Shown: positions 1-64,000 of the stretch, piece by piece
How positions within the stretch are numbered: position 1 is the stretch's first letter
How the letters are laid out: every line of letters begins with the position of its first letter
Origin: Acidobacteriota bacterium
GTDB taxonomy: Bacteria; Acidobacteriota; Holophagae; Holophagales; Holophagaceae
Direction: 5' to 3'
Assembly (NCBI GenBank): GCA_016192145.1
Contig: JACPUT010000002.1
Coordinates: 496,001 to 560,000 of the forward strand
Length of the DNA stretch: 64,000 nucleotides
Notes under the pieces: model-generated
Told to the model about the DNA's origin: nothing
The model's input: the letters and a program-made list of their open reading frames with translations, nothing else
The model's database searches: none
Program-made: the position numbers and the translations under genes

Positions 1-233
1 GCGTTCACCGTCTCGCGCACGAGCTTGGCCACGGGAATGTAGGTCTTTGTCGTGATCTCACCCGCCACGACCACCAGGCCGGTGGTGACGAGGGTTTCAC
101 AGGCCACGCGGCTGGTGGGATCGTCCGCCAGGGCGGCGTCGAGCACCGCGTCGCTGATTTGATCGGCGATTTTGTCTGGATGGCCTTCGGTGACGCTTTC
201 GGACGTGAAGAGGTGCCGGCCGGTTTTGGCCAT
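1..233 (-). CDS. metK: S-adenosylmethionine synthetase, N-terminal part (cut by window edge)
   Basis: Makes S-adenosylmethionine from methionine and ATP in the cytoplasm. The 77 visible codons begin [20 protein letters not shown] and continue with [13 protein letters not shown], the highly conserved opening of MetK that carries the ATP-binding His (GHPDK) and the metal-binding Asp. The start is the ATG whose complement lies at 231-233. An overlapping frame from 244 is a shadow. The rest of the gene runs off the left edge. It is divergent from the lipoprotein gene at 462, and the shared intergenic space holds a short hairpin (264-279) and a palindromic repeat (311-374). No SAM-responsive riboswitch was recognised in the leader. 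Confidence 0.95.
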
Positions 234-263
234 GGGGACTCCAAACGGGTGCGGGGGAGGGCG

Positions 264-279
264 GGGTTCCTTGGAACCC
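264..279. promoter_or_regulatory. Short inverted repeat in the metK leader
   Basis: The sequence reads GGGTTCC-TT-GGAACCC, a perfect 7-bp inverted repeat with a 2-nt centre, about 30 bp upstream of the metK start. It could be an operator or a small leader hairpin. No function is known and a chance palindrome is possible. Confidence 0.3.
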
Positions 280-310
280 ATCATCTTATCAGCCCTCCGG
301 GGAGCCTAGA

Positions 311-374
311 GGCCGCAGGCTGGAGGCTGGAAGTCGGGAACTGCCTCCGGTCTCCAGCCTCCAGCCTGGCGGCC
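311..374. repeat. Palindromic repeat element E1 (GGCTGGA-unit family)
   Basis: The left arm (311-332) has two AGGCTGGA-type units. The right arm (351-374) is its reverse complement apart from one inserted base and an end mismatch. The spacer is about 18 nt. It lies between the divergent metK and lipoprotein genes. The same unit builds elements E8 (30139) and E10 (44164). Confidence 0.75.
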
Positions 375-461
375 ACGGGTACCTTGCCCGGGGGATGGCC
401 CCCCCTGTATCGTGGGGGACCACCCCAAAGGCCCGAAGACCCCCAGTTGTGGAGGATCCCC

Positions 462-1589
462 ATGAAGCGCGCCCTGCGAACCACCCTCTTGGCCGCCGTG
501 GCCTCGATGGCCCTCGTGTTCACCGCCTGCAAGCGGGAAGACCCCCAGATCCGGGAGTTGACCCAGAAGGCCGCCGAAGCCGATAAGGCCGGGCAGCAGT
601 TGGGCCAGGCCGGCAGCGAGCAGCAGAAGAAGCTGGCCCAGGCCGGCGTCACTGACGTTCGCGTGAACGCGGAGACCATGCAGCTCTCCGAGGAGCAGAA
701 GAAGGCCCTCGAGGAGCGCATCAAGAACGAGAAGAACAGCTCCTACCAGGCCCTCCTCCAGGAAGTGCTGGACAAGGACAAGGAGATCAAGGATCTGAAT
801 GGCAAGATCGCCAAACTGAAGCAGGACCTGCCCACCCCCGATCGGGCCCGTGAAGGGGACAGCCACTACGGCATGGCCATCAAGTTCCTGAAGAAGAAGG
901 GCGTTTCCGACCCCGAGGCCCGCAAGCTCGTCTCCAACGTGAACATCATGGAGAAGCTGGCCCCCGGATTCGAGGTGTACCACTTCTACGCCAACGGCGT
1001 GTACGGCACCTGGGTGGCCAAGGGCCGCGCCAAGATCACCCCCTCCGAGCTGCAGAAGCAGGAGCGCGAGAAGATCGAGGGCGAGCGCGACACGGCCGTG
1101 GCCGAGAACGAGAAGCTCCAGGAGGACGTGCTGGATCTCGAGGACCAGAAGAAGCGCCTCTCCGAGGACATCGAGGGCCTGCGCGCCGAACGCTCCACCC
1201 TCATAGAGGAGCGCGCCAAGCTCCAGGGCGAGAATGCCGAGCAGCTCGGCAAGCTGAACAGCCTGCATTACATCGTGGGCAACCGCGACGCCTTGAAGAA
1301 GGAGGGCATCATCGAGATCCCCGTCTTCGCCAAGGATCGAGCCGGCAAGAACTGGCGCGACGACCTCTTCACCCTGAGCCTGGACCTCCGCTCCAGCGAG
1401 GTGATCACGATCAAGGCGGCCGACATGAACCTGAAGAAGATCGGCAAGGTGAACGTGGTGCCCGGTTCCTACGTGAAGGATGAGCACTACAAGCTCGTCA
1501 TCTCCGAGGACAAGCAGACCGCCACCATCACGCTGCTGAAGAAGGAACGCTTCAAGAACGACAAGGTGGTCTTCGCCGTCGCCGATTAG
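462..1589 (+). CDS. Putative coiled-coil lipoprotein
   Basis: A 375-residue exported protein of unknown function. It starts at an ATG eight bases after a GGAGG ribosome site. The N-terminus has a positively charged, hydrophobic signal segment ending in FTAC (Cys at about residue 23), a plausible although non-classical lipobox. Residues about 30-130 and 205-270 are rich in Lys, Glu, Gln and Leu with heptad-like spacing and should form long coiled coils. The C-terminal third (from about 280) is more globular, with predicted beta character. It is monocistronic, ending just before a very strong hairpin at 1600-1641. A cell-envelope structural or tethering role is possible but not shown. Confidence 0.8.
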   Translation: MKRALRTTLLAAVASMALVFTACKREDPQIRELTQKAAEADKAGQQLGQAGSEQQKKLAQAGVTDVRVNAETMQLSEEQKKALEERIKNEKNSSYQALLQEVLDKDKEIKDLNGKIAKLKQDLPTPDRAREGDSHYGMAIKFLKKKGVSDPEARKLVSNVNIMEKLAPGFEVYHFYANGVYGTWVAKGRAKITPSELQKQEREKIEGERDTAVAENEKLQEDVLDLEDQKKRLSEDIEGLRAERSTLIEERAKLQGENAEQLGKLNSLHYIVGNRDALKKEGIIEIPVFAKDRAGKNWRDDLFTLSLDLRSSEVITIKAADMNLKKIGKVNVVPGSYVKDEHYKLVISEDKQTATITLLKKERFKNDKVVFAVAD

Positions 1590-1599
1590 GCTTTTCACC

Positions 1600-1641
1600 G
1601 CTCGCAAAAATGGCCCGCGAACGCGGGCCATTTTTGCGAGC
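1600..1641. terminator. Perfect 20-bp stem terminator-like hairpin
   Basis: Two perfectly complementary 20-nt arms separated by AA. The stem contains an A5 run on the left and a T5 run on the right, so it could act as an intrinsic terminator in either direction. It starts 10 bp after the lipoprotein stop codon. Confidence 0.8.
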
Positions 1642-1786
1642 TGGGGAAGGCGCCGAGGGCGAGCGGCGACCTGACCCGAGGTAGGTTCCTCGGACCCTCA
1701 ATTGAGGCTGGAAATCCCCCCGGGGAGTGCCTATCGTCAGGTCCACACACCCTTTGTCACTGTCCTGTTTCACCACGAGGTCACCC
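1642..1786. other. Short promoter-containing gap
   Basis: Between the strong 1600-1641 hairpin and the lipase start lies 145 bp of GC-rich DNA with an in-frame extension of the lipase reading frame (from 1727) that lacks signal-peptide character. No clear promoter could be called. Confidence 0.3.
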
Positions 1787-4357
1787 ATGTCCCGTCTTCA
1801 ACGCGGCGCCCTCCTCGGGCTTCCCCTTCTCGTCCTGCTGGGTTGCGGCGGGAGCACCGACGTAAAGAGCGTCCCGCCCCCCAATGCCGGGGATGCTCCC
1901 ACCACCAGCGGAACCTACCCCGTCTTCGACGCCTCCGCCGGAGCGATTCCCCTCCCCAACATCCTGGCGACGGCCACGGCGAAGGATCCCCTCACGGGCA
2001 CCTTCCTCACCTCCGATCCCGTGGTGCGGCCTGCCAATACCCCCCTGACGCCCCCCGAAGCCCTGGCCTACGTGCATCACCGTGAGACGGGCGCCGTCAA
2101 TGCCGTGTCGGGCCTGAACGCCCCCATCTACATCCGCTTCAGCAATCCGGTGGATCCGGCGAGCCTCGCGGGCAACGTGAAGGTGTTCCAGCTCACGGCC
2201 GATGCCGCCACGGGTGGCCAGACCGAGAACAACGCCCTGGGTTTCACGGACATCACGGCGATGTTCACGATCTCCTACAAGGCCGGCACCACCGATCTGC
2301 ACGTCTTCCCCAACTTCCCCCTGACGCCCGGCACCAAGTACGGCTACTTCGTGAAGAACGGCGTGAAGGACGCGGCCACGGGGCTGCCGACCATCACCCC
2401 CCTGCAGATGACGGCCATGAAGTCGCCCGTGCCGATCACGGGCCTGCTGGCGGGCCTCGAGCCCATCCGTGCCGACAAGGTGAGCGGCCCCAACATCCTC
2501 CTGCGCGGCTACAAGCAGTTCATGGATGACGCCATCACCGCCACCGCCACCACGGGCATCACGTCCTTGGGCGAGATCACCCTCCTGGGCCGCTTCATCA
2601 CCACCATCGCCGGCTTCACCCTGCCCGATCCCGTGGGCGCGCCCACCACCCGCGTGCCCGTGGAATCCACCCTCCGCCAGTTCGCCGCCGGCGCCACCTT
2701 GGGCGGGCTCTCCGGCAAGACCTGGAGCAACGCGGCCACCATCCCCGCCAACACCCTCCCCAGCGGCCCCTTCACGACCTTCGTCAAGGGCACCCCCGTG
2801 AGCCCCGACGCCTACTGGACGGCCGTCATGGGTTCCGCGACGGCCGCCCCCGCCTCCGTGGGCCTCGTGGCCCTGGGCACCTTCGCCAGCGGCGATCTGA
2901 ACATCGATCCCGTGGTCGCCAAGGCCAACGCCGCCACCATGAACCTCACGGGCACCGCCGGAGCCTGGAACCCCGGCGCGGGAGTCACGCAGGCCTTCCG
3001 CAACGCGGGCGGCGTGCTCACCGGCTACTACCACACCGATCGCACCCTCAACTTCGTCTACATCGCCCCGGATCCCGCCACCATCACCCGCCCCGCCAAC
3101 GGCTATCCGATGGTGATCTACCAGCACGGCATCACCTCCCAGAAGGAGACGGTGATCGCGCTGGCTGGCACCCTCACGGCCCAGGGCTACGCCCTCATCG
3201 CCATCGACCTGCCCCTTCACGGCCAGAACCAGGTGCCCACCCACACCGCCGGCGCCCAGTGGGGCCAGGACTTCATGGCCATCGGCGCTCCGCTGGCCAC
3301 CCGCACCAACCTGCAGCAGGGCGTGGTGAACCTCTCCCGCCTGGAGTTCGTCGTGAAGACAGGCGGCCTCAGCACGGCCCTGGCCGGCGCCGGGCTCGCC
3401 ACGAGCACGCCCGACATCACCACCTCGCCCAGCAACATCAAATACGTGGGCGTGAGCCTCGGCGCCATCGTCGGCTCCTACTACTTGGCCTCCAACACCA
3501 CCTTCTCCTATCCCGCCGGCCCCTCCGGCCCGCCCTACATCCAGGCCACCCTGAATAACGATATGAAGGGCTTCCTGAACAACCCCGGCGGCCGCACCGC
3601 CTACCTGATCCAGAACAGCCCCGCCTTCGGCCCCACGGTGGATGCCGGCCTCGCGGCCGTGGGAATCGTGAAGAACACCCCCACCTACCACAGCTTCTTC
3701 CAGGTGACCCAGACCATCGTGGATCCCGCGGATCCCGCCACGATGACGAACCCCCTGGCCGCCGGGCTGCCCAGCCGCCTCTCCGGCCGCGTGGCGGTTC
3801 AGGAAGCCACCTCCACCACCTTCGATCCCGTTACGGGCGCACCCACCAACGGCGACCTCGTCATCACCAACCCCTACACCCGCTTCTTCGGCAACTCCCT
3901 GGGCGGCCGCGCCATCCTCGGCGGTGCCGGCGCCGCCGTCGGGCCCAACTTCAGCCAGCTGGCCTACACCGCCGGCGGGACCTACATGGCCCCGACCCCG
4001 GGAGGCCTCGTCGCCACGGCCCACGCCGCGGGCGTGGTGGGCAGCCCCTTCATGCTCACCCTGAGCCCCGGCCCCGCCCCCAAGGTGATCAACGCCGCGA
4101 CCTCCGTGCTGGATGCCGCACCCAAGGAAGGCTACTTCCAGTTCGACCAGACGGGCATCGGCCACGCCTTCATCCTGAACCCCACGAACCCCGTGGCCAT
4201 CGCCCTGGGCCAACGCCAGCTGGTCTACTGGCTGGGCTTCGGTCTCGTGGTGGATCCCACGCAGCAGGGCGCCACCCTGCCCATCGTGCAGCCCGCCTCC
4301 CTGCCGGAGTCCATGATCTTCGACGCCCCCAAGGCGATCACGATCCTGGCGCACTGA
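1787..4357 (+). CDS. Lipase-like alpha/beta-hydrolase lipoprotein
   Basis: An 856-residue exported protein. The start chosen is the ATG at 1787, after CACGAGG and directly before a lipoprotein signal (hydrophobic run then LVLLGC, Cys at about 20). The N-terminal half contains FDASAGAIPLPNIL and repeated Thr/Ala/Pro-rich beta segments resembling the N-terminal domain of bacterial virulence-factor-type lipases (Pfam Lipase_bact_N). The hydrolase part has YQHGITSQKE (oxyanion region), the strand ALIAIDLPLHGQ and the nucleophile elbow GVSLG at about residue 560. A late GIGHAF may supply the catalytic His. It probably hydrolyses esters or lipids at the outer membrane or outside the cell. Substrate is unknown. 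It is followed by a bidirectional hairpin at 4373. Confidence 0.8.
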   Translation: MSRLQRGALLGLPLLVLLGCGGSTDVKSVPPPNAGDAPTTSGTYPVFDASAGAIPLPNILATATAKDPLTGTFLTSDPVVRPANTPLTPPEALAYVHHRETGAVNAVSGLNAPIYIRFSNPVDPASLAGNVKVFQLTADAATGGQTENNALGFTDITAMFTISYKAGTTDLHVFPNFPLTPGTKYGYFVKNGVKDAATGLPTITPLQMTAMKSPVPITGLLAGLEPIRADKVSGPNILLRGYKQFMDDAITATATTGITSLGEITLLGRFITTIAGFTLPDPVGAPTTRVPVESTLRQFAAGATLGGLSGKTWSNAATIPANTLPSGPFTTFVKGTPVSPDAYWTAVMGSATAAPASVGLVALGTFASGDLNIDPVVAKANAATMNLTGTAGAWNPGAGVTQAFRNAGGVLTGYYHTDRTLNFVYIAPDPATITRPANGYPMVIYQHGITSQKETVIALAGTLTAQGYALIAIDLPLHGQNQVPTHTAGAQWGQDFMAIGAPLATRTNLQQGVVNLSRLEFVVKTGGLSTALAGAGLATSTPDITTSPSNIKYVGVSLGAIVGSYYLASNTTFSYPAGPSGPPYIQATLNNDMKGFLNNPGGRTAYLIQNSPAFGPTVDAGLAAVGIVKNTPTYHSFFQVTQTIVDPADPATMTNPLAAGLPSRLSGRVAVQEATSTTFDPVTGAPTNGDLVITNPYTRFFGNSLGGRAILGGAGAAVGPNFSQLAYTAGGTYMAPTPGGLVATAHAAGVVGSPFMLTLSPGPAPKVINAATSVLDAAPKEGYFQFDQTGIGHAFILNPTNPVAIALGQRQLVYWLGFGLVVDPTQQGATLPIVQPASLPESMIFDAPKAITILAH

Positions 4358-4372
4358 ACCTGATCTGAAGCC

Positions 4373-4410
4373 ACACGAGGAGGGCGGGGGCGACCCCGCT
4401 CTTCTCGTGT
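4373..4410. terminator. Bidirectional terminator hairpin between convergent genes
   Basis: ACACGAGGAGGGCGGGG and its near reverse complement flank a GCGA loop (15 of 17 pairs plus two wobble pairs). It fills the whole gap between the lipase gene (+) and the acyltransferase gene (-). Confidence 0.75.
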
Positions 4411-5712
4411 TCAGGGGAGGCGGGAAAGCTCCGGGCAATGGGCCAGCAGCTGGGCCCTGGCCTCCAGCAGCGCGGGCACCTTCGGGTGCCGGCGGGCCAT
4501 GAAACCCCGCACGGCCTGGACATCCTCGGCCACGCGCTCCGTGAGGGGCAGGCTGAACCAGGCGGCGAGGAGGCCCAGGGGCAGCCACGCCCAGGAGCCG
4601 AGGTGGATGGCGCGGAGGCCCAGCCAGGTGAGCCCCGCGGCCCAGAGGGGCAGCAGGAGGATGCCCCCGAGGAGCTTCACCGTGGCGGTGACATCCACCT
4701 CATCCGTGAGGCGGCCCGCCAGCCAGCCGACGAGGCGGTACATGGGCCAGAAGGGGAGCCCGAAGGGCAGGCAGGCGAGGAGGGAGGCCAGGCGGAGCAG
4801 GGCCTTGGGAAGCCACCGGGCCGCTTCCGGAAGGCCATAGGCATGGCCGATCTGATCGGGGCGGAGGCCATGCCGCTGGAGCCAGGCCTGGATGCGATCC
4901 ACGTCCTCCCGGAGTCCGGCCCGGAAGGCCGGGTCCAGGCCGCCGAGGTAAGCCTCCAGGGCCTTCACCCGCGCGCGCAGACCCTCCAGATCCGCCGTGG
5001 TCCGGGGGGCCTCGGCCAGCAGCCAGCCGATGTCCTGGGCCAGGCGCAGGCGCTCGGCCTCGGGGCCGTGCAGGGTGAGGGCGCGGAGGGCATCCCGCAT
5101 GCGGGCCGTGAGGACCTGCACGCTCTCGGGATCGGCGCCCGGGAGATCCCCATGGGGGATGGGCTCCCCCACCCGCAGCAGGGCGTTGTGGCGGAAGAGC
5201 TCCCGATCCCCGTAGACGAGGCCGGCGGGCACCAGGGCGGGGCGCGTGGGGCTGCTCAGCACCATGCGGGCGGCACCTGTCTTGAGGGGCGCGAGGTCAT
5301 GGCCGCCGTGGCTGATGCCCTCGGGGTAGATGCCCACCACCTCCCCGGCCTCGAAGGCGCGGTGCACGGCGCTGAAGGTGGCCTGGATGGCGGCCTGCCG
5401 CTGGGCCTCCGAGGCGCCCTCGGGCAGATCCTGGGCGCGCTGCACGGGGATGGGACGGAAGAGGGCGATGAAGGGCCGAAGGGGCAGAAGCTTCCACAGC
5501 GTGGCCTTGGCCACGAAGCGGGGCGCCCGCTGCAGCAGGGCCGTCACCACCAGGGGATCCAGCAATCCGTTGGGGTGGTTCAGCACCAGCAGCACGGGCC
5601 CCTCGGGCAGGGCGGGGCCTTCGCGGCGGAGCTGGCGGAACCAGAGCCGGCCCGTGGCGCGGGCGAAGGCCTTGAGGGCGGTGCTCACGGGAACCTTTCG
5701 TGGCGGGCCCAT
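4411..5712 (-). CDS. PlsC-type 1-acyl-glycerol-phosphate acyltransferase family protein
   Basis: A 433-residue membrane-associated acyltransferase likely to transfer an acyl chain to a glycerophosphate lipid precursor. Residues 45-53 read NHPNGLLDP, the variant HxxxxxD block I seen in larger PlsC/GPAT-like proteins. GIYPEGISHGG at about 150 is the substrate-binding block (EGxS/T). Two or more hydrophobic segments lie in the last third (about 310-400). The upstream ATG at 5712 has AGGA directly abutting it. An in-frame GTG at 5688 has GAAAGG at better spacing and may be the true start (425 residues). It is convergent with the lipase gene. Confidence 0.85.
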   Translation of the reverse strand: MGPPRKVPVSTALKAFARATGRLWFRQLRREGPALPEGPVLLVLNHPNGLLDPLVVTALLQRAPRFVAKATLWKLLPLRPFIALFRPIPVQRAQDLPEGASEAQRQAAIQATFSAVHRAFEAGEVVGIYPEGISHGGHDLAPLKTGAARMVLSSPTRPALVPAGLVYGDRELFRHNALLRVGEPIPHGDLPGADPESVQVLTARMRDALRALTLHGPEAERLRLAQDIGWLLAEAPRTTADLEGLRARVKALEAYLGGLDPAFRAGLREDVDRIQAWLQRHGLRPDQIGHAYGLPEAARWLPKALLRLASLLACLPFGLPFWPMYRLVGWLAGRLTDEVDVTATVKLLGGILLLPLWAAGLTWLGLRAIHLGSWAWLPLGLLAAWFSLPLTERVAEDVQAVRGFMARRHPKVPALLEARAQLLAHCPELSRLP

Positions 5713-5747
5713 TCCTGGCTGGCCGTCGATCCGGAGGTGAATGGCCT

Positions 5748-5874
5748 AACGCAGAGGCGCGGAGGCGCGGAGGCGCAGAGGAAGGAGGGGCCGCCATCTT
5801 CTCTGCAACCACGGGCATCAGCGATTCCTAGCCCTGCCTTTCTCTGCGCCTCCGCGCCTCTGCGCCTCTGCGTT
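5748..5874. repeat. Palindromic repeat element E2 (GCGGAGGC-unit family)
   Basis: The left arm (5748-5785) is four or five copies of an 8-bp unit G-C-[AG]-G-A-G-G-C. The right arm (5836-5874) is its reverse complement at about 36 of 38 positions. The spacer is about 50 nt. A further partial unit continues to 5880. It lies between two minus-strand genes. E7 (17226) has the same unit. Confidence 0.85.
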
Positions 5875-5902
5875 CTGCGTTTTTTATCGAACGAATTCGG
5901 GT

Positions 5903-7135
5903 TCATGCCGCCTTCTCCCGCCCCCGGGCCCACCAGAGTGCCAAGCCGGAGAGAAGGATCGCGGGAATGGCGATGAGCATGGCCCGGCCGAGCGCTTCAC
6001 CGGTGGCCATCCCGGCGCCCTGCATGGCGTCACTTCGCCAGCCCACGAATTTCGGGCTGATCGCATCGCCCAGGAGGTGGATCAGGAACACGTTGATGGC
6101 GATCCCGGTCGCCCGTACCGAGGCGGGGAGGCTGCTCACGGTGAGCGCGTTCACGGGGCTCGTGTTGATGAAGAGGAGCAGCATGCCCGCGAAGAAGAGG
6201 GCGTAGACCATTCGGAGGCTGTCGGCCCCCAGGGCGAGGGCCACCACGGGGCCGGCGGCCAGCAGGGTGAGCCCGCTGATCCACATGCCCGCGTCGGGGA
6301 AGCGCTTCTGCATCCGATCCGTGAGGCTGCCGCCCAGGAAGGTGCCCACGATGCCCGTGATCACCGCGATGCCGCCGAACACCGTGCCCGCCTGGCCCGT
6401 GCTCACGTCAAACTTCCGCTGCAGCAGCGTGGGCCCCCAGTGGGAGAGGGCGCCCATGGCGAAGGTGTAGGCCACGTAACTGCCCGTGCAGGCCAGCCAC
6501 ACGCGGTTGCGGAAGATGGCGCCGAGGCGTTGGCCGAAGGTGAGCCCGGGGGCCAGATCCTGGACGCGATCCATGCCGCCGCGCACGGGGTCCTTGAGCA
6601 GCATCATGCGCACGGCGAAGAACAGCCCCGGCAAGCCCGCCACGAGGAAGGCCGCGCGCCAGCCCCAGTGCTGGGCCACGAGCCCGCCCAGGCCGTAGCC
6701 GAAGGCGCTGCCCACGGGGATGGCGAGGTAGAACCAGGTGAACTTCGCGGCGCGCTCATCCTCGGGCACCACGTCCGCGAGGATGGCGGGGCCCAGCGTG
6801 GCGTAGGCGGCCTCGCCCACGCCCACGAGGGAGCGCGTGAAGAGCAGGGCGGGATAGGAATGCACGAAGGCCGCGCCCACCGTGGCGAGGCTCCACAGCG
6901 CCACCCCCAGGGCCACGAGCTTGGGCCGGTGGTAGCGATCCGCCAGCCAGCCGAAGACGGGGGCCGAGATCATGTAGACGACCACGAAAACGAAGGGCAG
7001 CGTGCCCAGCTGCCCGTCCGTGAGGTGCAGGTCGCGACCCAGGGGTTCGAGCACGGCCGCCACCACGTAGCGGTCCAGGTAATTGAGCAGGTTGATGCCC
7101 GTCAGGAGGATCAGGAGTCGGGTGCTGGTGCGCAT
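5903..7135 (-). CDS. Spinster-like MFS transporter
   Basis: A 410-residue inner-membrane transporter with about 12 hydrophobic segments. It opens with LLTGINLLNYLDRYVVAAVL, the helix-1 signature typical of Spinster-like and related MFS permeases. GWLADRYHR at about 60-70 is the MFS loop 2-3 motif (GxLaDRxxr). SLVGVGEAAYATLGPAILADV is the characteristic helix-4 segment of the Spinster group. The start is the ATG at 7135. The substrate cannot be read from sequence; lipid or organic-anion efflux is possible. It stands alone on the minus strand, with a repeat element downstream and a gene remnant upstream. Confidence 0.85.
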   Translation of the reverse strand: MRTSTRLLILLTGINLLNYLDRYVVAAVLEPLGRDLHLTDGQLGTLPFVFVVVYMISAPVFGWLADRYHRPKLVALGVALWSLATVGAAFVHSYPALLFTRSLVGVGEAAYATLGPAILADVVPEDERAAKFTWFYLAIPVGSAFGYGLGGLVAQHWGWRAAFLVAGLPGLFFAVRMMLLKDPVRGGMDRVQDLAPGLTFGQRLGAIFRNRVWLACTGSYVAYTFAMGALSHWGPTLLQRKFDVSTGQAGTVFGGIAVITGIVGTFLGGSLTDRMQKRFPDAGMWISGLTLLAAGPVVALALGADSLRMVYALFFAGMLLLFINTSPVNALTVSSLPASVRATGIAINVFLIHLLGDAISPKFVGWRSDAMQGAGMATGEALGRAMLIAIPAILLSGLALWWARGREKAA

Positions 7136-7219
7136 GGGGGTCTCGCATCCAGCGTAGCCGGAAGGATTCGCTCCAGTCCTCCCCCGGATGGGAACCTCGT
7201 GGGACTCGCTTTCAGAGGC

Positions 7220-7312
7220 TCAGCGGCGGCGGAAACGCGTGTACTGGATCAGCGGGTCGGGGGTCTTGGCGGCGTAGATGGTGTCCCAGTGGGTCTGGCT
7301 CGTGGATCCGGT
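7220..7312 (-). pseudogene. Orphan reading-frame remnant (about 30 codons)
   Basis: A short minus-strand open stretch encodes SQTHWDTIYAAKTPDPLIQY followed by TRFRRR and a stop. The HWDxxYaxKxPd pattern resembles the opening of class I SAM-dependent methyltransferases, but the frame lacks a start and ends within 30 codons. It may be a relic of a truncated gene or a coincidence. It lies 60 bp from palindromic element E3. The rest of the 349-bp gap (7136-7484) shows nothing else recognisable. Confidence 0.3.
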
Positions 7313-7371
7313 CTAGGCGTTTCCACAAGCTTCTGCTCCCGAAGGGATGGTCCTCGGAATGGGGGTGGAGA

Positions 7372-7426
7372 AAAGCTGGGCACAGAGGACACGGAGCGCC
7401 CTCTGTGTCCTCTGTGTCCTGCTTTC
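7372..7426. repeat. Palindromic repeat element E3 (CACAGAGGA-unit family)
   Basis: The left arm (7372-7396) and right arm (7401-7425) are near-perfect reverse complements built from the 9-bp unit CACAGAGGA. The spacer is only 4 nt, so this is the most compact element in the window. It lies between two minus-strand genes. E9 (41094) uses a closely related unit. Confidence 0.85.
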
Positions 7427-7484
7427 CGTTCGATCAGGGCGCGAGGCCCAGATCAAAGCCCCGAGATCCCTTCGCGCACCAAGC

Positions 7485-9569
7485 TCACAGGTACTTCGAG
7501 AGCCACGCCTTCACCTCTTCGTACCACTGGAGGTGATTCTCTCCCTTCAGGATCCAGTGGTTCTCGTCGGGGAAGACGACGAGGCGGCTGGGTACCTGGA
7601 GGCGCTGCTGCATCGCGAAGTTCATCAGCGCGTTGCCCACGGGCACGCGATAGTCCAGCTCCCCCACGGTGATGAGGATGGGCGTCTTGAAGCCCGTGCC
7701 CTTGGCGTGGTTGCCGCCCTGCATGAGGGGGCTCTGGTCGCGCCACACCTTGGAGTTGCCCCAGACGGGCCCGCCGTTGGTGAGCTCCCGGTGGTAGACG
7801 CCATCGCTGGTGCCCCACTGCAGGGCGAGGTCCATCTCTCCCGCGTGGCTGATGATGGCCTTGTAGCGGGTGGTGGTGGCTTGCAGCCAGTTGGCCAGGT
7901 GCCCGCCGTAGCTGGCGCCGCCCGCGGCCTGGCGCGTGGCGTCCAGGAAGGGGAAGCGGGCGAGGGCGTCGTCCGCCGCGGCGTTCACGTCGTCGGCAGG
8001 GCCCTTCAGCGGATCCAGGAAGATGGACTGCCCGAAGGCCTCGCCATAGCCCGAGGAGCCGCGGTAATCCGTGAGGAGCACCGCCTGGCCGGGCTGGGTG
8101 AGCAGGTCGTAGTTCCAGCGGATGGAGAAGGCATCCCGCCACATGTTCGCCGCGCCGCCGTGGATGACGACGAAGAGGGGCACCTTCTTTCCGTCCGTCA
8201 TCCCGCTTGGCTTCACGAGCATGGAGTGGAGCTTCGGGCCGCGCTTCGTCGTCGTCCAGAAGTGCTCCACGGGGGCCCAGGCGAGACGGGCCACGGCGTC
8301 GGCGTTGAACCGGGTCAGGGGCTTCGCGCCCTGGTCTCCGAAGGCCACGACCTCCGGCGGGTTGGAGGTGGATTCCCAGGTGCCGAAGAGCCGGCCGCCG
8401 CCCGTGGCCAGGGCGCCGATGCAGCCGCGAGGTGGGCAGGGCTCCTCGCGCACCTCACCGCCCGCCAGGGGCAGGGAGTGGAGCTTCTCCAGGCCCGCGT
8501 GTTCGAAGGTGACGTAGGCGCGGTCGCTGCCCTTGGGCACCACGAAGCGCGAGATCGAGCGATCGAGTTGGGCGGTGAGCACCGTGGGCTTGTCCTGGAA
8601 AGGCCAGGGAAAGGCCATGAGGCGGTTGACGTGGAAGACCTTGCCATCGTTGGGGGCGGAGGTGCAGAGCAGCCGCTTCCCGTCGGGGGTGAAGGCGGGC
8701 TGGCCGACATCCCGGTTCCCCGTGGTGAGCTGCGCGGGCTCGCCGCCCTGGGCGCTCACCAGGAACAGGTGGCTGTCCACTTCGCGATGGGCGGACTGAT
8801 CCAGGTGCGGGACGGCTACGAACACGACGCCGCTGCCATCCGGTGTCCACACCGCGTCGAGGTTGCCGCCCTCGTTGCCCTTGGTGCCGTTGAAGCCGGC
8901 GCTGGCCAGGGCCTTCGTGCCCGCCAGCAGGTTCTTCGGCGTAGAACCAGGTTCCAGGCCCTGGACCCACAGGCTGGGCTTGCGATCATCCCGCCAGTGA
9001 TCCCAGCGGCGCACGGGGAAGGCATCGTAGGTGCGGGCCGTGCCCTTCCGTTCCTTGCGGGCCTTGGCCTCCTTGGCGATGGCCGCCACCTCCTCGGCGC
9101 CGGGATACACGTCACTCACGAACAGGAGCTGCGTACCGTCCGGGCTCCACTTGGGGGCCTTGGCCCCCAGGGGAAGTTCCGTGACGCGCCGGGCCTCTCC
9201 GCCCGCCAGATCGAGGACGTACACCTGGGATTGTTCATCGCCTTCGCGCTTGGCCGTGAAGGCCAGGCGGCGGCCATCGGGTGCCCAGGCGAGGCCGCCC
9301 TCGCCGGGCTTCGTGAAGGTGATCTGGCGCGGCGCCGCGTCGCCCTCGAGCGCCTTCAGCCATAGGTCCGAGCGCTGCTCTTTGGGGTCGTAGGAAGGCT
9401 CCGTCACGGAGAACACGGCCCACTTCCCATCGGGGCTCACGGCGGGGGCGCCCACCCGCTTGAGAAGGAAGATGTCCCGGTGCGTGGGAGCCTGCGGGGT
9501 CTGCCCCACCATGGCTGAACCCACCAGGGTGAGCAGGGCGACACCGGCCAGGGGACGGAGGAAGCGCAT
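7485..9569 (-). CDS. Secreted S9-family prolyl-oligopeptidase/acylaminoacyl-peptidase-like enzyme
   Basis: A 694-residue serine peptidase. The start is the ATG at 9569, which follows GGAG and begins a clear signal peptide (MRFLRPLAGVALLTLVGSAM). A seven-bladed WD40-like propeller region covers about residues 40-400, with repeated sPDGk motifs (AVSPDGKWAVF, WAPDGRRLAF, WSPDGTQLLF, FTPDGKRLL). The C-terminal hydrolase has the nucleophile elbow GGASYGG (Ser553), the acid in VGELDYRVP (Asp639) and the His in PDENHW (His671), which together form the triad. It probably degrades peptides in the periplasm. It lies 25 bp downstream of the membrane-protein gene at 9595-10065 and may be cotranscribed with it. 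Confidence 0.92.
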   Translation of the reverse strand: MRFLRPLAGVALLTLVGSAMVGQTPQAPTHRDIFLLKRVGAPAVSPDGKWAVFSVTEPSYDPKEQRSDLWLKALEGDAAPRQITFTKPGEGGLAWAPDGRRLAFTAKREGDEQSQVYVLDLAGGEARRVTELPLGAKAPKWSPDGTQLLFVSDVYPGAEEVAAIAKEAKARKERKGTARTYDAFPVRRWDHWRDDRKPSLWVQGLEPGSTPKNLLAGTKALASAGFNGTKGNEGGNLDAVWTPDGSGVVFVAVPHLDQSAHREVDSHLFLVSAQGGEPAQLTTGNRDVGQPAFTPDGKRLLCTSAPNDGKVFHVNRLMAFPWPFQDKPTVLTAQLDRSISRFVVPKGSDRAYVTFEHAGLEKLHSLPLAGGEVREEPCPPRGCIGALATGGGRLFGTWESTSNPPEVVAFGDQGAKPLTRFNADAVARLAWAPVEHFWTTTKRGPKLHSMLVKPSGMTDGKKVPLFVVIHGGAANMWRDAFSIRWNYDLLTQPGQAVLLTDYRGSSGYGEAFGQSIFLDPLKGPADDVNAAADDALARFPFLDATRQAAGGASYGGHLANWLQATTTRYKAIISHAGEMDLALQWGTSDGVYHRELTNGGPVWGNSKVWRDQSPLMQGGNHAKGTGFKTPILITVGELDYRVPVGNALMNFAMQQRLQVPSRLVVFPDENHWILKGENHLQWYEEVKAWLSKYL

Positions 9570-9594
9570 GGGAACTCCAGATGATTTCGCGAGT

Positions 9595-10065
9595 TTAGCC
9601 CTGTCGCACTGGGGCGGTGTCACCTCGGGGCCTCCAGAGGGAGAGCACTAGGCCGCACACGAGGATGCCCAACAGGACGGCATTGATACTGGTACCGGGA
9701 GACGTTCCGATCCGCTCGATGGGCCATTGGAGATGGAGCAGTTTGCGGCCCACCTGCTCGATGAGCAGGATCACGAACGCCAAGGGGACGAGACTGCGAT
9801 ACCGCAGCAACACGACGAGGGCGGCGAGCCCGATCACCAGTTGGCACAACCCCCACGCCGCGAACATGAACAGGAAGGCGGAAGCGCTCGCGGAATCGAA
9901 GGTATGGACCGGGATCCCATCGGCGGAGCGAGCCACCGTCGGAGCATTGAAGATGATGTTCAGGCCCATGGCGACCTTGAGCGGCGTCAGCGCGAAGAGC
10001 CACAACCCGAGCCTGCGTCCCGGGTAGGTGTTGTCGGCCACGCGAGGGAAGAGGGTTGCGATCAC
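9595..10065 (-). CDS. Uncharacterised four-helix membrane protein
   Basis: 156 residues with four hydrophobic segments (about 20-40, 63-88, 90-110, 128-148), so an integral inner-membrane protein. The start is a GTG at 10065 preceded by GGAGG with 5-nt spacing. I do not recognise the family; the pattern of hydrophobic helices and a central GRKLLHLQWP loop suggests a small conserved membrane protein. It is upstream of the S9 peptidase in the same direction with a 25-bp gap. Immediately upstream, base composition drops sharply. Confidence 0.7.
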   Translation of the reverse strand: MIATLFPRVADNTYPGRRLGLWLFALTPLKVAMGLNIIFNAPTVARSADGIPVHTFDSASASAFLFMFAAWGLCQLVIGLAALVVLLRYRSLVPLAFVILLIEQVGRKLLHLQWPIERIGTSPGTSINAVLLGILVCGLVLSLWRPRGDTAPVRQG

Positions 10066-10188
10066 GGCGCCTCCAGGGGTCGAGCAACTTTCTGCGAGAC
10101 TAGCTTTCGAAATCAGAAGCGCGGTCGAATTGCGTCTGTGCCCGAGTGCATTTAGTGGTTAGGGGCCGAATCGATGAACATGCAAAAT

Positions 10189-10803
10189 CTATTTGCCTCT
10201 GGTGATCTTAGTAATTTCATTTTGAAAACGCTCATCGAGTTGTTTCATCTGGTCATTCAATGCCTTCTGTTGCGATATCAGGTCAGCGATCCTGTTCCCA
10301 CCGCGGTTGGCCATCAGATCTTGGTGAATTAGGATTAGGCCCCGAATTTCTCTGCTCACATTCTGTATTGATGAATCCAACACCTCGTGATTTTCAAGTT
10401 CAGTCCGGATTCCCCAAATTTCACGACGTATGTTGTCCATGGTTTCGACTGATCTGGCCCAGTATGTGCCAGCACGAGCATCCCATTGAGCATCACTTTC
10501 GCCAGCCGGTTTGATACCAAGTGAAGTGGCGACTTCTTCGAGAACAACTTTGAAATCAAATAAACAGGAATCAGCTTTGGCGAGTGTTTCACGTCTCCAC
10601 TGAGTCTGTCTTTCCGTGTGGGATAGCTCTGCTTTAAATACTTCTAATTCACAGGTCGCAATCCAGGCGAAGAGCGCTGTGGCGATAGCGGCCGCGATTC
10701 GTTTTGAGCCGTCGCCAGCACCAAGGGTGTAAAAGATCACCCCAAGTGCAAACGTTCCGATGAACATCCTTGTGATCCTGGATTTTGCAACTAGGTCTTC
10801 CAT
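10189..10803 (-). CDS. Low-GC membrane-anchored coiled-coil protein, unknown function
   Basis: 204 residues from the ATG at 10803 (AAGGGG upstream; 20 more in-frame codons precede it but lack a ribosome site). Two hydrophobic segments at about 12-30 and 35-55 anchor it in the membrane. The remainder (from about 60) is highly charged with Gln/Glu/Arg-rich helices, ending in a run suited to coiled coil (QKALNDQMKQLDERFQNEI). No family is recognised. Codon use and composition are far more A+T-rich than all neighbours from 10080 to about 10915, which suggests recent acquisition. Possible roles such as a phage-exclusion or signalling membrane protein are speculation. Confidence 0.7.
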   Translation of the reverse strand: MEDLVAKSRITRMFIGTFALGVIFYTLGAGDGSKRIAAAIATALFAWIATCELEVFKAELSHTERQTQWRRETLAKADSCLFDFKVVLEEVATSLGIKPAGESDAQWDARAGTYWARSVETMDNIRREIWGIRTELENHEVLDSSIQNVSREIRGLILIHQDLMANRGGNRIADLISQQKALNDQMKQLDERFQNEITKITRGK

Positions 10804-10915
10804 TCGATTGCCCCTTGAGCCTCGTTGGTGTGTTAATTGATTTTGTATATTGAGTAGAGGCACATAACTTTGAATTGGATCGAACGAATTATATACGGCC
10901 CCACCTTCCCCACGC

Positions 10916-11347
10916 TCAGGGATTCACGATCTTGATGGGCCGTGGTCCATCGTCGTCGCGCTTCGAGCCGGGTCCGGGCCTTCCCTTTTTCCGGTCCTTG
11001 GGCAGGAAGATCCACCCCAGGATCCCCGCCACGGCGGAGGAGATGAGGGCGCCCCAGAAGGCGGGCCAGAAGCCATCCACGGAGAACTGCAGGCCCAGGA
11101 GGCGGCTGAGGGAGCCGGCCCACCAGAAGATGAGGCCGTTGATCACCAGGTTGAAGCAGCCGAAGGAGCAGGCCACGGGCACCAGCGCGAGGAAGCGCAG
11201 CACCTGGCCCACGGTGGCGTTGAGGGCGCCCAGGAGGACGGCGACGATGAGCAGGTCCACGAAGGGGCCGTGGTGGATGCCGGAGACGAGGCTGGAGGCC
11301 ACGAGGAGGCCCACGGCGGAGAAGAGGAAGCGGAGGATCGTGTTCAT
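10916..11347 (-). CDS. Phage-holin-family (YvlD-like) membrane protein
   Basis: 143 residues starting at the ATG at 11347 (MNTILRFLFSAVGLLVASSL). An upstream in-frame ATG would add eight residues. Four hydrophobic helices with the sequence order LLIVAVLLGALNATVG - FGCFNLVINGLIFW - FWPAFWGALISSAVAGILGW match the Phage_holin_4_2/YvlD family of small membrane proteins, whose function is unsettled. The C-terminal tail from about 118 is basic and Gly/Pro-rich. Composition returns to high GC here, in contrast with the preceding gene. Divergent from the Ada-like gene, with element E4 between them. Confidence 0.8.
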   Translation of the reverse strand: MNTILRFLFSAVGLLVASSLVSGIHHGPFVDLLIVAVLLGALNATVGQVLRFLALVPVACSFGCFNLVINGLIFWWAGSLSRLLGLQFSVDGFWPAFWGALISSAVAGILGWIFLPKDRKKGRPGPGSKRDDDGPRPIKIVNP

Positions 11348-11391
11348 CTGCATTCGCCGGGGGGCGTCCATTGCGGGTGGACAAGAGAGTT

Positions 11392-11548
11392 ATCCACAGA
11401 TTTCACAGATTACACAGATTTAGAGGAGGGGCCTCTGCGCCGGGCGCAGGAACGAGCGGGTTGAGGACCAGCGGGCCGCCATTTGGGCCACCCCACGTCC
11501 CTTCCGGGCGCCAACCCTTGATCTGTGTAATCTGTGAAATCTGTGGAT
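11392..11548. repeat. Palindromic repeat element E4 (CACAGATTW-unit family)
   Basis: The left arm (11392-11419) consists of three 9-bp CACAGATT[TA] units and the right arm (11521-11548) is its perfect 28-bp reverse complement. The spacer is about 100 nt and shows no gene. Arms are A+T-rich in contrast to the high-GC spacer. It sits between the divergent holin-like and Ada-like genes, so it lies in or next to both promoters. Confidence 0.9.
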
Positions 11549-11620
11549 CCCCTTCTTCATCGCAAGAATCGGATTGAAGGGGCCAACCCCGGAGCCGAGT
11601 CTGGAATCCGGGAGCACACC

Positions 11621-12475
11621 ATGCCGAAGAGCGACTACGCCCGCATCGAACAGGCCATCCGGCTTCTGCAGTCGCGCGCCCGGGAGCAGCCCAGCCTCGC
11701 GGAGGTGGCCGAAGCCGCGGGCCTCAGCGAGTTCCACTTCCAGCGCCTCTTCCAGCGGTGGGCGGGCATCAGCCCCAAGCGCTTCCTCCAGGTGCTTACC
11801 TTGGCCGAGGCGAAGCGCATGCTGGCGGAATCCCGTAGCCTGCTGGACACGAGCTACGAGGTGGGTCTCTCCAGCCCCAGTCGCCTCCACGACCTCTTCC
11901 TCAGCCTGGAGTGCATGACGCCCGGCGAGTACAAGGCCCGGGCCGCGGGCCTCACCATCCGCTGGGGCGTGGAGGAGACGCCCTTCGGGCCCGCCCTCTT
12001 CGCCGCCCTGGAGCGGGGCCTCTGCGGCCTCTCCTTCCTCGCCGACGACGATCCGGAGGCCGCCTTCGCCCAGCTGCGGGAGCGCTGGCCCGAGGCCACC
12101 CTGGAGGCGGCGCCCGCCGCCGTGCGGCCCCTGGCCGAGGCCTTCGCCGCGCGCATGGCGGGGCGCGTGGACCAGCCCCTGTCCCTCGTGCTCAAGGGCA
12201 CCCCCTTCCAGCTGCGCACCTGGGAGGCCCTCCTGCGCATCCCCGCCGGCCACGCCCTCGCCTACGCCGACGTGGCGAAGCTCACGGGCTCGCCCGGCGC
12301 CTCCCGGGCCGTGGGCACCGCCGTGGGCGCCAATCCCATCGCCGGCCTCATCCCCTGCCACCGCGTGATCCAGGGGACGGGGGCCCTGGGCGACTACCGC
12401 TGGGGCGCGCCGCGGAAGGCCGCGCTGCTCGCCGTGGAACGGGGCCGGAGGTTGGAAGCTGAGGGCCGGGGATGA
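11621..12475 (+). CDS. AraC-type regulator fused to O6-methylguanine-DNA methyltransferase (Ada-like)
   Basis: 284 residues from the ATG at 11621 (GGGAG upstream). Residues about 8-105 form an AraC-type double helix-turn-helix (SLAEVAEAAGLSEFHFQRLF, then SYEVGLSSPSRLHDLF). Residues about 185-275 are the methyltransferase domain with the acceptor motif PCHRV (Cys246) and the flanking GTPFQLRTWEALLRIPAG. It should remove alkyl groups from O6-alkylguanine irreversibly and regulate target promoters. The N-terminal zinc and phosphotriester-sensing domain of classical Ada is missing, so how DNA damage activates it is unclear. It precedes the AlkA glycosylase gene in the same direction, matching an adaptive-response pair. 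Confidence 0.92.
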   Translation: MPKSDYARIEQAIRLLQSRAREQPSLAEVAEAAGLSEFHFQRLFQRWAGISPKRFLQVLTLAEAKRMLAESRSLLDTSYEVGLSSPSRLHDLFLSLECMTPGEYKARAAGLTIRWGVEETPFGPALFAALERGLCGLSFLADDDPEAAFAQLRERWPEATLEAAPAAVRPLAEAFAARMAGRVDQPLSLVLKGTPFQLRTWEALLRIPAGHALAYADVAKLTGSPGASRAVGTAVGANPIAGLIPCHRVIQGTGALGDYRWGAPRKAALLAVERGRRLEAEGRG

Positions 12476-12480
12476 GGCCG

Positions 12481-12641
12481 AAAAAGAAAAGAAAACCAGT
12501 GATGAACAGTGATGAACGGTGATGGAGTACGGAGTGTCGATGGGATCGGCCCAAGGATGGCCTGGGTCGCAGTGCCTCGAGTCGGCGATCACCGTTCATC
12601 CCTTTTCATCACTGTTCATCCCCGGTTGCTTTTGCTTTTCT
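12481..12641. repeat. Palindromic repeat element E5 (GATGAACRGT-unit family)
   Basis: Left arm 12481-12524: an A-rich tail followed by 10-bp GATGAACAGT/GATGAACGGT units. Right arm 12587-12640 is the reverse complement with one extra unit. The spacer is about 60 nt. It lies 6 bp after the Ada-like stop codon and 11 bp before the alkA start. E11 at 51818 has the same unit and the same A-rich outer tail, so the two are true relatives. Confidence 0.85.
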
Positions 12642-12651
12642 TGAACGCTCC

Positions 12652-13542
12652 ATGCCCCCGCACCTGATCCTCCCCCTCCCCACCTCGGCCCGCCTCGCCG
12701 ACATCCTGGCCTTCCACGGCCGGGATCCCGAGAGCCCCTCCGAGCGCGTGGACGGCGACACCCTGCACAAGGCCACGCGCCTGGGCGGGCGCCCCGTGCG
12801 CCTGCAGCTGCGGCTGACGTCCCCGCAGGCGGAGGTGCGCGTGGCGGGCGCGAAGGTGCGCAAGGCCGATGAGCCCGAGCTGCTCAGGCAAGCCACGCGG
12901 CTATTGGCCCTGGAGGGTGACGCCGCCGCCTTCGAAGCGAAGCACCGGACGCACCCCGAGCTGGGGCCGCTCCTTCGTCATCGCCCCGGCCTGCGGATCC
13001 CCCAGACGGCCACGGTCTTCGAGGCCCTCGTGTGGGCCATCCTCGGCCAGCAGGTGAACCTGCCCTTCGCCTTCAAGCTGCGCCAGCGGGTGATCCGCCT
13101 GGCGGGCGAAGCTGCGGGCGACGGCCTCGTGGCCCACCCCACGGCGGAGGCCCTGGCGGCCCTCGATCCCGACGCCTTCGCGCCCCTGCAACTCTCCCGC
13201 GCCAAGGCCGCCTGCCTCGTGCGCACGGCCCAGGCCGTGGTCTCGGGCCAGCTGCCGGTGGAAGGGCTCCCCCAGCTGGCGGCAGCTGACGTCGTGGCCC
13301 GGCTCACGGCCCTCAAGGGCATCGGCCCCTGGACGGCCCAGTACGTGCTGCTGCGCGGCTGCGGCCACCTGGACGGCCTGCCCCTGGGCGACAGCGCCCT
13401 CGCCACCGCCGCCCAGCGCGTGTGGGGCCTGGAGGCCCGCCCCACGGGCCCGGAGCTGGAGCGCCTCATGGAACCCTTCCGCCCCTGGCGCAGCCTCGCC
13501 ACCTACCACCTGTGGGCGAGCCTCAAGGACGCGCCCGCCTAG
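12652..13542 (+). CDS. alkA: DNA-3-methyladenine glycosylase II family (AlkA-like)
   Basis: 296 residues. Excises alkylated purines from DNA. Residues about 120-280 form the HhH-GPD core: FEALVWAILGQQVNLPFAFK, then the hairpin LTALKGIGPWTAQYV (222-234) and the catalytic Asp in PLGDSAL (Asp247). An N-terminal beta-rich domain of about 100 residues is typical of AlkA. It follows the Ada-like gene, separated only by element E5, and the two probably serve the same alkylation-repair response. No clear ribosome site precedes the ATG because E5 ends about 11 bp upstream. Confidence 0.9.
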   Translation: MPPHLILPLPTSARLADILAFHGRDPESPSERVDGDTLHKATRLGGRPVRLQLRLTSPQAEVRVAGAKVRKADEPELLRQATRLLALEGDAAAFEAKHRTHPELGPLLRHRPGLRIPQTATVFEALVWAILGQQVNLPFAFKLRQRVIRLAGEAAGDGLVAHPTAEALAALDPDAFAPLQLSRAKAACLVRTAQAVVSGQLPVEGLPQLAAADVVARLTALKGIGPWTAQYVLLRGCGHLDGLPLGDSALATAAQRVWGLEARPTGPELERLMEPFRPWRSLATYHLWASLKDAPA

Positions 13543-13561
13543 TTTCGATCGAAGCCCCGTA

Positions 13562-13871
13562 GGGAACGCGAAGAGCGCGAATGCGCCTGCGGCGCGCGAA
13601 GAGCGCGAAGGGTGTTCGGGCGGCGCGCTTGAACACGCCTTCGCGGGCCTCGTGCCCCGGAAGGCTCCGCTGGGGCCGGGGCCCCGCCGCTTTCCAGGCC
13701 AGGGGCCTGGGTGTTCCGACCCAGCCCGGGCCCTCCCTTCCCGGGGCGGGTGCCTGCGGCGCTTCGGGGCGCCACCCGCACCCGCCCCGGGAAGCGCACC
13801 GACGGCGTCGGTGCGGGCCTTCGGCCGGAGGGCCCTGTCTGCGGGGGAGCATTCGCGCTCTTCGCGTTCCC
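13562..13871. repeat. Large palindromic element E6 with nested stems (GCGCGAA-unit family)
   Basis: Perfect 23-bp inverted ends (13562-13584 and 13849-13871) contain the units ACGCGAAG and GCGCGAAT. The left end repeats once more (13591-13612). The 264-bp interior holds a nested 16-bp perfect stem (13738-13753 with 13778-13793) and several shorter GC-rich hairpins, and no credible gene. It occupies most of the 350-bp gap between the convergent alkA and SulP genes. E12 (57249) uses a similar GCGAAT unit. Confidence 0.8.
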
Positions 13872-13892
13872 CAGGGAACTCCGGGATTTCCC

Positions 13893-15764
13893 CTACCCCA
13901 CCTGCCGCCGCGTCCGCCCCAGCTGCGCCTTGTGGCGGTGCAGGAGGTGAAAGCGCAGGGCGCCCTTCTCCAGGTGGCGGAGGGGATGCAACTTCGCATC
14001 GAGGGCGTGGAAGGCGCTCACCATGTCCCGGCACACGGCGACGCGGCCCTCCTTGGCTTCGATGCCCGCCTTGGTGAAGGCCTGCGCCACGGAGGGCTGC
14101 AGGCCCACGAGGATCACCTTCACCTTCTGGCGGGCCAGCTCGTCGAGCACGCCCTCCAGGGCCACGATGCCCGTGACGTCGGCGGCGGGCACCTGCTCCA
14201 TGCGGAAGATCACGGCCCGCACCTCGCCGCCGATGGCGTGGATGGCGCCCATGGCCCGTTCCGTGGCCCCGAAGAAGAGGGGGCCCGAGAGGTCGTAGAT
14301 CACCACGCCCTCCGGCAGGGGCCCGGGCAGGGCGGAGTGGTCGGGCTCGGCGATGCGCCCCTCCGTCACGGCGGCCATGCGGCGCATGAAGAGGAGGCTC
14401 GCCAGCATCACGCCCACCGTGACGGCGATGACCATATCGAAGACGACGGTGAGCGCGAAGCAGATGAGCAGCACGGCCACGTCGCTGCGGGGGGCCACGC
14501 GCACCGTGTGGGCGAAGTGCTCCACCTCCGACATGTTCCAGGCCACGATGAGCAGCAGGGCCGCCAGGCTCGCCATGGGCAGGTGGCGCAGCAGGGGCGC
14601 CAGTACCAGCATCGCCGCGAGGATCGTCAGGGCGTGGGTCATGGCCGCCACGGGCGTGCGCCCCCCGAAGCGGAAGTTGGTGGCCGTGCGAGCGATGGCG
14701 CCCGTGGCGGGGATGCCGCCGAAGAAGGGGGTGAGCACGTTGCCCACGCCCAGGGCCAGGAGCTCCGCGTCGGGATCGTGGCGGGTGCGGGCCATGCCAT
14801 CGGCCACCACGGCGGAGAGCAGCGATTCGATGGCGCCGAGCATGGCCACGGCGAAGGCGCTGGGCAGCAGCAGGCGCAGGGTGGCCAGGTTCAGCACGAA
14901 GTCCCGCCCCTCGGGCCCCGGGGCGTTCCAGGGCCAGAGGAGGCTGAGGCCCGTGCGGGGGATGCCGTCCACCATCCGGCCGTCCACGAGGGTGTGGAAG
15001 CGGGTGCCCAGGGTCTCCAGGTGGAAGCCGGGCACGGAGAGGGCGAGCAGCCACCCCGCGAGGCCCGCCAGGGGCAGGGCCAGGAGGGGGGCGGGGACCT
15101 TGCGGATCATGCGGGGAAGGCGGACCAACCAGCGCTTGGGCAGCCGTGGCATGAGGAGGATGAGCAGGGTGCCTGCGCCGAAGCCGAATTCCGTGGGCGA
15201 GGCGCTGGGGGCCGCCCTCAGCAGGGCCCAGGTGCGCTCCAGGAAGTGGTCGGGGAAGTGGCTCACCTGGAGGCCGAAGAAATCCTTCAGCTGGAGCACG
15301 GCGATCACCACCGCGATGCCGCTCGTGAAGCCCGTGGTCACGGGGAAGGGGATGAACTGGATGAAGCGGCCCAGGCGCAGGAGGCCCATGCCGATGAGCA
15401 GGAGCCCTGCCAGCAGGCCCGAGAGCAGGAGGCCCGCCATGCCAAAGCGCACATACAGGGGCGCGAGCACGACGATGAAAGCCGCCGTGGGGCCCACCAC
15501 CTGGATGCGGGAGCCGCCGAGGAGGGCCGTGACGAAGCCCGCCACGATGGCCGTCGTCAGGCCCGCCTGGGGCGGCACGCCCACGGCGATGGCCAGCGCC
15601 ATAGCCAGGGGCAGGGCCACGATGCCCACGAGGAAACCCGACGCGAGATCCTTCCGGAACTGGGGCCCCGCGTAGCCCTCCCGCAGCACGGCGCGCAGGG
15701 CAGCCGCAGGCAGGGTCCTGAGCGGGATCCCTTCGCCGGTGTCGTGGAAGCGGGTGCGGGCCAT
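13893..15764 (-). CDS. SulP-family anion transporter with STAS domain
   Basis: A 623-residue inner-membrane transporter. Hydrophobic segments run through about residues 40-455, including GFLVGIVALPLAMALAIAVG, the SulP signature in helix 1, and GSRIQVVGPTAAFIV. The C-terminal STAS domain (about 475-590) contains VIYDLSGPLFFGATE and VPAADVTGIVALEGVLDELA. Substrates in the family include sulfate, bicarbonate and dicarboxylates; sequence alone does not decide. The protein ends in a basic 30-residue tail (HRHKAQLGRTRR). Start at the ATG at 15764. Single gene, convergent with alkA. Confidence 0.92.
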   Translation of the reverse strand: MARTRFHDTGEGIPLRTLPAAALRAVLREGYAGPQFRKDLASGFLVGIVALPLAMALAIAVGVPPQAGLTTAIVAGFVTALLGGSRIQVVGPTAAFIVVLAPLYVRFGMAGLLLSGLLAGLLLIGMGLLRLGRFIQFIPFPVTTGFTSGIAVVIAVLQLKDFFGLQVSHFPDHFLERTWALLRAAPSASPTEFGFGAGTLLILLMPRLPKRWLVRLPRMIRKVPAPLLALPLAGLAGWLLALSVPGFHLETLGTRFHTLVDGRMVDGIPRTGLSLLWPWNAPGPEGRDFVLNLATLRLLLPSAFAVAMLGAIESLLSAVVADGMARTRHDPDAELLALGVGNVLTPFFGGIPATGAIARTATNFRFGGRTPVAAMTHALTILAAMLVLAPLLRHLPMASLAALLLIVAWNMSEVEHFAHTVRVAPRSDVAVLLICFALTVVFDMVIAVTVGVMLASLLFMRRMAAVTEGRIAEPDHSALPGPLPEGVVIYDLSGPLFFGATERAMGAIHAIGGEVRAVIFRMEQVPAADVTGIVALEGVLDELARQKVKVILVGLQPSVAQAFTKAGIEAKEGRVAVCRDMVSAFHALDAKLHPLRHLEKGALRFHLLHRHKAQLGRTRRQVG

Positions 15765-15903
15765 GGAGTTATCCGGAAGATACTCCCGAGGGACCGGAAT
15801 GAGGATCTAAATCAGCACAGCGGGCGATTTGGATGGGAGAAACGGGAGTTTAGACAGGAATGGATTCGTCCGAAGTGCATAGTCAGAAGCCAAGGAGACG
15901 CAA

Positions 15904-16341
15904 ATGAAACCGTACATCCTCATTGCTTTCATTCTCGCCAGTGCCATGAATGCAAGGGCGCAGACCTACAGCCCGCCTAACGGGCATAAAATTTTGCTCA
16001 ACGTCCAAGTAACCCGGACAGATTTGGGAGATGAGGCCCATCTTAAGGTGACCTTTACGGTTCCCCCCGCCAGTGAGGCGATGCCTGTTCCCACCCAAGC
16101 CTTTTTATATGGCTGGATTGCATCGAGCAAACAGAGGCTGATGGTGTCGCAATCCAAAGGTGCAGACTCACCCGAAGGTTTCTTGGCCATTCGCCGGACG
16201 TTTGTGCCTGGAGAAACGGTCACCCTTGAAACCGACCTGCCAAAGTCGTTTGTAGATGCGGTTGGAGCTCACCTGCATGCGGGGCTTGGCGCTACGGGGA
16301 AAGGCTATTACCCAACCCAGAACCTGTTGGTGCAAAAGTAG
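15904..16341 (+). CDS. Small secreted protein of unknown function
   Basis: 145 residues with a strong AAGGAGA ribosome site 5 nt before the ATG. A signal peptide (MKPYILIAFILASAMNARAQ) ends in an Ala-Arg-Ala-Gln cleavage site. The mature part is probably all-beta and has no cysteines. No family recognised. Composition is noticeably lower in GC than the neighbours (15780-16530), so it may have been acquired. Confidence 0.75.
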   Translation: MKPYILIAFILASAMNARAQTYSPPNGHKILLNVQVTRTDLGDEAHLKVTFTVPPASEAMPVPTQAFLYGWIASSKQRLMVSQSKGADSPEGFLAIRRTFVPGETVTLETDLPKSFVDAVGAHLHAGLGATGKGYYPTQNLLVQK

Positions 16342-16532
16342 CCTCACTTCGCCGTGTTCGCTTTCGGTCCAACCAATGCCACCTTCATCGACCCAGAGCC
16401 CGAGACGATTCGCCCGGTGTAAATCCCTACCGCCTCAAAAGTTTGGGTAGAGATCGATCCCATTCGAGGGGGCACCACCTTGCTTCCGCATCGCTGCCAG
16501 GGGTCGCCTGGCATCGGCGCTATGCTCTCGCC

Positions 16533-17081
16533 ATGCGGCCCCTCCGGTATGCCATCAACGTGACCTTGGACGGATGTTGCGATCACCGCGCCATCATCCC
16601 GAATGAAGCCAGTCACCGCCACGCGCTGGAAGGCATCGCCCAGGCCGACGCCCTCCTCCTCGGGCGGGTGACCTACGAGTTGATGGAGGCCGGGTGGCGG
16701 CATCCCGTGCCACCCGGGGCGCGGCCCGCGTGGACGGAGCCCTTCGCGCGGACCATCGATGCCGCCAAGAAATACGTCGTGTCGTCCACCCTGGCTCAGG
16801 TCGACTGGAACGCCGAGCTCGTGCGGGGTGACCTGGGCACGGCCGTGCGAAGGCTCAAGGCGATGCCGGGTAAGGGCCTGGCCACGGGCGGCCTCAGCCT
16901 GCCCCGGGCCCTGGCCGAGCTGGACCTGATCGACGAATACGAGATCCTCGTGCACCCCCGGCTGGCGGGCCACGGACCCACCCTGTTCGCGGGGCTCTCG
17001 CGGGTCGTGGATCTGAAGCTGGTGCACCGGCAGGAACTCGACGCGGGGATCGTGGTGATGCGGTACGTCCCCAAGCGATAG
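16533..17081 (+). CDS. Dihydrofolate reductase-like (RibD C-terminal fold) protein
   Basis: 182 residues from the ATG at 16533. The pattern RYAINVTLDGCCDHR, ADALLLGRVTYELM, KYVVSSTL and KGLATGGLSLPRALAELDLIDEY followed by PRLAGHGPTLF is that of the RibD-C/YyaP-like reductases, small NADPH-dependent oxidoreductases of unclear physiological substrate. The usual metabolic DHFR folate-site residues are not present, so it should not be called FolA. Convergent with the LNS2 gene and its remnant. Confidence 0.85.
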   Translation: MRPLRYAINVTLDGCCDHRAIIPNEASHRHALEGIAQADALLLGRVTYELMEAGWRHPVPPGARPAWTEPFARTIDAAKKYVVSSTLAQVDWNAELVRGDLGTAVRRLKAMPGKGLATGGLSLPRALAELDLIDEYEILVHPRLAGHGPTLFAGLSRVVDLKLVHRQELDAGIVVMRYVPKR

Positions 17082-17123
17082 CGGCCGAAGCCGGGGAGAC
17101 GGACGAAGCGTCGGGGAAAAGGG

Positions 17124-17216
17124 TTAGCCGGGGATGAAGGTGCGCCCCCTGTCGATGCCCAGCGCGGCATAGGCGTGGATATCCGTGCGGGCGATGGCGA
17201 AGGTTGGGGGCTTTGG
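17124..17216 (-). pseudogene. C-terminal fragment duplicated from the adjacent LNS2-type phosphatase gene
   Basis: The minus strand encodes ARTDIHAYAALGIDRGRTF then IPG and a TAA stop. The intact gene just beyond element E7 contains NARTDIHAYAALGIDKAKTF in the same orientation. About 25 codons are homologous and the rest of the copy is missing. It is therefore a truncated tandem copy, separated from its parent by palindromic element E7, which suggests the element sits at a recombination junction. Confidence 0.75.
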
Positions 17217-17225
17217 GTGCATGAA

Positions 17226-17327
17226 GGGCCTGAAAAGCATCATGCAGAGGCGCAGAGAAAAGCGGGATGCGGAGGGTCTTTCCTCTGCGCCTCCGCGCCT
17301 CTGCGTTGAGCTTTTCTCTCAAGGCCC
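17226..17327. repeat. Palindromic repeat element E7 (GCAGAGGC-unit family)
   Basis: Left arm 17226-17260 and right arm 17281-17327 are imperfect reverse complements containing GGGCCT outer ends, an AAAGC block and 8-bp GC[AG]GAGGC units. The spacer is about 20 nt. It separates the phosphatase gene (17343-18182) from a duplicated C-terminal fragment of that gene (17124-17216). Same unit as E2. Confidence 0.8.
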
Positions 17328-17342
17328 AGCGGGTGGCATGCC

Positions 17343-18182
17343 CTATTCCGCCGGAAAGGCCTCGCCCAGCTTCACGGTGCCTTCCTCCCCGCCATGCTTG
17401 CCGAGGATGAAGGTCTTGGCCTTGTCGATGCCCAAGGCGGCATAGGCGTGGATGTCCGTGCGGGCGTTGCCGTAGGCGGCGCGGAAACTGAAGCCCAGGG
17501 CCTTCAGCGCCTGCAGGCGCTCCGTCTTGGCCCGGCCCACGCGCCCATCCGTGGGCAGGATGTCCCGGGCTTCGGGCATCAGGATGAGGATGCCTTCGGG
17601 CAGCTGATGGAAGGCCAGCCACTCGCGGGTGGGGCGACCCAGCCAGGGGGCGCGGCCCGAGAGGTAGACCACGGGCCCCTGGGCGGCGGCCCGCCGCACC
17701 GCCGCCACGGCGCCCTGGCGCAGCTTGGGGCCATCGGCCTTGGGGTTCCGCAGCAGGCGGCGGGCGTAGTCCTTGAAGTTCTCGGAGTCGGACGTGGTGA
17801 GCGTGCCGTCGATGTCGAAGATGGTGAGGGGCACGTCCCCGGCCAGCACGTGCAGTGTGGCCTCCGCGGTCTGCCCTTCGGCCGTCCAGCGCAGCGGGTA
17901 GCGGCCCGGAGTGGGGGGTGCGTTGAAGGCCGCAGCCACGCGGCCTTCGCCATCCGTGCGACCCACGCCCGTGGTCTCCCAGGAATCGCCTCGCTTCAGT
18001 TCGATGGTCACCGGCGCATGCTCCAGGGCCTTCTGCAGCCCGGCCGAGTTGGAGAACCAAGCCTCGGCCAGCACCGCGCCGTTGGGCCTGGCCACGGGGT
18101 CCGAGGCGCCGTGGTAGGGGGTGCGGGACGCAAAGGGGGTGGAGGCCAAGAGGGCTGGGAGGAGGAGCATCGACGGACGCAT
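17343..18182 (-). CDS. Secreted HAD phosphatase with LNS2-like motif
   Basis: 279 residues from the ATG at 18182, beginning with a signal peptide (MRPSMLLLPALLASTPFAS). Residues about 30-115 look like an Ig-like or transthyretin-like beta domain. From 120 onward is a HAD phosphatase: LTIFDIDGTLTTSD (Asp123 nucleophile, Asp125), VVYLSGRAPWLG (motif II) and a late GNARTDIHAYAALGI (motif IV). DxDGTlTxSD with the downstream NARTDxxAY is the LNS2 pattern known from lipin-type phosphatidate phosphatases and nucleotide phosphatases. A periplasmic phosphatase acting on a lipid or nucleotide is inferred. Only 20 bp downstream of the hybrid kinase gene and probably cotranscribed. Confidence 0.82.
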   Translation of the reverse strand: MRPSMLLLPALLASTPFASRTPYHGASDPVARPNGAVLAEAWFSNSAGLQKALEHAPVTIELKRGDSWETTGVGRTDGEGRVAAAFNAPPTPGRYPLRWTAEGQTAEATLHVLAGDVPLTIFDIDGTLTTSDSENFKDYARRLLRNPKADGPKLRQGAVAAVRRAAAQGPVVYLSGRAPWLGRPTREWLAFHQLPEGILILMPEARDILPTDGRVGRAKTERLQALKALGFSFRAAYGNARTDIHAYAALGIDKAKTFILGKHGGEEGTVKLGEAFPAE

Positions 18183-18202
18183 GCTCCATCCTATCCAATG
18201 CT

Positions 18203-20503
18203 CTAGGCGTTCCGGGGCGCCGCGGCACCTTGCAGGATTTGACAAAGAGTGTCGCGGCTAAAGGGCTTTTGAACCAGCCCGAGGGCGCCCAGCTCCAGGG
18301 ATTCACTAAGGTTCCGGTCGGGGGCGAATCCGGAGCAGAACAGCACCCGCACCTCCGGGTCCAGCAGCTTCAAGCGCCGGAAGGTCTCCTTGCCGCTCAG
18401 GCCGGGCATCACCAGGTCCAAGAGCACCAGGTCGATGGTCCCTTGGGCGCCTTGATAAATCGCCAGGCCCTCTTCCCCGCTGGGGGCGAGCAGGGGTTCG
18501 TGCCCGAGGGAGGCCAGGAGGCTGCCGACGGCGGTGCGGACCAGTTCCTGATCGTCGATGAAGAGGACTTTGAGTTTTCGAGTCGAGGGCGGCTCATCCG
18601 CCTGGGCCGTGGCCTCGGGGGCGTCGGGCGAGAGGGGGAGGAGCAGGTGGAAGGCCGTTCCCTGGAGTGCTTCGCTGGTCACTTCGAGGGCGCCGCCGTG
18701 GTTCTTCACGGTGCCATATACGGCCGCCAGGCCCAACCCCGTGCCCTGCCCCGCGGGTTTGGTGCTGAAGAAGGGTTCGAAGATCCGGGGCAGGATCTCG
18801 GGTGGAATGCCATGGCCCGTGTCGCTCACGCAAATCTCGAGGTGGGGGCCGGGATGGAGGGGGGCGCGAAGGCCTTCGCAGTCCGAAGCACTCAGGGTGA
18901 TCCGCGAGGTGGCGATGGCCAGGGTCCCGCCCTCGGGCATGGCGTCCCGGGCGTTGATGCCCAGGTTCAAGAGGGCCGTGTGGAGCAGGGCCGCATCTCC
19001 GCGAATCCAGGCCGGGCCGGGATCGAGGCGGACCCGGATGTGGATTCGGGGGTCGATGCAGCGCTCCAGGATGCCCTGGGTTTCCTGGATGAGGGCGTGG
19101 ACGTCCACCTGGGAGAACGACACGCTCCCTTTGCGGGAAAAGGTGAGCAGCTTGTGGATCAGGTTGGCCGCGTGCTCGGATCCCTCGAGGATCGTCTTCG
19201 CTTGGCGCAAGTGGGGCGATTCGGGGGGCAGGTTCAGCATCAGCAGCTCCGCGCAACCCTGGATCCCCGTGAGGATGTTGTTGAAGTCGTGAGCGATCCC
19301 GCCGGCCAGCTGGCCGAGGGCGTCCATCTTCTGGGCCTGTCGGAGGTTCGCTTCGGCTTCGGCCTGCAGGGTGACGTCTCGCAGGACGAGCACGTGGCCG
19401 CGCTCGATCCCCTCCGTGTTGAGAATGGGGGTCAGGTGCTCTGAGACCTTGTGTTGCGCTCCGTCCCGGGCCGTGAGCGTGTGGTAGCTGTCGCGGTCGT
19501 CTACCTGGATCCGGATCACCTTCTCCAAAGCCAGGCCCCGCGCCTCGTCGAGGCGCCACCCTGAGAGGGACTCCGCCACCGGGTTCATGGAGGTGACCCG
19601 TCCCTCGGGATCCGTGGATACGACCCCATCGCCGATGGAAGCGAGCGTGATCCTCAGGTTCTCCTCGCTTTCGCGAAGGGCGATCTCCGCCCGCTTGGCC
19701 TCGGTCACGTCGCGAAGGACGAACAAAAGGCTCTCCACCGATCCGCCGGAATCCAGCAAGGGGTGGAGGGTCCAATCCCAATAGGTCGTCCCCCACTCGG
19801 GATGATCCGGAAATTCGAAGGGCTTGGCGAGGATCGTGAAAGGTTCCCCCGTTCTCACCACCTTGCGGAAGATGGCTTCGTTCTCCTCGTGGGGGAATAG
19901 GTCGAAGTGGTTTTTCCCGGGGAAGAACTCGGGCGGGAATCCGCCTACGTCGGCGTAGGCGCGGTTCACGCGGATGAACCGGAACTCCCGGTCGAGGTAG
20001 GCCAGGGAGAAGTGCGTGCTGTCGAAGATGCGGCTGAGGATCTCCGTGCTTTCCCGCGCCTGGCGTTGGGCTTGCCGCTGTTCGGTGACGTCCTGGCCGA
20101 AGGAAAGGGTTCCGAAGACGACCCCATTCTCCGCGAGCACCTGGTTGCTCCAGGCGATGATCCGTTCTTCTCCCTTGCGGTTCAGGATGGGGTTCTCGAG
20201 GTGGGTGGGGAGCCTCCCATCCTTCAACTCGAGGAAGGTGGCCCAGACCTCGGGATAGCGCTCCCGGGGTACGAGGGTCTCGAACCAGTCCTGCCCCTTC
20301 AACTCCTCCACCCCGTATCCCGTAACGCGTTCCGCGGCGGCATTCATGGACCGGACCCGGCCCGTGTCATCCAAGGCGACGACCATGAATTCCGCCGAGC
20401 GGAGGAAGGGATCGATCGGCAGCCCGGCCCACAGCGGCGACGGATCCTCGCCGAGGGCCTGGACGGATCCTCGACCCTGGAGGGGCTGTGGGGAATCGGA
20501 CAT
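18203..20503 (-). CDS. PAS-domain hybrid sensor histidine kinase with receiver domain
   Basis: 766 residues from the ATG at 20503 (GAAGGGG upstream). No transmembrane helix is evident, so it is likely a cytoplasmic sensor. Three PAS domains cover about 30-145, 155-275 and 285-390 (FLRSAEFMVVALDDTGRVRS, LAYLDREFRFIRVN, VVSTDPEGRVTSMNPVAESL). HisKA follows with GGIAHDFNN (His405 phosphorylation site), then the ATPase domain with NLGINARDAMPEGG, DTGHGIPPE and GTGLGL. The C-terminal receiver has VLLDLVMPG (Asp696 phosphoacceptor). The ligand is unknown and no dedicated output regulator lies nearby. It sits between dnaE upstream and the LNS2 gene downstream, all on the minus strand. Confidence 0.93.
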   Translation of the reverse strand: MSDSPQPLQGRGSVQALGEDPSPLWAGLPIDPFLRSAEFMVVALDDTGRVRSMNAAAERVTGYGVEELKGQDWFETLVPRERYPEVWATFLELKDGRLPTHLENPILNRKGEERIIAWSNQVLAENGVVFGTLSFGQDVTEQRQAQRQARESTEILSRIFDSTHFSLAYLDREFRFIRVNRAYADVGGFPPEFFPGKNHFDLFPHEENEAIFRKVVRTGEPFTILAKPFEFPDHPEWGTTYWDWTLHPLLDSGGSVESLLFVLRDVTEAKRAEIALRESEENLRITLASIGDGVVSTDPEGRVTSMNPVAESLSGWRLDEARGLALEKVIRIQVDDRDSYHTLTARDGAQHKVSEHLTPILNTEGIERGHVLVLRDVTLQAEAEANLRQAQKMDALGQLAGGIAHDFNNILTGIQGCAELLMLNLPPESPHLRQAKTILEGSEHAANLIHKLLTFSRKGSVSFSQVDVHALIQETQGILERCIDPRIHIRVRLDPGPAWIRGDAALLHTALLNLGINARDAMPEGGTLAIATSRITLSASDCEGLRAPLHPGPHLEICVSDTGHGIPPEILPRIFEPFFSTKPAGQGTGLGLAAVYGTVKNHGGALEVTSEALQGTAFHLLLPLSPDAPEATAQADEPPSTRKLKVLFIDDQELVRTAVGSLLASLGHEPLLAPSGEEGLAIYQGAQGTIDLVLLDLVMPGLSGKETFRRLKLLDPEVRVLFCSGFAPDRNLSESLELGALGLVQKPFSRDTLCQILQGAAAPRNA

Positions 20504-20667
20504 GCCCCTTCTTCGGGTTCGGATGGAGGTTCGGTGAGATTGGGTTCGGGTGCCCGCCATTGGGGTGGCGGGTGGGGGTTCCCCGGTCGGGGGAGCCCCG
20601 GTTTATGGGCGACCGTGAGATGCCATCTTGTTTGATTGCTTTGGTTACCCAGCGCTTGAGAATTGAC

Positions 20668-20690
20668 CCCAAGCCGGGGAAGGGCTTGGG
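20668..20690 (-). terminator. Possible weak terminator after dnaE
   Basis: CCCAAGCC and GGCTTGGG form a perfect 8-bp stem with a 7-nt loop ten bases after the dnaE stop. There is no U-run after it, so termination would be partial. The remaining space up to the kinase start (20504-20667) holds a few GC-rich hairpins but no gene. Confidence 0.4.
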
Positions 20691-20700
20691 CTGGCCCCCC

Positions 20701-23700
20701 TCAGTAGGTCCAGCTCAACGCGCATCCGCATTCCTTGGCCAGGCGCTCGGCCAAGTTCGGATCGTGCTTGATGCGGATCTCCCCGCCGGCCTTCACCCGG
20801 GCGGCGAGGCCGTCCTTGCTGCGGTAGTCGAAGAAGACGGGGAGGCTTCCCTTCACTTCGCCGAGCACCTTGAAGAGGCGGGGCGGGCATTCGCCCTGGG
20901 GGAGGCGGATGACGGCGCCCGTGAAGCCGGCGCTCTGGAAGCCAGCGAGGGGTTCGATCTTGGAGATGAAGAGCTTGAGCACGTCCTGCTCATCCTCTTC
21001 GCCCTCCTCGGCGTTCGGGTTGTTGCGTTGGACCTTCTCGACTTTCAGCTCGCCGGTGACCCGAAGCAGGGCGTCCTGCTGGAGGTGGTGGCTGTTCTCC
21101 TCGAAGGGGCGGCTGCGCTTCTTGGTGTTCCGGTCGAAGCGGGTGGGCAGGAGGAGCATCTCCAGCTTGGCGGTGGCGTCCTCGGTCATGAGGATGGCCA
21201 TTTGTTCGCCCTTTTGCGTGGTCTTGAACTGGCAGCCGGCCACCATGATGCCGAGGGTGATCTCGTCGCCATCCCGGCGCAGGCCGCTGGCCACGTTCTC
21301 CTGCAGGCGGCCGATGCCGCCCTCCGTGTGCACCTTGAGGGCGTCCACGTAGTCGTCGAGGGGATGGCCGGACACGTACATGCCCAGGGTCTCCTTTTCG
21401 GCGGCGAGCCGCTCCATGCGCCCCCAGGGCTCCACGTCCTCGGGCAGGCGCCACTCGGCGGCGAGGCTGCTGAGCTCGGCCTCGTCGAAGAGGCTCGTCA
21501 TGCCGAGGTCCGGCCCGCCGCCGCTGGCCGCGGCGCTGAGGGCTTCGGGCAGGCCATGCAGGAGCGCGGCCCGGTTGGGCTCCAGGCTGTCGAAGGCGCC
21601 GGCCTTGATGAGGCACTCCCACACCTTGCGGTTGGCCTTCTGGAGGTCCGTGGCCTTGAGGGCGTGGAAGAAGTCCTGGAAGCCGCCCTCCTGCTCGCGG
21701 GCCTCGAGGATGGCTTCCAAAGCCGCATCGCCCAGGCCCTTGATGGCGCTGAGTCCGAAGCGGATCTGACTCTCGCCCGTGATAGTGAAATCGAGGCCCG
21801 ACCTGTTGATATCGGGGTTCAGCACGTCGATGCCCGTGGCGCGGCAGTCCTGGATGTACTTCACCACGTCATCCGTGCGCTGGCTCTTGGTGGAGAGGAT
21901 GCCCGCCATGAACTCCGTGCGGTAGTTGGCCTTCAGGTAGCCCGTCTCGTAGGCCACCATGGCGTAGGCGGCGGAGTGGCTCTTGTTGAAGCCGTAGCCC
22001 GCGAAGTACTCGATGGTGTCGAAGAGCTCGGAGGCCTTCCGCTCGTCGTAGCCCCGGGCGATGCCCTTCTCGACGAACTTGGACTTCTCCTTCTTCATCT
22101 TCTCGAGATCCTTCTTGCCCATGGCGCGGCGCAGCATGTCGGCCTCACCCAGGGTGTAGCCCGCCACCTCCTGGGCGATCTGCATGACCTGCTCCTGGTA
22201 CAGGATCACGCCGTAGGTGGGCGAGAGGATCGGCTCCAGCTGGGGGAAGGGATAGACCACGGGCTTGCGGCCATGGCGGCGCTCCACGTACTCCTCGCCC
22301 ATGCCCGCGCCCAAGGGGCCGGGGCGGAAGAGGGCGTTGAGGGCGATGAGGTCGTCGAAGCGGTCGGGCTGGAGCTTGCGCAGCAGCTGCTTCATGCCTC
22401 CGGATTCGAACTGGAACACGCCGTCCGTTTCCCCGTTGGCGAAGAGCTGGAGGGTCTTCTTATCGTCGAAGCCCCGGATGGTGAGCATGTCGATGGGCGC
22501 GCCGTGCTTCTGGGCGATGTAGCCTTGCGTCTTGGCGATCTGGGTCAGCGTTTCCAAGCCGAGGAAGTCCATCTTGAGCAGGCCCGCCCGCTCGGCGTCG
22601 ATCATGGTGTACTGCACCATGACCTTGTTGTCCTTGTCCTTGCTGAGGGGCGCGAACTGGGTCAGCTCCTCGGGGGCGATGATGACGCCCGCCGCGTGCA
22701 CGCCCGTGTTGCGGGCCAGGCCCTCCAGGCGCGCGGAGATGTCCAGGATGTTGCGCACCTCCGGATCGGAGTCGTAGCGCTGGCGCAGCTCGTCGGACTT
22801 CTCCAGGGCCTCGCCCACGGTGATGGGCTTGCCGGGCTCCTGGGGCACGAGCTTGGTGAGGGTGTTGGCGAAGGCGAAGTCCTTCTCGAAGACGCGGGAC
22901 ACGTCCTTGATGACGGCCTTCGTCTTGAGCTGGTTGATGGTGACGATGTTGGACACGCGGTCCTGGCCGTACTTGTCCGTCACGTAGTCGATGACCTTCT
23001 GGCGGCCATCCCGGCAAAAGTCGATGTCCACGTCGGGCATGCTGATGCGCTCGGGGTTGAGGAAGCGCTCGAAGAGGAGGTCGTACTGCATGGGGTCGAT
23101 GTCGGTGATCATCAGAGACCAGGCCACGATGCTGCCGGCGGCGGAGCCACGGCCGGGCCCCACGGGGATGCCCATCTCCCGGGACTTGGCGATGAAGTCC
23201 CATACCAGGAGGAAGTAGCCGGGAAAGCCCATCTTGAGGATGGTGTCGAGCTCGAACTCGAGGCGCTTCCGATACACCTCCTCCGCGTGTTTGAGGCGGC
23301 CCGTGGCCCAGCCCTCGCGGTTCTCCACCATGCGCTTCTCGAACCATTCGCGGGTGACGTGGACGAAGTAGCTTTCGAGCGTGTGGCCATCGGGCACGGG
23401 GAAGGTGGGGGTGGCGGGCTTGCGGGTGATGGGGTAGAGATCCACCTTGGCGGCGATCTCCAGGGTGCGGGCCAGGTACTCGGGGTTGTCGGGGAAGACC
23501 CGGGCCATCTCCTCGGGGGTCTTCACGAAGAACTGATCCGTGGAGAAGCGCATGCGGCGCTCGCTCTTCTTCAGGGCCTTGGTACCGATGCAGAGCAGGG
23601 TGTCGTGGAGGTCGGCGTCGTCGTGGTTCAGGTAGTGGGCATCGTTGGTGGCCACGAGGGGGATGCCCGTTTTGGCCGAGAGCTGCTTTTGGAAGGGGAT

Positions 23701-24327
23701 GATCTCCTGTTCCTTCTCGAAGCCCTGGTCCTGCATCTCCATGTAGAAGTCTTCGCCGAAGAGTTCCTTGAACTCCAGGGCCACGCGCTCCGCCTGATCC
23801 AGGCGGTTCTGGAGGATGCGCGCCTGCACCTCGCCGCCCAGGCAGGCCGACAGCGCGATGAGGCCTTCCGAGTGCTCGCGCAGGATGTCCTTGTCGATGC
23901 GGGGCTTGTAGTAGAAACCCTCCGTGAAGCCCTTGGAGACGAGCTTGGAGAGGTTGGCGAAGCCCTTGGGATTCTTGGCCAGCAGCACCAGGTGGTAGCC
24001 CGCGTCTCTAGATCCGCTGGGATCCACGCAGTCCTCCAGGCCCTCCTCCCCCGTGAGGTTGCGGGCCTCCAGCTTCTTGTCGAAGCGCGTGCGGGGCGCC
24101 ACGTACACTTCGCAGCCGAGGATGGGCTTCACGGCCAGGTTGCCATCGGCGTCCCGCGTTTTCTCGCAGGCGTCGAAGAGCTTCATCATGCCGAACATGT
24201 TGCCGTGATCCGTGACGGCCACGGCCGGCATGCCCGAGGCCTTGCACTTCTTCACGAGATCCGGGATGCGCGTGAGGCCGTCCAGCAGGGAGAACTCGGA
24301 GTGCAGGTGGAGGTGCGCGAAGGACAT
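20701..24327 (-). CDS. dnaE: DNA polymerase III subunit alpha
   Basis: 1208 residues, a full-length replicative polymerase of the DnaE type. The start is the ATG at 24327 (MSFAHLHLHSEFSLLDG), which opens the PHP domain. The catalytic palm carries PDVDIDF (431-437) with the metal-binding aspartates; GPGRGSAAGS and the fingers motifs follow. The tandem HhH and OB-fold regions are in the last third (DVLNPDINRSGLDF, then VAGCQFKTTQKGEQMAI). It should catalyse chromosomal leading- and lagging-strand synthesis with the sliding clamp. It is followed by the hybrid kinase gene 197 bp downstream and preceded, 120 bp away, by a convergent-in-space but same-strand TonB receptor gene. Confidence 0.97.
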   Translation of the reverse strand: MSFAHLHLHSEFSLLDGLTRIPDLVKKCKASGMPAVAVTDHGNMFGMMKLFDACEKTRDADGNLAVKPILGCEVYVAPRTRFDKKLEARNLTGEEGLEDCVDPSGSRDAGYHLVLLAKNPKGFANLSKLVSKGFTEGFYYKPRIDKDILREHSEGLIALSACLGGEVQARILQNRLDQAERVALEFKELFGEDFYMEMQDQGFEKEQEIIPFQKQLSAKTGIPLVATNDAHYLNHDDADLHDTLLCIGTKALKKSERRMRFSTDQFFVKTPEEMARVFPDNPEYLARTLEIAAKVDLYPITRKPATPTFPVPDGHTLESYFVHVTREWFEKRMVENREGWATGRLKHAEEVYRKRLEFELDTILKMGFPGYFLLVWDFIAKSREMGIPVGPGRGSAAGSIVAWSLMITDIDPMQYDLLFERFLNPERISMPDVDIDFCRDGRQKVIDYVTDKYGQDRVSNIVTINQLKTKAVIKDVSRVFEKDFAFANTLTKLVPQEPGKPITVGEALEKSDELRQRYDSDPEVRNILDISARLEGLARNTGVHAAGVIIAPEELTQFAPLSKDKDNKVMVQYTMIDAERAGLLKMDFLGLETLTQIAKTQGYIAQKHGAPIDMLTIRGFDDKKTLQLFANGETDGVFQFESGGMKQLLRKLQPDRFDDLIALNALFRPGPLGAGMGEEYVERRHGRKPVVYPFPQLEPILSPTYGVILYQEQVMQIAQEVAGYTLGEADMLRRAMGKKDLEKMKKEKSKFVEKGIARGYDERKASELFDTIEYFAGYGFNKSHSAAYAMVAYETGYLKANYRTEFMAGILSTKSQRTDDVVKYIQDCRATGIDVLNPDINRSGLDFTITGESQIRFGLSAIKGLGDAALEAILEAREQEGGFQDFFHALKATDLQKANRKVWECLIKAGAFDSLEPNRAALLHGLPEALSAAASGGGPDLGMTSLFDEAELSSLAAEWRLPEDVEPWGRMERLAAEKETLGMYVSGHPLDDYVDALKVHTEGGIGRLQENVASGLRRDGDEITLGIMVAGCQFKTTQKGEQMAILMTEDATAKLEMLLLPTRFDRNTKKRSRPFEENSHHLQQDALLRVTGELKVEKVQRNNPNAEEGEEDEQDVLKLFISKIEPLAGFQSAGFTGAVIRLPQGECPPRLFKVLGEVKGSLPVFFDYRSKDGLAARVKAGGEIRIKHDPNLAERLAKECGCALSWTY

Positions 24328-24447
24328 GGGCCATTGTCCCAAGAGGGTCGGCGGGAGGGGAGGGCTTTCGCTAAGTGCCCCAAACCCAAGGGCGGTGCAC
24401 CGCGAATGCAGCGGGTTTACGCCTACCTGTCCTACCGCGCCCAGAGA

Positions 24448-26601
24448 TCAGAACCGGTAGGTGAGGCCCAGGAAGACCCGCGCCGGCTGTTGAAGGATGG
24501 CGCCGTTGTAGTAATTGCCATCGCCGGAGCGGGGGGCGGGGTCGAAGTATCGGGCGTTCGCGAGGTTGCGGGCGTCCAGGCGCACATCCAACCCCTTCAG
24601 GGCGTCGTACCAGGTGAGGCCCAGGTCCAGGGTGGCGTAGGCGGGGACGCGGGGAACCACGTAGGGGCTCGGGTTGTCGTGGTTCTGGGTGCGGCGGGGG
24701 GCCACCCAGTGGCCGCGCAGGCTGAAGCCGAAGGCACCCACGCGCCCCTCCGTGCCGAGGTTGGATTGCAGGGGGGCGATGCCGCCCGTGTCGCGGCCCA
24801 AGGGAAGGTCCCGGGCGCGATTGGCGGTGAGGTTGGCGTAGGCGTCCCATCCCCAGGGCAGGCGGGCGCGGCCTTCCCATTCGCATCCGAAGATCTCCAC
24901 CTTGCCCACGTTCTGGAACTTGTTGATGGTGCCGGAGCCGGAGGGGATGGAGACCTGCTGGATGAGGTCTTCCACCTGGTTGAGGAAGACGCTCGCCGTG
25001 CTCTGGAAATCCTCCCGCTGGTGGATCCAAGTGAACTCGAGGGCCGTGAGGCGCTCGGGCTTGAGGTCCGGTGAGGGGTAGGGGCGGTTGGGCGTGGTGG
25101 TGTAGCGCTTCAGGGCCGGCGGCTCCTGGAAGGCCTGGCCGTGGATGAGCTTGAAGGTGTTGCGGGAGCTGGGCGTGAGGATGGCGGCGAGGCGGGAGGT
25201 GAGGAGGTTGTGGAAGCCGCCGGGGCCGCCGGCCTCCCAGTTGTAGTCGTAGCGCAGGCCCGCGGCGAGACTGAAGGTGGGGGAGAGGTCGCTTTGCACA
25301 TTGGCGAAGGCGCCCAGGTTCCGCGCGTTGCTGTGGGGCACCGTGGGGAAGGGTTCGTCGGGTCGGTGGCGCAGGGAGTAGGTGGCCTGGATGCTCGCCA
25401 GCACCAGTTCGCCCCCGAGCACCGCCGAGACGCGACTCCCCTGGTAACTGAGCTGCTCGCCGAGGCGGTACTCCCGGTTGAAGAGGCGGTAGTAGCCGAA
25501 GGGATGGAGGGCCTGGATGCGCAGGTCCTCGGGATCGCCGGGGGTGAACACGGTGGTGGTCTCCGATTCGCGGGTCTCGGGATCCAGCCCCGTGGTGCGC
25601 ATGAGGGCGTAAGTCTTGGCCTCCCAGGCCTCCCCCAGGGTGGCGCGATGGCCCAGGTAGAGGGCATTGGCCTTGGGAATCCAGGAGCTGTTCATCACCG
25701 CCTGGGGGGTGGACCACTTCTCCTCGCTCTCCTCCCGGTACCAGTGCATGTAGCGGAAGGTGAAGCCGCCGCGATCGGCCCCCGCCTCCAGGAAGCGATC
25801 CTTCGTGGGGAAGCCCTGCTTATCGGACCAGGGCCGGTACACGCCGTCCATGAGCACGCGCAGGCGCCCATCGGGGCCCACGTTGCCGTTGGCGGCCAGG
25901 GCGGAGAGGTTGTAAAAACGCGCGTCCAGGCCATAGGGCCGGCGCCTTCCGCTGCGATCCGTCCAGGATTCCCCGGACCAATCCCACTCGTCGCTGCGCA
26001 GCACCTTGCCGGCGAGACTGAGGGCCCAGCCGCCCACCTCGCGACCGAAGGAGAACTCGGCGATGCGGGTGGCCCAGGGGCCGGAGTGCACCCGAACCTC
26101 GCCCTGGCGCAGGGCCGCGGGCTTGAGGATCACGTTGATGATGCCGCTGAAGGCGTTGGCGCCGTAGAGCAGCGAGGAGGGCCCGTAGAGGATTTCAATG
26201 CGGTCGATGCAAACCAGGGGGAACTGGCGCTCGAACCAGGTCACCTGCGCCTGGATATCGTTTTGGATGACGCCATCCCAGATGAAGAGGAAGCGGTCGG
26301 AGTTGGTGCTGCGCAGGCCCCGCATGTAGATCTGCGACCAGTGCACGCCCATGCCCTTCTCGAAGTCGAAGCCAGCGTAGTCGTGGAGGATCTCCTCCAG
26401 ATCCAGGTAGCCCCGGCTGCGGATGTCCTCCTCGGTGATCACCACCACCTTGGCCGGGGCCAGCAGCGGATCCTGGAGCTGCTTGGAGGCGGAGACCACC
26501 TTCGTTCCCATGAGCTCCCGCAGGGTGGGAACCTGGGCTCGGGCCGAAAGCAGGGCGAACAGGCCCAGCGCCCCAACCCTCGCGTTCCATCCTGAGATCA
26601 T
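24448..26601 (-). CDS. TonB-dependent outer-membrane receptor
   Basis: 717 residues with a short signal segment (ALGLFALLSARAQ). The plug domain (about 30-165) has SASKQLQDPLLAPAKVVVIT, RGYLDLEEILHDYAGFDFEK, MRGLRSTNSDRFLFIWDGV and the closing YGPSSLLYGANAFSGIINVI. The rest is a beta-barrel ending in VFLGLTYRF with a C-terminal Phe, as needed for outer-membrane insertion. The substrate is unknown; the plug resembles vitamin B12 and colicin-I type receptors. No cobalamin riboswitch was found upstream, only a 15-bp palindrome (26677-26691). Confidence 0.92.
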   Translation of the reverse strand: MISGWNARVGALGLFALLSARAQVPTLRELMGTKVVSASKQLQDPLLAPAKVVVITEEDIRSRGYLDLEEILHDYAGFDFEKGMGVHWSQIYMRGLRSTNSDRFLFIWDGVIQNDIQAQVTWFERQFPLVCIDRIEILYGPSSLLYGANAFSGIINVILKPAALRQGEVRVHSGPWATRIAEFSFGREVGGWALSLAGKVLRSDEWDWSGESWTDRSGRRRPYGLDARFYNLSALAANGNVGPDGRLRVLMDGVYRPWSDKQGFPTKDRFLEAGADRGGFTFRYMHWYREESEEKWSTPQAVMNSSWIPKANALYLGHRATLGEAWEAKTYALMRTTGLDPETRESETTTVFTPGDPEDLRIQALHPFGYYRLFNREYRLGEQLSYQGSRVSAVLGGELVLASIQATYSLRHRPDEPFPTVPHSNARNLGAFANVQSDLSPTFSLAAGLRYDYNWEAGGPGGFHNLLTSRLAAILTPSSRNTFKLIHGQAFQEPPALKRYTTTPNRPYPSPDLKPERLTALEFTWIHQREDFQSTASVFLNQVEDLIQQVSIPSGSGTINKFQNVGKVEIFGCEWEGRARLPWGWDAYANLTANRARDLPLGRDTGGIAPLQSNLGTEGRVGAFGFSLRGHWVAPRRTQNHDNPSPYVVPRVPAYATLDLGLTWYDALKGLDVRLDARNLANARYFDPAPRSGDGNYYNGAILQQPARVFLGLTYRF

Positions 26602-26676
26602 TCAAGGCCCCTCGGTCCAATATCGGCCCTGACGGGGGGGGCATGAGTCCAAAGTCCGGGGTGGAACCGGCACGGC

Positions 26677-26691
26677 CCTCGGAATCCGAGG
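26677..26691. promoter_or_regulatory. 15-bp palindrome upstream of the TonB receptor gene
   Basis: CCTCGGA-A-TCCGAGG is a perfect odd-length palindrome about 75 bp before the receptor start and could be a dimeric regulator's operator. Function is not established. Nothing else is recognisable in the gap 26602-26760. Confidence 0.3.
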
Positions 26692-26760
26692 TCCATCAAT
26701 CAGGTGTGGGTCAGGCCGGGTCGCGGCAACGGCCGAACCCCGCGGGAGCGCCTGGGGTCC

Positions 26761-27096
26761 CTAGGCCATCCCAAGCCTGGGCAGCAGGGCGGCGGCGGTG
26801 TCCCGCGCCAACCGCGCCGCCTCCACGGCGTTCAACATGGCCTCCTCGGCCCCCTGCTTGGGCGTGAGCAGCGCTTCCAGCTGGGAACGCAGGCGGTGGA
26901 CCTCGCCCTGGGGATCCGGCAGGGAGCGCTGGGCCGAAGCCTCCAGGACCACCATGAAGCAGCGGATGGCATCGCAGGCGGCGGTGACGGTGGCGGGGCC
27001 GCTGCGGTGATCCTCGTGGAGCGCCAACGCCGTGGCGAGGAAGCGGAGGCCCCGCTCGAAGGCCTCCTGGAGTTCGCCCTGGGGGCCGGTGGTCAT
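26761..27096 (-). CDS. Small all-helical protein downstream of purF, possibly HEPN-like
   Basis: 111 residues from the ATG at 27096; the longer open frame upstream overlaps purF in another frame and is not used. The sequence is predicted all-alpha, with a long first helix ([20 protein letters not shown]) and a later LRSQLEALL - [21 protein letters not shown] pair. The helical pattern is reminiscent of HEPN-type four-helix bundles, but a catalytic RxxxxH motif is not seen, so that assignment is weak. It starts 13 bp after the purF stop and is probably translated from the same transcript. Confidence 0.6.
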
Positions 27097-27109
27097 GACC
27101 GAAGCCCCA

Positions 27110-28546
27110 TCAGGCTTTCGCCGCCGGGAAGGGCACGAGCCCGCTGCCCTTGGGTTCCGGACCGTTGGGCTGCACGGCGTACTCGCCGTTGAAGCAGGCG
27201 TAGCAGAAGGTGTCGCCCGGATCCTGCATGGCCCCACGGAGATCCTCCAGGGTGAGGTAGCCCAGGGTGTCGGCCTTCACGAATTCCCGGATCTGCTCGA
27301 TGGCGTTGTGGCTGGCGATGAGCTGGTCCCGGGTGGGGGTGTCGATGCCGTAGAAGCAGCTGTGGGTGGTGGGCGGCGAGGAGATGCGCAGGTGCACCTC
27401 GGCGGCGCCGGCGGCGCGCACCATCTCCACGATCTTCTTGGAGGTGGTGCCCCGCACGATGCTGTCGTCCACGAGCACCACGCGCTTGCCCTTGAGCAGC
27501 TCGCGCACGGGGTTCAGCTTCACCTTCACGCCGAAGCTGCGGATGCTCTGCTTGGGCTCGATGAAGGTGCGGCCCACGTAGTGGTTGCGGATCATGCCGA
27601 ACTCGAAGGGGATGCCGCTGGCTTCGGCGTAGCCTAGGGCCGCGCTCACGCCGCTGTCGGGCACGGGCACCACGAGGTCGGCTTCCACGGGGTGCTGGCG
27701 GGCGAGGATGCGGCCCATCTCCCGGCGCGTGGCCATGACGGAGCGGGAGAAGACGAAGCTGTCGGGGCGGGAGAAGTAGACGTGCTCGAACACGCAGGGG
27801 CGGGGCGCCACCCTGGCCACGGGGAAGCGGCTCTCCGTGGTGTTGTCGGCCTTCACGATGAGCAGCTCGCCGGGCTCCACCTCGCGCTCGTAGTTCGCGC
27901 CCACGAGGTCGAAGGCGCAGGTCTCGCTGGAGAAGACGTGGGCCTGCACCCCGTTTTCCTGGGGCATGCGGCCATAGGCCAGGGGCCGGAAACCGTGGGG
28001 ATCCCGGGCGGCCATGAGGAGGTGTTCCGAGAGGATGAGCAGGCTGAAGGCGCCCTCGCACTGGCGCAGGGCCTCTTCCACCGCCTCGATGAGGGTGCCC
28101 GCTTCGGCTCGGCTGATGAGGCCGAGGATCACTTCGGAATCGCTGGGGGAGTTGAAGGTGTGGCCCTGCTGGATGAGCTTCTCGCGCAGCAGCTCGGTGT
28201 TCGTGAGGTTCCCGTTGTGGCACAGGGCCAGGGCCCCGAAGCGGCCGTGCACGAGGAAGGGATGGGCGGCGGAGGCCACGTTGCCACCGGTGGTGCTGTA
28301 GCGCGTGTGGCCGATGGAGGCGTGGCCGGGGAGTTCGTTCAGCACGGACTCGCTGAAGATGTCAGCCACGTAGCCCTGGGCCTTGTGGAGGTGGATTTGG
28401 TTCAGGTCCGAGCCCAGGCTCCGGCTCGCGATGCCCGCGGCTTCCTGCCCCCGGTGCTGCAGCGCGTAGAGGCCCAGGTAGGTCTGCCGCGAGGCTTCGG
28501 CCTGCGGCACGATGCCAAAGACGCCGCATTCGTCCTTGAAAGGCAT
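27110..28546 (-). CDS. purF: Amidophosphoribosyltransferase
   Basis: 478 residues. Catalyses the first committed step of purine synthesis, forming phosphoribosylamine from PRPP and glutamine. The start is the ATG at 28546: [12 protein letters not shown] places the catalytic Cys at residue 7 after a six-residue propeptide. The N-terminal Ntn glutaminase domain includes [22 protein letters not shown] and CHNGNL. The C-terminal phosphoribosyltransferase domain includes the PRPP loop [13 protein letters not shown] and the family motifs GFEFG-like [18 protein letters not shown]. The reading frame is open far upstream but those codons overlap the antisense lipoprotein-like gene. Followed closely by the small helical gene. 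Confidence 0.97.
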
Positions 28547-28643
28547 GGAACCCCCAAAAAGCCATTGTATCGGCTCATCCCGCCCGCTCCGAGCGCTAAG
28601 CCTGGCGCCCACATGCCCGTAGCCGGATTTCCGAGGAATCCCC

Positions 28644-29363
28644 ATGAAATCCGCGTGCATCCTGGCCCTCACCCTGCTTCCCCTCCGGGCGGATGGCCTA
28701 TCCGACCTCAAGGCGGCCCTGCAGCGGCTGAATGGCCGGAGCCCCCTGGCGGCCCAGGCCGAGGTCCACACCTGGAGTCGGGATGGCAAGAAGGGGGCGG
28801 AGCCCGTGCAGGGCAGCGCCACCGTGCGCCTGGAGGACGGCCCCCAGGGCCTGAAGCTGGGCTGGACCCAGGCCCAGCTGGATCGCATGGCGCAGGTGAA
28901 GGGCAAGAAATCCAAGGATGGCGAGGAGTCGGCCATGAAGTCCCTGGGGCTGGAGGAGGCTATCCGCCTGATGCGCGCCGCGGATGAACTCCTCAGCGAC
29001 CTCGAGGAGGCGACCCTGGTGAGTGAGGGCGCCGAGGCCTGGGAGGGCCGCCCCGCCCGAAAGCTGGTGCTGAACCTCTCCATGGGGATGGATAAGGAGG
29101 ACATGGGCCCCCTCAAGGAAGCCCGCTCCCAGGCCACCCTGTGGATGAGCGCCGAGGGCGTGCCCCTCGCCATGAACCACCAGTTGGACCTCAAGGGCCG
29201 GGTGCTCCTCATCAGCTTCGAGGTGCATCACAGCTCCCAACGGCGCTTCCAGGTCCACCAGGGGCGCCTGCTGCTGGTGCACGAGGATCGGAAGGACTCG
29301 GGCTCCGGGGCCGGGCAAAAGGGCGAAGGGCGCACCATCTTCAAGCTCACGCCGGATGCGTAG
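28644..29363 (+). CDS. Secreted protein, first of a paralogous tandem pair
   Basis: 239 residues with a short signal peptide (MKSACILALTLLPLRADG). Predicted mixed alpha/beta, no cysteines in the mature part, Lys/Glu-rich. The next gene, 37 bp downstream, is a clear paralogue: both have LPLRAD..L..L, a WxxxxKdGKxxxxPV/VvsGS block, vxxEDGPQGxxxxxxQA, and a C-terminal GvPLAMxxQxxxKxxxxxISFE segment. Family and function not recognised. The shared fold with an ISFE strand near the C-terminus suggests a small lipid- or ligand-binding domain, but that is conjecture. Confidence 0.75.
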   Translation: MKSACILALTLLPLRADGLSDLKAALQRLNGRSPLAAQAEVHTWSRDGKKGAEPVQGSATVRLEDGPQGLKLGWTQAQLDRMAQVKGKKSKDGEESAMKSLGLEEAIRLMRAADELLSDLEEATLVSEGAEAWEGRPARKLVLNLSMGMDKEDMGPLKEARSQATLWMSAEGVPLAMNHQLDLKGRVLLISFEVHHSSQRRFQVHQGRLLLVHEDRKDSGSGAGQKGEGRTIFKLTPDA

Positions 29364-29400
29364 TCCGGAACTAGAAGCTCCTTGGCCCCATCATGACCTT

Positions 29401-30138
29401 ATGAAGCCCCTCCTCATCCTCCCCCTCCTCTTCCTGCCGCTCCGCGCTGATGCTCCGGCGGAGCTCAAGGCCCGCCTGGCCCAGCTCCAGGGCCATGACG
29501 CCGTGAAGGGGCAGCTGGAGCGCCAGCTCTGGCAGCAGGATAAGGATGGCAAGGAGCCCGCGAAGGTCGTCTCCGGCAGCTTCCAGATGCTCGTGGAGGA
29601 TGGTCCCCAGGGCATCCAGATGCAGGTGAGCCAGGCCCTGCTGGCCAAGGCCCGCAGCGAGCAGGAGGCGGCCCTGAAGGATCCCGAGAAGGAGAGCGGA
29701 ACCTCCCGGGGGCTGAAGGGGGTGAACCCCGTGGATCTGGCCGACAGCCTCAACGCGGCCCAGGGGCTGCTCCGGGATCTTGCCCAGAGCGTTTTCCTGG
29801 AGGAGCGGCAGGAGGTCTTCGAAGGCCAGCCGGCCCGCCTGCTCCGGTTCAAGCCCGAGCCCAAGCTCAACGCCCAGGCGAAGAAGGCCCTGAAGTCCAT
29901 GGAGGCCAGCCTCATCGTCTGGATCGCGATGGATGGCACGCCGCTGGCGATGGAGGAGCAGGTGGCCTTCAAGGCCAGCCGCTTCTTCATCAGCTTCGAA
30001 GGCACCAGCAAGACCACGCAGCGCTTCCGGCGAATGGGCAACCGGCTGGTGGTGCTGCAAAAGACCGAGGAGAGTTCCAACAGCGGCCTCGGAAACGTCT
30101 CCCAGCGCAAGGTGGTGACGAAGTTCCAGCCGGGCTGA
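29401..30138 (+). CDS. Secreted protein, second of a paralogous tandem pair
   Basis: 245 residues from the ATG at 29401, with a signal peptide (MKPLLILPLLFLPLRADA). It parallels the gene at 28644 along its whole length, so the pair arose by tandem duplication followed by strong divergence (about a third identity by eye). Same predicted mixed alpha/beta character. No catalytic motif is visible. Its stop codon is directly followed by palindromic element E8. Confidence 0.75.
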   Translation: MKPLLILPLLFLPLRADAPAELKARLAQLQGHDAVKGQLERQLWQQDKDGKEPAKVVSGSFQMLVEDGPQGIQMQVSQALLAKARSEQEAALKDPEKESGTSRGLKGVNPVDLADSLNAAQGLLRDLAQSVFLEERQEVFEGQPARLLRFKPEPKLNAQAKKALKSMEASLIVWIAMDGTPLAMEEQVAFKASRFFISFEGTSKTTQRFRRMGNRLVVLQKTEESSNSGLGNVSQRKVVTKFQPG

Positions 30139-30306
30139 TGAGGCTGGAGGCTGGAGGCTGGAGGCTGGAGACTGGAGACTGGAGACGGGAGACGGGAATT
30201 CGGGCGGTCGGATGAACCCGGATCCTGGCGGCACACCCGAAGGATCCGAGTGGGGCTTGGGCTGGCATGAAGCCTCCGGCCTCCAGCCTCCAGTCTCGAA
30301 CCTGCC
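30139..30306. repeat. Palindromic repeat element E8 (GGCTGGA-unit family)
   Basis: The left arm (30139-30196) is a run of 7-bp units GGCTGGA, then ACTGGAG and ACGGGAG. The right arm (about 30271-30306) carries the inverted units with a few substitutions. The spacer is about 75 nt with no gene. It fills the gap between convergent genes, starting just after one stop and touching the other, so it may also serve as a terminator. Confidence 0.8.
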
Positions 30307-30900
30307 TCAGTCCTCGCCTTCGCGCACCCAGCGCTGCAGGGTGTTGAGGAGGACGGTTCCCTCGGCCGCGGGCAGTTCTGCGACGAGGCGTCCGACCTCC
30401 TCCAGGTGCAGCTCGATGCGGGCGACCTCGCCCTGGGCGAAGCGCGCGCTGAGGTCGCAGAGGGCCAGGAGCCGCGGCGCGACTTCCACGAGGATGGCGG
30501 TGGCTTGGAGGCCCGCGGGCACCTCCACGCCCCAGACCTGGAGGCTGCGCCCGTGGAAACCGATGCGCAGCGGCTGGACGTGGGCTTCGGCCACGGGGGA
30601 GCTGAGGAAGAGCAGGCGCTGGGCGCGGTTGAGCAGGGTGGCCTGCTGGTAGGGCGTGCCCTGGTTCCGGTCCGCGCGCAGCTCCCAAGTGCCGAAGCGC
30701 GGCTTCTGGACATGGTTGGCGGTGCGCGCCGCGGCCTGGGTCTGCAGGGTGAAGACGGTTTCCCGGGGGGAATCCTCCCCCCGCATCCACATCTGCATCC
30801 GATAGCGGAGTCCCTCCCCGGCCGGTTTGGCCTGGGCGGAGAGGGCTAAGGCCGTGAGGATGGCGAGGAGGGCGTGGCGCATGACCTCCCAGAATGCCAT
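30307..30900 (-). CDS. Small secreted protein of unknown function
   Basis: 197 residues from the ATG at 30900, or 191 from the internal ATG at 30882; GGAGG lies only 2 nt before the internal one, so the upstream start is kept. A signal peptide (ALLAILTALALSAQA) is clear. The mature part looks beta-rich with a C-terminal helix (IELHLEEVGRLVAEL). No family recognised. Its last codons abut element E8, and it lies downstream of the TonB receptor gene at 30925 with only a 24-bp gap, so the two could be cotranscribed. Confidence 0.7.
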   Translation of the reverse strand: MAFWEVMRHALLAILTALALSAQAKPAGEGLRYRMQMWMRGEDSPRETVFTLQTQAAARTANHVQKPRFGTWELRADRNQGTPYQQATLLNRAQRLLFLSSPVAEAHVQPLRIGFHGRSLQVWGVEVPAGLQATAILVEVAPRLLALCDLSARFAQGEVARIELHLEEVGRLVAELPAAEGTVLLNTLQRWVREGED

Positions 30901-30924
30901 CCGGCCCCGGGGAGGGATAGGTTT

Positions 30925-33102
30925 CTAATTGATCCGGACCCCGAACCATACGGTGCGGGGATCGGTGCGGTAATCAAAGGGATAGGCGGAACTCTTGGCG
31001 TAGAACCCCTTTTGGTCGAAGGCGTTGGAGGCCCCCAGCTCCAGTTCCATGCCCTTGGTGGGTTTGAAGGCGATCCGGAGGCTCGCGGACGTGAAGGACT
31101 TCACGGCGGCCGGCCGGTAGGTGGGGTAGCCCGCGTCGCTATCCCGACGGAGCGCCTCCCCCTGATGATGGAGGCTGGCGCTGAAGGTGAAGGGGTGGGC
31201 CTTGAAGGTCACGCCTGCGTTGGCCGTGAGGCTGGGCATCCAGGTCACCTCGCCGCTGGGTAGGATCGTGTAGTCCTGGATTTCCTCGTCCACCCGCTTG
31301 GATTTGCTGGCGTTGAAGAAGCCGCCCCAGGGGCCCACGCCCCAGAGCAGTTCCGTTTCCACGCCCCGGGTCTTGAGCGTGTAGAGGTTCGTGCTGAGGT
31401 TGGCGTTGGCGACGCTGTAGGCGATGAGGTTCTTCAACTTCGCTTGATAGACGTTGATCCGCCAATTGAGGTTCCGGCTGATGATCCAGTCGGAGGCCAG
31501 CTCGATGGTGTCGGCGATTTCCGGCTGTAGGCCGCGGATGTTGGAGGCGAGGTCGTAGGTGTTGGCCCCGAACGTCTCCGCGGGGGCCGGGGTGCGGAAG
31601 GCCCTGCCGATGAGGAGCTTGGCGGTGTAGTTCTTGCCGGCGTGCAGCAACAGGCCCAGGCGCGGGCTGGTTTGGCTGTAGGAGAGCTTTTCCGTTGAAT
31701 AGGGCCCGCCGGGGTTGAGGTTGAGGGCATTGAAGTCGGAGGTCTGCTTGTCGTAGCGCAGGCCCACCGTCACGGACAGCCAATCCCCGGCGAACTTGCC
31801 GGAAGCGTACTGGGCGAAGAGGGCCGTGCGGAGGACGGGGTGATCCTGGGTCCATTCGAGGAAGCCCCGGAGGGGGACGAAGCGCCCGTCCGACGTGGGG
31901 ACGTAGCTCCCTCCCGGATTGTTGATATCCGTGTTGCTCACGTGGCTCTTGTCGCCACCGTAGGTGAAGCGGTTCCCCTCGAACCCGGCGACGACGCTGC
32001 CATCCTTCCCCACCATCCAGGTGAGCTGGGCGCGCCCGAAGAGCTCATCGGAGGAGGTGTTCAGGTACTCGGATAGGCCGGATGGATAGGTGGTCGCGTA
32101 GAAATCCGTGTAACCGGTGGGGTAGAAGCGCTGGTTCCAGTCGATGCCATGCCACTGGTATCGCAGCACGTACTCCTGAGTGAGGCCATCGGATTCCTTC
32201 ACGTACTTGAGAACCCCGATGCGCCGCTCCTCCTTCATGCTCTCGGCTTGATCCGGGATCACGTAGAGCCAGCCGTGGCCGGTCTCGAAGTCCCACTTCT
32301 GCTGATGGAATTGGAGGCTCCAACCGTCCAGGGCGAGCAGGCCTTCCAGCTTCGCGAACACGTAGCTGTTGGAGCGGTGGTCATGGGTTCTGAACGCCTG
32401 GTAGTTCCCCGTGCCATCGACCCTAAAACTGCCATCCACGCTTTCATATTCATTCCCTTGGGTCGAATGGGTGTTGAAGGCCGCGACGAAACTCACGAGG
32501 TCGCCGCTTCCGCCCGTCACCAGGTCCACCACTTGGGTGCCGTGCTCGCCCAGCCGGAAGCGGCCTTCGCCGCCGCCCTGGATGTCCTCGGCGCGGAGGG
32601 TGTTGAGGGAGGCCACGCCATTCACCGCGTTGGAGCCGTAGAGGGCGGAGCCCGGGCCGCGCATGATCTCCAGGCTCCGGGCCATGAAGAGGGGGGTGAT
32701 TTCCGACGTGTAGGCGGAGCCGTACAGGTTGTCGTTGAAGGGCACGCCATCCACGAGCACGAGGATGTGGTTGTTGTTCCAGCCCTCGAAGACGCCCCGG
32801 GCGCTGAGGGTCCGCCGGTCGTAATCCTGGCTGGGCACGAAGCCCGGCTGGTTGCCCATGACTTCGTTGAGGCTCAGCCATCCGAAGTCCCGCAGCTGTT
32901 CCCGGGGGATGGCGGCGACCACGCCCGGAGCGTCGATGGGCCGCTGGGCCACCTTCGACACGCTCACGATCTCCACGTTGAGCAGGGCCTCCAGTTCTTC
33001 CAACACCGCGGTGTCCTTGGCGGGCGGCTTGGCTTCCTGGGCCGCGAGGCCCTGGGCCGTGATCAGGAGGGCGAGGGAGGAAAGAGCACGGACGAATCGC
33101 AT
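30925..33102 (-). CDS. TonB-dependent outer-membrane receptor
   Basis: 725 residues with a signal peptide (MRFVRALSSLALLITAQGLA). The plug has LLNVEIVSVSKVAQRPIDAP, MGNQPGFVPSQDYDRRTLSA and the closing IMRGPGSALYGSNAVNGVA. The remaining about 550 residues form a beta-barrel with aromatic-rich strands, ending in VWFGVRIN. GGAGG at the start gives a good ribosome site. It belongs to the same broad plug class as the receptor at 24448 but the two are not close paralogues. Ligand unknown. Divergent from the HAD gene at 33193. Confidence 0.92.
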   Translation of the reverse strand: MRFVRALSSLALLITAQGLAAQEAKPPAKDTAVLEELEALLNVEIVSVSKVAQRPIDAPGVVAAIPREQLRDFGWLSLNEVMGNQPGFVPSQDYDRRTLSARGVFEGWNNNHILVLVDGVPFNDNLYGSAYTSEITPLFMARSLEIMRGPGSALYGSNAVNGVASLNTLRAEDIQGGGEGRFRLGEHGTQVVDLVTGGSGDLVSFVAAFNTHSTQGNEYESVDGSFRVDGTGNYQAFRTHDHRSNSYVFAKLEGLLALDGWSLQFHQQKWDFETGHGWLYVIPDQAESMKEERRIGVLKYVKESDGLTQEYVLRYQWHGIDWNQRFYPTGYTDFYATTYPSGLSEYLNTSSDELFGRAQLTWMVGKDGSVVAGFEGNRFTYGGDKSHVSNTDINNPGGSYVPTSDGRFVPLRGFLEWTQDHPVLRTALFAQYASGKFAGDWLSVTVGLRYDKQTSDFNALNLNPGGPYSTEKLSYSQTSPRLGLLLHAGKNYTAKLLIGRAFRTPAPAETFGANTYDLASNIRGLQPEIADTIELASDWIISRNLNWRINVYQAKLKNLIAYSVANANLSTNLYTLKTRGVETELLWGVGPWGGFFNASKSKRVDEEIQDYTILPSGEVTWMPSLTANAGVTFKAHPFTFSASLHHQGEALRRDSDAGYPTYRPAAVKSFTSASLRIAFKPTKGMELELGASNAFDQKGFYAKSSAYPFDYRTDPRTVWFGVRIN

Positions 33103-33192
33103 GGGACCTCCGGGTCTGATGGGGCTTGTCGACCTCCTCCGGGGGATCTGAACTTTTGCCCATGGCCTGTCAATCTTGGGTTAGGAGTTGCG

Positions 33193-33834
33193 ATGCCCCT
33201 CTGCTTCGACCTCGACGGAACCCTGGGCCACTTCAGCGGGGGTTACGTGCTGCTGCGGGAAGTCCTGGGGGAGCTGTGGGGAAGGGTGCCCACGGAAGCC
33301 GAGCTCCGGTCCTGCCAGGGGAGCACCGACTGGGAGATCGTGGACGAGCTTCATGGGGGGAGGTTCGGGAGGGGATTGCCCATGGAGGGGTACCAGGCCT
33401 TTGAAACGGCCTGCCTGCTCCGCTTCGAACGGGAGTTCGCGCCCGGCGCCCGTTCGGCCGTGGTTTACGAGGGGATGGTCGCGGGCCTCAATTCGCTCCA
33501 CCGGCAGGGGCAGCCCGTGGCGCTGGTGAGCGGCAATGCCCCGCGAGTGCTGACCTTCAAGGCCCAGGCCCTGGGGGTGGATCCGGGCATCCCCCTCTGG
33601 GGCAGCCGCCCCGGCCATTCCCGCGCGGACCTGATCCGCCTCGCCCTGGAGGGATGTGCGGGGCCGCACCTCTATGCGGGCGATCGCCCCCACGATCTGC
33701 ACGCGGCCCGGGAGATGGGGCTGCCCTTCCTGGGCGTGGGCCCCTGCGTTCCCGGTGATCACCCGATCCTGGAGCCGGAGGCTCACGCCCACGTGCTCTT
33801 ATCCACCGTTGAGCAGTTGCTGAAGAGGCTCTGA
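33193..33834 (+). CDS. HAD-superfamily hydrolase
   Basis: 213 residues, with TAGGAG upstream of the ATG at 33193. CFDLDGTLGHF carries the nucleophile Asp6 and the acid Asp8. LVSGNAPRVL is motif II, KAQALGV is the region of motif III, and YAGDRPHDLHAAREMG is motif IV (metal-binding Asp residues). A helical cap follows motif I. It resembles phosphoglycolate-phosphatase-like enzymes. Substrate unresolved. Confidence 0.88.
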   Translation: MPLCFDLDGTLGHFSGGYVLLREVLGELWGRVPTEAELRSCQGSTDWEIVDELHGGRFGRGLPMEGYQAFETACLLRFEREFAPGARSAVVYEGMVAGLNSLHRQGQPVALVSGNAPRVLTFKAQALGVDPGIPLWGSRPGHSRADLIRLALEGCAGPHLYAGDRPHDLHAAREMGLPFLGVGPCVPGDHPILEPEAHAHVLLSTVEQLLKRL

Positions 33835-33901
33835 CCGCAATTCGTTGACTTCCGCGGGGTGCCCCCGGAACCTTGGGATCCAGCTACCCAATGGAGTGCC
33901 C

Positions 33902-34384
33902 ATGCGACCCCTCCTGACCCTTGCCCTCTGTGCCCTGACGTCGGTCCTGGTGGCCCAGGAAAAGCCCGCCGCTCCTGCGGCGAAGACCCAGGCTGCCCCG
34001 GATCCCATGGTGGTCGAAGCCCGGGAGGCCGTCGCCAAGGCCATCCAATCCCTGAAATCCGCCAAGGCCGCCGAAAAGACCGCGGAAAAGCAGCTCCGGG
34101 AAGCCAAGGTGCACCTCCAGAAGGCGGAGAAGGCCTCGGTGAAGGCGCGCAAGGCGGAGGCCCAGGCCAAGGCCGCGGAAACCCAGGCCAAGCGGGCCCA
34201 CAAGGAAGCGAAGGTGGCCCACGCCGAAGCCAAGCAGGCTTCCGAAGCCGCTCGCAAGATCGTGGGGGGCAAGGTGAAGGCCATCGCGCCGGCAGCCAAA
34301 GCCGCCGTGGCTGAAACGCCTGCCAAGGCCGAGGTGAAGCCTACCGAACCCGCACCCGAGAAAGCGCCCGAGAAAAAGGGCTAG
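33902..34384 (+). CDS. Secreted Lys/Ala/Glu-rich helical protein
   Basis: 160 residues from the ATG at 33902, with a signal peptide (MRPLLTLALCALTSVLVAQ). The mature chain is an almost uninterrupted amphipathic helix of AKA/EAK repeats (residues about 35-130), followed by a Pro/Lys/Glu-rich tail. It resembles histone-H1-like or TolA-like low-complexity helical proteins. Such composition makes homology calls unreliable. Function unknown. Confidence 0.65.
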   Translation: MRPLLTLALCALTSVLVAQEKPAAPAAKTQAAPDPMVVEAREAVAKAIQSLKSAKAAEKTAEKQLREAKVHLQKAEKASVKARKAEAQAKAAETQAKRAHKEAKVAHAEAKQASEAARKIVGGKVKAIAPAAKAAVAETPAKAEVKPTEPAPEKAPEKKG

Positions 34385-34388
34385 GTTC

Positions 34389-35045
34389 CTAGGCCATCCA
34401 GAAGAACACTGCCGCCATCCGCCGCTCCTTCAGCTCCCGGCCGAAGTAGCGGCTGGCGCTGTGCACGAGGTCGGCGCGGTAGAGGATCAGCCGGTTGAAG
34501 ACGTTGGGCACGGCCAGCTCCTCGTGCCAGGCCTGCAGGGGCAGCGCCCGCACGCCGATGGCTTCGTGGATGTAGGTGCACTGGGGCGGACAGAGGTTGC
34601 CGCTGAGCTGACCGCCCGGGGTCTTCAGGCGGTAGAAGCTCGTGCCGGCATCGGGCCGGGGCTTGGGGTGCAGGTAGAGGACCCCCGCGTACCTGGCCAG
34701 GCGGCGGCTGTCGGTGTGGGGCCGGGGGCCGCTTTCCTGGGCGCCCACCACCTGGATGCAGTTGTGGTTGAGGGTGGCCCCTTCGGGTGAGGCTTCCACC
34801 CACAGCCGCTTCGCGCCGGTGACGGACTTCACCCAGGCCTCCACGGGGGCCAGCTCCTCGGGCGTGAGGCCGGGCATCACGCGCATGCCGGGCCAGCGTT
34901 CCTGGCGATGGGGGAAACCCAGTTCCCAATCCTCTCGGGCCCAGGCCCGCTCGGCCACGGCCATGGGATCGGCGAGGACGTCGTCCTTGATCCAGTAGTC
35001 CCGCCCCTCTTGGGGCTTGCGGTAGGGAAGGACGAGGTTGGCCAT
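34389..35045 (-). CDS. DUF6445-family protein, probable 2-oxoglutarate/Fe(II) oxygenase-like
   Basis: 218 residues. RPHTDSRRLARYAGVLYLHP supplies an HxD pair, and LYRADLVHSASRYFG supplies a distal His; this order with the RRMAAVFFW ending matches DUF6445 proteins and the double-stranded beta-helix fold of Fe(II)/2OG dioxygenases. The reaction is unknown. It ends 4 bp from the convergent Lys-rich gene, with only a short CTAGG-TTC-CTAGG stem as separator. Confidence 0.75.
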   Translation of the reverse strand: MANLVLPYRKPQEGRDYWIKDDVLADPMAVAERAWAREDWELGFPHRQERWPGMRVMPGLTPEELAPVEAWVKSVTGAKRLWVEASPEGATLNHNCIQVVGAQESGPRPHTDSRRLARYAGVLYLHPKPRPDAGTSFYRLKTPGGQLSGNLCPPQCTYIHEAIGVRALPLQAWHEELAVPNVFNRLILYRADLVHSASRYFGRELKERRMAAVFFWMA

Positions 35046-35074
35046 GCAGTTCTCAGGGTGGAGGACTCATGGTC

Positions 35075-35581
35075 TCACGGGGCCACTTCAAATCCGTCGA
35101 TGAAGGCCCTGAGACGGCCGTCGTTGGCCTTGCGCACGGTGGCCTGGGCGTGGTGGAGGCGACCGCGTCGGAGGACGACCGCGCCCTCGATGACGCGCCC
35201 GGAGGGGTGCTTCGCCTCGTAGCGGAACCCGGGGCCCTGGGGGGCAGGCAGGTCGATACGGGTGATGCCGCCGAGGCGGTACTTCAGCCAGCCCTCCATG
35301 GTGGCGAGGATCTCGCCGGGGGTGCTGCCGCCCTCCTTGCCCTTGGGAAGGTTGCCGACGCTGATGCTGAAGCTCTCGTCGAGCCGGCCGGGGGGGACGT
35401 AGGTCACGTCGAACCACTGGATCTCCCCGAAGGGGGTGGGCTCGATGGCCTTGTTCAACCGGGGCTCACCGGGGAAGGTGGCCGCCACCCCCAGATTGGG
35501 GTTGTCCACCCGGCGGGGGGGCTCGGGCCTGCAGGCGAGGACCACCATCACGAGGAGAGGGATGAAGGGACGGAGGCGCAT
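35075..35581 (-). CDS. Putative lipoprotein
   Basis: 168 residues from the ATG at 35581, with an N-terminal lipoprotein signal (LLVMVVLAC, Cys at 17). The mature domain starts VDNPNLGVAATFPGEP and is predicted beta-rich. That opening resembles small exported proteins that bind or stabilise partners, but no family was recognised. Upstream of DUF6445 in the same direction (29-bp gap), so the pair may be an operon. Divergent from the RDD-MoxR operon across a 72-bp gap that holds an inverted repeat. Confidence 0.7.
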   Translation of the reverse strand: MRLRPFIPLLVMVVLACRPEPPRRVDNPNLGVAATFPGEPRLNKAIEPTPFGEIQWFDVTYVPPGRLDESFSISVGNLPKGKEGGSTPGEILATMEGWLKYRLGGITRIDLPAPQGPGFRYEAKHPSGRVIEGAVVLRRGRLHHAQATVRKANDGRLRAFIDGFEVAP

Positions 35582-35588
35582 GATCCCC

Positions 35589-35621
35589 CTATCGGCCGAC
35601 CGGGACCGGACTTTCCGATAG
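35589..35621. promoter_or_regulatory. Inverted repeat in the divergent promoter region
   Basis: CTATCGG and CCGATAG are separated by 19 bp between the lipoprotein gene (-) and the RDD gene (+). The two-half-site layout suits a dimeric regulator controlling both directions. No regulator is identified and chance cannot be excluded. Confidence 0.3.
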
Positions 35622-35653
35622 AGTGAGTAATCCCCAACATTCAGGTGACTTTC

Positions 35654-36334
35654 ATGATCGACACGGTACGCACGGTGGAGACGCCCGAAGGGGTGGAGCT
35701 CCACGTGCGTCCGGCGGGCCCCGTGGCGCGGGCCCTCGCCCTGCTCGTGGACCAGGCAATCGTGTGGTCGGGGCTCCTGCTGGCCCTGGCGGGGCTGGCC
35801 TGGCTGGGGCAGGTGGGCTTCGGGATCTGGGTGATCCTCCTCTTCTTCGCCCAGTGGCTCTACCCCGTCTTCTTCGAGGTGCTGGGCTCGGGCCGCACCC
35901 TGGGCAAGCGCCTGCTGAAGCTTCGGGTGCTGCGCGCCGATGGCGTGCCCGTGGACTGGGGGACCTCCCTCCTCCGCAACCTCCTCCGCTTCGTGGATGG
36001 CCTGCCCTTCGGGTACACCGTGGGCCTCGTCTCGGTGCTCCTCACCCGGGATTTCCAGCGCGTGGGCGATCTGGTGGCAGGCACCGTGGTGGTGCACGAT
36101 CCCGAGCCCCACCGGGCCCGGCCCCTGCCCGAGGTGCCCTCCCTGGCGCCCCCCCTGGGGCTCAGCGTGGAGGAGCAGGCCTGCCTGCTGGCCTTCGGCG
36201 AGCGGAGCACGGGCCTGACGGCGGCCCGCGCCCAGGAGCTGGGAGATCTGCTCGGTGGCATCACGGGAGCCCGGGGTGAGGCGGGCGTCCAGATCCTGCA
36301 GGGCATGGCCCGCCACATCCGGGGACTGCGGTGA
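35654..36334 (+). CDS. RDD-family membrane protein
   Basis: 226 residues from the ATG at 35654 (AGGTGA five bases upstream; a GTG nine bases earlier is also in frame). RPAGPVARALALLVDQAIVW, TLGKRLLKLRVLRADG and DLVAGTVVVHD are the three blocks of the RDD domain with its conserved Arg and Asp residues. Three transmembrane helices are expected. First gene of a six-gene operon: RDD, SpoIIM-like, DUF4129, DUF4350, MoxR, DUF58. Confidence 0.85.
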   Translation: MIDTVRTVETPEGVELHVRPAGPVARALALLVDQAIVWSGLLLALAGLAWLGQVGFGIWVILLFFAQWLYPVFFEVLGSGRTLGKRLLKLRVLRADGVPVDWGTSLLRNLLRFVDGLPFGYTVGLVSVLLTRDFQRVGDLVAGTVVVHDPEPHRARPLPEVPSLAPPLGLSVEEQACLLAFGERSTGLTAARAQELGDLLGGITGARGEAGVQILQGMARHIRGLR

Positions 36335-36338
36335 GCAC

Positions 36339-37292
36339 GTGAAGCAGGATCACTTCGAGGCCGAGCACGCCGCCCTCTGGCAGCAGCTGGAAGGCTGGCT
36401 CCGGGGCGAGCCCACGCTGGCGCCGGAAGAGGTTCCCGCCGCTTTCCGCCGCCTCTGCCACCACCTGGCCCTGGCCAAGGAACGGCGCTACGGCGTGCCG
36501 CTGAATGACCGCCTCCAGGCCCTGGCCCTGGAGCTCCACCAGCGCCTCTACGGCGAAGGCGAGGGCGGCCTGGGCTTCTGGGCCTACGTGGCCCGGGACT
36601 TCCCCCGCGCCGTGCGGGCGGAGTGGAAGCTGGTGCTGCTGAGCGCCGTGCTGCTCTTCGGTTCCTGGGCCGCCGCCTTCCTCCTCATCCGCCGCAACCC
36701 GGATCTGATCCACCTCGTGCTCACGCCCGCCCAGGCGGCGGAGTACGCCCGCATGTACGATCCCGCCGCGCGGGCGGCCCGGGAGATGTCGGGCCCCATG
36801 CGGGATGTGCAGATGTTCGGCCACTACATCTGGAACAACATCGGCATCGATTTCCAGGTCTTCGCGTCGGGGCTGTGCTTCGGCGTCGGCCCCGTGTTCA
36901 GCCTCCTCTTCAATGGCGTCCAGGGCGGAGCCGTGATGGGCCACCTCACGAACCTGGGCCACATCTCCACCTTCTACGGCTTCGTGAGCGGCCACAGCTC
37001 CTTCGAGCTCATCGGCCTGGCGATCGCCGGCGCCGGGGGGCTGCGCCTGGGCCTGGGCCTCATCCACCCCGGCCGGCACCGGCGTCTGGAGGCCCTCAAG
37101 GACGCGGGTCGGCGCGGGGCGCGACTGCTCATGGGCGCCGCCCTGCTCACCTTCATCGCGGCGGGCTTCGAGGGCTTCTGGTCCGCCAACGAGGTGGTGC
37201 CCTGGAAGGCGAAGGTGGCGGTGGGCCTGACCTTCTGGGTGATGCTCCTCATTTACTTCGCAATGGCGGGCCGGAAGGGGGATGCGCGATGA
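36339..37292 (+). CDS. SpoIIM-family (stage II sporulation protein M-like) membrane protein
   Basis: 317 residues from the GTG at 36339, four bases after the RDD stop. A soluble helical N-terminal part of about 90 residues precedes the membrane domain. The motifs FGHYIWNNIGIDFQVFASG, FSLLFNGVQGGAVMGHL and ELIGLAIAGAGGLRLGLGLI are the conserved SpoIIM core. In non-sporulating bacteria this family is commonly found with MoxR/DUF58 genes and its role is unknown. ATGA overlap with the next gene shows translational coupling. Confidence 0.88.
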   Translation: MKQDHFEAEHAALWQQLEGWLRGEPTLAPEEVPAAFRRLCHHLALAKERRYGVPLNDRLQALALELHQRLYGEGEGGLGFWAYVARDFPRAVRAEWKLVLLSAVLLFGSWAAAFLLIRRNPDLIHLVLTPAQAAEYARMYDPAARAAREMSGPMRDVQMFGHYIWNNIGIDFQVFASGLCFGVGPVFSLLFNGVQGGAVMGHLTNLGHISTFYGFVSGHSSFELIGLAIAGAGGLRLGLGLIHPGRHRRLEALKDAGRRGARLLMGAALLTFIAAGFEGFWSANEVVPWKAKVAVGLTFWVMLLIYFAMAGRKGDAR

Positions 37293-38851
37293 GCCAGCCC
37301 CTCCGCTTCGTGCCCCGGGCCCGACGCCCCATGGAGGCCCTGGATCTGGGCCTGGGCCTCCTCCAGGCCCACTGGGGCCCCGTGTATCGCGTGTTCTTCC
37401 TGCAGCTGGGGATCCTGCTGGCGCTCATCCTGCCCTTCACCGGGTCCCAGCCCGCCTGGGCCCTGCTCTGGATCCTCTGGCTCACGCCCTGGCTCGACCG
37501 GGGCACCCTGCACGTGCTCAGCCGCCGCGTCTTCGGCCAGGAAGCGGGGGTCCAGACCTTTCTTACCCAGCTGGGGCCCATCCACCGGCGCGGCCTGATG
37601 GCCTCCCTGCTCTGGCGCCGGTTCAGCATCGCGCGCAGTTACCTGCTGCCCGTTTGGCAGCTGGAGGATCAGCGCGGCAACGCTTACACGGCGAGGGCCC
37701 GGGCCCTCCAGCGGCAGGGCGCCGGCACCGCGTTCCTGCTGGGGCTGGTGAGCGTAGTCTTCGCGGCCCTCACGCTCTTCGGCATCCTGGGTCTGCTGCA
37801 ACTGCTCCTGCCCCGGGGCGTGACCCTGGATCTCTGGGAAACCCTGGGCCAGGGCTTCCGCCAGCCCTGGTTCAACTGGCTCTTCACCTCCTTCGGGCTG
37901 CTGGCCTTCGCCCTCACCGAACCCTTCTACGCGGCCGCGGGCTTCGCCCTCTACCTGAACCGCCGCACGCAGCTGGAGGGCTGGGATCTGGAGCAGGATT
38001 TCCGAAGCCTGGCCGAGCGCCTGCGCAAGGCGGGCCGGACGCTGCTCCTGCTGCTGGCGCTTGCCGGCGCGCTCTCGGCGCAGGATCCGGAGGCGGAGGG
38101 CGGCGTGGCGGCGGCGCCCATCACCGCGCCCGAACCCACGCCATCGAAGCCCCTCGAGCCCCTGCAGCCGCAGCACCCCGCCCGCAAGCAGCTGGAGGAG
38201 ATCCTCGCGAAGGATCCCGACCTCCGGCGCTCCCGCCAGGATCAGGTGCTCCGGTACCGGCCCACGGGCCGGGAGGCCCCCTGGCTCCGCAGGCTGCTGG
38301 ATGCCCTCTTCGGGGATTCCAAGCCCAAGGATCCCGCCAGCCCCACCAAACCCCTGGATCCCGCCTGGTGGAAGGTGCTGGCCTGGGTGATGAAGGTCGT
38401 CATGGTGCTGGGCCTCGTGGGTCTGGTGGTGTTCCTGCTCGTCCGCTTCCATGCCGCGCGGCTGGGCCGGGTGAAGGAGGGGGAGGCCTTCGAGGCCCCC
38501 AACGCGGTGGCGGGGCTGGATGTGCGCCCGGAGAGCCTGCCCCCCGATGTGCCCGCGGAAGCGCTGGCCCGCTTCCGCGGCGGCGATCCGCGCGGGGCGC
38601 TGGCCCTCCTCTACCGCGGCGCCCTGGCCGCCCTGATCCACCGGCATCGCCTCGCCATTCCCGCATCCGCCACGGAAGGCGATTGCCTCCGGGCCTCCCT
38701 TCCCGTGCTGGCGCCGGATCCGGCCCGGGCCTTCCGCGACCTCACCACCGCCTGGGTGCGCATGGCCTACCTGGGCGAAGCCCCCGTGGACGGCGACATG
38801 GCCGAGCTCTGCGCCCAGTGGCGCGGGGCCTTCGGGGGGATCGCTCCATGA
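37289..38851 (+). CDS. DUF4129-domain membrane protein
   Basis: 520 residues. Overlaps the preceding stop codon (ATGA). Several hydrophobic helices lie in the first 250 residues, then a Pro-rich linker at about 265-295. Another transmembrane helix at about 365-390 (KVLAWVMKVVMVLGLVGLVVF) precedes the C-terminal DUF4129 domain (about 430-515), which contains FRGGDPRGALALLYRGALAAL and the conserved TEGDCLR. DUF4129 domains normally accompany transglutaminase-like or DUF4350 proteins in MoxR loci. Function unknown. Confidence 0.8.
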   Translation: MSQPLRFVPRARRPMEALDLGLGLLQAHWGPVYRVFFLQLGILLALILPFTGSQPAWALLWILWLTPWLDRGTLHVLSRRVFGQEAGVQTFLTQLGPIHRRGLMASLLWRRFSIARSYLLPVWQLEDQRGNAYTARARALQRQGAGTAFLLGLVSVVFAALTLFGILGLLQLLLPRGVTLDLWETLGQGFRQPWFNWLFTSFGLLAFALTEPFYAAAGFALYLNRRTQLEGWDLEQDFRSLAERLRKAGRTLLLLLALAGALSAQDPEAEGGVAAAPITAPEPTPSKPLEPLQPQHPARKQLEEILAKDPDLRRSRQDQVLRYRPTGREAPWLRRLLDALFGDSKPKDPASPTKPLDPAWWKVLAWVMKVVMVLGLVGLVVFLLVRFHAARLGRVKEGEAFEAPNAVAGLDVRPESLPPDVPAEALARFRGGDPRGALALLYRGALAALIHRHRLAIPASATEGDCLRASLPVLAPDPARAFRDLTTAWVRMAYLGEAPVDGDMAELCAQWRGAFGGIAP

Positions 38852-38925
38852 GGCCGAAGCAGGAGCGGAGGACCACCGGCGCGAGGCGACGGCCCGAAGG
38901 GTGGGGCCCAGGAGGGGCCCCATGA
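38848..38925 (+). CDS. Possible 25-codon coupling ORF between DUF4129 and DUF4350
   Basis: An ATG at 38848 overlaps the DUF4129 stop as ATGA, and the ORF's own TGA overlaps the DUF4350 start as ATGA (38922-38925). The product (MRPKQERRTTGARRRPEGWG plus GPGGAP) would be strongly basic. A double ATGA bridge across an otherwise empty 70-bp gap could carry ribosomes from one gene to the next. It may simply be a chance frame, so it is reported with low confidence. Confidence 0.35.
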   Translation: MRPKQERRTTGARRRPEGWGPGGAP

Positions 38926-40079
38926 TGCGCCGGATGATCCTGGGCCTCGCGGGCCTGATCCTGGTGGCGATCCTGGGCGTGGTGCTCCTCGCCCGCCCGA
39001 GCTTCCGGCGGGAACCGACGGAGGTGCCCACGGGGTGGCCGGCGAAGGCGATGGCGGATGACACGCTGGTGCTGGAGCGATGGCTGGCCCGTGCGGGGTG
39101 GGCCGTGCGCCGGGCCGGAGGCGCCATCAGGGCCGCGGACCTTCCGCCCGGCGGCCAGGTGATCCTGATGCGTACGGGCCCTGGAGGGCTGAGTGCAGGA
39201 GAGGCTGAAGCCCTGCTGGTCTGGGTGCGCGCGGGCGGCCACCTGCTGGTGGATGGCAGCGCCGCGCCCCTGAATGATGCGAGGGGCCCCGAGACCCTCT
39301 TCAGCCGGCTGGATGCGGAGCTGATCTCGCTGCCCGAGGCGGAGCGGCCCCCGAACCGCGACCACACGGATCGCTTCGACGAGGATGACGCGACCTTCGC
39401 CATCCAGCGCAGCCCCCAGTGGCGCATCCAGGTGGAGGGGGATGCTTGGGGCTGGACCATGGGCACGAAGGCGGGCCAGGTGGCCGTGCGGCGGCCCGAG
39501 GGCCAGGGCGTGGTGATCCTCGCCTCGGATCTCAGCTTCCTCTACAACGACGGGTTCATCGCGCTGGATCACGCGGCCTGGCTTTCCCGCATGCTCGGGG
39601 ATCCCGGGCCCGGCCAAGCCGCCGTGGTGTGGTCGGAGGCCGTGGATCCCTCCCTGCTGGCCTGGCTGTGGGAGCGGGCCTGGGCCTTCCTCATCGCCTG
39701 CGCCATCCTGCTGGGCGCCTGGCTCTGGGCGGGAAGCTGGCGCTTCGGCCCCTGGCTGCCCGGGGCCCCCGTGGGGCGCCGGTCGATGCTGGAGCATCTG
39801 GTGGCCAGCGGCCGCTTCCTCTGGCGCCACGGTGGAGGGCCCGAGGCCCTCGTGTCGGTGGCCCGGGCCGCGGTGCTGCGTCGCGCCGCCCGCCTCCACC
39901 CCGCCTTCCCCGAGCTGCCGGAAGGGGAGCGGTGGACCTACCTCGCCACCCGCGCCGGGCTGCCCGAATCCGATATCGCCGAGGCGCTGGATGACCGCCC
40001 GGGCGTTCCGTCCGCGGTGCTCGGCCGCCGCCTCCAGATCCTCCTCCACCTCCGCCAACGGCTCTTCCAGAACAACTGA
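38922..40079 (+). CDS. DUF4350-type protein
   Basis: 385 residues from the ATG at 38922 with AGGAGG seven bases upstream. One N-terminal transmembrane segment (about 5-25). The region VILMRTGPGGLSAGEAEALLVWVRAGGHLL followed by GVVILASDLSFLYNDG is the DUF4350 (glutamine-amidotransferase-like Rossmann) fold. A second transmembrane helix lies at about 245-265. In such loci it is thought to work with the DUF4129 and MoxR partners in the envelope; the biochemical role is not established. Confidence 0.8.
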   Translation: MMRRMILGLAGLILVAILGVVLLARPSFRREPTEVPTGWPAKAMADDTLVLERWLARAGWAVRRAGGAIRAADLPPGGQVILMRTGPGGLSAGEAEALLVWVRAGGHLLVDGSAAPLNDARGPETLFSRLDAELISLPEAERPPNRDHTDRFDEDDATFAIQRSPQWRIQVEGDAWGWTMGTKAGQVAVRRPEGQGVVILASDLSFLYNDGFIALDHAAWLSRMLGDPGPGQAAVVWSEAVDPSLLAWLWERAWAFLIACAILLGAWLWAGSWRFGPWLPGAPVGRRSMLEHLVASGRFLWRHGGGPEALVSVARAAVLRRAARLHPAFPELPEGERWTYLATRAGLPESDIAEALDDRPGVPSAVLGRRLQILLHLRQRLFQNN

Positions 40080-40086
40080 GGTCTCC

Positions 40087-41067
<981 letters not shown>

Positions 41068-41093
41068 GCGCGTCCGCGGAAGAAACAGGAATT

Positions 41094-41235
41094 AACCACA
41101 GAGGTCACAGAGGGCACAGAGGAGGACCGGTTGATCTGGATCGAAGCGTTTGCGGATGGCGAAGGAGACCGAGGGACGCGGCCATCCCTTGGGTGCCTTC
41201 GGCTTTCCTCCGTGCCCTCTGTGACCTCTGTGGTT
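41094..41235. repeat. Palindromic repeat element E9 (CACAGAGGK-unit family) inside an operon
   Basis: The left arm (41094-41123) and right arm (41206-41235) match as reverse complements at 29 of 30 bases, in three 9-bp units of the type CACAGAGG[TGA]. Weaker complementarity continues outward by some 15 bp. The 80-nt spacer contains no gene. It lies between moxR and the DUF58 gene, which families of this cluster are expected to cotranscribe. Confidence 0.9.
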
Positions 41236-41282
41236 CAGGTCCTTCTTTTCGGGGCACCAACGTGGACCCCTCGGTGCCATCG

Positions 41283-42665
41283 ATGATCCCCATTCCCACT
41301 CGCCGCCTCCTCCGCATCCTGCTCACCTGGACCATCCTCGGCCTCGTCGTCTCGGTGGTTCCCCGGTTCGTGCCCATCTGGCGGGGCATGGGCTGGGCCC
41401 TGGGTGCGGCGGTGTTGGTTGATGCCTGCTTGGCCCTCTGGCCCAAACCCATGGAAGGCACGCGGGAGGTGCGCCCCAGCCTGGCGCTGGGGGCCTGGAA
41501 GCCCGTGAAGCTGCGCTTCACCAATGGCTCGCGGATTTCCTGGGCGTTCACCGTGATGGATCACCACCCCGTGGATTTCGAGGTGCGGGGGCAGGGGCAG
41601 GGGCACCGCGTTCCCGCCGGGGGCTTCCTGGAGCTCACCTACCAGGTGCGCCCCACGGCCCGGGGGCGCCGCGCCTTCGAGCCCGCGCAGCTCCGCCTGG
41701 AGGGCCCCCTCGGGCTCATCGCCCGGGATCTGCGCCTGGCGGGAACGACGGCCGTGAAGGTCTTCCCGGATTTCGCCACGGTGGCCCGCTACGCGCTGCT
41801 GGCCATCGACAACAGGCTCTCGGCCCTCGGGATCCTGCGGCGCCCGCGCCGGGGCGAGGGCATGGACTTCCAGCAGCTCCGCGAATACCGCACGGGCGAC
41901 AGCCTGCGCCGCATCGATTGGAAGGCCACGGCCCGAAGCCAGAAGCTCATCTCCCGGGAGTACCAGGACGAGCGGGATCAGCAGGTGCTCTTCCTGCTCG
42001 ACTGCGGCCGCCGCATGCGGGCCCTCGACGACTTGGACAACTTCCCGTCCGGATCGGAGGCCTGGGCTCCGCCCGGGCCTCCGATGGCGGCCCCCCCCAC
42101 GCGGATCGGGCACTTCGACCAGGCGCTCAATGCCCTCTTCCTGCTCAGCTTCGTGGCGCTCAAGCAGGGCGATGCCGTGGGGGTGGCCACCTTCGCGGAG
42201 GCGCAGCCCCGGCTCCTCGCCCCCCGCAAGGGGCTCGTGGCGCTGGATCACCTCTTCCAGAACCTCTTCGATCTGGAGCCCTCGACCCGGGCGACGGACT
42301 ACCTGGAGGCGGCGCGGTCGCTGCGCACCCGCCTGCGGAAGCGCAGCCTCATCGTGCTCCTCACGAACCTGCGCGACGAGGAAGAGGAGACCCTGGCGCC
42401 GGCCCTGCAGCTCCTGCGGCACAAACACCTCGTCCTCGTGGCCAACCTGCGGGAGGCCGCCGTGGATCGGTTGTTGGAGCAGGTTCCCGGCACCTTCCCC
42501 GAGGCCCTCACCCAGGCCGCCGCCCTGGATTGGCAGGCCCGGCGGGAAGCCGCGCTGCGCGCGGTCGCCCACCAGGGCGCCCAGGTGTTGGACGTGAAGC
42601 CGGAGGCGCTGCCCACGGCGCTGGTGAATCGGTATCTGGAGCTGAAGACCTCAGGGGTCTTCTGA
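41283..42665 (+). CDS. DUF58-domain protein (vWA-like)
   Basis: 460 residues from the ATG at 41283. Two hydrophobic segments near the N-terminus (about 10-28 and 36-50) anchor it. The DUF58 core includes GEGMDFQQLREYRTGDSLRRIDWKATARS, the family signature, followed by LFLLDCGRRM at the start of a vWA-like fold whose MIDAS DxSxS is not conserved (DCGRR). Likely works with the MoxR ATPase in an envelope-assembly or stress function. Separated from MoxR by element E9. Confidence 0.9.
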   Translation: MIPIPTRRLLRILLTWTILGLVVSVVPRFVPIWRGMGWALGAAVLVDACLALWPKPMEGTREVRPSLALGAWKPVKLRFTNGSRISWAFTVMDHHPVDFEVRGQGQGHRVPAGGFLELTYQVRPTARGRRAFEPAQLRLEGPLGLIARDLRLAGTTAVKVFPDFATVARYALLAIDNRLSALGILRRPRRGEGMDFQQLREYRTGDSLRRIDWKATARSQKLISREYQDERDQQVLFLLDCGRRMRALDDLDNFPSGSEAWAPPGPPMAAPPTRIGHFDQALNALFLLSFVALKQGDAVGVATFAEAQPRLLAPRKGLVALDHLFQNLFDLEPSTRATDYLEAARSLRTRLRKRSLIVLLTNLRDEEEETLAPALQLLRHKHLVLVANLREAAVDRLLEQVPGTFPEALTQAAALDWQARREAALRAVAHQGAQVLDVKPEALPTALVNRYLELKTSGVF

Positions 42666-42700
42666 GAGGTCGGTCGGCCGGTGGGTCTCCGTCAGGCGTT

Positions 42701-43264
42701 TCACGAACCCAGGATCCGCTTCAGCTCGGCCTCGGCCCGGCCCGGGTAGTAACCACTCCACTGCGCGGCGACCTTGCCTTCCCGATCCACGATGAAGGTG
42801 GTGGGGATGCCCCGGATTTCGCCCAGGGGGGCGAGGGCCCCCGAGCCCTGGGGCACGTGAGCGGTGAGTCCGAGGCCGGCGTTCCGGGCCAGGAAGGGGA
42901 GCACGGTATCGAAGCCGCCGTCATCCACGCTGATGGCCACCACGGCGTATCGGGAATCCGCCGCCAGCTGCAGCTTGGCGATCTCGGGGAGGCTGGCGCG
43001 GCAGGGGGGGCACCAGGTGGCCCACACATCCACGACCACCACTCGCCCACGATAGTCGGCCAGGCTCGAGGGCCGGCCCTGGGCATCTTGCAGGCGCACG
43101 TCGGCGACCTTGCCCCCGACGGCCGAGGCACCGCCACCCCCGCCCAAGGCCCGCCAGCCCACATAGGCGAGGGCGATCAGGCAGATGCCGACCAAGGCCA
43201 AGGCCCCGTAGGCTTTGAGGCGGCCCTCGCGCTCGATGCTGGCCAGATCCTGTCCGTGGTCCAT
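42701..43264 (-). CDS. TlpA/ResA-type thiol-disulfide reductase
   Basis: 187 residues from the ATG at 43264. A single N-terminal anchor (about 27-45) puts the thioredoxin domain outside the inner membrane. VVDVWATWCPPCRASLPEI carries the redox pair WCPPC (84-88). GIPTTFIVDREGKV supplies the cis-Pro loop. Likely reduces or transfers disulfides of exported proteins, for example in cytochrome c maturation. Convergent with DUF58 and divergent from the sulfurtransferase gene (39 bp). Confidence 0.9.
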   Translation of the reverse strand: MDHGQDLASIEREGRLKAYGALALVGICLIALAYVGWRALGGGGGASAVGGKVADVRLQDAQGRPSSLADYRGRVVVVDVWATWCPPCRASLPEIAKLQLAADSRYAVVAISVDDGGFDTVLPFLARNAGLGLTAHVPQGSGALAPLGEIRGIPTTFIVDREGKVAAQWSGYYPGRAEAELKRILGS

Positions 43265-43303
43265 GGTCGCGGCTCCCACTCCAGTATGGAGGCGCATCCG
43301 AAG

Positions 43304-44161
43304 ATGCGAGAATCGGAGATGGCCAGCCCCCTCATCTCACCTGAAGACCTCCTTCCCGTGCTCGGGGAAGCCATCCTCCTGGATTGCCGCTCCCGGGCCG
43401 CCTACGACGAAGGCCACCTGCCGGGCGCGCTCCACGTGGACACGGACCGGCACCTGAGCCGGGCCGCCGAGGAGGGGTTCGATCCCACCCAGGGGGGCCG
43501 CCATCCCCTGCCGGACCTCAAGGCCTTCTGCGCCCAGGTGGGCCGCTGGGGCATCGGGCCGGATAGCTGGGTGGTGGTCTACGACGGCCAGGGCGGCGCC
43601 AACGCCGCCGCCCGGTGCTGGTGGATGCTGCGGGCCCTGGGCCATGAACGGCTGCAGGTGCTGGATGGGGGCCTCCCCGCGATCCTGGAGGCCGGCGCCA
43701 GGCTTTCCACCGAGGAGCCCGCAACCGCGGCGGTGGCCAACTACCCCGCCCCATTCTGGCGCCTCACCACCGTGGATATCGAGGTGGTGGAGAAGCTCGC
43801 CCACCACGAAGACTGGAATGTGATCGACGTGCGCGCCGGGATCCGCTACCGCGGCGAGCAGGAGACCTTGGATCCCGTGGCCGGCCACATTCCCGGCGCC
43901 ATCAACCTCCCCTTCGAGCTGAACCTGGATCCGCGCGGCCGCTTCAAGCCCCAGGAGGAGCTTCGCCAGCTCTATGAGGACCTGCTGGAGGGCACCCGCG
44001 CCGACCACGCCGTATTCAGCTGCGGCAGCGGCGTGACGGCCTGCCATGGACTGCTGGGGATGCTGCACGCGGGGCTCGGCGATGGCGTGCTCTACGTGGG
44101 CTCCTGGAGCGAGTGGTGCCGCAGTGGGAAGCCCCAAGCCACCGGCGTGGAGCGGGGGTAG
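43304..44161 (+). CDS. Thiosulfate/3-mercaptopyruvate sulfurtransferase (tandem rhodanese)
   Basis: 285 residues from the ATG at 43304 (GGAGG about 11 nt upstream; ATGs at 43286 and 43319 are alternatives). The N-terminal rhodanese domain (about 8-135) has LLDCRSRAAYDEGHLPGALH but no active-site Cys, as usual. The C-terminal domain ends in the catalytic loop SCGSGVTAC (Cys240), the CGSGVTA type found in mercaptopyruvate sulfurtransferases. It transfers sulfane sulfur to an acceptor such as cyanide or thiols. Divergent from tlpA. Confidence 0.9.
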   Translation: MRESEMASPLISPEDLLPVLGEAILLDCRSRAAYDEGHLPGALHVDTDRHLSRAAEEGFDPTQGGRHPLPDLKAFCAQVGRWGIGPDSWVVVYDGQGGANAAARCWWMLRALGHERLQVLDGGLPAILEAGARLSTEEPATAAVANYPAPFWRLTTVDIEVVEKLAHHEDWNVIDVRAGIRYRGEQETLDPVAGHIPGAINLPFELNLDPRGRFKPQEELRQLYEDLLEGTRADHAVFSCGSGVTACHGLLGMLHAGLGDGVLYVGSWSEWCRSGKPQATGVERG

Positions 44162-44163
44162 GG

Positions 44164-44299
44164 GGAGACTGGAGGCTGGAGGCTGGAGACCGGAGGCTGG
44201 AAGCGGCGCGGCGCCAGAGGCGCCGGCCCCATCTCGTGGTGCGGCCTCCGGCCGCAGCGATTTCCCGCCTCCGGTCTCCAGTCTCCAGCCTCCAGCCTA
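44164..44299. repeat. Palindromic repeat element E10 (GGCTGGA-unit family)
   Basis: Left arm 44166-44201 and right arm 44264-44298 are reverse complements at most positions, built from GGCTGGA and GACTGGA units. The 60-nt spacer contains two further perfect stems (GGCGCC-AGA-GGCGCC and GCGGCC-TCC-GGCCGC). It begins two bases after the sulfurtransferase stop. Same family as E1 and E8. Confidence 0.8.
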
Positions 44300-44327
44300 A
44301 ATCCCGCCTCCCGTCTATCCTGATCCC

Positions 44328-45503
44328 ATGCATCCCTGGAAAGGCCTGACGGGCCTCCCCCGAGCCATCTGGCTCATCTCCTTTTCCACCCTGGTGAATC
44401 GCCTGGGCACCATGGCGCTGCCCTTCCTCGTGCTCTACCTCACGGAGGCGCGGAGGTGGACGCCGGCCGAGGCGGGCACGGCGATGATGGTCTACGGCCT
44501 CGGGGCCCTCACCGCCGCGCCTTTTGCGGGAAAGCTGGCGGATCGCCTGGGTCATGCCCGGGTGCTGCGCGCCAGCCTCTGGCTCAGCGGCGGGGCCCTG
44601 CTGGTGATGCCCCTCGTGGGGAACCGCCTCCTGCTCTATCCGCTCATCTTTCTTTGGGCGGGCTTCACCCAGGCCTTTTGGCCCTCTGCCATGGCCCTCA
44701 TCACCAACCTCGTGGAACCCGGACAGCGCAAGGCGGCCTTCGCCCTCCACCGGGCCGCGGTGAACCTGGGCATGGCCGTGGGGCCCGCCGCGGGCGGCCT
44801 CATCGCCCACTTCAGCTACCGCTGGGTCTTCTGGGTCGACGGGCTCTCCACGCTGGCCTCGGGGGTGCTCCTGGTCTGGCTATTGGGGCCGGATGCGGCG
44901 CCCACCCCGGGGCGGGAGGGGGAGGTTCCCAAATCGGCGTGGCGGGATCGGCGCCTCCTGGGCCTGCTGCTGGGCCTCCTTCCGGCCTTCCTCGTCTTCT
45001 TCCAGATCGAAGGGGCCTATCCCCTCTGGGTGGTGCGGGATCTGGGGCACAGCACCCGGTTCTTCGGGTTGATCTTCACGGTGAACACCCTCCTCATCGT
45101 GCTGTTCGAGGTGGCTCTCAACATGGCCATGGTGCGCTGGCCCCATGGGCGGGCCCTGGCCTTGGGTTGCCTCTGCTATGCGGTGGGCTTCGGCCTCACG
45201 GGGCTGGCCTCCACCAAGGCGGCCCTGGTGGGGCTCACGGTGATCTGGACCTTCGGGGAGATGATCCTGCTGCCCACGGCCAGTGATGCCGTGGCCGGGC
45301 TGGCTCCACCGGAGCGGCGGGGCGAATACATGGGGTTCTATGCCCTCACATTCGCTACGGCCCTGGCCTTGGGGCCCTGGTTGGGGGTGAAGGCCTACGC
45401 CAGCGCGGACCCCCAGTGGCTGTGGGCGGGCTGCCTTGCCTCCGGAAGCTTCAGCGCGCTGGTGCTGTGGCGCTTCCGGGTGGCTCCGACTCCGGCCCCC
45501 TGA
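44328..45503 (+). CDS. MFS transporter (DHA-type drug/metabolite exporter family)
   Basis: 391 residues with 12 predicted helices. The loop 2-3 motif GKLADRLGHARVL (about 65-77) and the helix-4/5 segment LHRAAVNLGMAVGPAAGG, which is the motif C-like pattern of proton antiporters, support an export role. The substrate is not predictable. Start ATG at 44328, about 30 bp after element E10. Its stop codon directly abuts the stop of a small minus-strand gene. Confidence 0.85.
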   Translation: MHPWKGLTGLPRAIWLISFSTLVNRLGTMALPFLVLYLTEARRWTPAEAGTAMMVYGLGALTAAPFAGKLADRLGHARVLRASLWLSGGALLVMPLVGNRLLLYPLIFLWAGFTQAFWPSAMALITNLVEPGQRKAAFALHRAAVNLGMAVGPAAGGLIAHFSYRWVFWVDGLSTLASGVLLVWLLGPDAAPTPGREGEVPKSAWRDRRLLGLLLGLLPAFLVFFQIEGAYPLWVVRDLGHSTRFFGLIFTVNTLLIVLFEVALNMAMVRWPHGRALALGCLCYAVGFGLTGLASTKAALVGLTVIWTFGEMILLPTASDAVAGLAPPERRGEYMGFYALTFATALALGPWLGVKAYASADPQWLWAGCLASGSFSALVLWRFRVAPTPAP

Positions 45504-45710
45504 TCACTCCCAGAGGTCCAGCTCCTCCATCGAGTCCCAATGGGCCATGCGCGGGGAGGGCCTGGGCTCCCGGAGGGGAACCCGATGATCCTTGAGGGAG
45601 GCCCAAATGCGGGCACCGCCGGGTTCAGGCCCGCTGGCCGCGCGCTGCCGCCGTTCCGGCCCCGTGTGAGGGGTCAAAGATTGCCTGCGCTCGAATAGGC
45701 CTTCCCACAT
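45504..45710 (-). CDS. Possible small protein with W[DE]G-ERR motif
   Basis: 68 codons from the ATG at 45710, preceded by GGGGGTG. The product has a basic N-terminal half with WEGLFERRQ and GPERRQRAA and an acidic tail (SMEELDLWE). A second tiny minus-strand frame at 47079-47261 shares the pattern W[DE]G.. ERR ..(about 8).. G.[DE]RR.R. Their agreement in motif, orientation and position on either side of rocD is the main support for coding. No family is recognised. Confidence 0.45.
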   Translation of the reverse strand: MWEGLFERRQSLTPHTGPERRQRAASGPEPGGARIWASLKDHRVPLREPRPSPRMAHWDSMEELDLWE

Positions 45711-45858
45711 GCGGCACCCCCGGAAGGTTCCCAATGTAGGTCGAGGGGTGGGTGCGTGCCACGAACGGTCTGTGGAGAATCTGAAAAGGCTGTGGCCGGG
45801 GTCACGTCGGGGCGCTGGAGAGGCGAGTAGCATTCGCCTGGGTATCCCCGGAGGAACC

Positions 45859-47076
45859 ATGTCCCTTGCCACGCGCAGTGCCGAATCCTTCATCGAACTC
45901 GAATCCCGCTATGGGGCCCACAATTACCACCCCCTGGACGTGGTGGCGGAGCGGGGCGAGGGGGTGCACCTCTGGGATGTGGACGGCAAGAAGTACATGG
46001 ATTTCCTGGCGGCCTATTCCGCCGTGAATCAGGGCCACAACCATCCCCGCATCGTGAAGGCGATGATCGACCAGGCGCAACGATTGGCCCTCACGAGCCG
46101 CGCCTTTCGCAACGACCGGTTCCCGCCCCTGCTCGAGAAGCTCTGCAAGCTCACGGGCTTCGACAAGGCCCTGCTCATGAACAGCGGCGCGGAGGCCGTG
46201 GAGACGGCCATCAAGGCCGTGCGGAAGTGGGCCTACGACGTGAAGGGCATCGAGTATCCCAAGGCCGAGATCATCGTGGCGGACGGCAACTTCCATGGCC
46301 GCACGACGACCATCGTGGGCTTCTCCACGGATCCCGACAGCACCAGCCGCTTCGGCCCCTTCACCCCCGGCTTCAAGATCGTGCCCTACGGGGATCTGCA
46401 GGCGGTGGAAGCGGCCATCACGCCGAACACCGCCGCCATCTTCATGGAGCCCATCCAAGGCGAGGCCGGCGTGCTCATCCCCCCCGTGGGCTTCCTGCGC
46501 GGACTGCGGGAGATCGCCGACAAGCACGGCATCCTCCTCGTGCTGGACGAGATCCAGTCGGGCCTGGGGCGCACGGGCAAGCTCTTCGCCTTCGAGCACG
46601 AGGGCATCCGCCCCGACGGCGTCACCATCGGCAAGGCCCTCAGCGGCGGCCTCTATCCCGTGAGCGCCTTCCTCTCGAGCAACGCGGTGATGGACGTGTT
46701 CACCCCCGGCATCCACGGCTCCACCTACGGCGGCAATCCGCTCGCCTGCGCCGTGGCCAGCGCGGCCCTGGACGTGCTCGTGGACGAGAAACTCGTGGAG
46801 CGCACCGCGGAACTGGGCTCCCACCTGGACAAGCGCCTCCGCGCCCTGACGTCGCCCCTCGTGAAGGGTGTCCGCGTGCGGGGCCTCTGGGCCGGCGTGG
46901 ACCTGGTGCCCGAGGCCGGGGGCGCCCGGAAGTTCTGCTACAAGCTCAAGGACCGCGGGATGCTCTGCAAGGACACCCACGTGAACACCATCCGCCTGGC
47001 GCCGCCCCTCGTGATCACGAAAGAGGAGCTGGACTGGGCCGTGGATCAGCTGGAGGCCGTGCTGGCGGAGGGCTGA
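45859..47076 (+). CDS. rocD: Ornithine--oxo-acid aminotransferase (class III)
   Basis: 405 residues from the ATG at 45859, with GGAGG six bases upstream. Transfers the delta-amino group of ornithine to 2-oxoglutarate, giving glutamate semialdehyde. Start of the protein SRYGAHNYHPLDVV is typical of ornithine aminotransferases. The PLP-binding motifs are present: MNSGAEAVETAIK, VLDEIQSGLGRTG with the Asp, and the Schiff-base Lys259 in TIGKALSGGLYP. A downstream enzyme at 50657 may also act on ornithine. Flanked on both sides by tiny minus-strand frames with a shared motif. Confidence 0.9.
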   Translation: MSLATRSAESFIELESRYGAHNYHPLDVVAERGEGVHLWDVDGKKYMDFLAAYSAVNQGHNHPRIVKAMIDQAQRLALTSRAFRNDRFPPLLEKLCKLTGFDKALLMNSGAEAVETAIKAVRKWAYDVKGIEYPKAEIIVADGNFHGRTTTIVGFSTDPDSTSRFGPFTPGFKIVPYGDLQAVEAAITPNTAAIFMEPIQGEAGVLIPPVGFLRGLREIADKHGILLVLDEIQSGLGRTGKLFAFEHEGIRPDGVTIGKALSGGLYPVSAFLSSNAVMDVFTPGIHGSTYGGNPLACAVASAALDVLVDEKLVERTAELGSHLDKRLRALTSPLVKGVRVRGLWAGVDLVPEAGGARKFCYKLKDRGMLCKDTHVNTIRLAPPLVITKEELDWAVDQLEAVLAEG

Positions 47077-47078
47077 AC

Positions 47079-47261
47079 CTAGTCCATGAACTCGGCGGCC
47101 TCCGGATATTCCCTCGAGGGGCCATGCTGATCCCGGATCCGGGCCAGCATCGCCTCATCTTTCATGCGCGCGATGTTGCCGGGTAGCGAGCGCTCCCGCC
47201 TCCGGTCCGAGCCTTGAAAGGCCAGCTCGCGCATTCGGCGTTCCGTTCCGTCCCATCCCAT
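47079..47261 (-). CDS. Possible small protein with W[DE]G-ERR motif
   Basis: 60 codons from the ATG at 47261, with GGGGGTGG upstream. The product begins MGWDGTERRMRELAFQGSDR and ends in an acidic EYPEAAEFMD. It parallels the frame at 45504-45710 in motif order and charge distribution. Convergent with rocD, separated by 2 bp. The remaining 47262-47505 gap shows no further gene. Confidence 0.45.
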   Translation of the reverse strand: MGWDGTERRMRELAFQGSDRRRERSLPGNIARMKDEAMLARIRDQHGPSREYPEAAEFMD

Positions 47262-47505
47262 GGTCCACCCCCAGGCGGCCATGGTAGGCCAGGCCGGGGA
47301 AGGCGCCACTCGGGCCGCATCCCCGCGGGCCTGTTTTCCCTTGACGGCCCGGGAGGTGGGGCGTATTCAGAGTTGGGAATCCCATATGTGCAGGCTGTTG
47401 CACCACCCCGTGGGCCGGATCTGGAAGTTGGGGTCGCTGGGGGACCCTGCCCACCCAGCCGGGCGAGGGTGTTTCGGCGGCCGATGGTGGTGGGGCCCGA
47501 TCGCC

Positions 47506-49509
47506 ATGCGAGTCGTGCTTCTCGCTGTGCTTTCAGCGCAGGCGCAAACTCCCCTCCCCGGGTTGCCGTCGCAGAAGGTTGCCCCGGATAGCGTTCGGAA
47601 GTTGATCGAGAAGCGGGATGCGGGCTCAGAACTCACGGATGCAGAGGCGAAGGAGGTCGACGATTGGGAGGATCAGCGCGCGAAGGAACTCGAAGCGGCA
47701 TGGCTCAAGTCGGCTCCTTCGCCCCGGAAATCCAGCGGCGCGGATACGAAGGGGGCCCGGATTCCCCCGCCCCTGAATCGCCCGGCTTTCCTTGAGCTGC
47801 TCGGGGTCCTCCGGCGTGACTATGCCAAGCGGGCCGGGCCCGGGCTTCTCACGCTGGACAAGGCCCTCATGGCCTCGAAGTCCGGCAATGCCGGCGCCAA
47901 CGTCGCGATGGCGCTCTCCTTGGCGGGAGCCGCTCCCGCAGCCGTCCATGCGACGCTCTGGAGCTGCGGCCGCAATCCGGATGACCCCACCTTCGTGAGC
48001 AATCTGGGCGCCTTGCTGGAGGGGCTTGAGGATGAGCGGGCCCTGACGGTGCTCTCCTATGCGGTGTCCCTTGCTCCGGAGGGGGTGCTGGCAAACACCA
48101 ACCTGGGCTGGTGTCTCTTCAACCGGGGGCAATTCGCGACGGCGAAGGGTGCCTTCGATACCGCAGCCAAAGCCGCTCCGGACGCGGGCCCGGCGCTGTT
48201 GGGGCAGGGAATGGTCGCCCACCGCCAGGGCGACCACCGGAAGGCCATCCAATACCTATCGCGGGCGCTTTCCATCGCCTCAAGCGCCTCCGGAGAGGAG
48301 GCGCTCGACGAATCCCAGGGTGAGACTTCCGAGACGGTGCCCTCCTCACCCGGAGAAGTGCCCCTCCCGAAGCGGGAGGATTGGACCAAGGGGGCGCCCG
48401 AGCCAAATGTGGTGATCATCGATCCGGTGGTTTCCGGTTCCAACCAGGAGCTGTACGAGGTCGGGGCGGCCAAGAACGCGGGGATCATCAAGGGATACAA
48501 CGAGCGGGCCCAGGCCCTCATCGCCCGCCAGCAGGGGCTTCGCCCCAATGATGGCCGGGACCGATCCCCGGTGCGTACGTCGACATCCCTCACCTTGTTT
48601 CGCGGTGACGACGCCATGGCGGCCCTCGCCCGGGCCCAGTACACCGCTTTCGAAGTCAAGCGGCGGGCCGTGCGGTCCCCCTTCGAGCGCGGTTTTGATG
48701 AACAAAGGGAGCGCGTAAACGTCAAAGTCCAAGACTTCCAGCGGGAGGCCCTCGCGGGCCCGCCGGAGAGGTACCTCGAGGCGCTGTGCCGGAAACTCCG
48801 GCCCGCGATGGAGGTCGAGTACGGGGCCTTCAAGGCCAGCTGGGGCGGGGCTTGGGAGGTTGAGCAGCGGACGATCCGGGACTATGGAAGGGAGGCCGCG
48901 GCCACCCTCTCCCGGATCCGGCACGATGATCTCAGGGAGTATCTGGACATCGAGCGCCGGCTCCATCTCCTCTCCATGGCCATGGATGGCCCGGCCGACC
49001 TCATCGGCTGGAACAGCCTCGGTGCCGCGGTGATGGCCTGCGATCCGAAAGTGTCCGAACCGGAAACCTCGAGCGTGGAGGCCTCTGACGATGCGAAGAA
49101 GACGCCATGCCCTCCCTTCCTGCAAGGGGGCTTCGGCGTGGACCTTGGCGTCGCGTCGGTCACCCTCGACTGCGAAAAGATCGCGTTCCAGGCGGGCGAA
49201 GGCGTGATTGGCCGATTCGAGCAGAATTACGTCAAACACGAGCAGACGTATTTCCTCGGCGTCGGTGTCGATTCGAAGGTCGGAGTGGGTGCTGCCAGCG
49301 CGGGTGTCGAGGGCACCTCGGGGGTATTCGTCACCTGCAGCGGCAACACCGTGCGCGATATCGGGCTCCAGTCCAGCCGCTCCGTGGCCTTCGGAACGCT
49401 CAAGGGGGAGGTATCGGGCACGGTCGGTCTGGTCAGCGGCCCCAGTTACTCGACCTCGGGCACGCTGGGCATCGGCCCCGTGACCGTGGGGATTCCGGGC
49501 GGCCATTGA
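47506..49509 (+). CDS. Secreted tetratricopeptide-repeat protein
   Basis: 667 residues from the ATG at 47506, which opens a short signal peptide (MRVVLLAVLSAQAQ). An earlier in-frame start lacks a signal sequence and a ribosome site, so it was not used. TPR-like repeats fill about residues 125-270 (ANTNLGWCLFNRGQFATAKG, GQGMVAHRQGDHRKAIQYL). The middle part (about 370-540) is helical and charged, and the C-terminal 130 residues are Gly/Ser/Val-rich and beta-like. Probably a periplasmic scaffold. Convergent with the OmpA-like gene 33 bp away. Confidence 0.75.
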   Translation: MRVVLLAVLSAQAQTPLPGLPSQKVAPDSVRKLIEKRDAGSELTDAEAKEVDDWEDQRAKELEAAWLKSAPSPRKSSGADTKGARIPPPLNRPAFLELLGVLRRDYAKRAGPGLLTLDKALMASKSGNAGANVAMALSLAGAAPAAVHATLWSCGRNPDDPTFVSNLGALLEGLEDERALTVLSYAVSLAPEGVLANTNLGWCLFNRGQFATAKGAFDTAAKAAPDAGPALLGQGMVAHRQGDHRKAIQYLSRALSIASSASGEEALDESQGETSETVPSSPGEVPLPKREDWTKGAPEPNVVIIDPVVSGSNQELYEVGAAKNAGIIKGYNERAQALIARQQGLRPNDGRDRSPVRTSTSLTLFRGDDAMAALARAQYTAFEVKRRAVRSPFERGFDEQRERVNVKVQDFQREALAGPPERYLEALCRKLRPAMEVEYGAFKASWGGAWEVEQRTIRDYGREAAATLSRIRHDDLREYLDIERRLHLLSMAMDGPADLIGWNSLGAAVMACDPKVSEPETSSVEASDDAKKTPCPPFLQGGFGVDLGVASVTLDCEKIAFQAGEGVIGRFEQNYVKHEQTYFLGVGVDSKVGVGAASAGVEGTSGVFVTCSGNTVRDIGLQSSRSVAFGTLKGEVSGTVGLVSGPSYSTSGTLGIGPVTVGIPGGH

Positions 49510-49542
49510 GAGGATGGAACGGAAGCACCGGCTGGCGCCGGG

Positions 49543-50439
49543 TCACTGCTTGACGAGCTCCACGCGGCGGTTCTTGGAGCGACCCGCCTCCGCGTCGTTG
49601 CTCGCCACGGGGGCGAGGGGACCCACACCCTCGGCATGTAAGCGCTCCCCGGCCACCTTGTAGGTGCCGGTGAGGGCCGCCACCACGGCCTGGGCGCGGC
49701 GCTTCGAGAGTTCGATGTTCTGGGCCAGGCCGCCGACATTGTCGGTGTGCCCGACGACGTGCAGCTTGAGGGCGGGGTTCCCGGCCAGCAGGGTGGCGAT
49801 TTCCTTCAAGGCCCCGGTGGATTCGGGTTTGAGGTCGGCCTTGGCCGTGTCGAACAGGATCTGGTACACGGCCACGTGCCCGAGTTGGAGGAGGTCCTTT
49901 TTCAGAGCGTCGGGGGAGATGCGCACGAGCCCCTGCTCCATGGGCTTGACCTCCACCACGACGAATCTCGTGGAGAGCGACTGGACGTGCAGGGCGATGT
50001 AGACATCGCCTTCGTGCCTAGGAAGCCGGGCGGCCAGATACCATGCGTCATCCCCGTCGGGCAGGTACCCCAATCCATTGAGCCCCACCTGATCCCCACA
50101 TCGCTGGCCCTTGCAGGTGAACAGCGTGGCGAACCCGGCCTTCTTCAAGGCGCTTTCATAATTTCGGAAGATCTCCAGAATCGAGCGGCCCTCGGGGCTC
50201 CGGTAGGTGAACATCGTCACCTTGCCTTCAAGGTGCTCCGACTTGGAGGGTTTGCCGTCCTTGATGGGCCCCGTGGGCAGGTCGAAGGCGTCGAAGGCTG
50301 ACACTTCGGCGGGCTGGTCCATCGTGGATCCCGGGTAGGCGGGAACGAGTGGGTGACCCGGTTCCGGCACTTGGGCCGAAGCGGCCCCGGCGATGCACAT
50401 CGCAATCAGATTCACCGCAGCGCGTGATCGTGGCGTCAT
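49543..50439 (-). CDS. OmpA-family protein with DUF4892-like domain
   Basis: 298 residues with a signal peptide (MTPRSRAAVNLIAMCIAGAASAQ, cut to 20: the segment ends at the AxA site). The N-terminal domain contains YPGSTMDQPAEVSAFDAFDL, which resembles DUF4892 proteins. The C-terminal OmpA/MotB peptidoglycan-binding domain (about 180-295) has ILFDTAKADLKPES and VGHTDNVGGLAQNIELSKRR, the signature contacts to diaminopimelate. It should anchor the outer membrane or a protein complex to peptidoglycan. Confidence 0.9.
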   Translation of the reverse strand: MTPRSRAAVNLIAMCIAGAASAQVPEPGHPLVPAYPGSTMDQPAEVSAFDAFDLPTGPIKDGKPSKSEHLEGKVTMFTYRSPEGRSILEIFRNYESALKKAGFATLFTCKGQRCGDQVGLNGLGYLPDGDDAWYLAARLPRHEGDVYIALHVQSLSTRFVVVEVKPMEQGLVRISPDALKKDLLQLGHVAVYQILFDTAKADLKPESTGALKEIATLLAGNPALKLHVVGHTDNVGGLAQNIELSKRRAQAVVAALTGTYKVAGERLHAEGVGPLAPVASNDAEAGRSKNRRVELVKQ

Positions 50440-50656
50440 GGGCTCTCCTCGTAGGGGCCTCGTGCTGTCCGGAGCCTACCACGCCCACTCCAATGGCCGT
50501 CGAAGGGGGAATTTGGCGAGGAGTGCGCTGGGTGGTGGGCCCTGCTCCAGGAATTCCCCATGGGACAAGCGAGACCGGCTGCTCTGGGAGCTTTCCCATT
50601 GGTCCGTTCCCCGACCCCCGCCTAAACTGGGAAATTACCTGCCCGCAGGAGCCCCG

Positions 50657-51742
50657 ATGAGCTACCGCCACCCCGATTTCAAGGCCATGGGCCTGGATGC
50701 CGCCCCCGAGTGCCGCTTCGTGCCGGCGCCCAAGGACACGACGCTGCCCGACGGCTTCATGAGCACGACGAACTTCCCCACCTACGTGCACGTGGGCGGG
50801 CAGTGGCGCATGCCCGAGAAGCCCCGCATGGACAGCCACCTCGTGTGGGATCCCAAGGCGGAGCGGCTCCTCATCAAGGAGTTCCGCCTCGTCCAGAAGG
50901 GCGACCTCGTGGCCGTGGCCACCAAGGAGGACGGCAGCGAGGGCGTGCTCGTGTGGGACAAGGGCTTCCAGGACGAGGAAGACGTGACCCACGCCGAGGC
51001 CTTCAGCTTCATGAGTTCCGAGGTGAGCCGCGAGAAGCCCGTGAACTACGAGGCCATCTTCCAGGCCTTCCAAGACAACCAAGGTGCCAAGGGCAACATC
51101 CTCTGGGTCATCGGCCCCGCCCTCGTGCATAGCCGCGGCCGGGAGGCCATGGAGTGGCTCATCCAGAACGGGTATGCCCACTGCGTGTTCACGGGCAACG
51201 CCGTGGGCGTGCACGACGTGGAAGCGGCCCTCTTCGGGTCGACGCTCGGCATGAAGAAGGACGGCACCCCCGAGACCGGTGGCCATGCCTACCACATGCG
51301 CGCCATCAACGAGGTGAAGAAGGCCGGCTCCATCAAGGCCCTCGTGGACTCGGGCCGCGTGAAGGACGGCATCATGTACGCCCTCACGAAGACGGCCACC
51401 CCCTACGTGCTTGCCGGTTCCATCCGCGATGACGGCCCCCTTCCCGAAACGATCACCGACGCCCTTGCGGCCCAGGCGGAGATGCGCGAGCACACCTCCA
51501 AGGCCACCATGGTGGTGATGGTGGCCACGGCCCTGCACAGCATCGCCGCCGGCAACATGCTCCCCACCTTCTGCCTCAAGCCCGACGGCCAGTACCACGA
51601 GATCACCACCATCTGCGTGGACCAGACGGAGTTCCTCGTGAGCAAGCTGAAGGACCGCGGCACGCACCAGGCGTTTGGGGTGGTGACGAACGCGCAGGAT
51701 TTCATGCGGTTGATCCAGCTGGAGCTGATGACCCGGATCTGA
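50657..51742 (+). CDS. TIGR00300/LOR-SDH-domain protein, probable ornithine cyclodeaminase type
   Basis: 361 residues with GCAGGAG upstream of the ATG at 50657. The body matches the TIGR00300 (LOR/SDH conserved domain) family: RMDSHLVWDPKAERL, GNILWVIGPALVHSRGREAM, and FTGNAVGVHDVEAALFGSTL. Family members include the NAD-linked archaeal ornithine cyclodeaminase and the C-terminal part of cyanobacterial arginine dihydrolase, which convert ornithine to proline. With rocD about 3.6 kb upstream, ornithine use is a plausible theme. Substrate not proven. Confidence 0.75.
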   Translation: MSYRHPDFKAMGLDAAPECRFVPAPKDTTLPDGFMSTTNFPTYVHVGGQWRMPEKPRMDSHLVWDPKAERLLIKEFRLVQKGDLVAVATKEDGSEGVLVWDKGFQDEEDVTHAEAFSFMSSEVSREKPVNYEAIFQAFQDNQGAKGNILWVIGPALVHSRGREAMEWLIQNGYAHCVFTGNAVGVHDVEAALFGSTLGMKKDGTPETGGHAYHMRAINEVKKAGSIKALVDSGRVKDGIMYALTKTATPYVLAGSIRDDGPLPETITDALAAQAEMREHTSKATMVVMVATALHSIAAGNMLPTFCLKPDGQYHEITTICVDQTEFLVSKLKDRGTHQAFGVVTNAQDFMRLIQLELMTRI

Positions 51743-51817
51743 GCCGGCAAGGCGGTCAGTCTGACGGAGGCCGGTCTAAGTCGAATAGCCTTGTGTCGGG
51801 CTGGATTAAAGAGATTT

Positions 51818-51897
51818 AAAGAAAACCGGTGATGAACAGTGATGGCACTTCGACCCACCATCCCTGTTCATCACTGTTCATCACTGGTTGATCTTTT
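51818..51897. repeat. Palindromic repeat element E11 (GATGAACAGT-unit family)
   Basis: Left arm 51818-51845 and right arm 51858-51897 are reverse complements apart from an extra unit and a 2-base indel, with a 12-nt spacer. The arms comprise an A-rich end (AAAGAAAACC) and GATGAACAGT units. The unit and the A-rich end match E5, 39 kb away. The rest of the 392-bp gap (51743-52134) contains a weak minus-strand frame but no gene I trust. Confidence 0.88.
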
Positions 51898-52134
51898 GTT
51901 TTCCGGGATTGGTTCGGCGCATCAGGTCCTGAATGGCCCTCAGGAGGGCTCCGATTTCTGGCCGAAGCCCTGCTCTTCCACGCTGAAGCAAGGGGCTGCC
52001 TGGTCGCAGGGGCAGGTCATGCCTGAACCACCAGATTCCCCTTTTCGGCCCCACCGCCCCGCGGCCCCTTGCATGCGGGGCGGCCCCTGCTAGGCTCCCA
52101 CTCAAGTCAAAAGCCAAACAATTCGGGAGGGGCC

Positions 52135-52848
52135 ATGGGGACCGAATCCAGTGCCGCGCGCCGCGTCGTCGACCCGCGCTTTTACACCCTCGCGGGCCTG
52201 GGGGCCGCGCTCATCGTGCTCCTGGGCTTCGGGAAGACTTACTACCTGAAGCTGGCCTTTGGCACCCCAGCCCTCACGCCGCTGTTCCACATCCATGGCC
52301 TGGTGATGACCACGTGGTTCGCGCTCTTCATCGTCCAGGCGAAGCTCGTGTCCGCCCGGCGGGTGGATCTCCACAAGAAGCTGGGGATGTTCGGCGCCCT
52401 CGTGGCCTTGGCCGTGCTCGTGGTCGGCCCCCTGGCGGGCATCACCGCGGCCCGCCTTGGCCACACCCCGGGCCCGCCGCCCCTCGTCTTCCTCGTGGTG
52501 CCGATGGGCGACATGGTCGTGTTCGCCACCCTGGTGGGCACGGGTCTCTGGTTCCGCACCCGGCCGGACATGCACAAGCGGCTGATGCTGCTCTCTTGCG
52601 TGGGAATGCTGGCGGCCGCGGTGGCCCGCATCCCCCTCGAGGTCATCGCCAAAGCGGGGCCCCTGGCTTACTTCGGCCTCACGGACCTGTGCGTGCTGGC
52701 TTGCCTCTTCTACGACCGGTCGAAGACGGGCAAGGTGCATCCCGCCTTCGCCTGGGGCGCCGCCTTCATCATCCTCTCCCAGCCTCTGAGGCTGCTCCTG
52801 GGGGGGACGGCCCTCTGGATGAAGGCCGCTCAGTGGATGGTCAGCTGA
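52135..52848 (+). CDS. Uncharacterised six-helix membrane protein
   Basis: 237 residues from the ATG at 52135 with GGGAGGGG upstream. About six hydrophobic segments. Conserved-looking His residues occur at helix ends: LFHIHGLVMTTWFALF, VDLHKKLGMFG and DMHKRLMLL. The pattern is shared by small bacterial membrane proteins of the DUF2306-like type, some of which are thought to bind haem or quinone. Function not established. Its 3' end overlaps a decayed MOSC fragment on the opposite strand. Confidence 0.78.
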   Translation: MGTESSAARRVVDPRFYTLAGLGAALIVLLGFGKTYYLKLAFGTPALTPLFHIHGLVMTTWFALFIVQAKLVSARRVDLHKKLGMFGALVALAVLVVGPLAGITAARLGHTPGPPPLVFLVVPMGDMVVFATLVGTGLWFRTRPDMHKRLMLLSCVGMLAAAVARIPLEVIAKAGPLAYFGLTDLCVLACLFYDRSKTGKVHPAFAWGAAFIILSQPLRLLLGGTALWMKAAQWMVS

Positions 52849-52993
52849 GGTCGGGAATTCCGTCTTCCACCCGGAACTCCCTCCCTACGAGGTGGTTCAG
52901 GGCCACGCCCTCCGTGATGAGGTTCCGGCGGGGGAGGGCGGGACCGAGGGGGTAGCGGTCCCCCTCCGGCCCACCCCCGCCCTTGGCGTTTCG
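52841..52993 (-). pseudogene. Decayed MOSC-domain gene fragment
   Basis: The minus strand is open from 52993 to the TGA at 52841-52843 and encodes GGGGPEGDRYPLGPALPRRN then LITEGVALNHLVGREFRVED. The GxEGDRY and RRNLxTxGVxLNxLVGxxFRV blocks are both signatures of MOSC-domain proteins, but here they are nearly adjacent. In intact proteins about 40-50 residues lie between them, and the C-terminal part is missing too. This is therefore an internally deleted, truncated remnant. It fills most of the gap between the membrane-protein and hydrolase genes. Confidence 0.75.
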
Positions 52994-53026
52994 TCAGGGA
53001 GAGGCCGGGCGGTACCCTGGAGCCTT

Positions 53027-54310
53027 ATGCTCGCCCGCCGCCTCCTCGCCCTCCTGGCCCTGCTGGCCGTCCCCTTCACCTTCTGGCTCCTCCGCCGCAA
53101 GCAGGCCAAATCCCTCGTGCCCCAGCCCCGGGGCATCGTATTGGGCATGTATACCGGGGACCCCAATTACATCTACACCCGGGAACTGCGGCGCATCCAG
53201 GAGACCGGGGCCACCTGCGTGACCCTGCAGGCCATTTACCGCATGGACACGGGCCACAGCAATTCGGTGCATCGGCATCCCACCAGCAGCCCCACGGAGG
53301 CGGCCCTGCTGGAGAACTTCAAGATCGCCCGGGGCCTGGGTCTGCGCGTGATGTTCTTCCCCACCATCAACCTCAAGGATGAGAAGGAGAACGTCACTTT
53401 CTGGCGGGGCAACATCGAGCCTTCCGATTGGGAGGCCTGGTGGCGCAGCTACACGGTCTTCAACATGCGCCTGGCCACGCTCGCGCAGCAGGGGGACGTG
53501 GAATGGTTCTCGCTCGGCACCGAGCAGGCCAGCAGCCACCGCTTCCCCGATCACTGGCGGGCGCTGGCGAAGGAAGTCCGCAAGGTCTACAAAGGCAAGC
53601 TCACTTACAGCGTGAACTTCGACAGCCACGACACCTTCACCTTCGGCGACGCGCTGGATGTGATCGGCATGAACACCTACGACCCCATCGCCAAGTACGA
53701 CGACTACCCGAGCGACGATCAGATCCGCGACGCCTGGTGGTGGATCGTGGCCAAGGCCCGCACGCTGCGCGCCCGCTTCGATCGCCCGGTGATGATCACG
53801 GAGGTGGGCTATCCCAGCGTGGCCCACGCCCACGTGGGGCCCTGGGACTTCCGCACGGACAAACCCACCGATATCGCCCTCCAGGATCACCTCCTGAAGG
53901 GCACCTTCAAGGTGCTGCGCCACTGGTCGGATGGCGACGCCGTCTTCTACTACCTCTATGGTGAAAATCTCGGCGATCACAATGGTGATGGCTCCCAAAA
54001 GGAGCCCGGCGGCCTGGAGGATCGCACCTATGCCGTGTGGGGCAAGCCCGCGGAGGAGACGCTGAGGGAGTACTTCGCCCAGCCCATCTGGGAGGGGCAC
54101 ATCACACCCAAGCGGGAGGACACCGACGAGGCCGTGCTGCAGACCCTCGTCAGCCACGCCCGGAAAGCGCGGGATTATCTGGACTACGAGGAACCGGAAT
54201 GGGTGGCCTCCTGGCGCCGGGATCACCCGGAAGTCTGGGCCAAGGCCATGGCCGTCCTCAAGGCGGAACCCCCTCCCGCCAAGCGGATCCCCAAGGGGCG
54301 GGAACGCTAG
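53027..54310 (+). CDS. Glycoside hydrolase-like TIM-barrel protein (GH113-like)
   Basis: 427 residues from the ATG at 53027 (CTGGAG upstream). An N-terminal hydrophobic signal or anchor (about 4-22) suggests export. The TIM-barrel contains WFSLGTEQ (Glu166, acid/base candidate), VIGMNTYDP and MITEVGYPS (Glu259, nucleophile candidate) in the order known for GH113-type mannanases and related GTA-like glycosidases. A Trp-rich substrate groove (WWWIVAKAR) follows. Substrate not determined. Confidence 0.78.
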   Translation: MLARRLLALLALLAVPFTFWLLRRKQAKSLVPQPRGIVLGMYTGDPNYIYTRELRRIQETGATCVTLQAIYRMDTGHSNSVHRHPTSSPTEAALLENFKIARGLGLRVMFFPTINLKDEKENVTFWRGNIEPSDWEAWWRSYTVFNMRLATLAQQGDVEWFSLGTEQASSHRFPDHWRALAKEVRKVYKGKLTYSVNFDSHDTFTFGDALDVIGMNTYDPIAKYDDYPSDDQIRDAWWWIVAKARTLRARFDRPVMITEVGYPSVAHAHVGPWDFRTDKPTDIALQDHLLKGTFKVLRHWSDGDAVFYYLYGENLGDHNGDGSQKEPGGLEDRTYAVWGKPAEETLREYFAQPIWEGHITPKREDTDEAVLQTLVSHARKARDYLDYEEPEWVASWRRDHPEVWAKAMAVLKAEPPPAKRIPKGRER

Positions 54311-54435
54311 CCGGCCTCTGGCGGATTTACTTGCAACGACTGCGGATCTGACAGGGAATGGGGCCGTCCGACCGGAACTTGCCGAGCCCATCCGCCCTTC
54401 CGATGAGATCCTGAAGACTCCGGGGAATTCCCATC

Positions 54436-55179
54436 ATGTCCATCACCTACAACCAGGGTCGGCCGCACCTCGAGGAGCCCACGAAGACCGTGCTCCTCGT
54501 GGAGGATGATCGCGCCACCCAGAGCTTCCTCAACCGGGGCCTCAAGGGGCTCAACGGGTTCCGGGTGCTGTTGGCGGGGCATGGCCAGGAGGCCCTGGAC
54601 ATCCTCACGCGCGAAGAGGTGAACGTCCTGGTCACCGATCTGCAGATGCCGGTGCTGGATGGCTACCAGCTCATCGGGGAGGTGAGCGCGCGTTACCCGC
54701 ACATCCCCGTCATCGTGGTGACGAGCACCCCGCCGGAGGAACATGGCTATGCCCCGTTCCGGTTGGGGGCCATGAGCCTCTTCGCCAAGCCCCCGCGCCT
54801 CTCGGCGCTGATGGACGAGATCCGGGCCGCCGCGGCCATGCCCACGGACGCCGCCATCCGCGGCCTCTCCCTGGCCAGCCTCCTGCAATTGCTCCACTGG
54901 GAACGGAAGAGCTGCACCCTCGTCGTCCGGGCCAAGGAGGGCCTTGGCCTGCTCTACATCCAAGAGGGCGCTCTCATCCACGGAGCCTTCCGGGACAAGG
55001 AGGGCATCCAGGCCGTCTTCGAGATCCTCGGGTGGGAGGACATCCACGTGGAGATGGTGAGCACCTGCCGGGTGGAAGCCACGGTATCCGATCCACTCGA
55101 GGAACTCCTCATGGATGCAGCCGTGGCGAGGGATCACAAAAAAGCACAAGCGCTGGCTCAGGGCGAGGGGATGGAATAA
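54436..55179 (+). CDS. Response regulator with REC and DUF4388 domains (first of tandem pair)
   Basis: 247 residues. A receiver domain covers about 17-135 (VLLVEDDRATQSFLNRGLKG; phosphoacceptor Asp68 in LVTDLQMPVLDGYQ). The C-terminal domain (about 145-230) contains LASLLQLLHWERKSCTLVVR and GLLYIQEGALIHGAF, the DUF4388 (PatA N-terminal-like) fold common in delta-proteobacterial and acidobacterial signalling. It has no DNA-binding domain, so the output is probably protein interaction, for example in gliding, polarity or cyclic-nucleotide pathways. The next gene encodes a paralogue. Confidence 0.88.
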   Translation: MSITYNQGRPHLEEPTKTVLLVEDDRATQSFLNRGLKGLNGFRVLLAGHGQEALDILTREEVNVLVTDLQMPVLDGYQLIGEVSARYPHIPVIVVTSTPPEEHGYAPFRLGAMSLFAKPPRLSALMDEIRAAAAMPTDAAIRGLSLASLLQLLHWERKSCTLVVRAKEGLGLLYIQEGALIHGAFRDKEGIQAVFEILGWEDIHVEMVSTCRVEATVSDPLEELLMDAAVARDHKKAQALAQGEGME

Positions 55180-55303
55180 TCCGCTGCGGGGAAGGCTGTC
55201 TCGCGGCGTGAATGGCCCCTTCCGAGCGGTGATCCTGTTATCTTAAGGCGATGTCTCCTGTCCGGCTCCTGTCGCGCCCCGTGGCTCCCTCCGAGGTGGA
55301 GGG

Positions 55304-55990
55304 GTGAAGACCATTCTCGTGGTGGACGATGACCGGGCGACGCTGCAGATCGCCAGCCGGGCCCTGCTCTCCCTGAAGGAGCTCGCGGTCGTGACGGCGG
55401 AGAATGGCGCCCTCGCCACGAAGATCCTCGCCGAGCAACCCGTGGACCTGCTGGTCACCGATCTGCAGATGCCCGTCATGGGCGGCTACCAGCTTCTGGC
55501 CTACGTCAGCGAGCGGCACCCGAGCCTGCCCGCCATCGTCATCACGAGCTTCCTCGACCTCGACACCTGGGGCCTCGCCATGGAACTCGGCGCCCTGCGC
55601 GTACTCCCCAAGCCCGTGATCCCCAACATGCTCCAGCAGGAGGTGAAAACCCTCCTGGAGCGTGAACCCGAAGGCCTCACCCGGGGCCTCGGCGTGGGCA
55701 GCTTCCTCATGCTCATGCACTGGGAGAAGAAGCACTGCACGATGACGGTCACGAGCCGCGGCAAGGTGGGCATGCTCTACGTGAGCCAGGGCGACCTGAT
55801 CCACGCGACCTACCGGGATCGCGAAGGCGAAAAGGCGGCGTTGGACGTGCTCACCTGGGATCGCCCGGCCATCACGTTCGTGGAAGCCTGCCGCGTGGAA
55901 CGCACCATCGCGCTGGACACGCCCGGGCTGTTGATGAAGGCGAGCCTGCATAAGGACGAGAAGCGGGCCGAGGACAAAGCCGCCGGCTGA
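55304..55990 (+). CDS. Response regulator with REC and DUF4388 domains (second of tandem pair)
   Basis: 228 residues from the GTG at 55304 (GTGGAGGG upstream). REC domain about 1-120 with VVDDDRATLQIASRALLSLK and Asp53 in LVTDLQMPVMGGYQ. The DUF4388 domain follows (SFLMLMHWEKKHCTMTVTSR, GMLYVSQGDLIHATYRDREG). It is clearly paralogous to the preceding gene (same order, LQMPV core, HWE and DLIHAxxR blocks) but the sequences have diverged. The gap of 124 bp contains TTATCTTAA, a possible promoter -10 region for this copy. Confidence 0.88.
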   Translation: MKTILVVDDDRATLQIASRALLSLKELAVVTAENGALATKILAEQPVDLLVTDLQMPVMGGYQLLAYVSERHPSLPAIVITSFLDLDTWGLAMELGALRVLPKPVIPNMLQQEVKTLLEREPEGLTRGLGVGSFLMLMHWEKKHCTMTVTSRGKVGMLYVSQGDLIHATYRDREGEKAALDVLTWDRPAITFVEACRVERTIALDTPGLLMKASLHKDEKRAEDKAAG

Positions 55991-56105
55991 CCGTGCCGCG
56001 CAGGCTCATGTTCCATGCGGGTTCACAGGTTTTCGCTTGCGCGATTCGCGGGCGCTGTCTTAGGCTTCTCCCTTCGACAATTTGGTTTTCGCGTCAGGAG
56101 CGCCC

Positions 56106-57248
56106 ATGCTGAATAAGCCCCGCCTCTTGACCCCCGGCCCCACTCCACTCCTGCCGGAGGGTCTTTCCGCCCAATCGCTTGCGACGGTGCATCACCGTAC
56201 GCCGGCCTTCAAGGCCCTGTTCCGGCAGGCCCTCGATGGATTGCGCCGCTTCTACCGCCTGCAGGCGGGTGAGGAGGTCGTGATCCTGTCCGGCAGCGGC
56301 ACCGCCGCGCTGGAGGCCGCCTTCGTGAACGGCGTCGCTCCGGGGGACACCGTGCTCGTGGCCCACGCCGGCAAGTTCGGCGAGCGCTGGGTGAAGATCG
56401 CCAAGGGCCACGGCGTGCAGGTGCTGGAGCTGAAGGCGCCCTACGGCGAGACCTTCACCCCTGAAGCCCTCGCCGCCGTGCTCAAGGAAGCGCCGAAGCT
56501 GGCCGCCTTCTGCATCCAGGAACACGAGAGCAGCACGGGCGTGCGCCACGATGTGAAGGCCCTGGCCGCCGTTGTGAAGGCCGCGCAGCCCGACGCCCTC
56601 ATCCTCGTGGATGCCATCACGGGCGTCGGCGTGCACGACATCCGCCTCTCCGATGGCTTCGACGCCCTCATCTGCGGAAGCCAGAAGGCCCTCGGCATCC
56701 AGCCGGGCCTCGCCTTCCTCGCCCTCTCGCCCCGCTACCTCGCCCAATTGGAAAAGCCCCACCTCGGGCGCTTCTACCTGGACCTCCGCGCCGAGCTGAA
56801 GGCCCACGCCGACAGCGGCACCGCCTGGACCCCCGCCATCGGCCTCGTGGCCGCCCTCAAGGCGGCGACGGATTGGGTGGATGGCATGGGCGGCGTGGAA
56901 GCCCTCATCGCCAACGCCGACCTGCAGGCCCGAGCCTTCCGCGCCGCCCTCGCCCAGTGGGGCCTGCCCGGCTTCGCGAAGGCCCCCGGCAACGCCCTCA
57001 CGGGGGTCACGGTCGAAGGCAGCAACGCCATCCTCAAGACGCTCCGCGACCGCTTCGGCCTCTCCCTCGCCAACGGCCAAGGGGAACTGGAGAACCACAT
57101 GGTCCGAGTCGCCCACCTCGGCTACACCGACAGCCTCGACACCCTCATGGTCATCCAGGCCCTCGAACTCGCCTTCCGCATCCACGGCGTCCAGATCCAG
57201 GCCCCCGGCGGCGAAGCCGCCCAGGCCGTGCTCGCTTCAGCCAACTGA
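56106..57248 (+). CDS. Class V aminotransferase (serine-pyruvate/alanine-glyoxylate type, possible SerC role)
   Basis: 380 residues from the ATG at 56106 with AGGAG upstream. KPRLLTPGPTPLLPEGL and HHRTPAFKALF open the fold, LSGSGTAALEAAF binds PLP phosphate, DAITGVGVHDIRL has the ring-stacking Asp, and ICGSQKALGIQPGLAF has the Schiff-base Lys194. This subclass includes serine-glyoxylate, alanine-glyoxylate and the archaeal/Thermotoga-type phosphoserine aminotransferases. Directly upstream of serA in the same orientation, so it likely makes phosphoserine (SerC role) in serine biosynthesis; this is inference from context. Only element E12 lies between the two genes. Confidence 0.85.
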   Translation: MLNKPRLLTPGPTPLLPEGLSAQSLATVHHRTPAFKALFRQALDGLRRFYRLQAGEEVVILSGSGTAALEAAFVNGVAPGDTVLVAHAGKFGERWVKIAKGHGVQVLELKAPYGETFTPEALAAVLKEAPKLAAFCIQEHESSTGVRHDVKALAAVVKAAQPDALILVDAITGVGVHDIRLSDGFDALICGSQKALGIQPGLAFLALSPRYLAQLEKPHLGRFYLDLRAELKAHADSGTAWTPAIGLVAALKAATDWVDGMGGVEALIANADLQARAFRAALAQWGLPGFAKAPGNALTGVTVEGSNAILKTLRDRFGLSLANGQGELENHMVRVAHLGYTDSLDTLMVIQALELAFRIHGVQIQAPGGEAAQAVLASAN

Positions 57249-57342
57249 GGATCGCGAATAACGCGAATAAAAGCGCGAATGACGCGAATCAATACCAGGT
57301 TCCCATTCGCGTCATTCGCTCCATTCGCGTTATTCGCGATCC
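57249..57342. repeat. Palindromic repeat element E12 (CGCGAATAA-unit family) in the serA leader
   Basis: Left arm 57249-57289 and right arm 57305-57342 are reverse complements except for one 3-base indel and two substitutions. They consist of 9-bp CGCGAAT-based units. The spacer is 15 nt. It starts at the aminotransferase stop and ends 19 bp before the serA ATG, leaving only TTCGGAG as a free ribosome site, so the hairpin would sit in the serA mRNA leader. Confidence 0.9.
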
Positions 57343-57361
57343 AAATCCATTCGGAGTAGAC

Positions 57362-58924
57362 ATGCGCATTCTCGCTTGTGACGGCATTCATGAAGATGGC
57401 CTCCAGCTCTTCCGCGCGGAAGGGTGGGAGGTGATTCCCTCGGAGCCCATCAAGGATCCGAAGTCCCTGGCCCAAGCGCTGGATCATGCAGACGTGCTGC
57501 TGGTCCGCAGCGCCACGAAAGTGCCCGCGGAGGTCATCCATGGCGCCTCGCACCTGCGCGTGATCGGCCGCGCCGGCGCCGGCGTCGACACCATCGACGT
57601 GGACGCGGCCACGGAGTCCGGCATCGCGGTGATGAACGCGCCGGACGGCAACACGCTGGCGGCCGCGGAACAGGCCCTGGCTCTGCTCTTTTCACTGGCC
57701 CGCCACGTGCCCGCCGCGGACGCGGGGATGAAGGCGGGCGAATGGCCCAAGACGGGCCTCACGGGCTTCGAGCTGGAGGGGAAGAACCTCGGCGTCATCG
57801 GCCTGGGCCGCATCGGCGCCACGGTGGCGCGCAAGGCCAAGGGCATCGGCATGGAGGTGGCGGCCTTCGACCCCTTCCTTCCCGAGGCGGCGGCGGGTCG
57901 CCTGGGGGTGCCCATGATGGACCTGGAGTCGCTGCTTGGCTGGGCGGACGTCATCACGCTCCACATCCCCCGCACGAAGGAGACGACGAACCTCCTGGAC
58001 GAAGCGCGGCTCAAGAAGATGAAGAAGGACGCCTGCCTCATCAACGCGGCCCGGGGCGGCCTCGTGGATGAGGCGGCCCTGCTGAAGCTGTTGGAGAAGG
58101 GCCACCTGCGGGGCGCCGCCCTGGATACCTTCGTCACCGAGCCCCTGCCCGCGGACTCGCCCCTGCGCCAGAATCCCCGCCTCATCCTCACGCCCCACCT
58201 GGGCGCCAGCACCGGCGAGGCGCAAAAGGCCGTGAGCGTCATCCTCGCGCGCCAGATCATCGACTTCATCAAGACGGGCGCCGTGGCGGGCTGCGTCAAC
58301 CTGCCCCCGCTCTCGCCCGAAGCCGCCGTGGAGGTGGGCCCCTGGATGCCGCTCATGACGGCGCTGGGCAAGCTGGCGGCCCGCCTCGTGCCCGCCCCCA
58401 CCAAGCTGCAAGTCACCTACGCCGGCCGCACAGACAAGCTGGACCCTCGCCCCCTCACGCGCCTCCTGGTGGCGGGCCTGCTCGCCAATGCCTCCGGCCA
58501 CGTGACCCCCGTGAATGCCTTGGCTGAAGCCACGGCCCGCGGATTGGAAGTGGCGGAAACCCACGGCGGAGATGGCGATGGCTTCGACCGGCTCGTGCGG
58601 TTGCGCATCGAGGGAGCGGGGGGCGTCCGCGAAGTGGAGGCCACCTTGCATCGCGGTCCCCGCGTCGTCCGCCTGGATGGCGTGGAACTGGACTTCGATC
58701 CCCGCGCCCACATCCTGCTCATGCGCAACGAGGATCGCCCGGGCGTCATCGGCCTCGTGGGCAGCCACCTCGGCGCCGCCGGCATCAACATCGTCAACTT
58801 CGCCCTGGGCTCCACGGGCCACGGTCAGGCCCTCGCGGCCATCACAGTGGATCGCACCGTGCCCGACAAGCAGGTGATCGGGCTGCGGTCCATTCCCGGG
58901 ATCCTCGGGTTGGAGATGGTGTGA
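57362..58924 (+). CDS. serA: D-3-phosphoglycerate dehydrogenase (long form with ASB and ACT domains)
   Basis: 520 residues from the ATG at 57362. Oxidises 3-phosphoglycerate, the first step of serine synthesis. The NAD-binding core has VGVIGLGRIGATVARKAKG (near residue 145) and the catalytic set VRSATKVPAEVI, GRAGAGVDTIDVDAATESG, RGGLVDEAALLKLL and LTPHLGASTGEAQ. After residue about 310 come the allosteric-substrate-binding domain and, from about 440, an ACT domain (ILLMRNEDRPGVIGLVGSHL), so feedback control by serine is expected. It follows the aminotransferase and overlaps the GxxExxY gene by one base (TGATG). Confidence 0.95.
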   Translation: MRILACDGIHEDGLQLFRAEGWEVIPSEPIKDPKSLAQALDHADVLLVRSATKVPAEVIHGASHLRVIGRAGAGVDTIDVDAATESGIAVMNAPDGNTLAAAEQALALLFSLARHVPAADAGMKAGEWPKTGLTGFELEGKNLGVIGLGRIGATVARKAKGIGMEVAAFDPFLPEAAAGRLGVPMMDLESLLGWADVITLHIPRTKETTNLLDEARLKKMKKDACLINAARGGLVDEAALLKLLEKGHLRGAALDTFVTEPLPADSPLRQNPRLILTPHLGASTGEAQKAVSVILARQIIDFIKTGAVAGCVNLPPLSPEAAVEVGPWMPLMTALGKLAARLVPAPTKLQVTYAGRTDKLDPRPLTRLLVAGLLANASGHVTPVNALAEATARGLEVAETHGGDGDGFDRLVRLRIEGAGGVREVEATLHRGPRVVRLDGVELDFDPRAHILLMRNEDRPGVIGLVGSHLGAAGINIVNFALGSTGHGQALAAITVDRTVPDKQVIGLRSIPGILGLEMV

Positions 58925-59376
58925 TGGAAAGGAAAACTACTAACGCGGAGGAAAGCGGAGAAAAGCCGGAGGTGAGCGGAGGAGGACTCGAGTTGGAACT
59001 GGAGGCGCTGACCGAACGGATCATCGGTTGTGCCATCCAGGTTCAGCGAAGGCTTGGGCCGGGCCTTCTGGAAGGCACCTACCAGGTTTGCCTCGCCCAC
59101 GAACTCCGGAAGGAAGGTCTAGCGGTTGAAACCGAAGTCCCGATCGACCTTAAATATGACGACCTTGTGATCGAGCGGGCGTACCGCCTGGACCTCCTGA
59201 TCGAAGGGACCGTCGTCGTGGAACTCAAAACAACGGATCGGCTAACTGAGGCCCACCTGGCTCAGCTCTTTACCTACCTTCGATTCGCAAACAAGCGACT
59301 GGGCCTCCTCCTCAACCTTTGGCGGTGGCCCCTCAAAGACGGTGGAATCAAGCGGGTACTCAATTCCCACCCTTGA
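58924..59376 (+). CDS. GxxExxY protein (PD-(D/E)xK nuclease-like) embedded in palindromic element E13
   Basis: 150 residues; ATG at 58924, overlapping serA's TGA as TGATG. Motifs: GLLEGTY (Gly47-Tyr53), the family name pattern, preceded by GCAIQVQRRLGPG; then RLDLL (Asp90) and VVELKTT (Glu100, Lys102), the D...ExK core expected for a PD-(D/E)xK nuclease (Pfam PF13366/TIGR04256). Residues about 4-20 (KTTNAEESGEKPEVSGG) are encoded by the left arm of the palindrome, and the stop lies 9 bp before the right arm. The arrangement suggests the gene and its arms form one unit. The biochemical role of the family is not established. Confidence 0.88.
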   Translation: MERKTTNAEESGEKPEVSGGGLELELEALTERIIGCAIQVQRRLGPGLLEGTYQVCLAHELRKEGLAVETEVPIDLKYDDLVIERAYRLDLLIEGTVVVELKTTDRLTEAHLAQLFTYLRFANKRLGLLLNLWRWPLKDGGIKRVLNSHP

Positions 59377-59435
59377 CCCATCTTGCTCCGTTCACCTCCG
59401 GCCTTTCTCCGCTCACCTCTGCGTTAGTAGTTATT
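58933..59435. mobile_element. Palindromic element E13: inverted arms flanking the GxxExxY gene
   Basis: Left arm 58933-58983 and right arm 59385-59435 match as reverse complements at roughly 44 of 48 aligned positions. Units are 10 bp of the form GCGGAG[GA]AA[AG]. The arms lie on either side of the GxxExxY coding region. No terminal transposase-type motif and no target-site duplication was recognised, so its mobility is an inference from structure and from the twelve gene-less relatives in the window. Confidence 0.75.
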
Positions 59436-59447
59436 CAAGAGTTCCCC

Positions 59448-60095
59448 ATGCGCATCCTCCTCTGCCGTCACGGTGAAACGCCCTGGAACGCCGAAGGGCG
59501 CTACCAGGGACAGATCGATATTCCCCTCGCGCCCACGGGCGAAGCGCAGGCCCGCGCCCTGGGCCTCCGCCTGATGGAGCAGCCCATTACGCGCGCGGTC
59601 GCCTCGCCGCTCGCCCGGGCCCGCCGCACCGCGGAACTCGCCCTGGGCGACGAGCGAGTGGGCCTGCTCACCTTCGATGAGGGGTTCAAAGAAATCGCCC
59701 ACGGTGAATGGGAGGGGCTGCTGGCCACGGAGATCCGGGAGCGGGACCCCGAGCGCCTCCGGGCCTGGCGGGAGGCGCCGGATCAGGTGCTCATGCCCGG
59801 GGGGGAGAGCCTGCCCCTCGTGCTGGATCGGGCCTGGCCCGCCTTCGCCCGGGCCTGCGCGGGGCTCGGTCCCCCGGACACGCTGCTGCTGGTCGCCCAC
59901 GATGCGGTGAACCGGGTGCTGCTCTGCCGCATCCTGGGCCTGCCGCTGTCCCGGGTCTGGGGCTTCCGCCAGGCGCCCGCGACGCTGAACCTCCTGGAAG
60001 GCCCCGACGTGGACCACTTGGAGGTGGTGCGCCTCAACGACTGCTCGCATCACCTGCCGGGCCTGTTCGGGGAGGCCGTCCACCGGGCGTTGTAA
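59448..60095 (+). CDS. Histidine phosphatase family protein (phosphoglycerate-mutase-like)
   Basis: 215 residues, ATG at 59448. LLCRHGETPWNAEGRYQGQID carries the RHGE catalytic His and the substrate-binding Arg. The later ASPLARARRTAEL and LLVAHDAVNRVLLCRILGL supply the second active-site Arg and His. Members include cobalamin phosphatases (CobC), phosphoserine phosphatases and broad-range phosphatases. Given the aminotransferase and serA just upstream, a phosphoserine phosphatase role is attractive but unproven. The start lies 13 bp after the right arm of element E13, and AAGAG is the only ribosome-site candidate. Confidence 0.85.
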   Translation: MRILLCRHGETPWNAEGRYQGQIDIPLAPTGEAQARALGLRLMEQPITRAVASPLARARRTAELALGDERVGLLTFDEGFKEIAHGEWEGLLATEIRERDPERLRAWREAPDQVLMPGGESLPLVLDRAWPAFARACAGLGPPDTLLLVAHDAVNRVLLCRILGLPLSRVWGFRQAPATLNLLEGPDVDHLEVVRLNDCSHHLPGLFGEAVHRAL

Positions 60096-60166
60096 GGGTT
60101 TCACCGAGGGACTCAACGGAAGGGTGGCAGGACGCGTAGGCTGGGGATCCCCACCCCGGAGGTTCC

Positions 60167-62059
60167 ATGTCCCGACCGCCCCTCGGCCTTCCCTTCCTGC
60201 TGGGCGCCGCCCTGGCGGTGCCCCTGCTGGCGGCCCCGCCCCAGAAGGCGCCCAAGCGCTACGCCATCAAGCAGTTCATGGCCACGACGGCCTACTCGGG
60301 GGCCAGCTTCAGCGCGGATGAATCCCGCGTGCTGCTGACCTCCAACCAAACGGGCGTTCCCAATGCCTACACCCTGGCCGCGAAGGGCGGAACCCTCCAA
60401 CCCCTGACCGATTCGGCCAAGGACAGCACCTACGGCGTGAGCTACTTCCCCAAGGACGATCGCATCCTCGTCACCCGGGATAGCGGGGGCAACGAGCTGA
60501 ACCACCTCTTCGTGCGCGAGAAGGATGGGAGCCTCAAGGACCTCACGCCCGGGGAGAAGCTGAAAGCGGGCTTCATGGGGTGGACCAAGGATCACGCGGC
60601 CTTCTACGTGAGCACCAACGAGCGGGATCCCAAGTTCATGGACGTCTACCGCTACGCGACGGATGGCTATGCCCGCACGATGATCTTCAAGAACGAGGGC
60701 TATTTCCCCGGTGACGTGAGCCCGGATGGGCGCTGGCTCTCCCTGTCCAAGACCAATACCACCACCGACCGGGAGTGCCACGTGGTGGACCTGAAGACGG
60801 GGGAGGTCAAGCAGCTCCTGGCCCATGCGGGCCGGGTGGCCCAGGTGGGGCCCAGCGACTTCACGCCCGACTCCAAGGGGCTCATCGTCTCCAGCAACGA
60901 CGGCTCGGAGTTCAGCCGGATCTTGATGGTGGATTTGGAGACGGGCGCCGCCAGGGAACTGGAGAAGGCGGACTGGGATATCAGCGCCTGCTATCACTCG
61001 GAGGATGGCCGCTACCGCGTCACGGTCATCAATCAGGACGCCTCCACGGTGATCCGCGTGCTGGATCTGAAGTCGGGCAAGGCCCTGCCCCTGCCCAAGG
61101 TGCCCGTGGGTGAAGTGCGGGGGCTCACGTTCAGCCGCAGCGGCGCGAAGGCGGCCTTCTACGTGAACGGGGACCGCAGCCCCTCGAACCTCTGGGTCTG
61201 GGATCTGAAGACGGGGCAGGCGAAGGCGCTCACGAAGTCCCTCAGCCCTGAGATCGATGCCGGTGATCTGGTGGATAGCCGCATCGTGCGCTTCCAGAGC
61301 TTCGATGGCCTGAGCGTGCCCTCCGTGTTCTACCTCCCCAAGGGAGCCTCGGCCAAGGCCAAGGTGCCGGCGGTGGTCTACGTCCACGGCGGCCCCGGGG
61401 GCCAGACCCGCACGGGCTACAACGCCCAGATCCAGTACCTGGTGAACCACGGCTACGCCGTGCTGGGCATCAACAACCGCGGCTCCAGCGGCTACGGCAA
61501 GTCCTTCTATGCCGCCGATGATGGCAAGCACGGTCGCGAGCCCCTCTGGGATTGCATCGAGGCGAAGACCTTCCTCGCCTCCATGCCGGAGATCGACGGC
61601 CAGCGCATTGGCATCATGGGCGGGAGCTACGGCGGCTACATGACCCTCGCGGCCCTGGCCTACCGGCCCGAGGCCTTCAAGTGCGGCGTGGATATCTTCG
61701 GCGTGAGCAACTGGATCCGCACCCTGGAGAGCATTCCCGCCTGGTGGGAGGCCCAACGCAAGGCCCTCTATGTGGAGATCGGGGATCCCACCAAGGATCG
61801 GGACTTCCTCAAGGCCACCTCGCCCCTCTTCGCGGCGGATCAAATCCGCATGCCCCTGATGGTCATCCAGGGCGCCAACGATCCCCGCGTCATCAAGCCC
61901 GAGAGCGACGACGTCGTGGCGGCCGTGAAGAAGAACAACGTGCCCGTGGAATACGTGGTCTTCGAGGACGAGGGGCATGGATTCTCGAAGAAGAAGAACC
62001 AGGAAGTCGCGTATGAGGGGGTTCTGGCCTTCTTGGATCGCTATTTGAAAGCCCGATAG
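60167..62059 (+). CDS. Secreted S9-family serine peptidase
   Basis: 630 residues with a signal peptide (MSRPPLGLPFLLGAALAVPL) and cleavage near AAPPQ. The WD40-like propeller spans about 40-360 (repeats such as VSPDGRWLSLSKTN). The catalytic domain has VYVHGGPGGQTRTGYN, the nucleophile elbow GGSYGG (Ser487), GANDPRV (Asp572) and EDEGHGF (His604). Likely an exported dipeptidyl- or oligo-peptidase acting on small peptides. It is a distant relative of the S9 enzyme at 7485. Followed by a strong terminator at 62078. Confidence 0.93.
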   Translation: MSRPPLGLPFLLGAALAVPLLAAPPQKAPKRYAIKQFMATTAYSGASFSADESRVLLTSNQTGVPNAYTLAAKGGTLQPLTDSAKDSTYGVSYFPKDDRILVTRDSGGNELNHLFVREKDGSLKDLTPGEKLKAGFMGWTKDHAAFYVSTNERDPKFMDVYRYATDGYARTMIFKNEGYFPGDVSPDGRWLSLSKTNTTTDRECHVVDLKTGEVKQLLAHAGRVAQVGPSDFTPDSKGLIVSSNDGSEFSRILMVDLETGAARELEKADWDISACYHSEDGRYRVTVINQDASTVIRVLDLKSGKALPLPKVPVGEVRGLTFSRSGAKAAFYVNGDRSPSNLWVWDLKTGQAKALTKSLSPEIDAGDLVDSRIVRFQSFDGLSVPSVFYLPKGASAKAKVPAVVYVHGGPGGQTRTGYNAQIQYLVNHGYAVLGINNRGSSGYGKSFYAADDGKHGREPLWDCIEAKTFLASMPEIDGQRIGIMGGSYGGYMTLAALAYRPEAFKCGVDIFGVSNWIRTLESIPAWWEAQRKALYVEIGDPTKDRDFLKATSPLFAADQIRMPLMVIQGANDPRVIKPESDDVVAAVKKNNVPVEYVVFEDEGHGFSKKKNQEVAYEGVLAFLDRYLKAR

Positions 62060-62077
62060 GCGCATGTGTCTGAATGA

Positions 62078-62107
62078 CAAAACGCCCCCAAATTCGGGGG
62101 CGTTTTG
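62078..62107. terminator. Rho-independent terminator
   Basis: CAAAACGCCCCC and GGGGGCGTTTTG are perfectly complementary 12-nt arms with a 6-nt loop, and the stem ends in a T4 run in the plus direction. It lies 19 bp after the S9 peptidase stop and suits termination from either side. The gap from here to the comEA start is A+T-rich and shows no gene. Confidence 0.85.
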
Positions 62108-62273
62108 CTAGTCCTTGAAAACGAATGAATTGAGCGATTGAATTCGAACTCGTGTAACCAAACGCTGACACAGGTGAAATTGATAATTTGATATAAGTCC
62201 ATGTTTATTGGTTAGTTGCATGGTTGGCATTCCTGTCGCCCTTCCTCCTTCGCCTGTTCACCAAGGAGGAACC

Positions 62274-62522
62274 ATGATCAAGGCTCATTTCCATACCTTC
62301 CTGCTGGGTCTCGTGGCCCTGCCCCTGACGGCCGCCGCAGGCGGGGGCAAATCCAAGCCCAAGGGCCCCGTCCACCCCGTGAACCTCAACGCGGCCACGG
62401 TCACGGAGCTCATGCAGCTGCCCAAGATCGGAGCGAAGACCGCCGAGCGCATCGTCTCCTGGCGGATGAAAACGTCAGTTCAGAATGCGAATTCGGGTAG
62501 ATCTCTGCTAATTGGCAATTAG
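62274..62522 (+). pseudogene. Truncated ComEA-like helix-hairpin-helix protein
   Basis: The ATG at 62274 follows an excellent AAGGAGG. A signal segment (FHTFLLGLVALPLTAAAGGG) precedes NLNAATVTELMQLPKIGAKT, the first helix-hairpin-helix of ComEA-type DNA-uptake proteins. Just after AERIVSWR the sequence departs from the family (MKTSVQNANSGRSLLIGN, stop). The expected second hairpin (about 30 more residues with a second PxIGxKxA) is missing. The change coincides with the start of an A+T-rich segment at about 62467, so the gene appears to be interrupted. As encoded, the product is 82 residues and unlikely to bind DNA normally. Confidence 0.75.
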
Positions 62523-62903
62523 ACGTGCGAATCTAAACGTTTCTTTGCGAATCGAAAGGAAAGCAGGCCGTTGAGGTTGGATTGGGATGAAAACCTGTTC
62601 AAAATTTTTTTAAACTGCTGATTCAAAATGGTTTACCCAAATGGCCGCGAGCTCCTGATGCAACTTCTTCCTCGTTATTGACGCTACTTCTTGCAACATG
62701 CAGATTTCAGGTGGCTTAACCTGGATCACTCATGCGTGAACGCCATGAGTCGAAAATACAGCTGGGATTTTCGGCTGAGAAAACTCCTCTCAATCTTTTC
62801 TTGAAGGGGCGATTTGCGGGCCTATTCCTATCGGCCCCATCCGCCACTTGGAGTGTTGGCACCTCCTTTCGGGAGGAGGGCGTGCCCCATCCAGGGATTT
62901 CTA
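62467..62903. other. A+T-rich foreign segment with TGCGAATY repeats
   Basis: Base composition falls sharply where comEA breaks off. Three copies of TGCGAAT[TC] occur at 62487, 62526 and 62546. They resemble the repeated binding motifs found near ends of some insertion sequences, but no transposase and no defined terminal inverted repeats are visible in the window. No gene is supported here; the next gene is the histidine kinase at 62904. Confidence 0.4.
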
Positions 62904-64000
62904 TTAACCCCGGCTGTTTCGAGGCTGATGGGGCAAACGCAAGGAGAAGCTACAGCCGTGGCCATCGATTCGATTTTCGACGGAAAGGGATCCTCCATGC
63001 GCCTCCACAATCCAGGCGGTGATGGATAGGCCCAGACCAGCTCCCTGCCCAGCGTCTCGGGTTCTGGCGGAGTCGGCTTGATAGAATCGTTCGAAAATTC
63101 GGGAGAGATGTTCCTTTGGGATGCCAGGGCCAGAATCTTTGACGGTGATCCGTACCCAGCTCGCCTCTTGGGCAAGGTCAACCCAAACTTGCCCGGCGGT
63201 TGGAGTGAACTTGATCGCGTTGTCGACGAGGTTGGCCAGGGCTTGCCGCAACCACCGTTCGTCGCCCAGCACGGCCATGTGCCCGGAAGTGGAGCTCTCC
63301 AATTGAACCTCTTTGGCATTAGCGAGGATTTGGAAGGCGTCCACTACCTCAGTCGCGAGCAAGCCTAGATTCAACGGAGTCAGCTCAAGTTCCAGCCTCC
63401 CTGAATCGGCGCGGGCTAGTAGGAGCAAGTCAGCGCTGATTTTCCGGATACGATCCACTTCCTCTCCCAGGCTCTCCAAGGAACATCGGTACTCTTCAGG
63501 AGTCCGCGGCCGATTCAAGGCCACATCTATGGTGCTTCGCATGATGGCAAGGGGGCTGCGAAGCTCGTGAGACGCGTCGGACGTGAAACGCTTCATCCCC
63601 TCGAAAGTTCGTTCTAGCCTTTCGAACATCCGGTTGAGTGTGTCCACAAGGCGGCCCAACTCATCGGAATTCCCGGGGTGGGGAATTCGCGAGGCCAGGT
63701 TCTGGGCTCCGATGGCTCGGGCCTGTTGGGTGATACGGTCCACTGGGGATAGGGCTCGGCTCGCCATCCAATAGCCCCCCAGGGCCGCGAAAAGAATGGC
63801 CACCGGCACCATGAACAACAGGGAAAGGGCCAAAGCATGGAGGGGCTCTTCTACGTCGCCCAGCCGATCCATCACGCGGATCAAGCCCTGGCGCCCCGCC
63901 TGAGACCTGTAGGGCAGAGAATGCACCCGAAGGGACTCTCCACCAGCCATCAGAGTCTCGAATGGAACCGTCGTGGTCATCGCCTCCAGAGAGGATGGGG
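62904..64000 (-). CDS. Membrane sensor histidine kinase, C-terminal part (cut by window edge)
   Basis: 365 codons are visible and the frame stays open past the right edge. The visible part has a transmembrane helix (ALSLLFMVPVAILFAALGGY) followed by a HAMP-like linker (ALSPVDRITQQARAIG), the HisKA site ASHELRSPLAIM, the ATPase N box ALANLVDNAIKF, the G1 DSGPGIPKEHL and the G2 GAGLGLSI. It resembles heavy-metal sensor (CusS-like) kinases but the sensor domain is outside the window. Composition is slightly lower in GC than its neighbours. Its partner regulator would lie beyond the right edge. Confidence 0.88.
   Translation of the reverse strand, partial: PSSLEAMTTTVPFETLMAGGESLRVHSLPYRSQAGRQGLIRVMDRLGDVEEPLHALALSLLFMVPVAILFAALGGYWMASRALSPVDRITQQARAIGAQNLASRIPHPGNSDELGRLVDTLNRMFERLERTFEGMKRFTSDASHELRSPLAIMRSTIDVALNRPRTPEEYRCSLESLGEEVDRIRKISADLLLLARADSGRLELELTPLNLGLLATEVVDAFQILANAKEVQLESSTSGHMAVLGDERWLRQALANLVDNAIKFTPTAGQVWVDLAQEASWVRITVKDSGPGIPKEHLSRIFERFYQADSARTRDAGQGAGLGLSITAWIVEAHGGSLSVENRIDGHGCSFSLRLPHQPRNSRG

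What the first reader, a model, noticed from the sequence alone, without database searches (positions are those of the whole stretch)
311..59435. A dispersed family of at least thirteen palindromic elements with unit-built inverted arms
Thirteen intergenic sites (311, 5748, 7372, 11392, 12481, 13562, 17226, 30139, 41094, 44164, 51818, 57249, 58933) share one plan: a left arm of short 7-10 bp tandem units, a spacer of 4 to about 400 bp, and a right arm that is the reverse complement. None interrupts an intact coding region. Unit sequences fall into several groups (GGCTGGA; GCRGAGGC; CACAGAGGN; CACAGATTW; GATGAACRGT; GCGAAT; GCGGAGGAAA). Density is about one per 5 kb. The architecture is uniform although the sequence is not, which is unlike REP/BIME, MITE or CRISPR arrays and suggests a mechanism-driven structure rather than one expanding sequence.
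Basis: partly seen in the sequence, partly recalled or inferred. Interest (0 to 1): 0.88.

Follow-up and report, generated by a model that had tools for sequence, protein, structure and literature searches.

The report
Palindromic elements paired with GxxExxY nucleases
The repeated palindromes in this bacterial genome look like small mobile elements whose repeat-built arms match, like lock and key, a little-studied nuclease gene (or the protein known from split ribosomal RNA genes) that sits between the arms in the full-length copies, which gives these scattered repeats and a decades-old puzzle about ribosomal RNA inserts a common, testable explanation.

Summary
All 13 sites carry inverted arms of 7-10 bp tandem units. 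Twelve pass a strict test that 10 local shuffles of the window together pass once. About 30 more lie in 400 kb elsewhere in the genome.

They are not one family without a driver. Site 58933 holds a GxxExxY (PDDEXK_3) nuclease gene between its arms. Across Holophagaceae and some 20 phyla, 82% of GxxExxY genes (98/120) lie inside such arms, against 1.1% of 883 control ORFs. The GGCTGGA class (unit 7 bp) belongs to a second rider, the four-helix protein of 23S rRNA intervening sequences (IVP): 36/44 IVP genes have such arms, mostly of 7-bp units. Unit sequence covaries with protein sequence in both families.

Gaps in related genomes show empty sites, full elements and gene-less palindromes at the same place. 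In the congener, three of four window gaps tested lack the element. One element recurs at unrelated loci with homology ending at the arms.

My reading: two classes of small mobile element, each with a cognate protein, plus many gene-less derivatives. How they move is unproven. No target duplication beyond 3 bp is visible. Cleavage of the DNA hairpin by an Hjc/Cas4-like nuclease is my best guess.

The parts
311..374 (.). solo palindrome, 7-bp units GGCTGGA, IVP type
   Evidence: arms 21 bp, score 36, period 7; same unit as the arms of the IVP gene L114 of this genome
5748..5874 (.). solo palindrome, 8-bp units CGCRGAGG, GxxExxY type; absent at the orthologous gap of congener G001
   Evidence: (RNA fold z -11.3)
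7372..7425 (.). solo palindrome, 9-bp units CACAGAGGA, short loop, GxxExxY type
11392..11548 (.). solo palindrome, 9-bp units CACAGATTW, GxxExxY type
12491..12622 (.). solo palindrome, 10-bp units CAGTGATGAA, GxxExxY type; same unit as the palindrome next to the GxxExxY gene L010; absent in G001
13562..13871 (.). palindrome with arms GGGAACGCGAAGAGCGCGAATGC and a second palindrome nested in the 258-bp spacer
   Evidence: arm score 47; tandem score below the strict threshold
17232..17316 (.). solo palindrome, 8-bp units GCAGAGGC, GxxExxY type
30140..30297 (.). solo palindrome, 7-bp units GAGGCTG, IVP type
41094..41235 (.). solo palindrome, 9-bp units CACAGAGGN, three per arm
   Evidence: RNA fold z -8.4
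44166..44298 (.). solo palindrome, 7-bp units GGAGGCT, IVP type
51823..51887 (.). solo palindrome, 10-bp units GATGAACAGT
57249..57342 (.). solo palindrome, 9-bp units CGCGAATRA; same unit as the arms of GxxExxY genes L012 and L016 of this genome; in G001 this gap holds palindromes with a different unit
58935..59432 (+). full-length element: inverted arms (units GCGGAGGAAA) around a GxxExxY gene, inserted between serA and a phosphoglycerate-mutase-like gene; empty in G001
   Evidence: (score 69)
58921..59376 (+). GxxExxY / PDDEXK_3 nuclease ORF (151 aa); catalytic-type residues D91, E101, K103, Q115, Y119 conserved
   Evidence: TIGR04256, 127 bits; PF13366

Best explanation
The palindromes are two related classes of small mobile element, each a set of inverted tandem-unit arms plus a cognate protein. 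Class 1 (units 8-10 bp) carries the GxxExxY PD-(D/E)XK nuclease; class 2 (units 7 bp) carries the four-helix IVP protein known from 23S rRNA intervening sequences. Shown: the tight gene-arm association; covariation of unit with protein; presence and absence at orthologous gaps; recurrence of one element at unrelated loci with homology ending at the arms; and gene-less palindromes at the same sites as full elements. Inferred: the rider protein recognises its unit array and acts in cis and in trans on copies with that unit; gene-less palindromes arise by internal deletion; both arms are kept as inverted copies because the hairpin or cruciform they form is the substrate. The most likely act is cleavage of that hairpin or four-way junction by the Hjc/Cas4-like nuclease, with repair placing a copy in a new intergenic gap. 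Host operons supply transcription of the gene.
For: Association: all 12 GxxExxY genes of this genome and its congener lie inside (10) or touch (2) unit palindromes; 98/120 loci from many phyla against 1.1% of 883 control ORFs; IVP 36/44. Specificity: Mantel r 0.49 (GxxExxY) and 0.42 (IVP), both beyond all 2000 permutations; in 61 Holophagaceae genomes a three-unit pattern occurs in 22/48 with GxxExxY and 0/13 without (p 0.002), and the reversed pattern in none. Mobility: the same element in rpoB|rpoC and ftsA|ftsZ gaps, 82-83% identical only between the arms; empty, full and solo states at carA|carB and ftsA|ftsZ; the window's own full element is absent in the congener, where the two genes overlap. 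Deletion series with arms kept. Expression in operons: 27 of 27 genes lying between two genes of one direction are in the sense of those neighbours. Fold: Foldseek probability 1.0 to Cas4 (SSO0001) and 0.98 to a Holliday junction resolvase, E-values only about 7e-3.
Against: No insertion event was seen directly and no target-site duplication beyond 3 bp is visible, so the transposition chemistry is unknown. No phage and only 8 plasmids carry the gene, so the vehicle between hosts is unclear. Several unit types in the window (CACAGAGG, CACAGATT) have no gene-bearing partner of the same unit in this genome. The carA|carB site carries different units in different species, which fits concerted change in place or repeated replacement as well as transposition. 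Fold matches are weak. The all-sense orientation could also point to action on RNA.
Confidence: 0.72

Rival explanations
1. RNA-level system: the inverted arms act as an RNA stem. The element is transcribed with its operon, the stem is cut by RNase III (as for 23S rRNA intervening sequences), and the rider protein acts on RNA; DNA spread is incidental or goes through an RNA intermediate.
For: 23S IVSs of the IVP class are excised as RNA by RNase III, and the Coxiella IVS has tandem heptamers and 28-bp inverted ends (PMC4990558). GxxExxY genes between two genes of one direction are always in their sense, 27:0. Five window palindromes fold as RNA with z -4.1 to -11.3. Arm mismatches lean towards G:U-compatible changes, 131:96. 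tRNA-splicing endonucleases are among the fold matches.
Against: The G:U lean comes only from G/A changes and is also expected from transcription-linked C deamination. Solo palindromes lie in divergent and convergent gaps in proportion to the background. No reverse transcriptase is part of the element. All-sense orientation is also expected if the gene merely borrows a promoter.
Confidence: 0.2
2. Purely mutational origin: slippage makes tandem units and template switching at quasi-palindromes copies one arm to the other, so such structures arise anywhere without any element or protein.
For: Arms of one element are 89% identical while the same arm differs between orthologous elements (71%) at carA|carB, so arms do change in concert; first-stage impression of uniform plan with varied sequence.
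Against: It does not predict the 82% association with two specific protein families, the covariation of unit with protein, the 0/13 result in genomes without GxxExxY, the same element at unrelated loci, or the common outer ends (AACC, ATCC, GATTCACC). It may still be how arms are kept alike.
Confidence: 0.06
3. Host regulatory elements (terminators, mRNA stabilisers or operon attenuators) that happen to sit next to small nuclease genes.
For: Strong hairpins in operon gaps, some between rpoB/rpoC, ftsA/ftsZ and carA/carB.
Against: Patchy presence among close relatives, with normal operons where absent; units change between species; most gene-bearing copies have the gene inside the arms; no Rfam family matches.
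Confidence: 0.04
4. REPIN-like system driven by a RAYT (Y1 transposase).
For: Same overall logic: many gene-less palindromes and one or few protein genes flanked by them (L010, L013, L037, L040).
Against: No Y1_Tnp match in this genome although the same search rings in 5 of 14 control genomes; no GTAG/CGTC tag at the arms; long unit-built arms instead of 20-40 bp REPs.
Confidence: 0.01

Closest known systems
23S rRNA intervening sequences (IVS) with the S23/IVP four-helix protein
   Same: Palindromic, inverted ends around a small IVP gene; tandem heptamers next to the ORF in Coxiella (PMC4990558); patchy presence and absence; described as selfish. The 7-bp class here carries the same protein family (PF05635).
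   Different: Here the elements lie in intergenic gaps all over the chromosome, in dozens to hundreds of copies, mostly without a gene; the majority class carries an unrelated nuclease; excision from RNA was not tested.
REP/REPIN elements with RAYT transposases
   Same: Many non-autonomous palindromes in intergenic DNA with a small number of cognate protein genes flanked by them.
   Different: No Y1 transposase in the genome; arms are arrays of 7-10 bp units, not 20-40 bp REPs with GTAG/CGTC tags; the protein is a PD-(D/E)XK nuclease or IVP.
MITEs / IS-derived non-autonomous elements
   Same: Internally deleted, gene-less copies sharing inverted ends with a full element.
   Different: No target-site duplication seen; no DDE transposase gene in the full copies examined; the arms are unit arrays that differ in sequence from copy to copy. 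(In G006 a GxxExxY palindrome was captured by an IS5-like element and multiplied with it, a separate process.)
GxxExxY protein family (TIGR04256 / PF13366 PDDEXK_3)
   Same: The rider of the 8-10 bp class is a clear member.
   Different: Only two papers in the held library mention the family; the one opened concerns reverse transcriptases, the other is a virus genome paper by its abstract. I cannot exclude curator notes or subscription papers.
Short tandem intergenic repeats (STRR of cyanobacteria, TAACTGA repeats of Beggiatoaceae)
   Same: Intergenic arrays of short units, often heptamers.
   Different: Described as direct repeats without inverted partner arms or a cognate gene (abstracts only; STRR partly from memory).

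Membership tests
GxxExxY protein family (TIGR04256 / PF13366) | Profile match above curated cut-off | tested here: met
   127 bits vs 35; 125.6 bits vs 22
GxxExxY protein family (TIGR04256 / PF13366) | PD-(D/E)XK fold and catalytic residues | tested here: met
   D91, E101, K103 invariant, Q115 and Y119 near-invariant or invariant; model pLDDT 88; best folds Cas4 and Hjc, weak E-values
23S rRNA intervening sequence (IVS) | IVP (PF05635) gene within inverted repeats | tested here: met
   36/44 IVP genes in Acidobacteriota, 2 of 2 in this genome; the window's GGCTGGA sites are gene-less
23S rRNA intervening sequence (IVS) | Inserted in an rRNA gene | tested here: not met
   The window sites lie between protein-coding genes; no Rfam match in the window
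23S rRNA intervening sequence (IVS) | Excision from the transcript by RNase III | not testable with these tools
   Only the RNA stem was predicted
REP/REPIN-RAYT | Y1 (RAYT) transposase in the genome | tested here: not met
   No PF01797 match in G000; 5 of 14 controls ring
REP/REPIN-RAYT | 20-40 bp palindrome with GTAG/CGTC tag | tested here: not met
   Arms are unit arrays with outer ends AACC, ATCC or GATTCACC
MITE / DDE transposon derivative | Target-site duplication of fixed length | tested here: not met
   No duplication beyond 3 bp at rpoB|rpoC, ftsA|ftsZ, carA|carB and serA|gpm; old insertions limit the test
MITE / DDE transposon derivative | Full-length copy with a DDE transposase and the same ends | not tested
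   The ORFs found in full-length copies are GxxExxY and IVP; no genome-wide search for DDE copies with these ends was made
CRISPR array | Direct repeats separated by unique spacers, cas genes nearby | tested here: not met
   Units are contiguous and inverted between arms
Two-component mobile element with cognate ends (functional class) | End sequence covaries with the protein | tested here: met
   Mantel tests
Two-component mobile element with cognate ends (functional class) | Protein-dependent movement | not testable with these tools
   Only comparative evidence

The most novel reading that the evidence does not exclude
GxxExxY nucleases and IVP proteins define two lineages of a previously unrecognised type of mobile element, present in bacteria and archaea, whose ends are arrays of short units read by the protein through a code that changes together with the units. 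Both arms and all units of an element change in concert, so specificity evolves while the architecture stays. The 23S rRNA intervening sequences are the special case of IVP elements that landed in rRNA genes.
Probability: 0.45. Interest if true: 0.93.

Novelty: new variant of a known kind. Interest (0 to 1): 0.85.

Why it matters
It gives a family annotated only as 'GxxExxY protein' a likely context and substrate. It explains a common but apparently undescribed class of intergenic palindromes (CACAGATGAACACAGATG..., GGCTGGAGGCTGG...) in many phyla. It offers an origin for 23S rRNA intervening sequences, called unclear in PMC4990558. The unit-protein covariation makes a testable recognition code.

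Tried and rejected
(1) G006's 50 GxxExxY hits first looked like a transposition burst of the element. They are passengers of a multiplied IS5-like element, so I do not count them as evidence for its own mobility, only for internal deletion with arms kept. The G022 copies likewise share long common flanks.
(2) G:U asymmetry as a test of RNA versus DNA: 131:96, confounded, inconclusive.
(3) Gap-type bias of solos: none.
(4) Plasmids and phages as vehicle: 8 weak plasmid hits, no phage hit.
(5) Rfam: nothing. Solved structures by sequence: nothing convincing.
(6) REP/RAYT: rejected.
(7) Laying the whole genome in the Python box was not available, so the census covers 400 kb plus the window.
(8) My first arm detector scored short-loop palindromes wrongly and was corrected (versus 59).
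(10) Literature: no match for the unit strings in relevant papers, and no paper linking either protein to such palindromes. Open-access library only.
Full report
**What is there.** The 64-kb window is bases 496001-560000 of contig 1 of a 3.8-Mb genome. Its relatives with names are Holophagaceae (Acidobacteriota), among them Geothrix. All 13 named sites carry left arms of 7-10 bp tandem units and right arms that are their reverse complement. A detector that asks for inverted arms and tandem periodicity in both finds 12 of the 13 (13562 has strong arms but weak tandem score). Ten local dinucleotide shuffles together gave one hit. In C1:1-400,000 there are 42 hits; I count about 30 as convincing, the rest being G+C-rich matches mostly inside genes. 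Five sites folded as RNA give z-scores of -4.1 to -11.3.

**The first key: a gene in one spacer.** The 404-bp spacer of site 58933 is an ORF of the GxxExxY family (TIGR04256, 127 bits; PF13366 PDDEXK_3). This genome has 5 such genes and its only held congener has 7. Ten of these 12 lie inside inverted unit arms and the other two touch a complete small palindrome. The units are the same as in gene-less palindromes: CGCGAATGA around L012 and L016 and at window 57249, CAGTGATGAA beside L010 and at window 12491 and 51823.

**It holds across phyla.** I fetched 80 GxxExxY loci from named genomes of about 20 phyla including two archaea, 3 viral contigs and 28 further Holophagaceae loci. Of 120 scorable non-duplicate loci, 98 (82%) have inverted arms with score >=32. 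Of 883 control ORFs of 90-180 aa from the same stretches, 1.1% do, and some of those are other palindromes of this kind (independent position-based control). The period is 10 bp in about 60%, 9 bp in about 25% and 8 bp in about 10%. The common arm is three units, e.g. AACCGCAGATGAACGCAGATGAACGCAGAT.

**The second key: another rider.** The 7-bp GGCTGGA class (311, 30140, 44166) matches the arms of an IVP gene (PF05635, four-helix protein of 23S rRNA intervening sequences) elsewhere in this genome. In Acidobacteriota 120 of 247 genomes have IVP genes, up to 17 copies. Of 44 scored loci, 36 have inverted unit arms, with period 7 in 29. The Coxiella 23S IVS is described with tandem heptamers (GACAGAT) upstream of its ORF and 28-bp inverted ends, and its origin is called unclear (PMC4990558). 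That the IVS is a member of this class is my inference; I did not examine an IVS sequence.

**Unit and protein go together.** Arm similarity rises with protein identity in both families: Mantel r 0.49 for 94 GxxExxY loci and 0.42 for 35 IVP loci, both beyond 2000 permutations. For IVP the effect is carried mainly by the most similar pairs. GxxExxY clades correspond to unit types (CACGGAG/CACGAAG, CGCGAAT, ACAGGAT, CACAGATGAA, CCGGGGAT, GGTGATGAAC). In 61 Holophagaceae genomes a three-unit pattern occurs in 22 of 48 with GxxExxY and in none of 13 without (Fisher p 0.002); the reversed pattern occurs in none. Relatedness among genomes was not corrected for.

**They come and go, and they move.** One element is 82-83% identical between Geothrix genomes in the rpoB|rpoC and ftsA|ftsZ gaps, while the flanks are unrelated; homology stops at the arms. 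The rpoB|rpoC gap is empty in seven genomes and full in two. The ftsA|ftsZ gap is empty in six, full in three, shortened in one (G047) and a gene-less palindrome in one (G038). The carA|carB gap is empty in ten, full in three and a gene-less palindrome in eight. In the congener, the gap of the window's own full element is empty: the serA stop overlaps the start of the next gene (GTGTGATGCGC). Sites 12491 and 5748 are also absent there, and the gap of 57249 holds palindromes with a different unit. No duplication beyond 3 bp is visible at any of these junctions.

**Arms change in concert.** At carA|carB, eleven elements with similar flanks have arms that are on average 89% identical within an element, but only 71% identical between species for the same arm. 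Units switch between CGCAGAGG, CGCAGATG, CCACAGATT and CACGAAGAC. Either all units of both arms change together, or the site has been hit repeatedly; the data do not separate the two.

**Gene-less copies.** The three states at one site, and a natural deletion series inside a multiplied IS of genome G006 in which the arms stay while the gene is cut back, support origin of solos by internal deletion. Whether solos also move in trans is inferred.

**Expression.** Of 37 Holophagaceae GxxExxY loci, 27 lie between two genes of the same direction as the gene and none between two of the opposite direction. The element seems to borrow the host operon's transcription, or to act in the transcript.

**Mechanism.** The protein model (pLDDT 88) is a PD-(D/E)XK fold. 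Foldseek ranks Cas4 (SSO0001, probability 1.0) and an archaeal Holliday junction resolvase (0.98) first, with weak E-values of about 7e-3. Inverted arms can form a hairpin or four-way junction, and such a nuclease is a natural candidate to cut it. I put DNA hairpin or junction cleavage by the cognate nuclease first (about 35-40% as the exact mechanism), an RNA-level action second (20%), and leave the rest open. The two-component element itself is much better supported than its chemistry.

**Membership.** The nuclease is a GxxExxY family member. The 7-bp class shares the rider and plan of 23S IVSs but fails the feature 'in an rRNA gene'. REP/RAYT is ruled out by the lack of a Y1 transposase. 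MITE status fails on target duplication. Works-like comparisons: REPIN/RAYT and IVS.

**Limits.** MAG contigs may be mis-binned, so the archaea-bacteria similarity (L075, L076 versus L082) is only a lead. Literature checks cover an open-access library only. The gene caller used for orientation was home-made.

Noticed in passing
L184-L213 (genome G006, contig 1): A GxxExxY palindrome captured in the 3' part of an IS5-like element has been carried to about 45 places, with several different internal deletions of the gene and the arms kept.
   Followed up: partly
L335:2000-2661 (G001:C101, gap upstream of serA): Two palindromes with CCGCAGATT units flank an unknown ORF of about 150 aa that is neither GxxExxY nor IVP by eye; perhaps a third kind of cargo.
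   Followed up: no
L075 and L076 (archaeal MAGs) versus L082 (Brocadiaceae MAG): GxxExxY elements 75-78% identical in DNA across domains, with homology limited to the element; transfer or mis-binning.
   Followed up: no
L252/L256/L266 (G004) and L258/L268 (G021): Two Geothrix genomes identical in the ftsA|ftsZ gap differ at carA|carB, where G021 has a solo palindrome and G004 none, although G021 has no GxxExxY gene; suggests import of the allele by recombination.
   Followed up: no
L160 (G025), L159 (G041), L037, L040: GxxExxY genes flanked on each side by a complete palindrome rather than enclosed by one pair of arms, the layout known for RAYT genes and REPINs.
   Followed up: no
window 13562-13871: The spacer of this palindrome holds a second, nested G+C-rich palindrome (13737-13794); composite insertion or decay.
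   Followed up: no
L021-L023 (IMG/VR contigs): Three contigs classed as viral encode GxxExxY genes within unit arms; whether they are true viruses was not checked.
   Followed up: no

Follow-up and report, generated by a model that had tools for sequence, protein, structure and literature searches.

GxxExxY genes between inverted arms of tandem 7-nt words: a possible undescribed class of mobile palindromic element

Introduction

The RAYT/REP systems (REPIN, REPtron) pair a small enzyme gene with palindromic DNA. Every RAYT gene lies between two REPs in inverted orientation (PMC2817692), and REPs are short single palindromes with a GTAG head (PMC2817692, PMC3733652). The GxxExxY elements described here resemble these systems in that a small enzyme gene is flanked by inverted palindromes, gene-less copies are scattered through intergenic regions, enzyme and palindrome appear matched, and no target duplication accompanies them. 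They differ in the enzyme: RAYT itself is a tyrosine transposase of the Y1/HUH type (PF01797), which is absent from the genome under study (G000) and unrelated in fold to the GxxExxY protein. Furthermore, the GxxExxY arms are long and composed of tandem 7-nt words, with the gene usually located inside the hairpin loop.

Other known systems share individual traits with these elements. MITEs of DDE insertion sequences are likewise non-autonomous inverted-repeat elements relying on an autonomous relative, but the GxxExxY element carries no DDE transposase and shows no target duplication. Homing endonucleases of the PD-(D/E)XK fold are, like GxxExxY, encoded by a lone nuclease gene with a selfish, patchy distribution; however, GxxExxY lacks an intron or intein host, and its presumed recognition words flank its own gene and recur in gene-less relatives. 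The Cas4/RecB/lambda-exonuclease group supplies the nearest solved folds, weak Cas4 profile matches, and a common D...ExK...QxxxY signature. Cas4 participates in prespacer processing (PMC6519985). In contrast to Cas4, the GxxExxY protein is only about 120 aa long, lacks conserved cysteines for an iron-sulphur cluster, and is encoded alone between arms. Given that the GxxExxY element fails a defining feature of each known class tested, we consider it new, with a way of life analogous to that of REPtrons. A search of open-access PMC papers by family names and arm words retrieved no description of the gene-arm association, and no functional study of GxxExxY was found in the open-access literature.

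Element E13 and Its Gene-Less Relatives

The window, a stretch of 64,000 nucleotides from an Acidobacteriota genome, contains a palindromic element termed E13 (58935-59432), whose inverted arms enclose a GxxExxY/PDDEXK_3 gene. The arms, 52 nt long, 87% complementary, and 394 nt apart, form the longest inverted repeat within 1.5 kb in the whole window and are far beyond chance, an origin ruled out by shuffled-sequence and displaced-window controls. A gene resembling 3-phosphoglycerate dehydrogenase ends at 58924, on one side of E13, and one resembling phosphoglycerate mutase starts at 59448, on the other; both were named by eye from their translations. The features of E13 are the following:

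58935..58986, + strand: left arm of E13, units built on GCGGAG: AACTACTAACGCGGAGGAAAGCGGAGAAAAGCCGGAGGTGAGCGGAGGAGGA
59381..59432, + strand: right arm of E13, reverse complement of the left arm; starts 4 nt past the stop codon
58921..59376, + strand: GxxExxY / PDDEXK_3 ORF, 151 aa, from GTG 58921; ATG 58924 is in frame
58993..59376, + strand: more likely translated part, 127 aa, from TTG 58993, downstream of the left arm
58980..58985, + strand: Shine-Dalgarno-like AGGAGG, supplied by the last unit of the left arm
59062..59265, + strand: (near-)invariant family residues G48, E51, Y54, D91, E101-x-K103, and Q115, a RecB/Cas4-type PD-(D/E)XK signature

The initial annotation had placed a complete GxxExxY gene in the spacer of E13, with the right arm just after its stop codon, and both statements hold. 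The spacer contains a single complete ORF, whose product exceeds the cut-offs of TIGR04256 GxxExxY (126.9 bits, cut-off 35, profile positions 2-115 of 116) and PF13366 PDDEXK_3 (125.6 bits, cut-off 22, profile positions 2-116 of 117); its stop codon ends at 59376, and the arm begins at 59381. The same annotation had read the left arm as the coding sequence of residues 4-20. Translation from GTG 58921 or ATG 58924 does place the arm in frame, as about residues 5-22, but TTG 58993, with a perfect AGGAGG seven bases upstream that is formed by the last arm unit, appears from the sequence to be an equally good or better start, and the left arm may thus go untranslated. In the predicted structure, residues 1-19 of the window protein are of low confidence and the remainder is good (mean pLDDT 89.7).

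About a dozen further hairpins with tandem arms and no gene were found in the window, in agreement with the annotation's account of the other elements, compared with none (strict detector) or one (loose detector) in locally shuffled sequence. A search for known RNA families in the hairpins gave no Rfam match in the window. No strand is assigned to these features. All are gene-less hairpins apart from one degenerate gene-less element, and each is listed with its arm units:

311..374: GGCTGGAG
5748..5874: CGCRGAG; arm words nearest to those of E13; DNA fold z = -8.9
7372..7425: CACRGAG
11383..11557: CACAGAT
12482..12639: CAGTGATGAA
13550..13883: CGCGAA; the degenerate element, with a 258-nt spacer
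17232..17316: CGCRGAG
30140..30303: GGCTGGA
41094..41235: CACAGAG; arms 97% complementary
44164..44298: GGCTGGA
51818..51896: CAGTGATGAA
57249..57342: CGCGAAT

Hairpins of the GGCTCTG and GGCTGGA families are abundant in G000 (C1 1-260000, L356-L368; window positions 311, 30140, and 44164), and their words are unlike those of any GxxExxY-bearing element found.

A Cas4-Like Protein under Purifying Selection

Across 101 aligned sequences (alignment A3), E51, D91, E101, and K103 are invariant and Q115 and Y119 nearly so, with Q115 present in over 90%; no cysteine occurs among the invariant or near-invariant columns. The dN/dS values of GxxExxY genes (0.03-0.11) correspond to strong purifying selection. 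A sequence search for solved structures found no relative of GxxExxY. The solved folds nearest to the predicted structure are those of Cas4 (4ic1, probability 0.98, E 0.013), lambda exonuclease, LHK-Exo, MGME1, and RecE, a likeness at the fold level only given the best E of 0.013, and matches to Cas4 profiles are weak (E about 7e-4). Nuclease activity is an inference for which no biochemical data were found. Relatives of the Cas4/lambda-exonuclease type act on DNA ends or single strands; by analogy, this fits a hairpin or single-stranded substrate for GxxExxY but does not show it.

Inverted Arms around GxxExxY Genes across Phyla

Five GxxExxY genes were identified in G000, four of them between inverted arms of differing tandem words and the fifth with a complete hairpin beside it. 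Additional loci came from three sources: Acidobacteriota-type relatives of the window, the phylum to which a Geobacteraceae genome belongs, and a scan across phyla, whose sample leans to the GPGLLES clade because the narrower alignment A2 was used as query. This yielded 188 non-redundant genes, 185 of which had enough flank for the arm test (flanking inverted repeat score of at least 16; controls, windows displaced by 1.1 kb at the same loci). A general lack of flanking inverted arms in other genomes had been set beforehand as grounds for refutation. The idea passed this test, with arms flanking 134 of the 185 genes compared with 2 of 328 displaced control windows; in the cross-phylum subset, the corresponding figures are 52/77 and 5/270. 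Armed loci span Pseudomonadota, Bacteroidota, Chloroflexota, Planctomycetota, Verrucomicrobiota, Cyanobacteria, Armatimonadota, Spirochaetota, and others, and one locus (L169) lies in a Methanoperedens genome. The median element is 486 nt long, and its right arm follows the stop codon after a median of 8.5 nt; GxxExxY is the sole gene between the arms, nearly filling the space. The companion proposal, that arm-encoded N-termini are general, failed: a start codon follows the arm in 121 of the 134 armed loci, and this trait was dropped as a defining feature.

About 28% of GxxExxY genes lack detectable arms. Six copies fetched from the genome of Rhodopila globiformis (G070, also the source of L103), L411-L416, all lack detectable inverted arms and could belong to an arm-less branch or to one with a changed lifestyle. 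Carriage as plasmid or phage cargo was rejected, as the family occurs in 8 of 72,556 plasmids and 0 of 50,697 phages.

Arm Words Follow the Protein Tree

Each arm repeats a 7-nt word 2-4 times in tandem at a core spacing of 8-9 nt, often with a TTMACC...GGTKAA cap in the arm-end consensus. Most words belong to one of two classes, CRCRRAG or CRCRRAT; relatives of these also occur. On a tree of the 125 proteins whose arms fall into one class, word class requires only 2 changes, compared with a mean of 22.3 in shuffles (range 17-24; 0/500 as low). The deepest split of the tree separates CRCRRAG from CRCRRAT with a single exception (L034). A further fit is seen inside the CRCRRAG clade, where the choice between GAG and AAG (word position 5) tracks the tree as well (13 vs 20.6 changes, 0/500).

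Arms and gene travel together, and some correlation between word and protein is therefore expected from common descent. Nevertheless, pairs of related elements at dS 0.7-3.8, where synonymous sites are saturated, retain the same word, which argues that shared words do not merely reflect recent common descent. At such divergence, and with protein identity of only about 50-60% between members of different phyla, unconstrained arm DNA should have been randomised; the persistence of the words indicates selection for a match. These comparisons provide good evidence for a functional match between protein and arms. The clades are separated by residues 118 (T/S vs N), 134, and 139 and by a small insertion near 140-143. 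Residue 118 was selected on the tree set; by itself it gives the correct word class for 15 of 17 later loci, a partial hold-out given that at least three of these (L369, L389, and L427) were already in the tree set.

Gene-Less Arrays in Gene-Bearing Genomes

Arrays of three CRCRGAG words were sought in 297 genomes of the phylum. They occur in 79 of 106 genomes with GxxExxY and 26 of 191 without (odds ratio 18.6, p 4e-26), and at least 10 arrays are present in 50 genomes with the gene but in only 2 without a detected gene. The test was not corrected for phylogeny, and the genomes are not independent, so the p value is too small; the contrast is still large. In 400-kb samples from a single genus, strict hairpins number 6 in G034 (6 genes), 6 in G370 (3 genes), and 0 in G021 (0 genes). 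Such a distribution supports the annotation's proposal of an autonomous element with non-autonomous relatives, in which movement in trans, arm binding, and nuclease activity are inferred.

Agreement of words within single genomes is mixed. In G034, 10 of 14 gene-less hairpins share a word with a gene-bearing element of that genome (e.g., CACCAAG with L352), whereas most gene-less words in G370, G014, and G000 match no gene-bearing element of their own genome, and G000 contains whole families (GGCTCTG, GGCTGGA) without a cognate gene. Gene-less families thus often outlive or lack a local partner gene, and strict own-genome word matching was set aside as proof. A CGCGAAA-armed hairpin in G034 (18122-18269 of the 400-kb sample from 900001) contains CGCCAAG words in its loop; judging from this arrangement, the elements appear to nest in one another.

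Proposed Mechanism

We consider it fairly probable that E13 belongs to a very widespread family of selfish elements, each a compact palindrome of about 0.49 kb. The Cas4-like nuclease of such an element would act on the element's own arms and also in trans on relatives that lack the gene. The GxxExxY protein would recognise the words in its arms, most likely when these extrude as a hairpin or become single-stranded at a replication fork, and would cut near the arm bases. Host replication and repair would then copy or re-insert the hairpin elsewhere, and gene-less hairpins with matching words would be non-autonomous relatives served in trans. PD-(D/E)XK enzymes hydrolyse DNA, and none is known to join strands alone; re-insertion would therefore need an unidentified host step.

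Sequence comparison directly supplies the gene-arm association, the covariation of word and protein, the concentration of gene-less arms in gene-bearing genomes, the purifying selection on catalytic residues, and the syntenic presence/absence detailed below. Nuclease activity, arm binding, the site and specificity of cutting, insertion or transposition, mobilisation in trans, and the ssDNA-hairpin route are inferences. Counting against this explanation are the arm-less genes (about 28%), the poor own-genome word match in three genomes, the two genomes that have at least 10 arrays but no detected gene, and the missing target-site duplication.

Turnover, Copying, and Alternative Explanations

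Evidence on movement comes in part from one short orthologous intergenic site compared across 20-21 sampled species of one genus. This site is gene-bearing in G034 and G445 (CGCAGAT) and in G414 (CACAGAT), decayed in G355 (CACAGAT), and gene-less in G370 (CGCGAAT), G014 and G422 (CGCGAA), and G031 (CGCAGAG-like). In the remaining species it measures only 39-40 bp, and this short "empty" version still keeps TCCAACC...GGTTGGA. At several other sites the words differ between species, and some sites hold no element. A set of 52 anchored hairpins revealed no target-site duplication and no excess of direct repeats at any offset (all z <= 1.7).

The main rival explanation, homing through break repair, draws on these observations. 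GxxExxY would cut elements or near-empty sites containing its word, the break would be repaired from a gene-bearing copy, and the palindromes would multiply by other means (replication slippage, template switching). Homing fits the re-use of the same sites, with differing words and with or without the gene in sister species, the remnant in the "empty" form, the lack of target duplication, and the nature of the protein, a solitary nuclease whose fold does not join DNA. However, the gene-bearing and gene-less versions at the studied site differ in word, where direct homing predicts the same word; gene-less copies are rare in gene-free genomes, so that their number seems gene-dependent; and some elements are absent from sites without any element-like remnant. 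The series of empty, gene-less, and gene-bearing alleles is compatible with homing without being decisive, and we regard homing as an unlikely account overall.

In the G147 genome, a pair of copies matches at 95% identity across 530 nt and ceases to match right after the arm end GCGGTTCAAAA. By their sequence, this pair represents a recent copying event, the left end being less clear. Between GxxExxY genes of the same genome, L417 (about 1250-1950) contains by eye an MNT-type nucleotidyltransferase-like and HEPN (DUF86-like) gene pair, a possible toxin-antitoxin pair.

A second alternative gives the protein a host-serving role, in which the nuclease processes hairpins or limits palindromes and the arms are only a regulatory target (autoregulation or processing of its own message). 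Strong purifying selection, arms lying directly at both gene ends, and the ability of the last arm unit to serve as a ribosome-binding site in the window copy are in its favor. In contrast, the distribution is that of a selfish element: presence is patchy (106/297 and 42/118 genomes), copies reach 14 or more per genome, sites differ between sister species, and words turn over rapidly. A host role consequently appears improbable.

The proposal that the arms are moved by a RAYT/Y1 transposase or a DDE insertion sequence with GxxExxY as cargo is largely refuted and merits hardly any credence, because, apart from most copies in one genome (G006) that ride with an IS5-like transposase gene, elements occur in G000, G370, G014, G031, G308, and G437 with no Y1 transposase (PF01797), no target duplication is seen, a cargo gene would not covary with arm words, and GxxExxY nearly fills the inter-arm space of elements with a median of 486 bp. 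For G000, the genome of the window, RAYT was rejected as the mover on the same absence. Five equally scoring Y1 transposase genes are present in G034:C1, apparently copies of one IS200/IS605-type element that is absent from five other searched genomes of the family. The exceptional genome, G006, harbors about 50 near-identical GxxExxY elements (L045-L071; L075 2674-3890, L077 4668-5984), many sharing an internal deletion of about 200 bp in the nuclease gene with both arms intact. These copies were probably amplified by the IS5-like element carrying them, and their high number was rejected as proof of self-mobility on account of the transposase alongside.

Significance

GxxExxY genes are annotated in very many genomes without a function, and hairpins like ACCACAGAGGACACAGAGG are scattered unexplained in the same genomes; the finding that the protein clade predicts the arm word links the two. 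The joint change of nuclease and arm words across phyla suggests self-spreading elements of an as yet undescribed class, many copies of which lack the gene. In its full form, the proposal is of a mobile palindromic class that is bacteria-wide and at least once archaeal, whose sole protein, a Cas4-like nuclease, would read its own 7-nt arm words and spread gene-bearing and gene-less copies without a known transposase, enzyme and word co-evolving; on the evidence of sequence comparison, we judge the case for it to be evenly balanced. If true, this would define a class of mobile elements built on a nuclease that has no known ability to transpose by itself. It would also provide a naturally occurring set of enzymes whose 7-nt specificities can be read off, and the RAYT/REP lifestyle would have arisen a second time, independently. 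Because enzymes and words come in matched pairs, the claim can be put directly to bench experiments.
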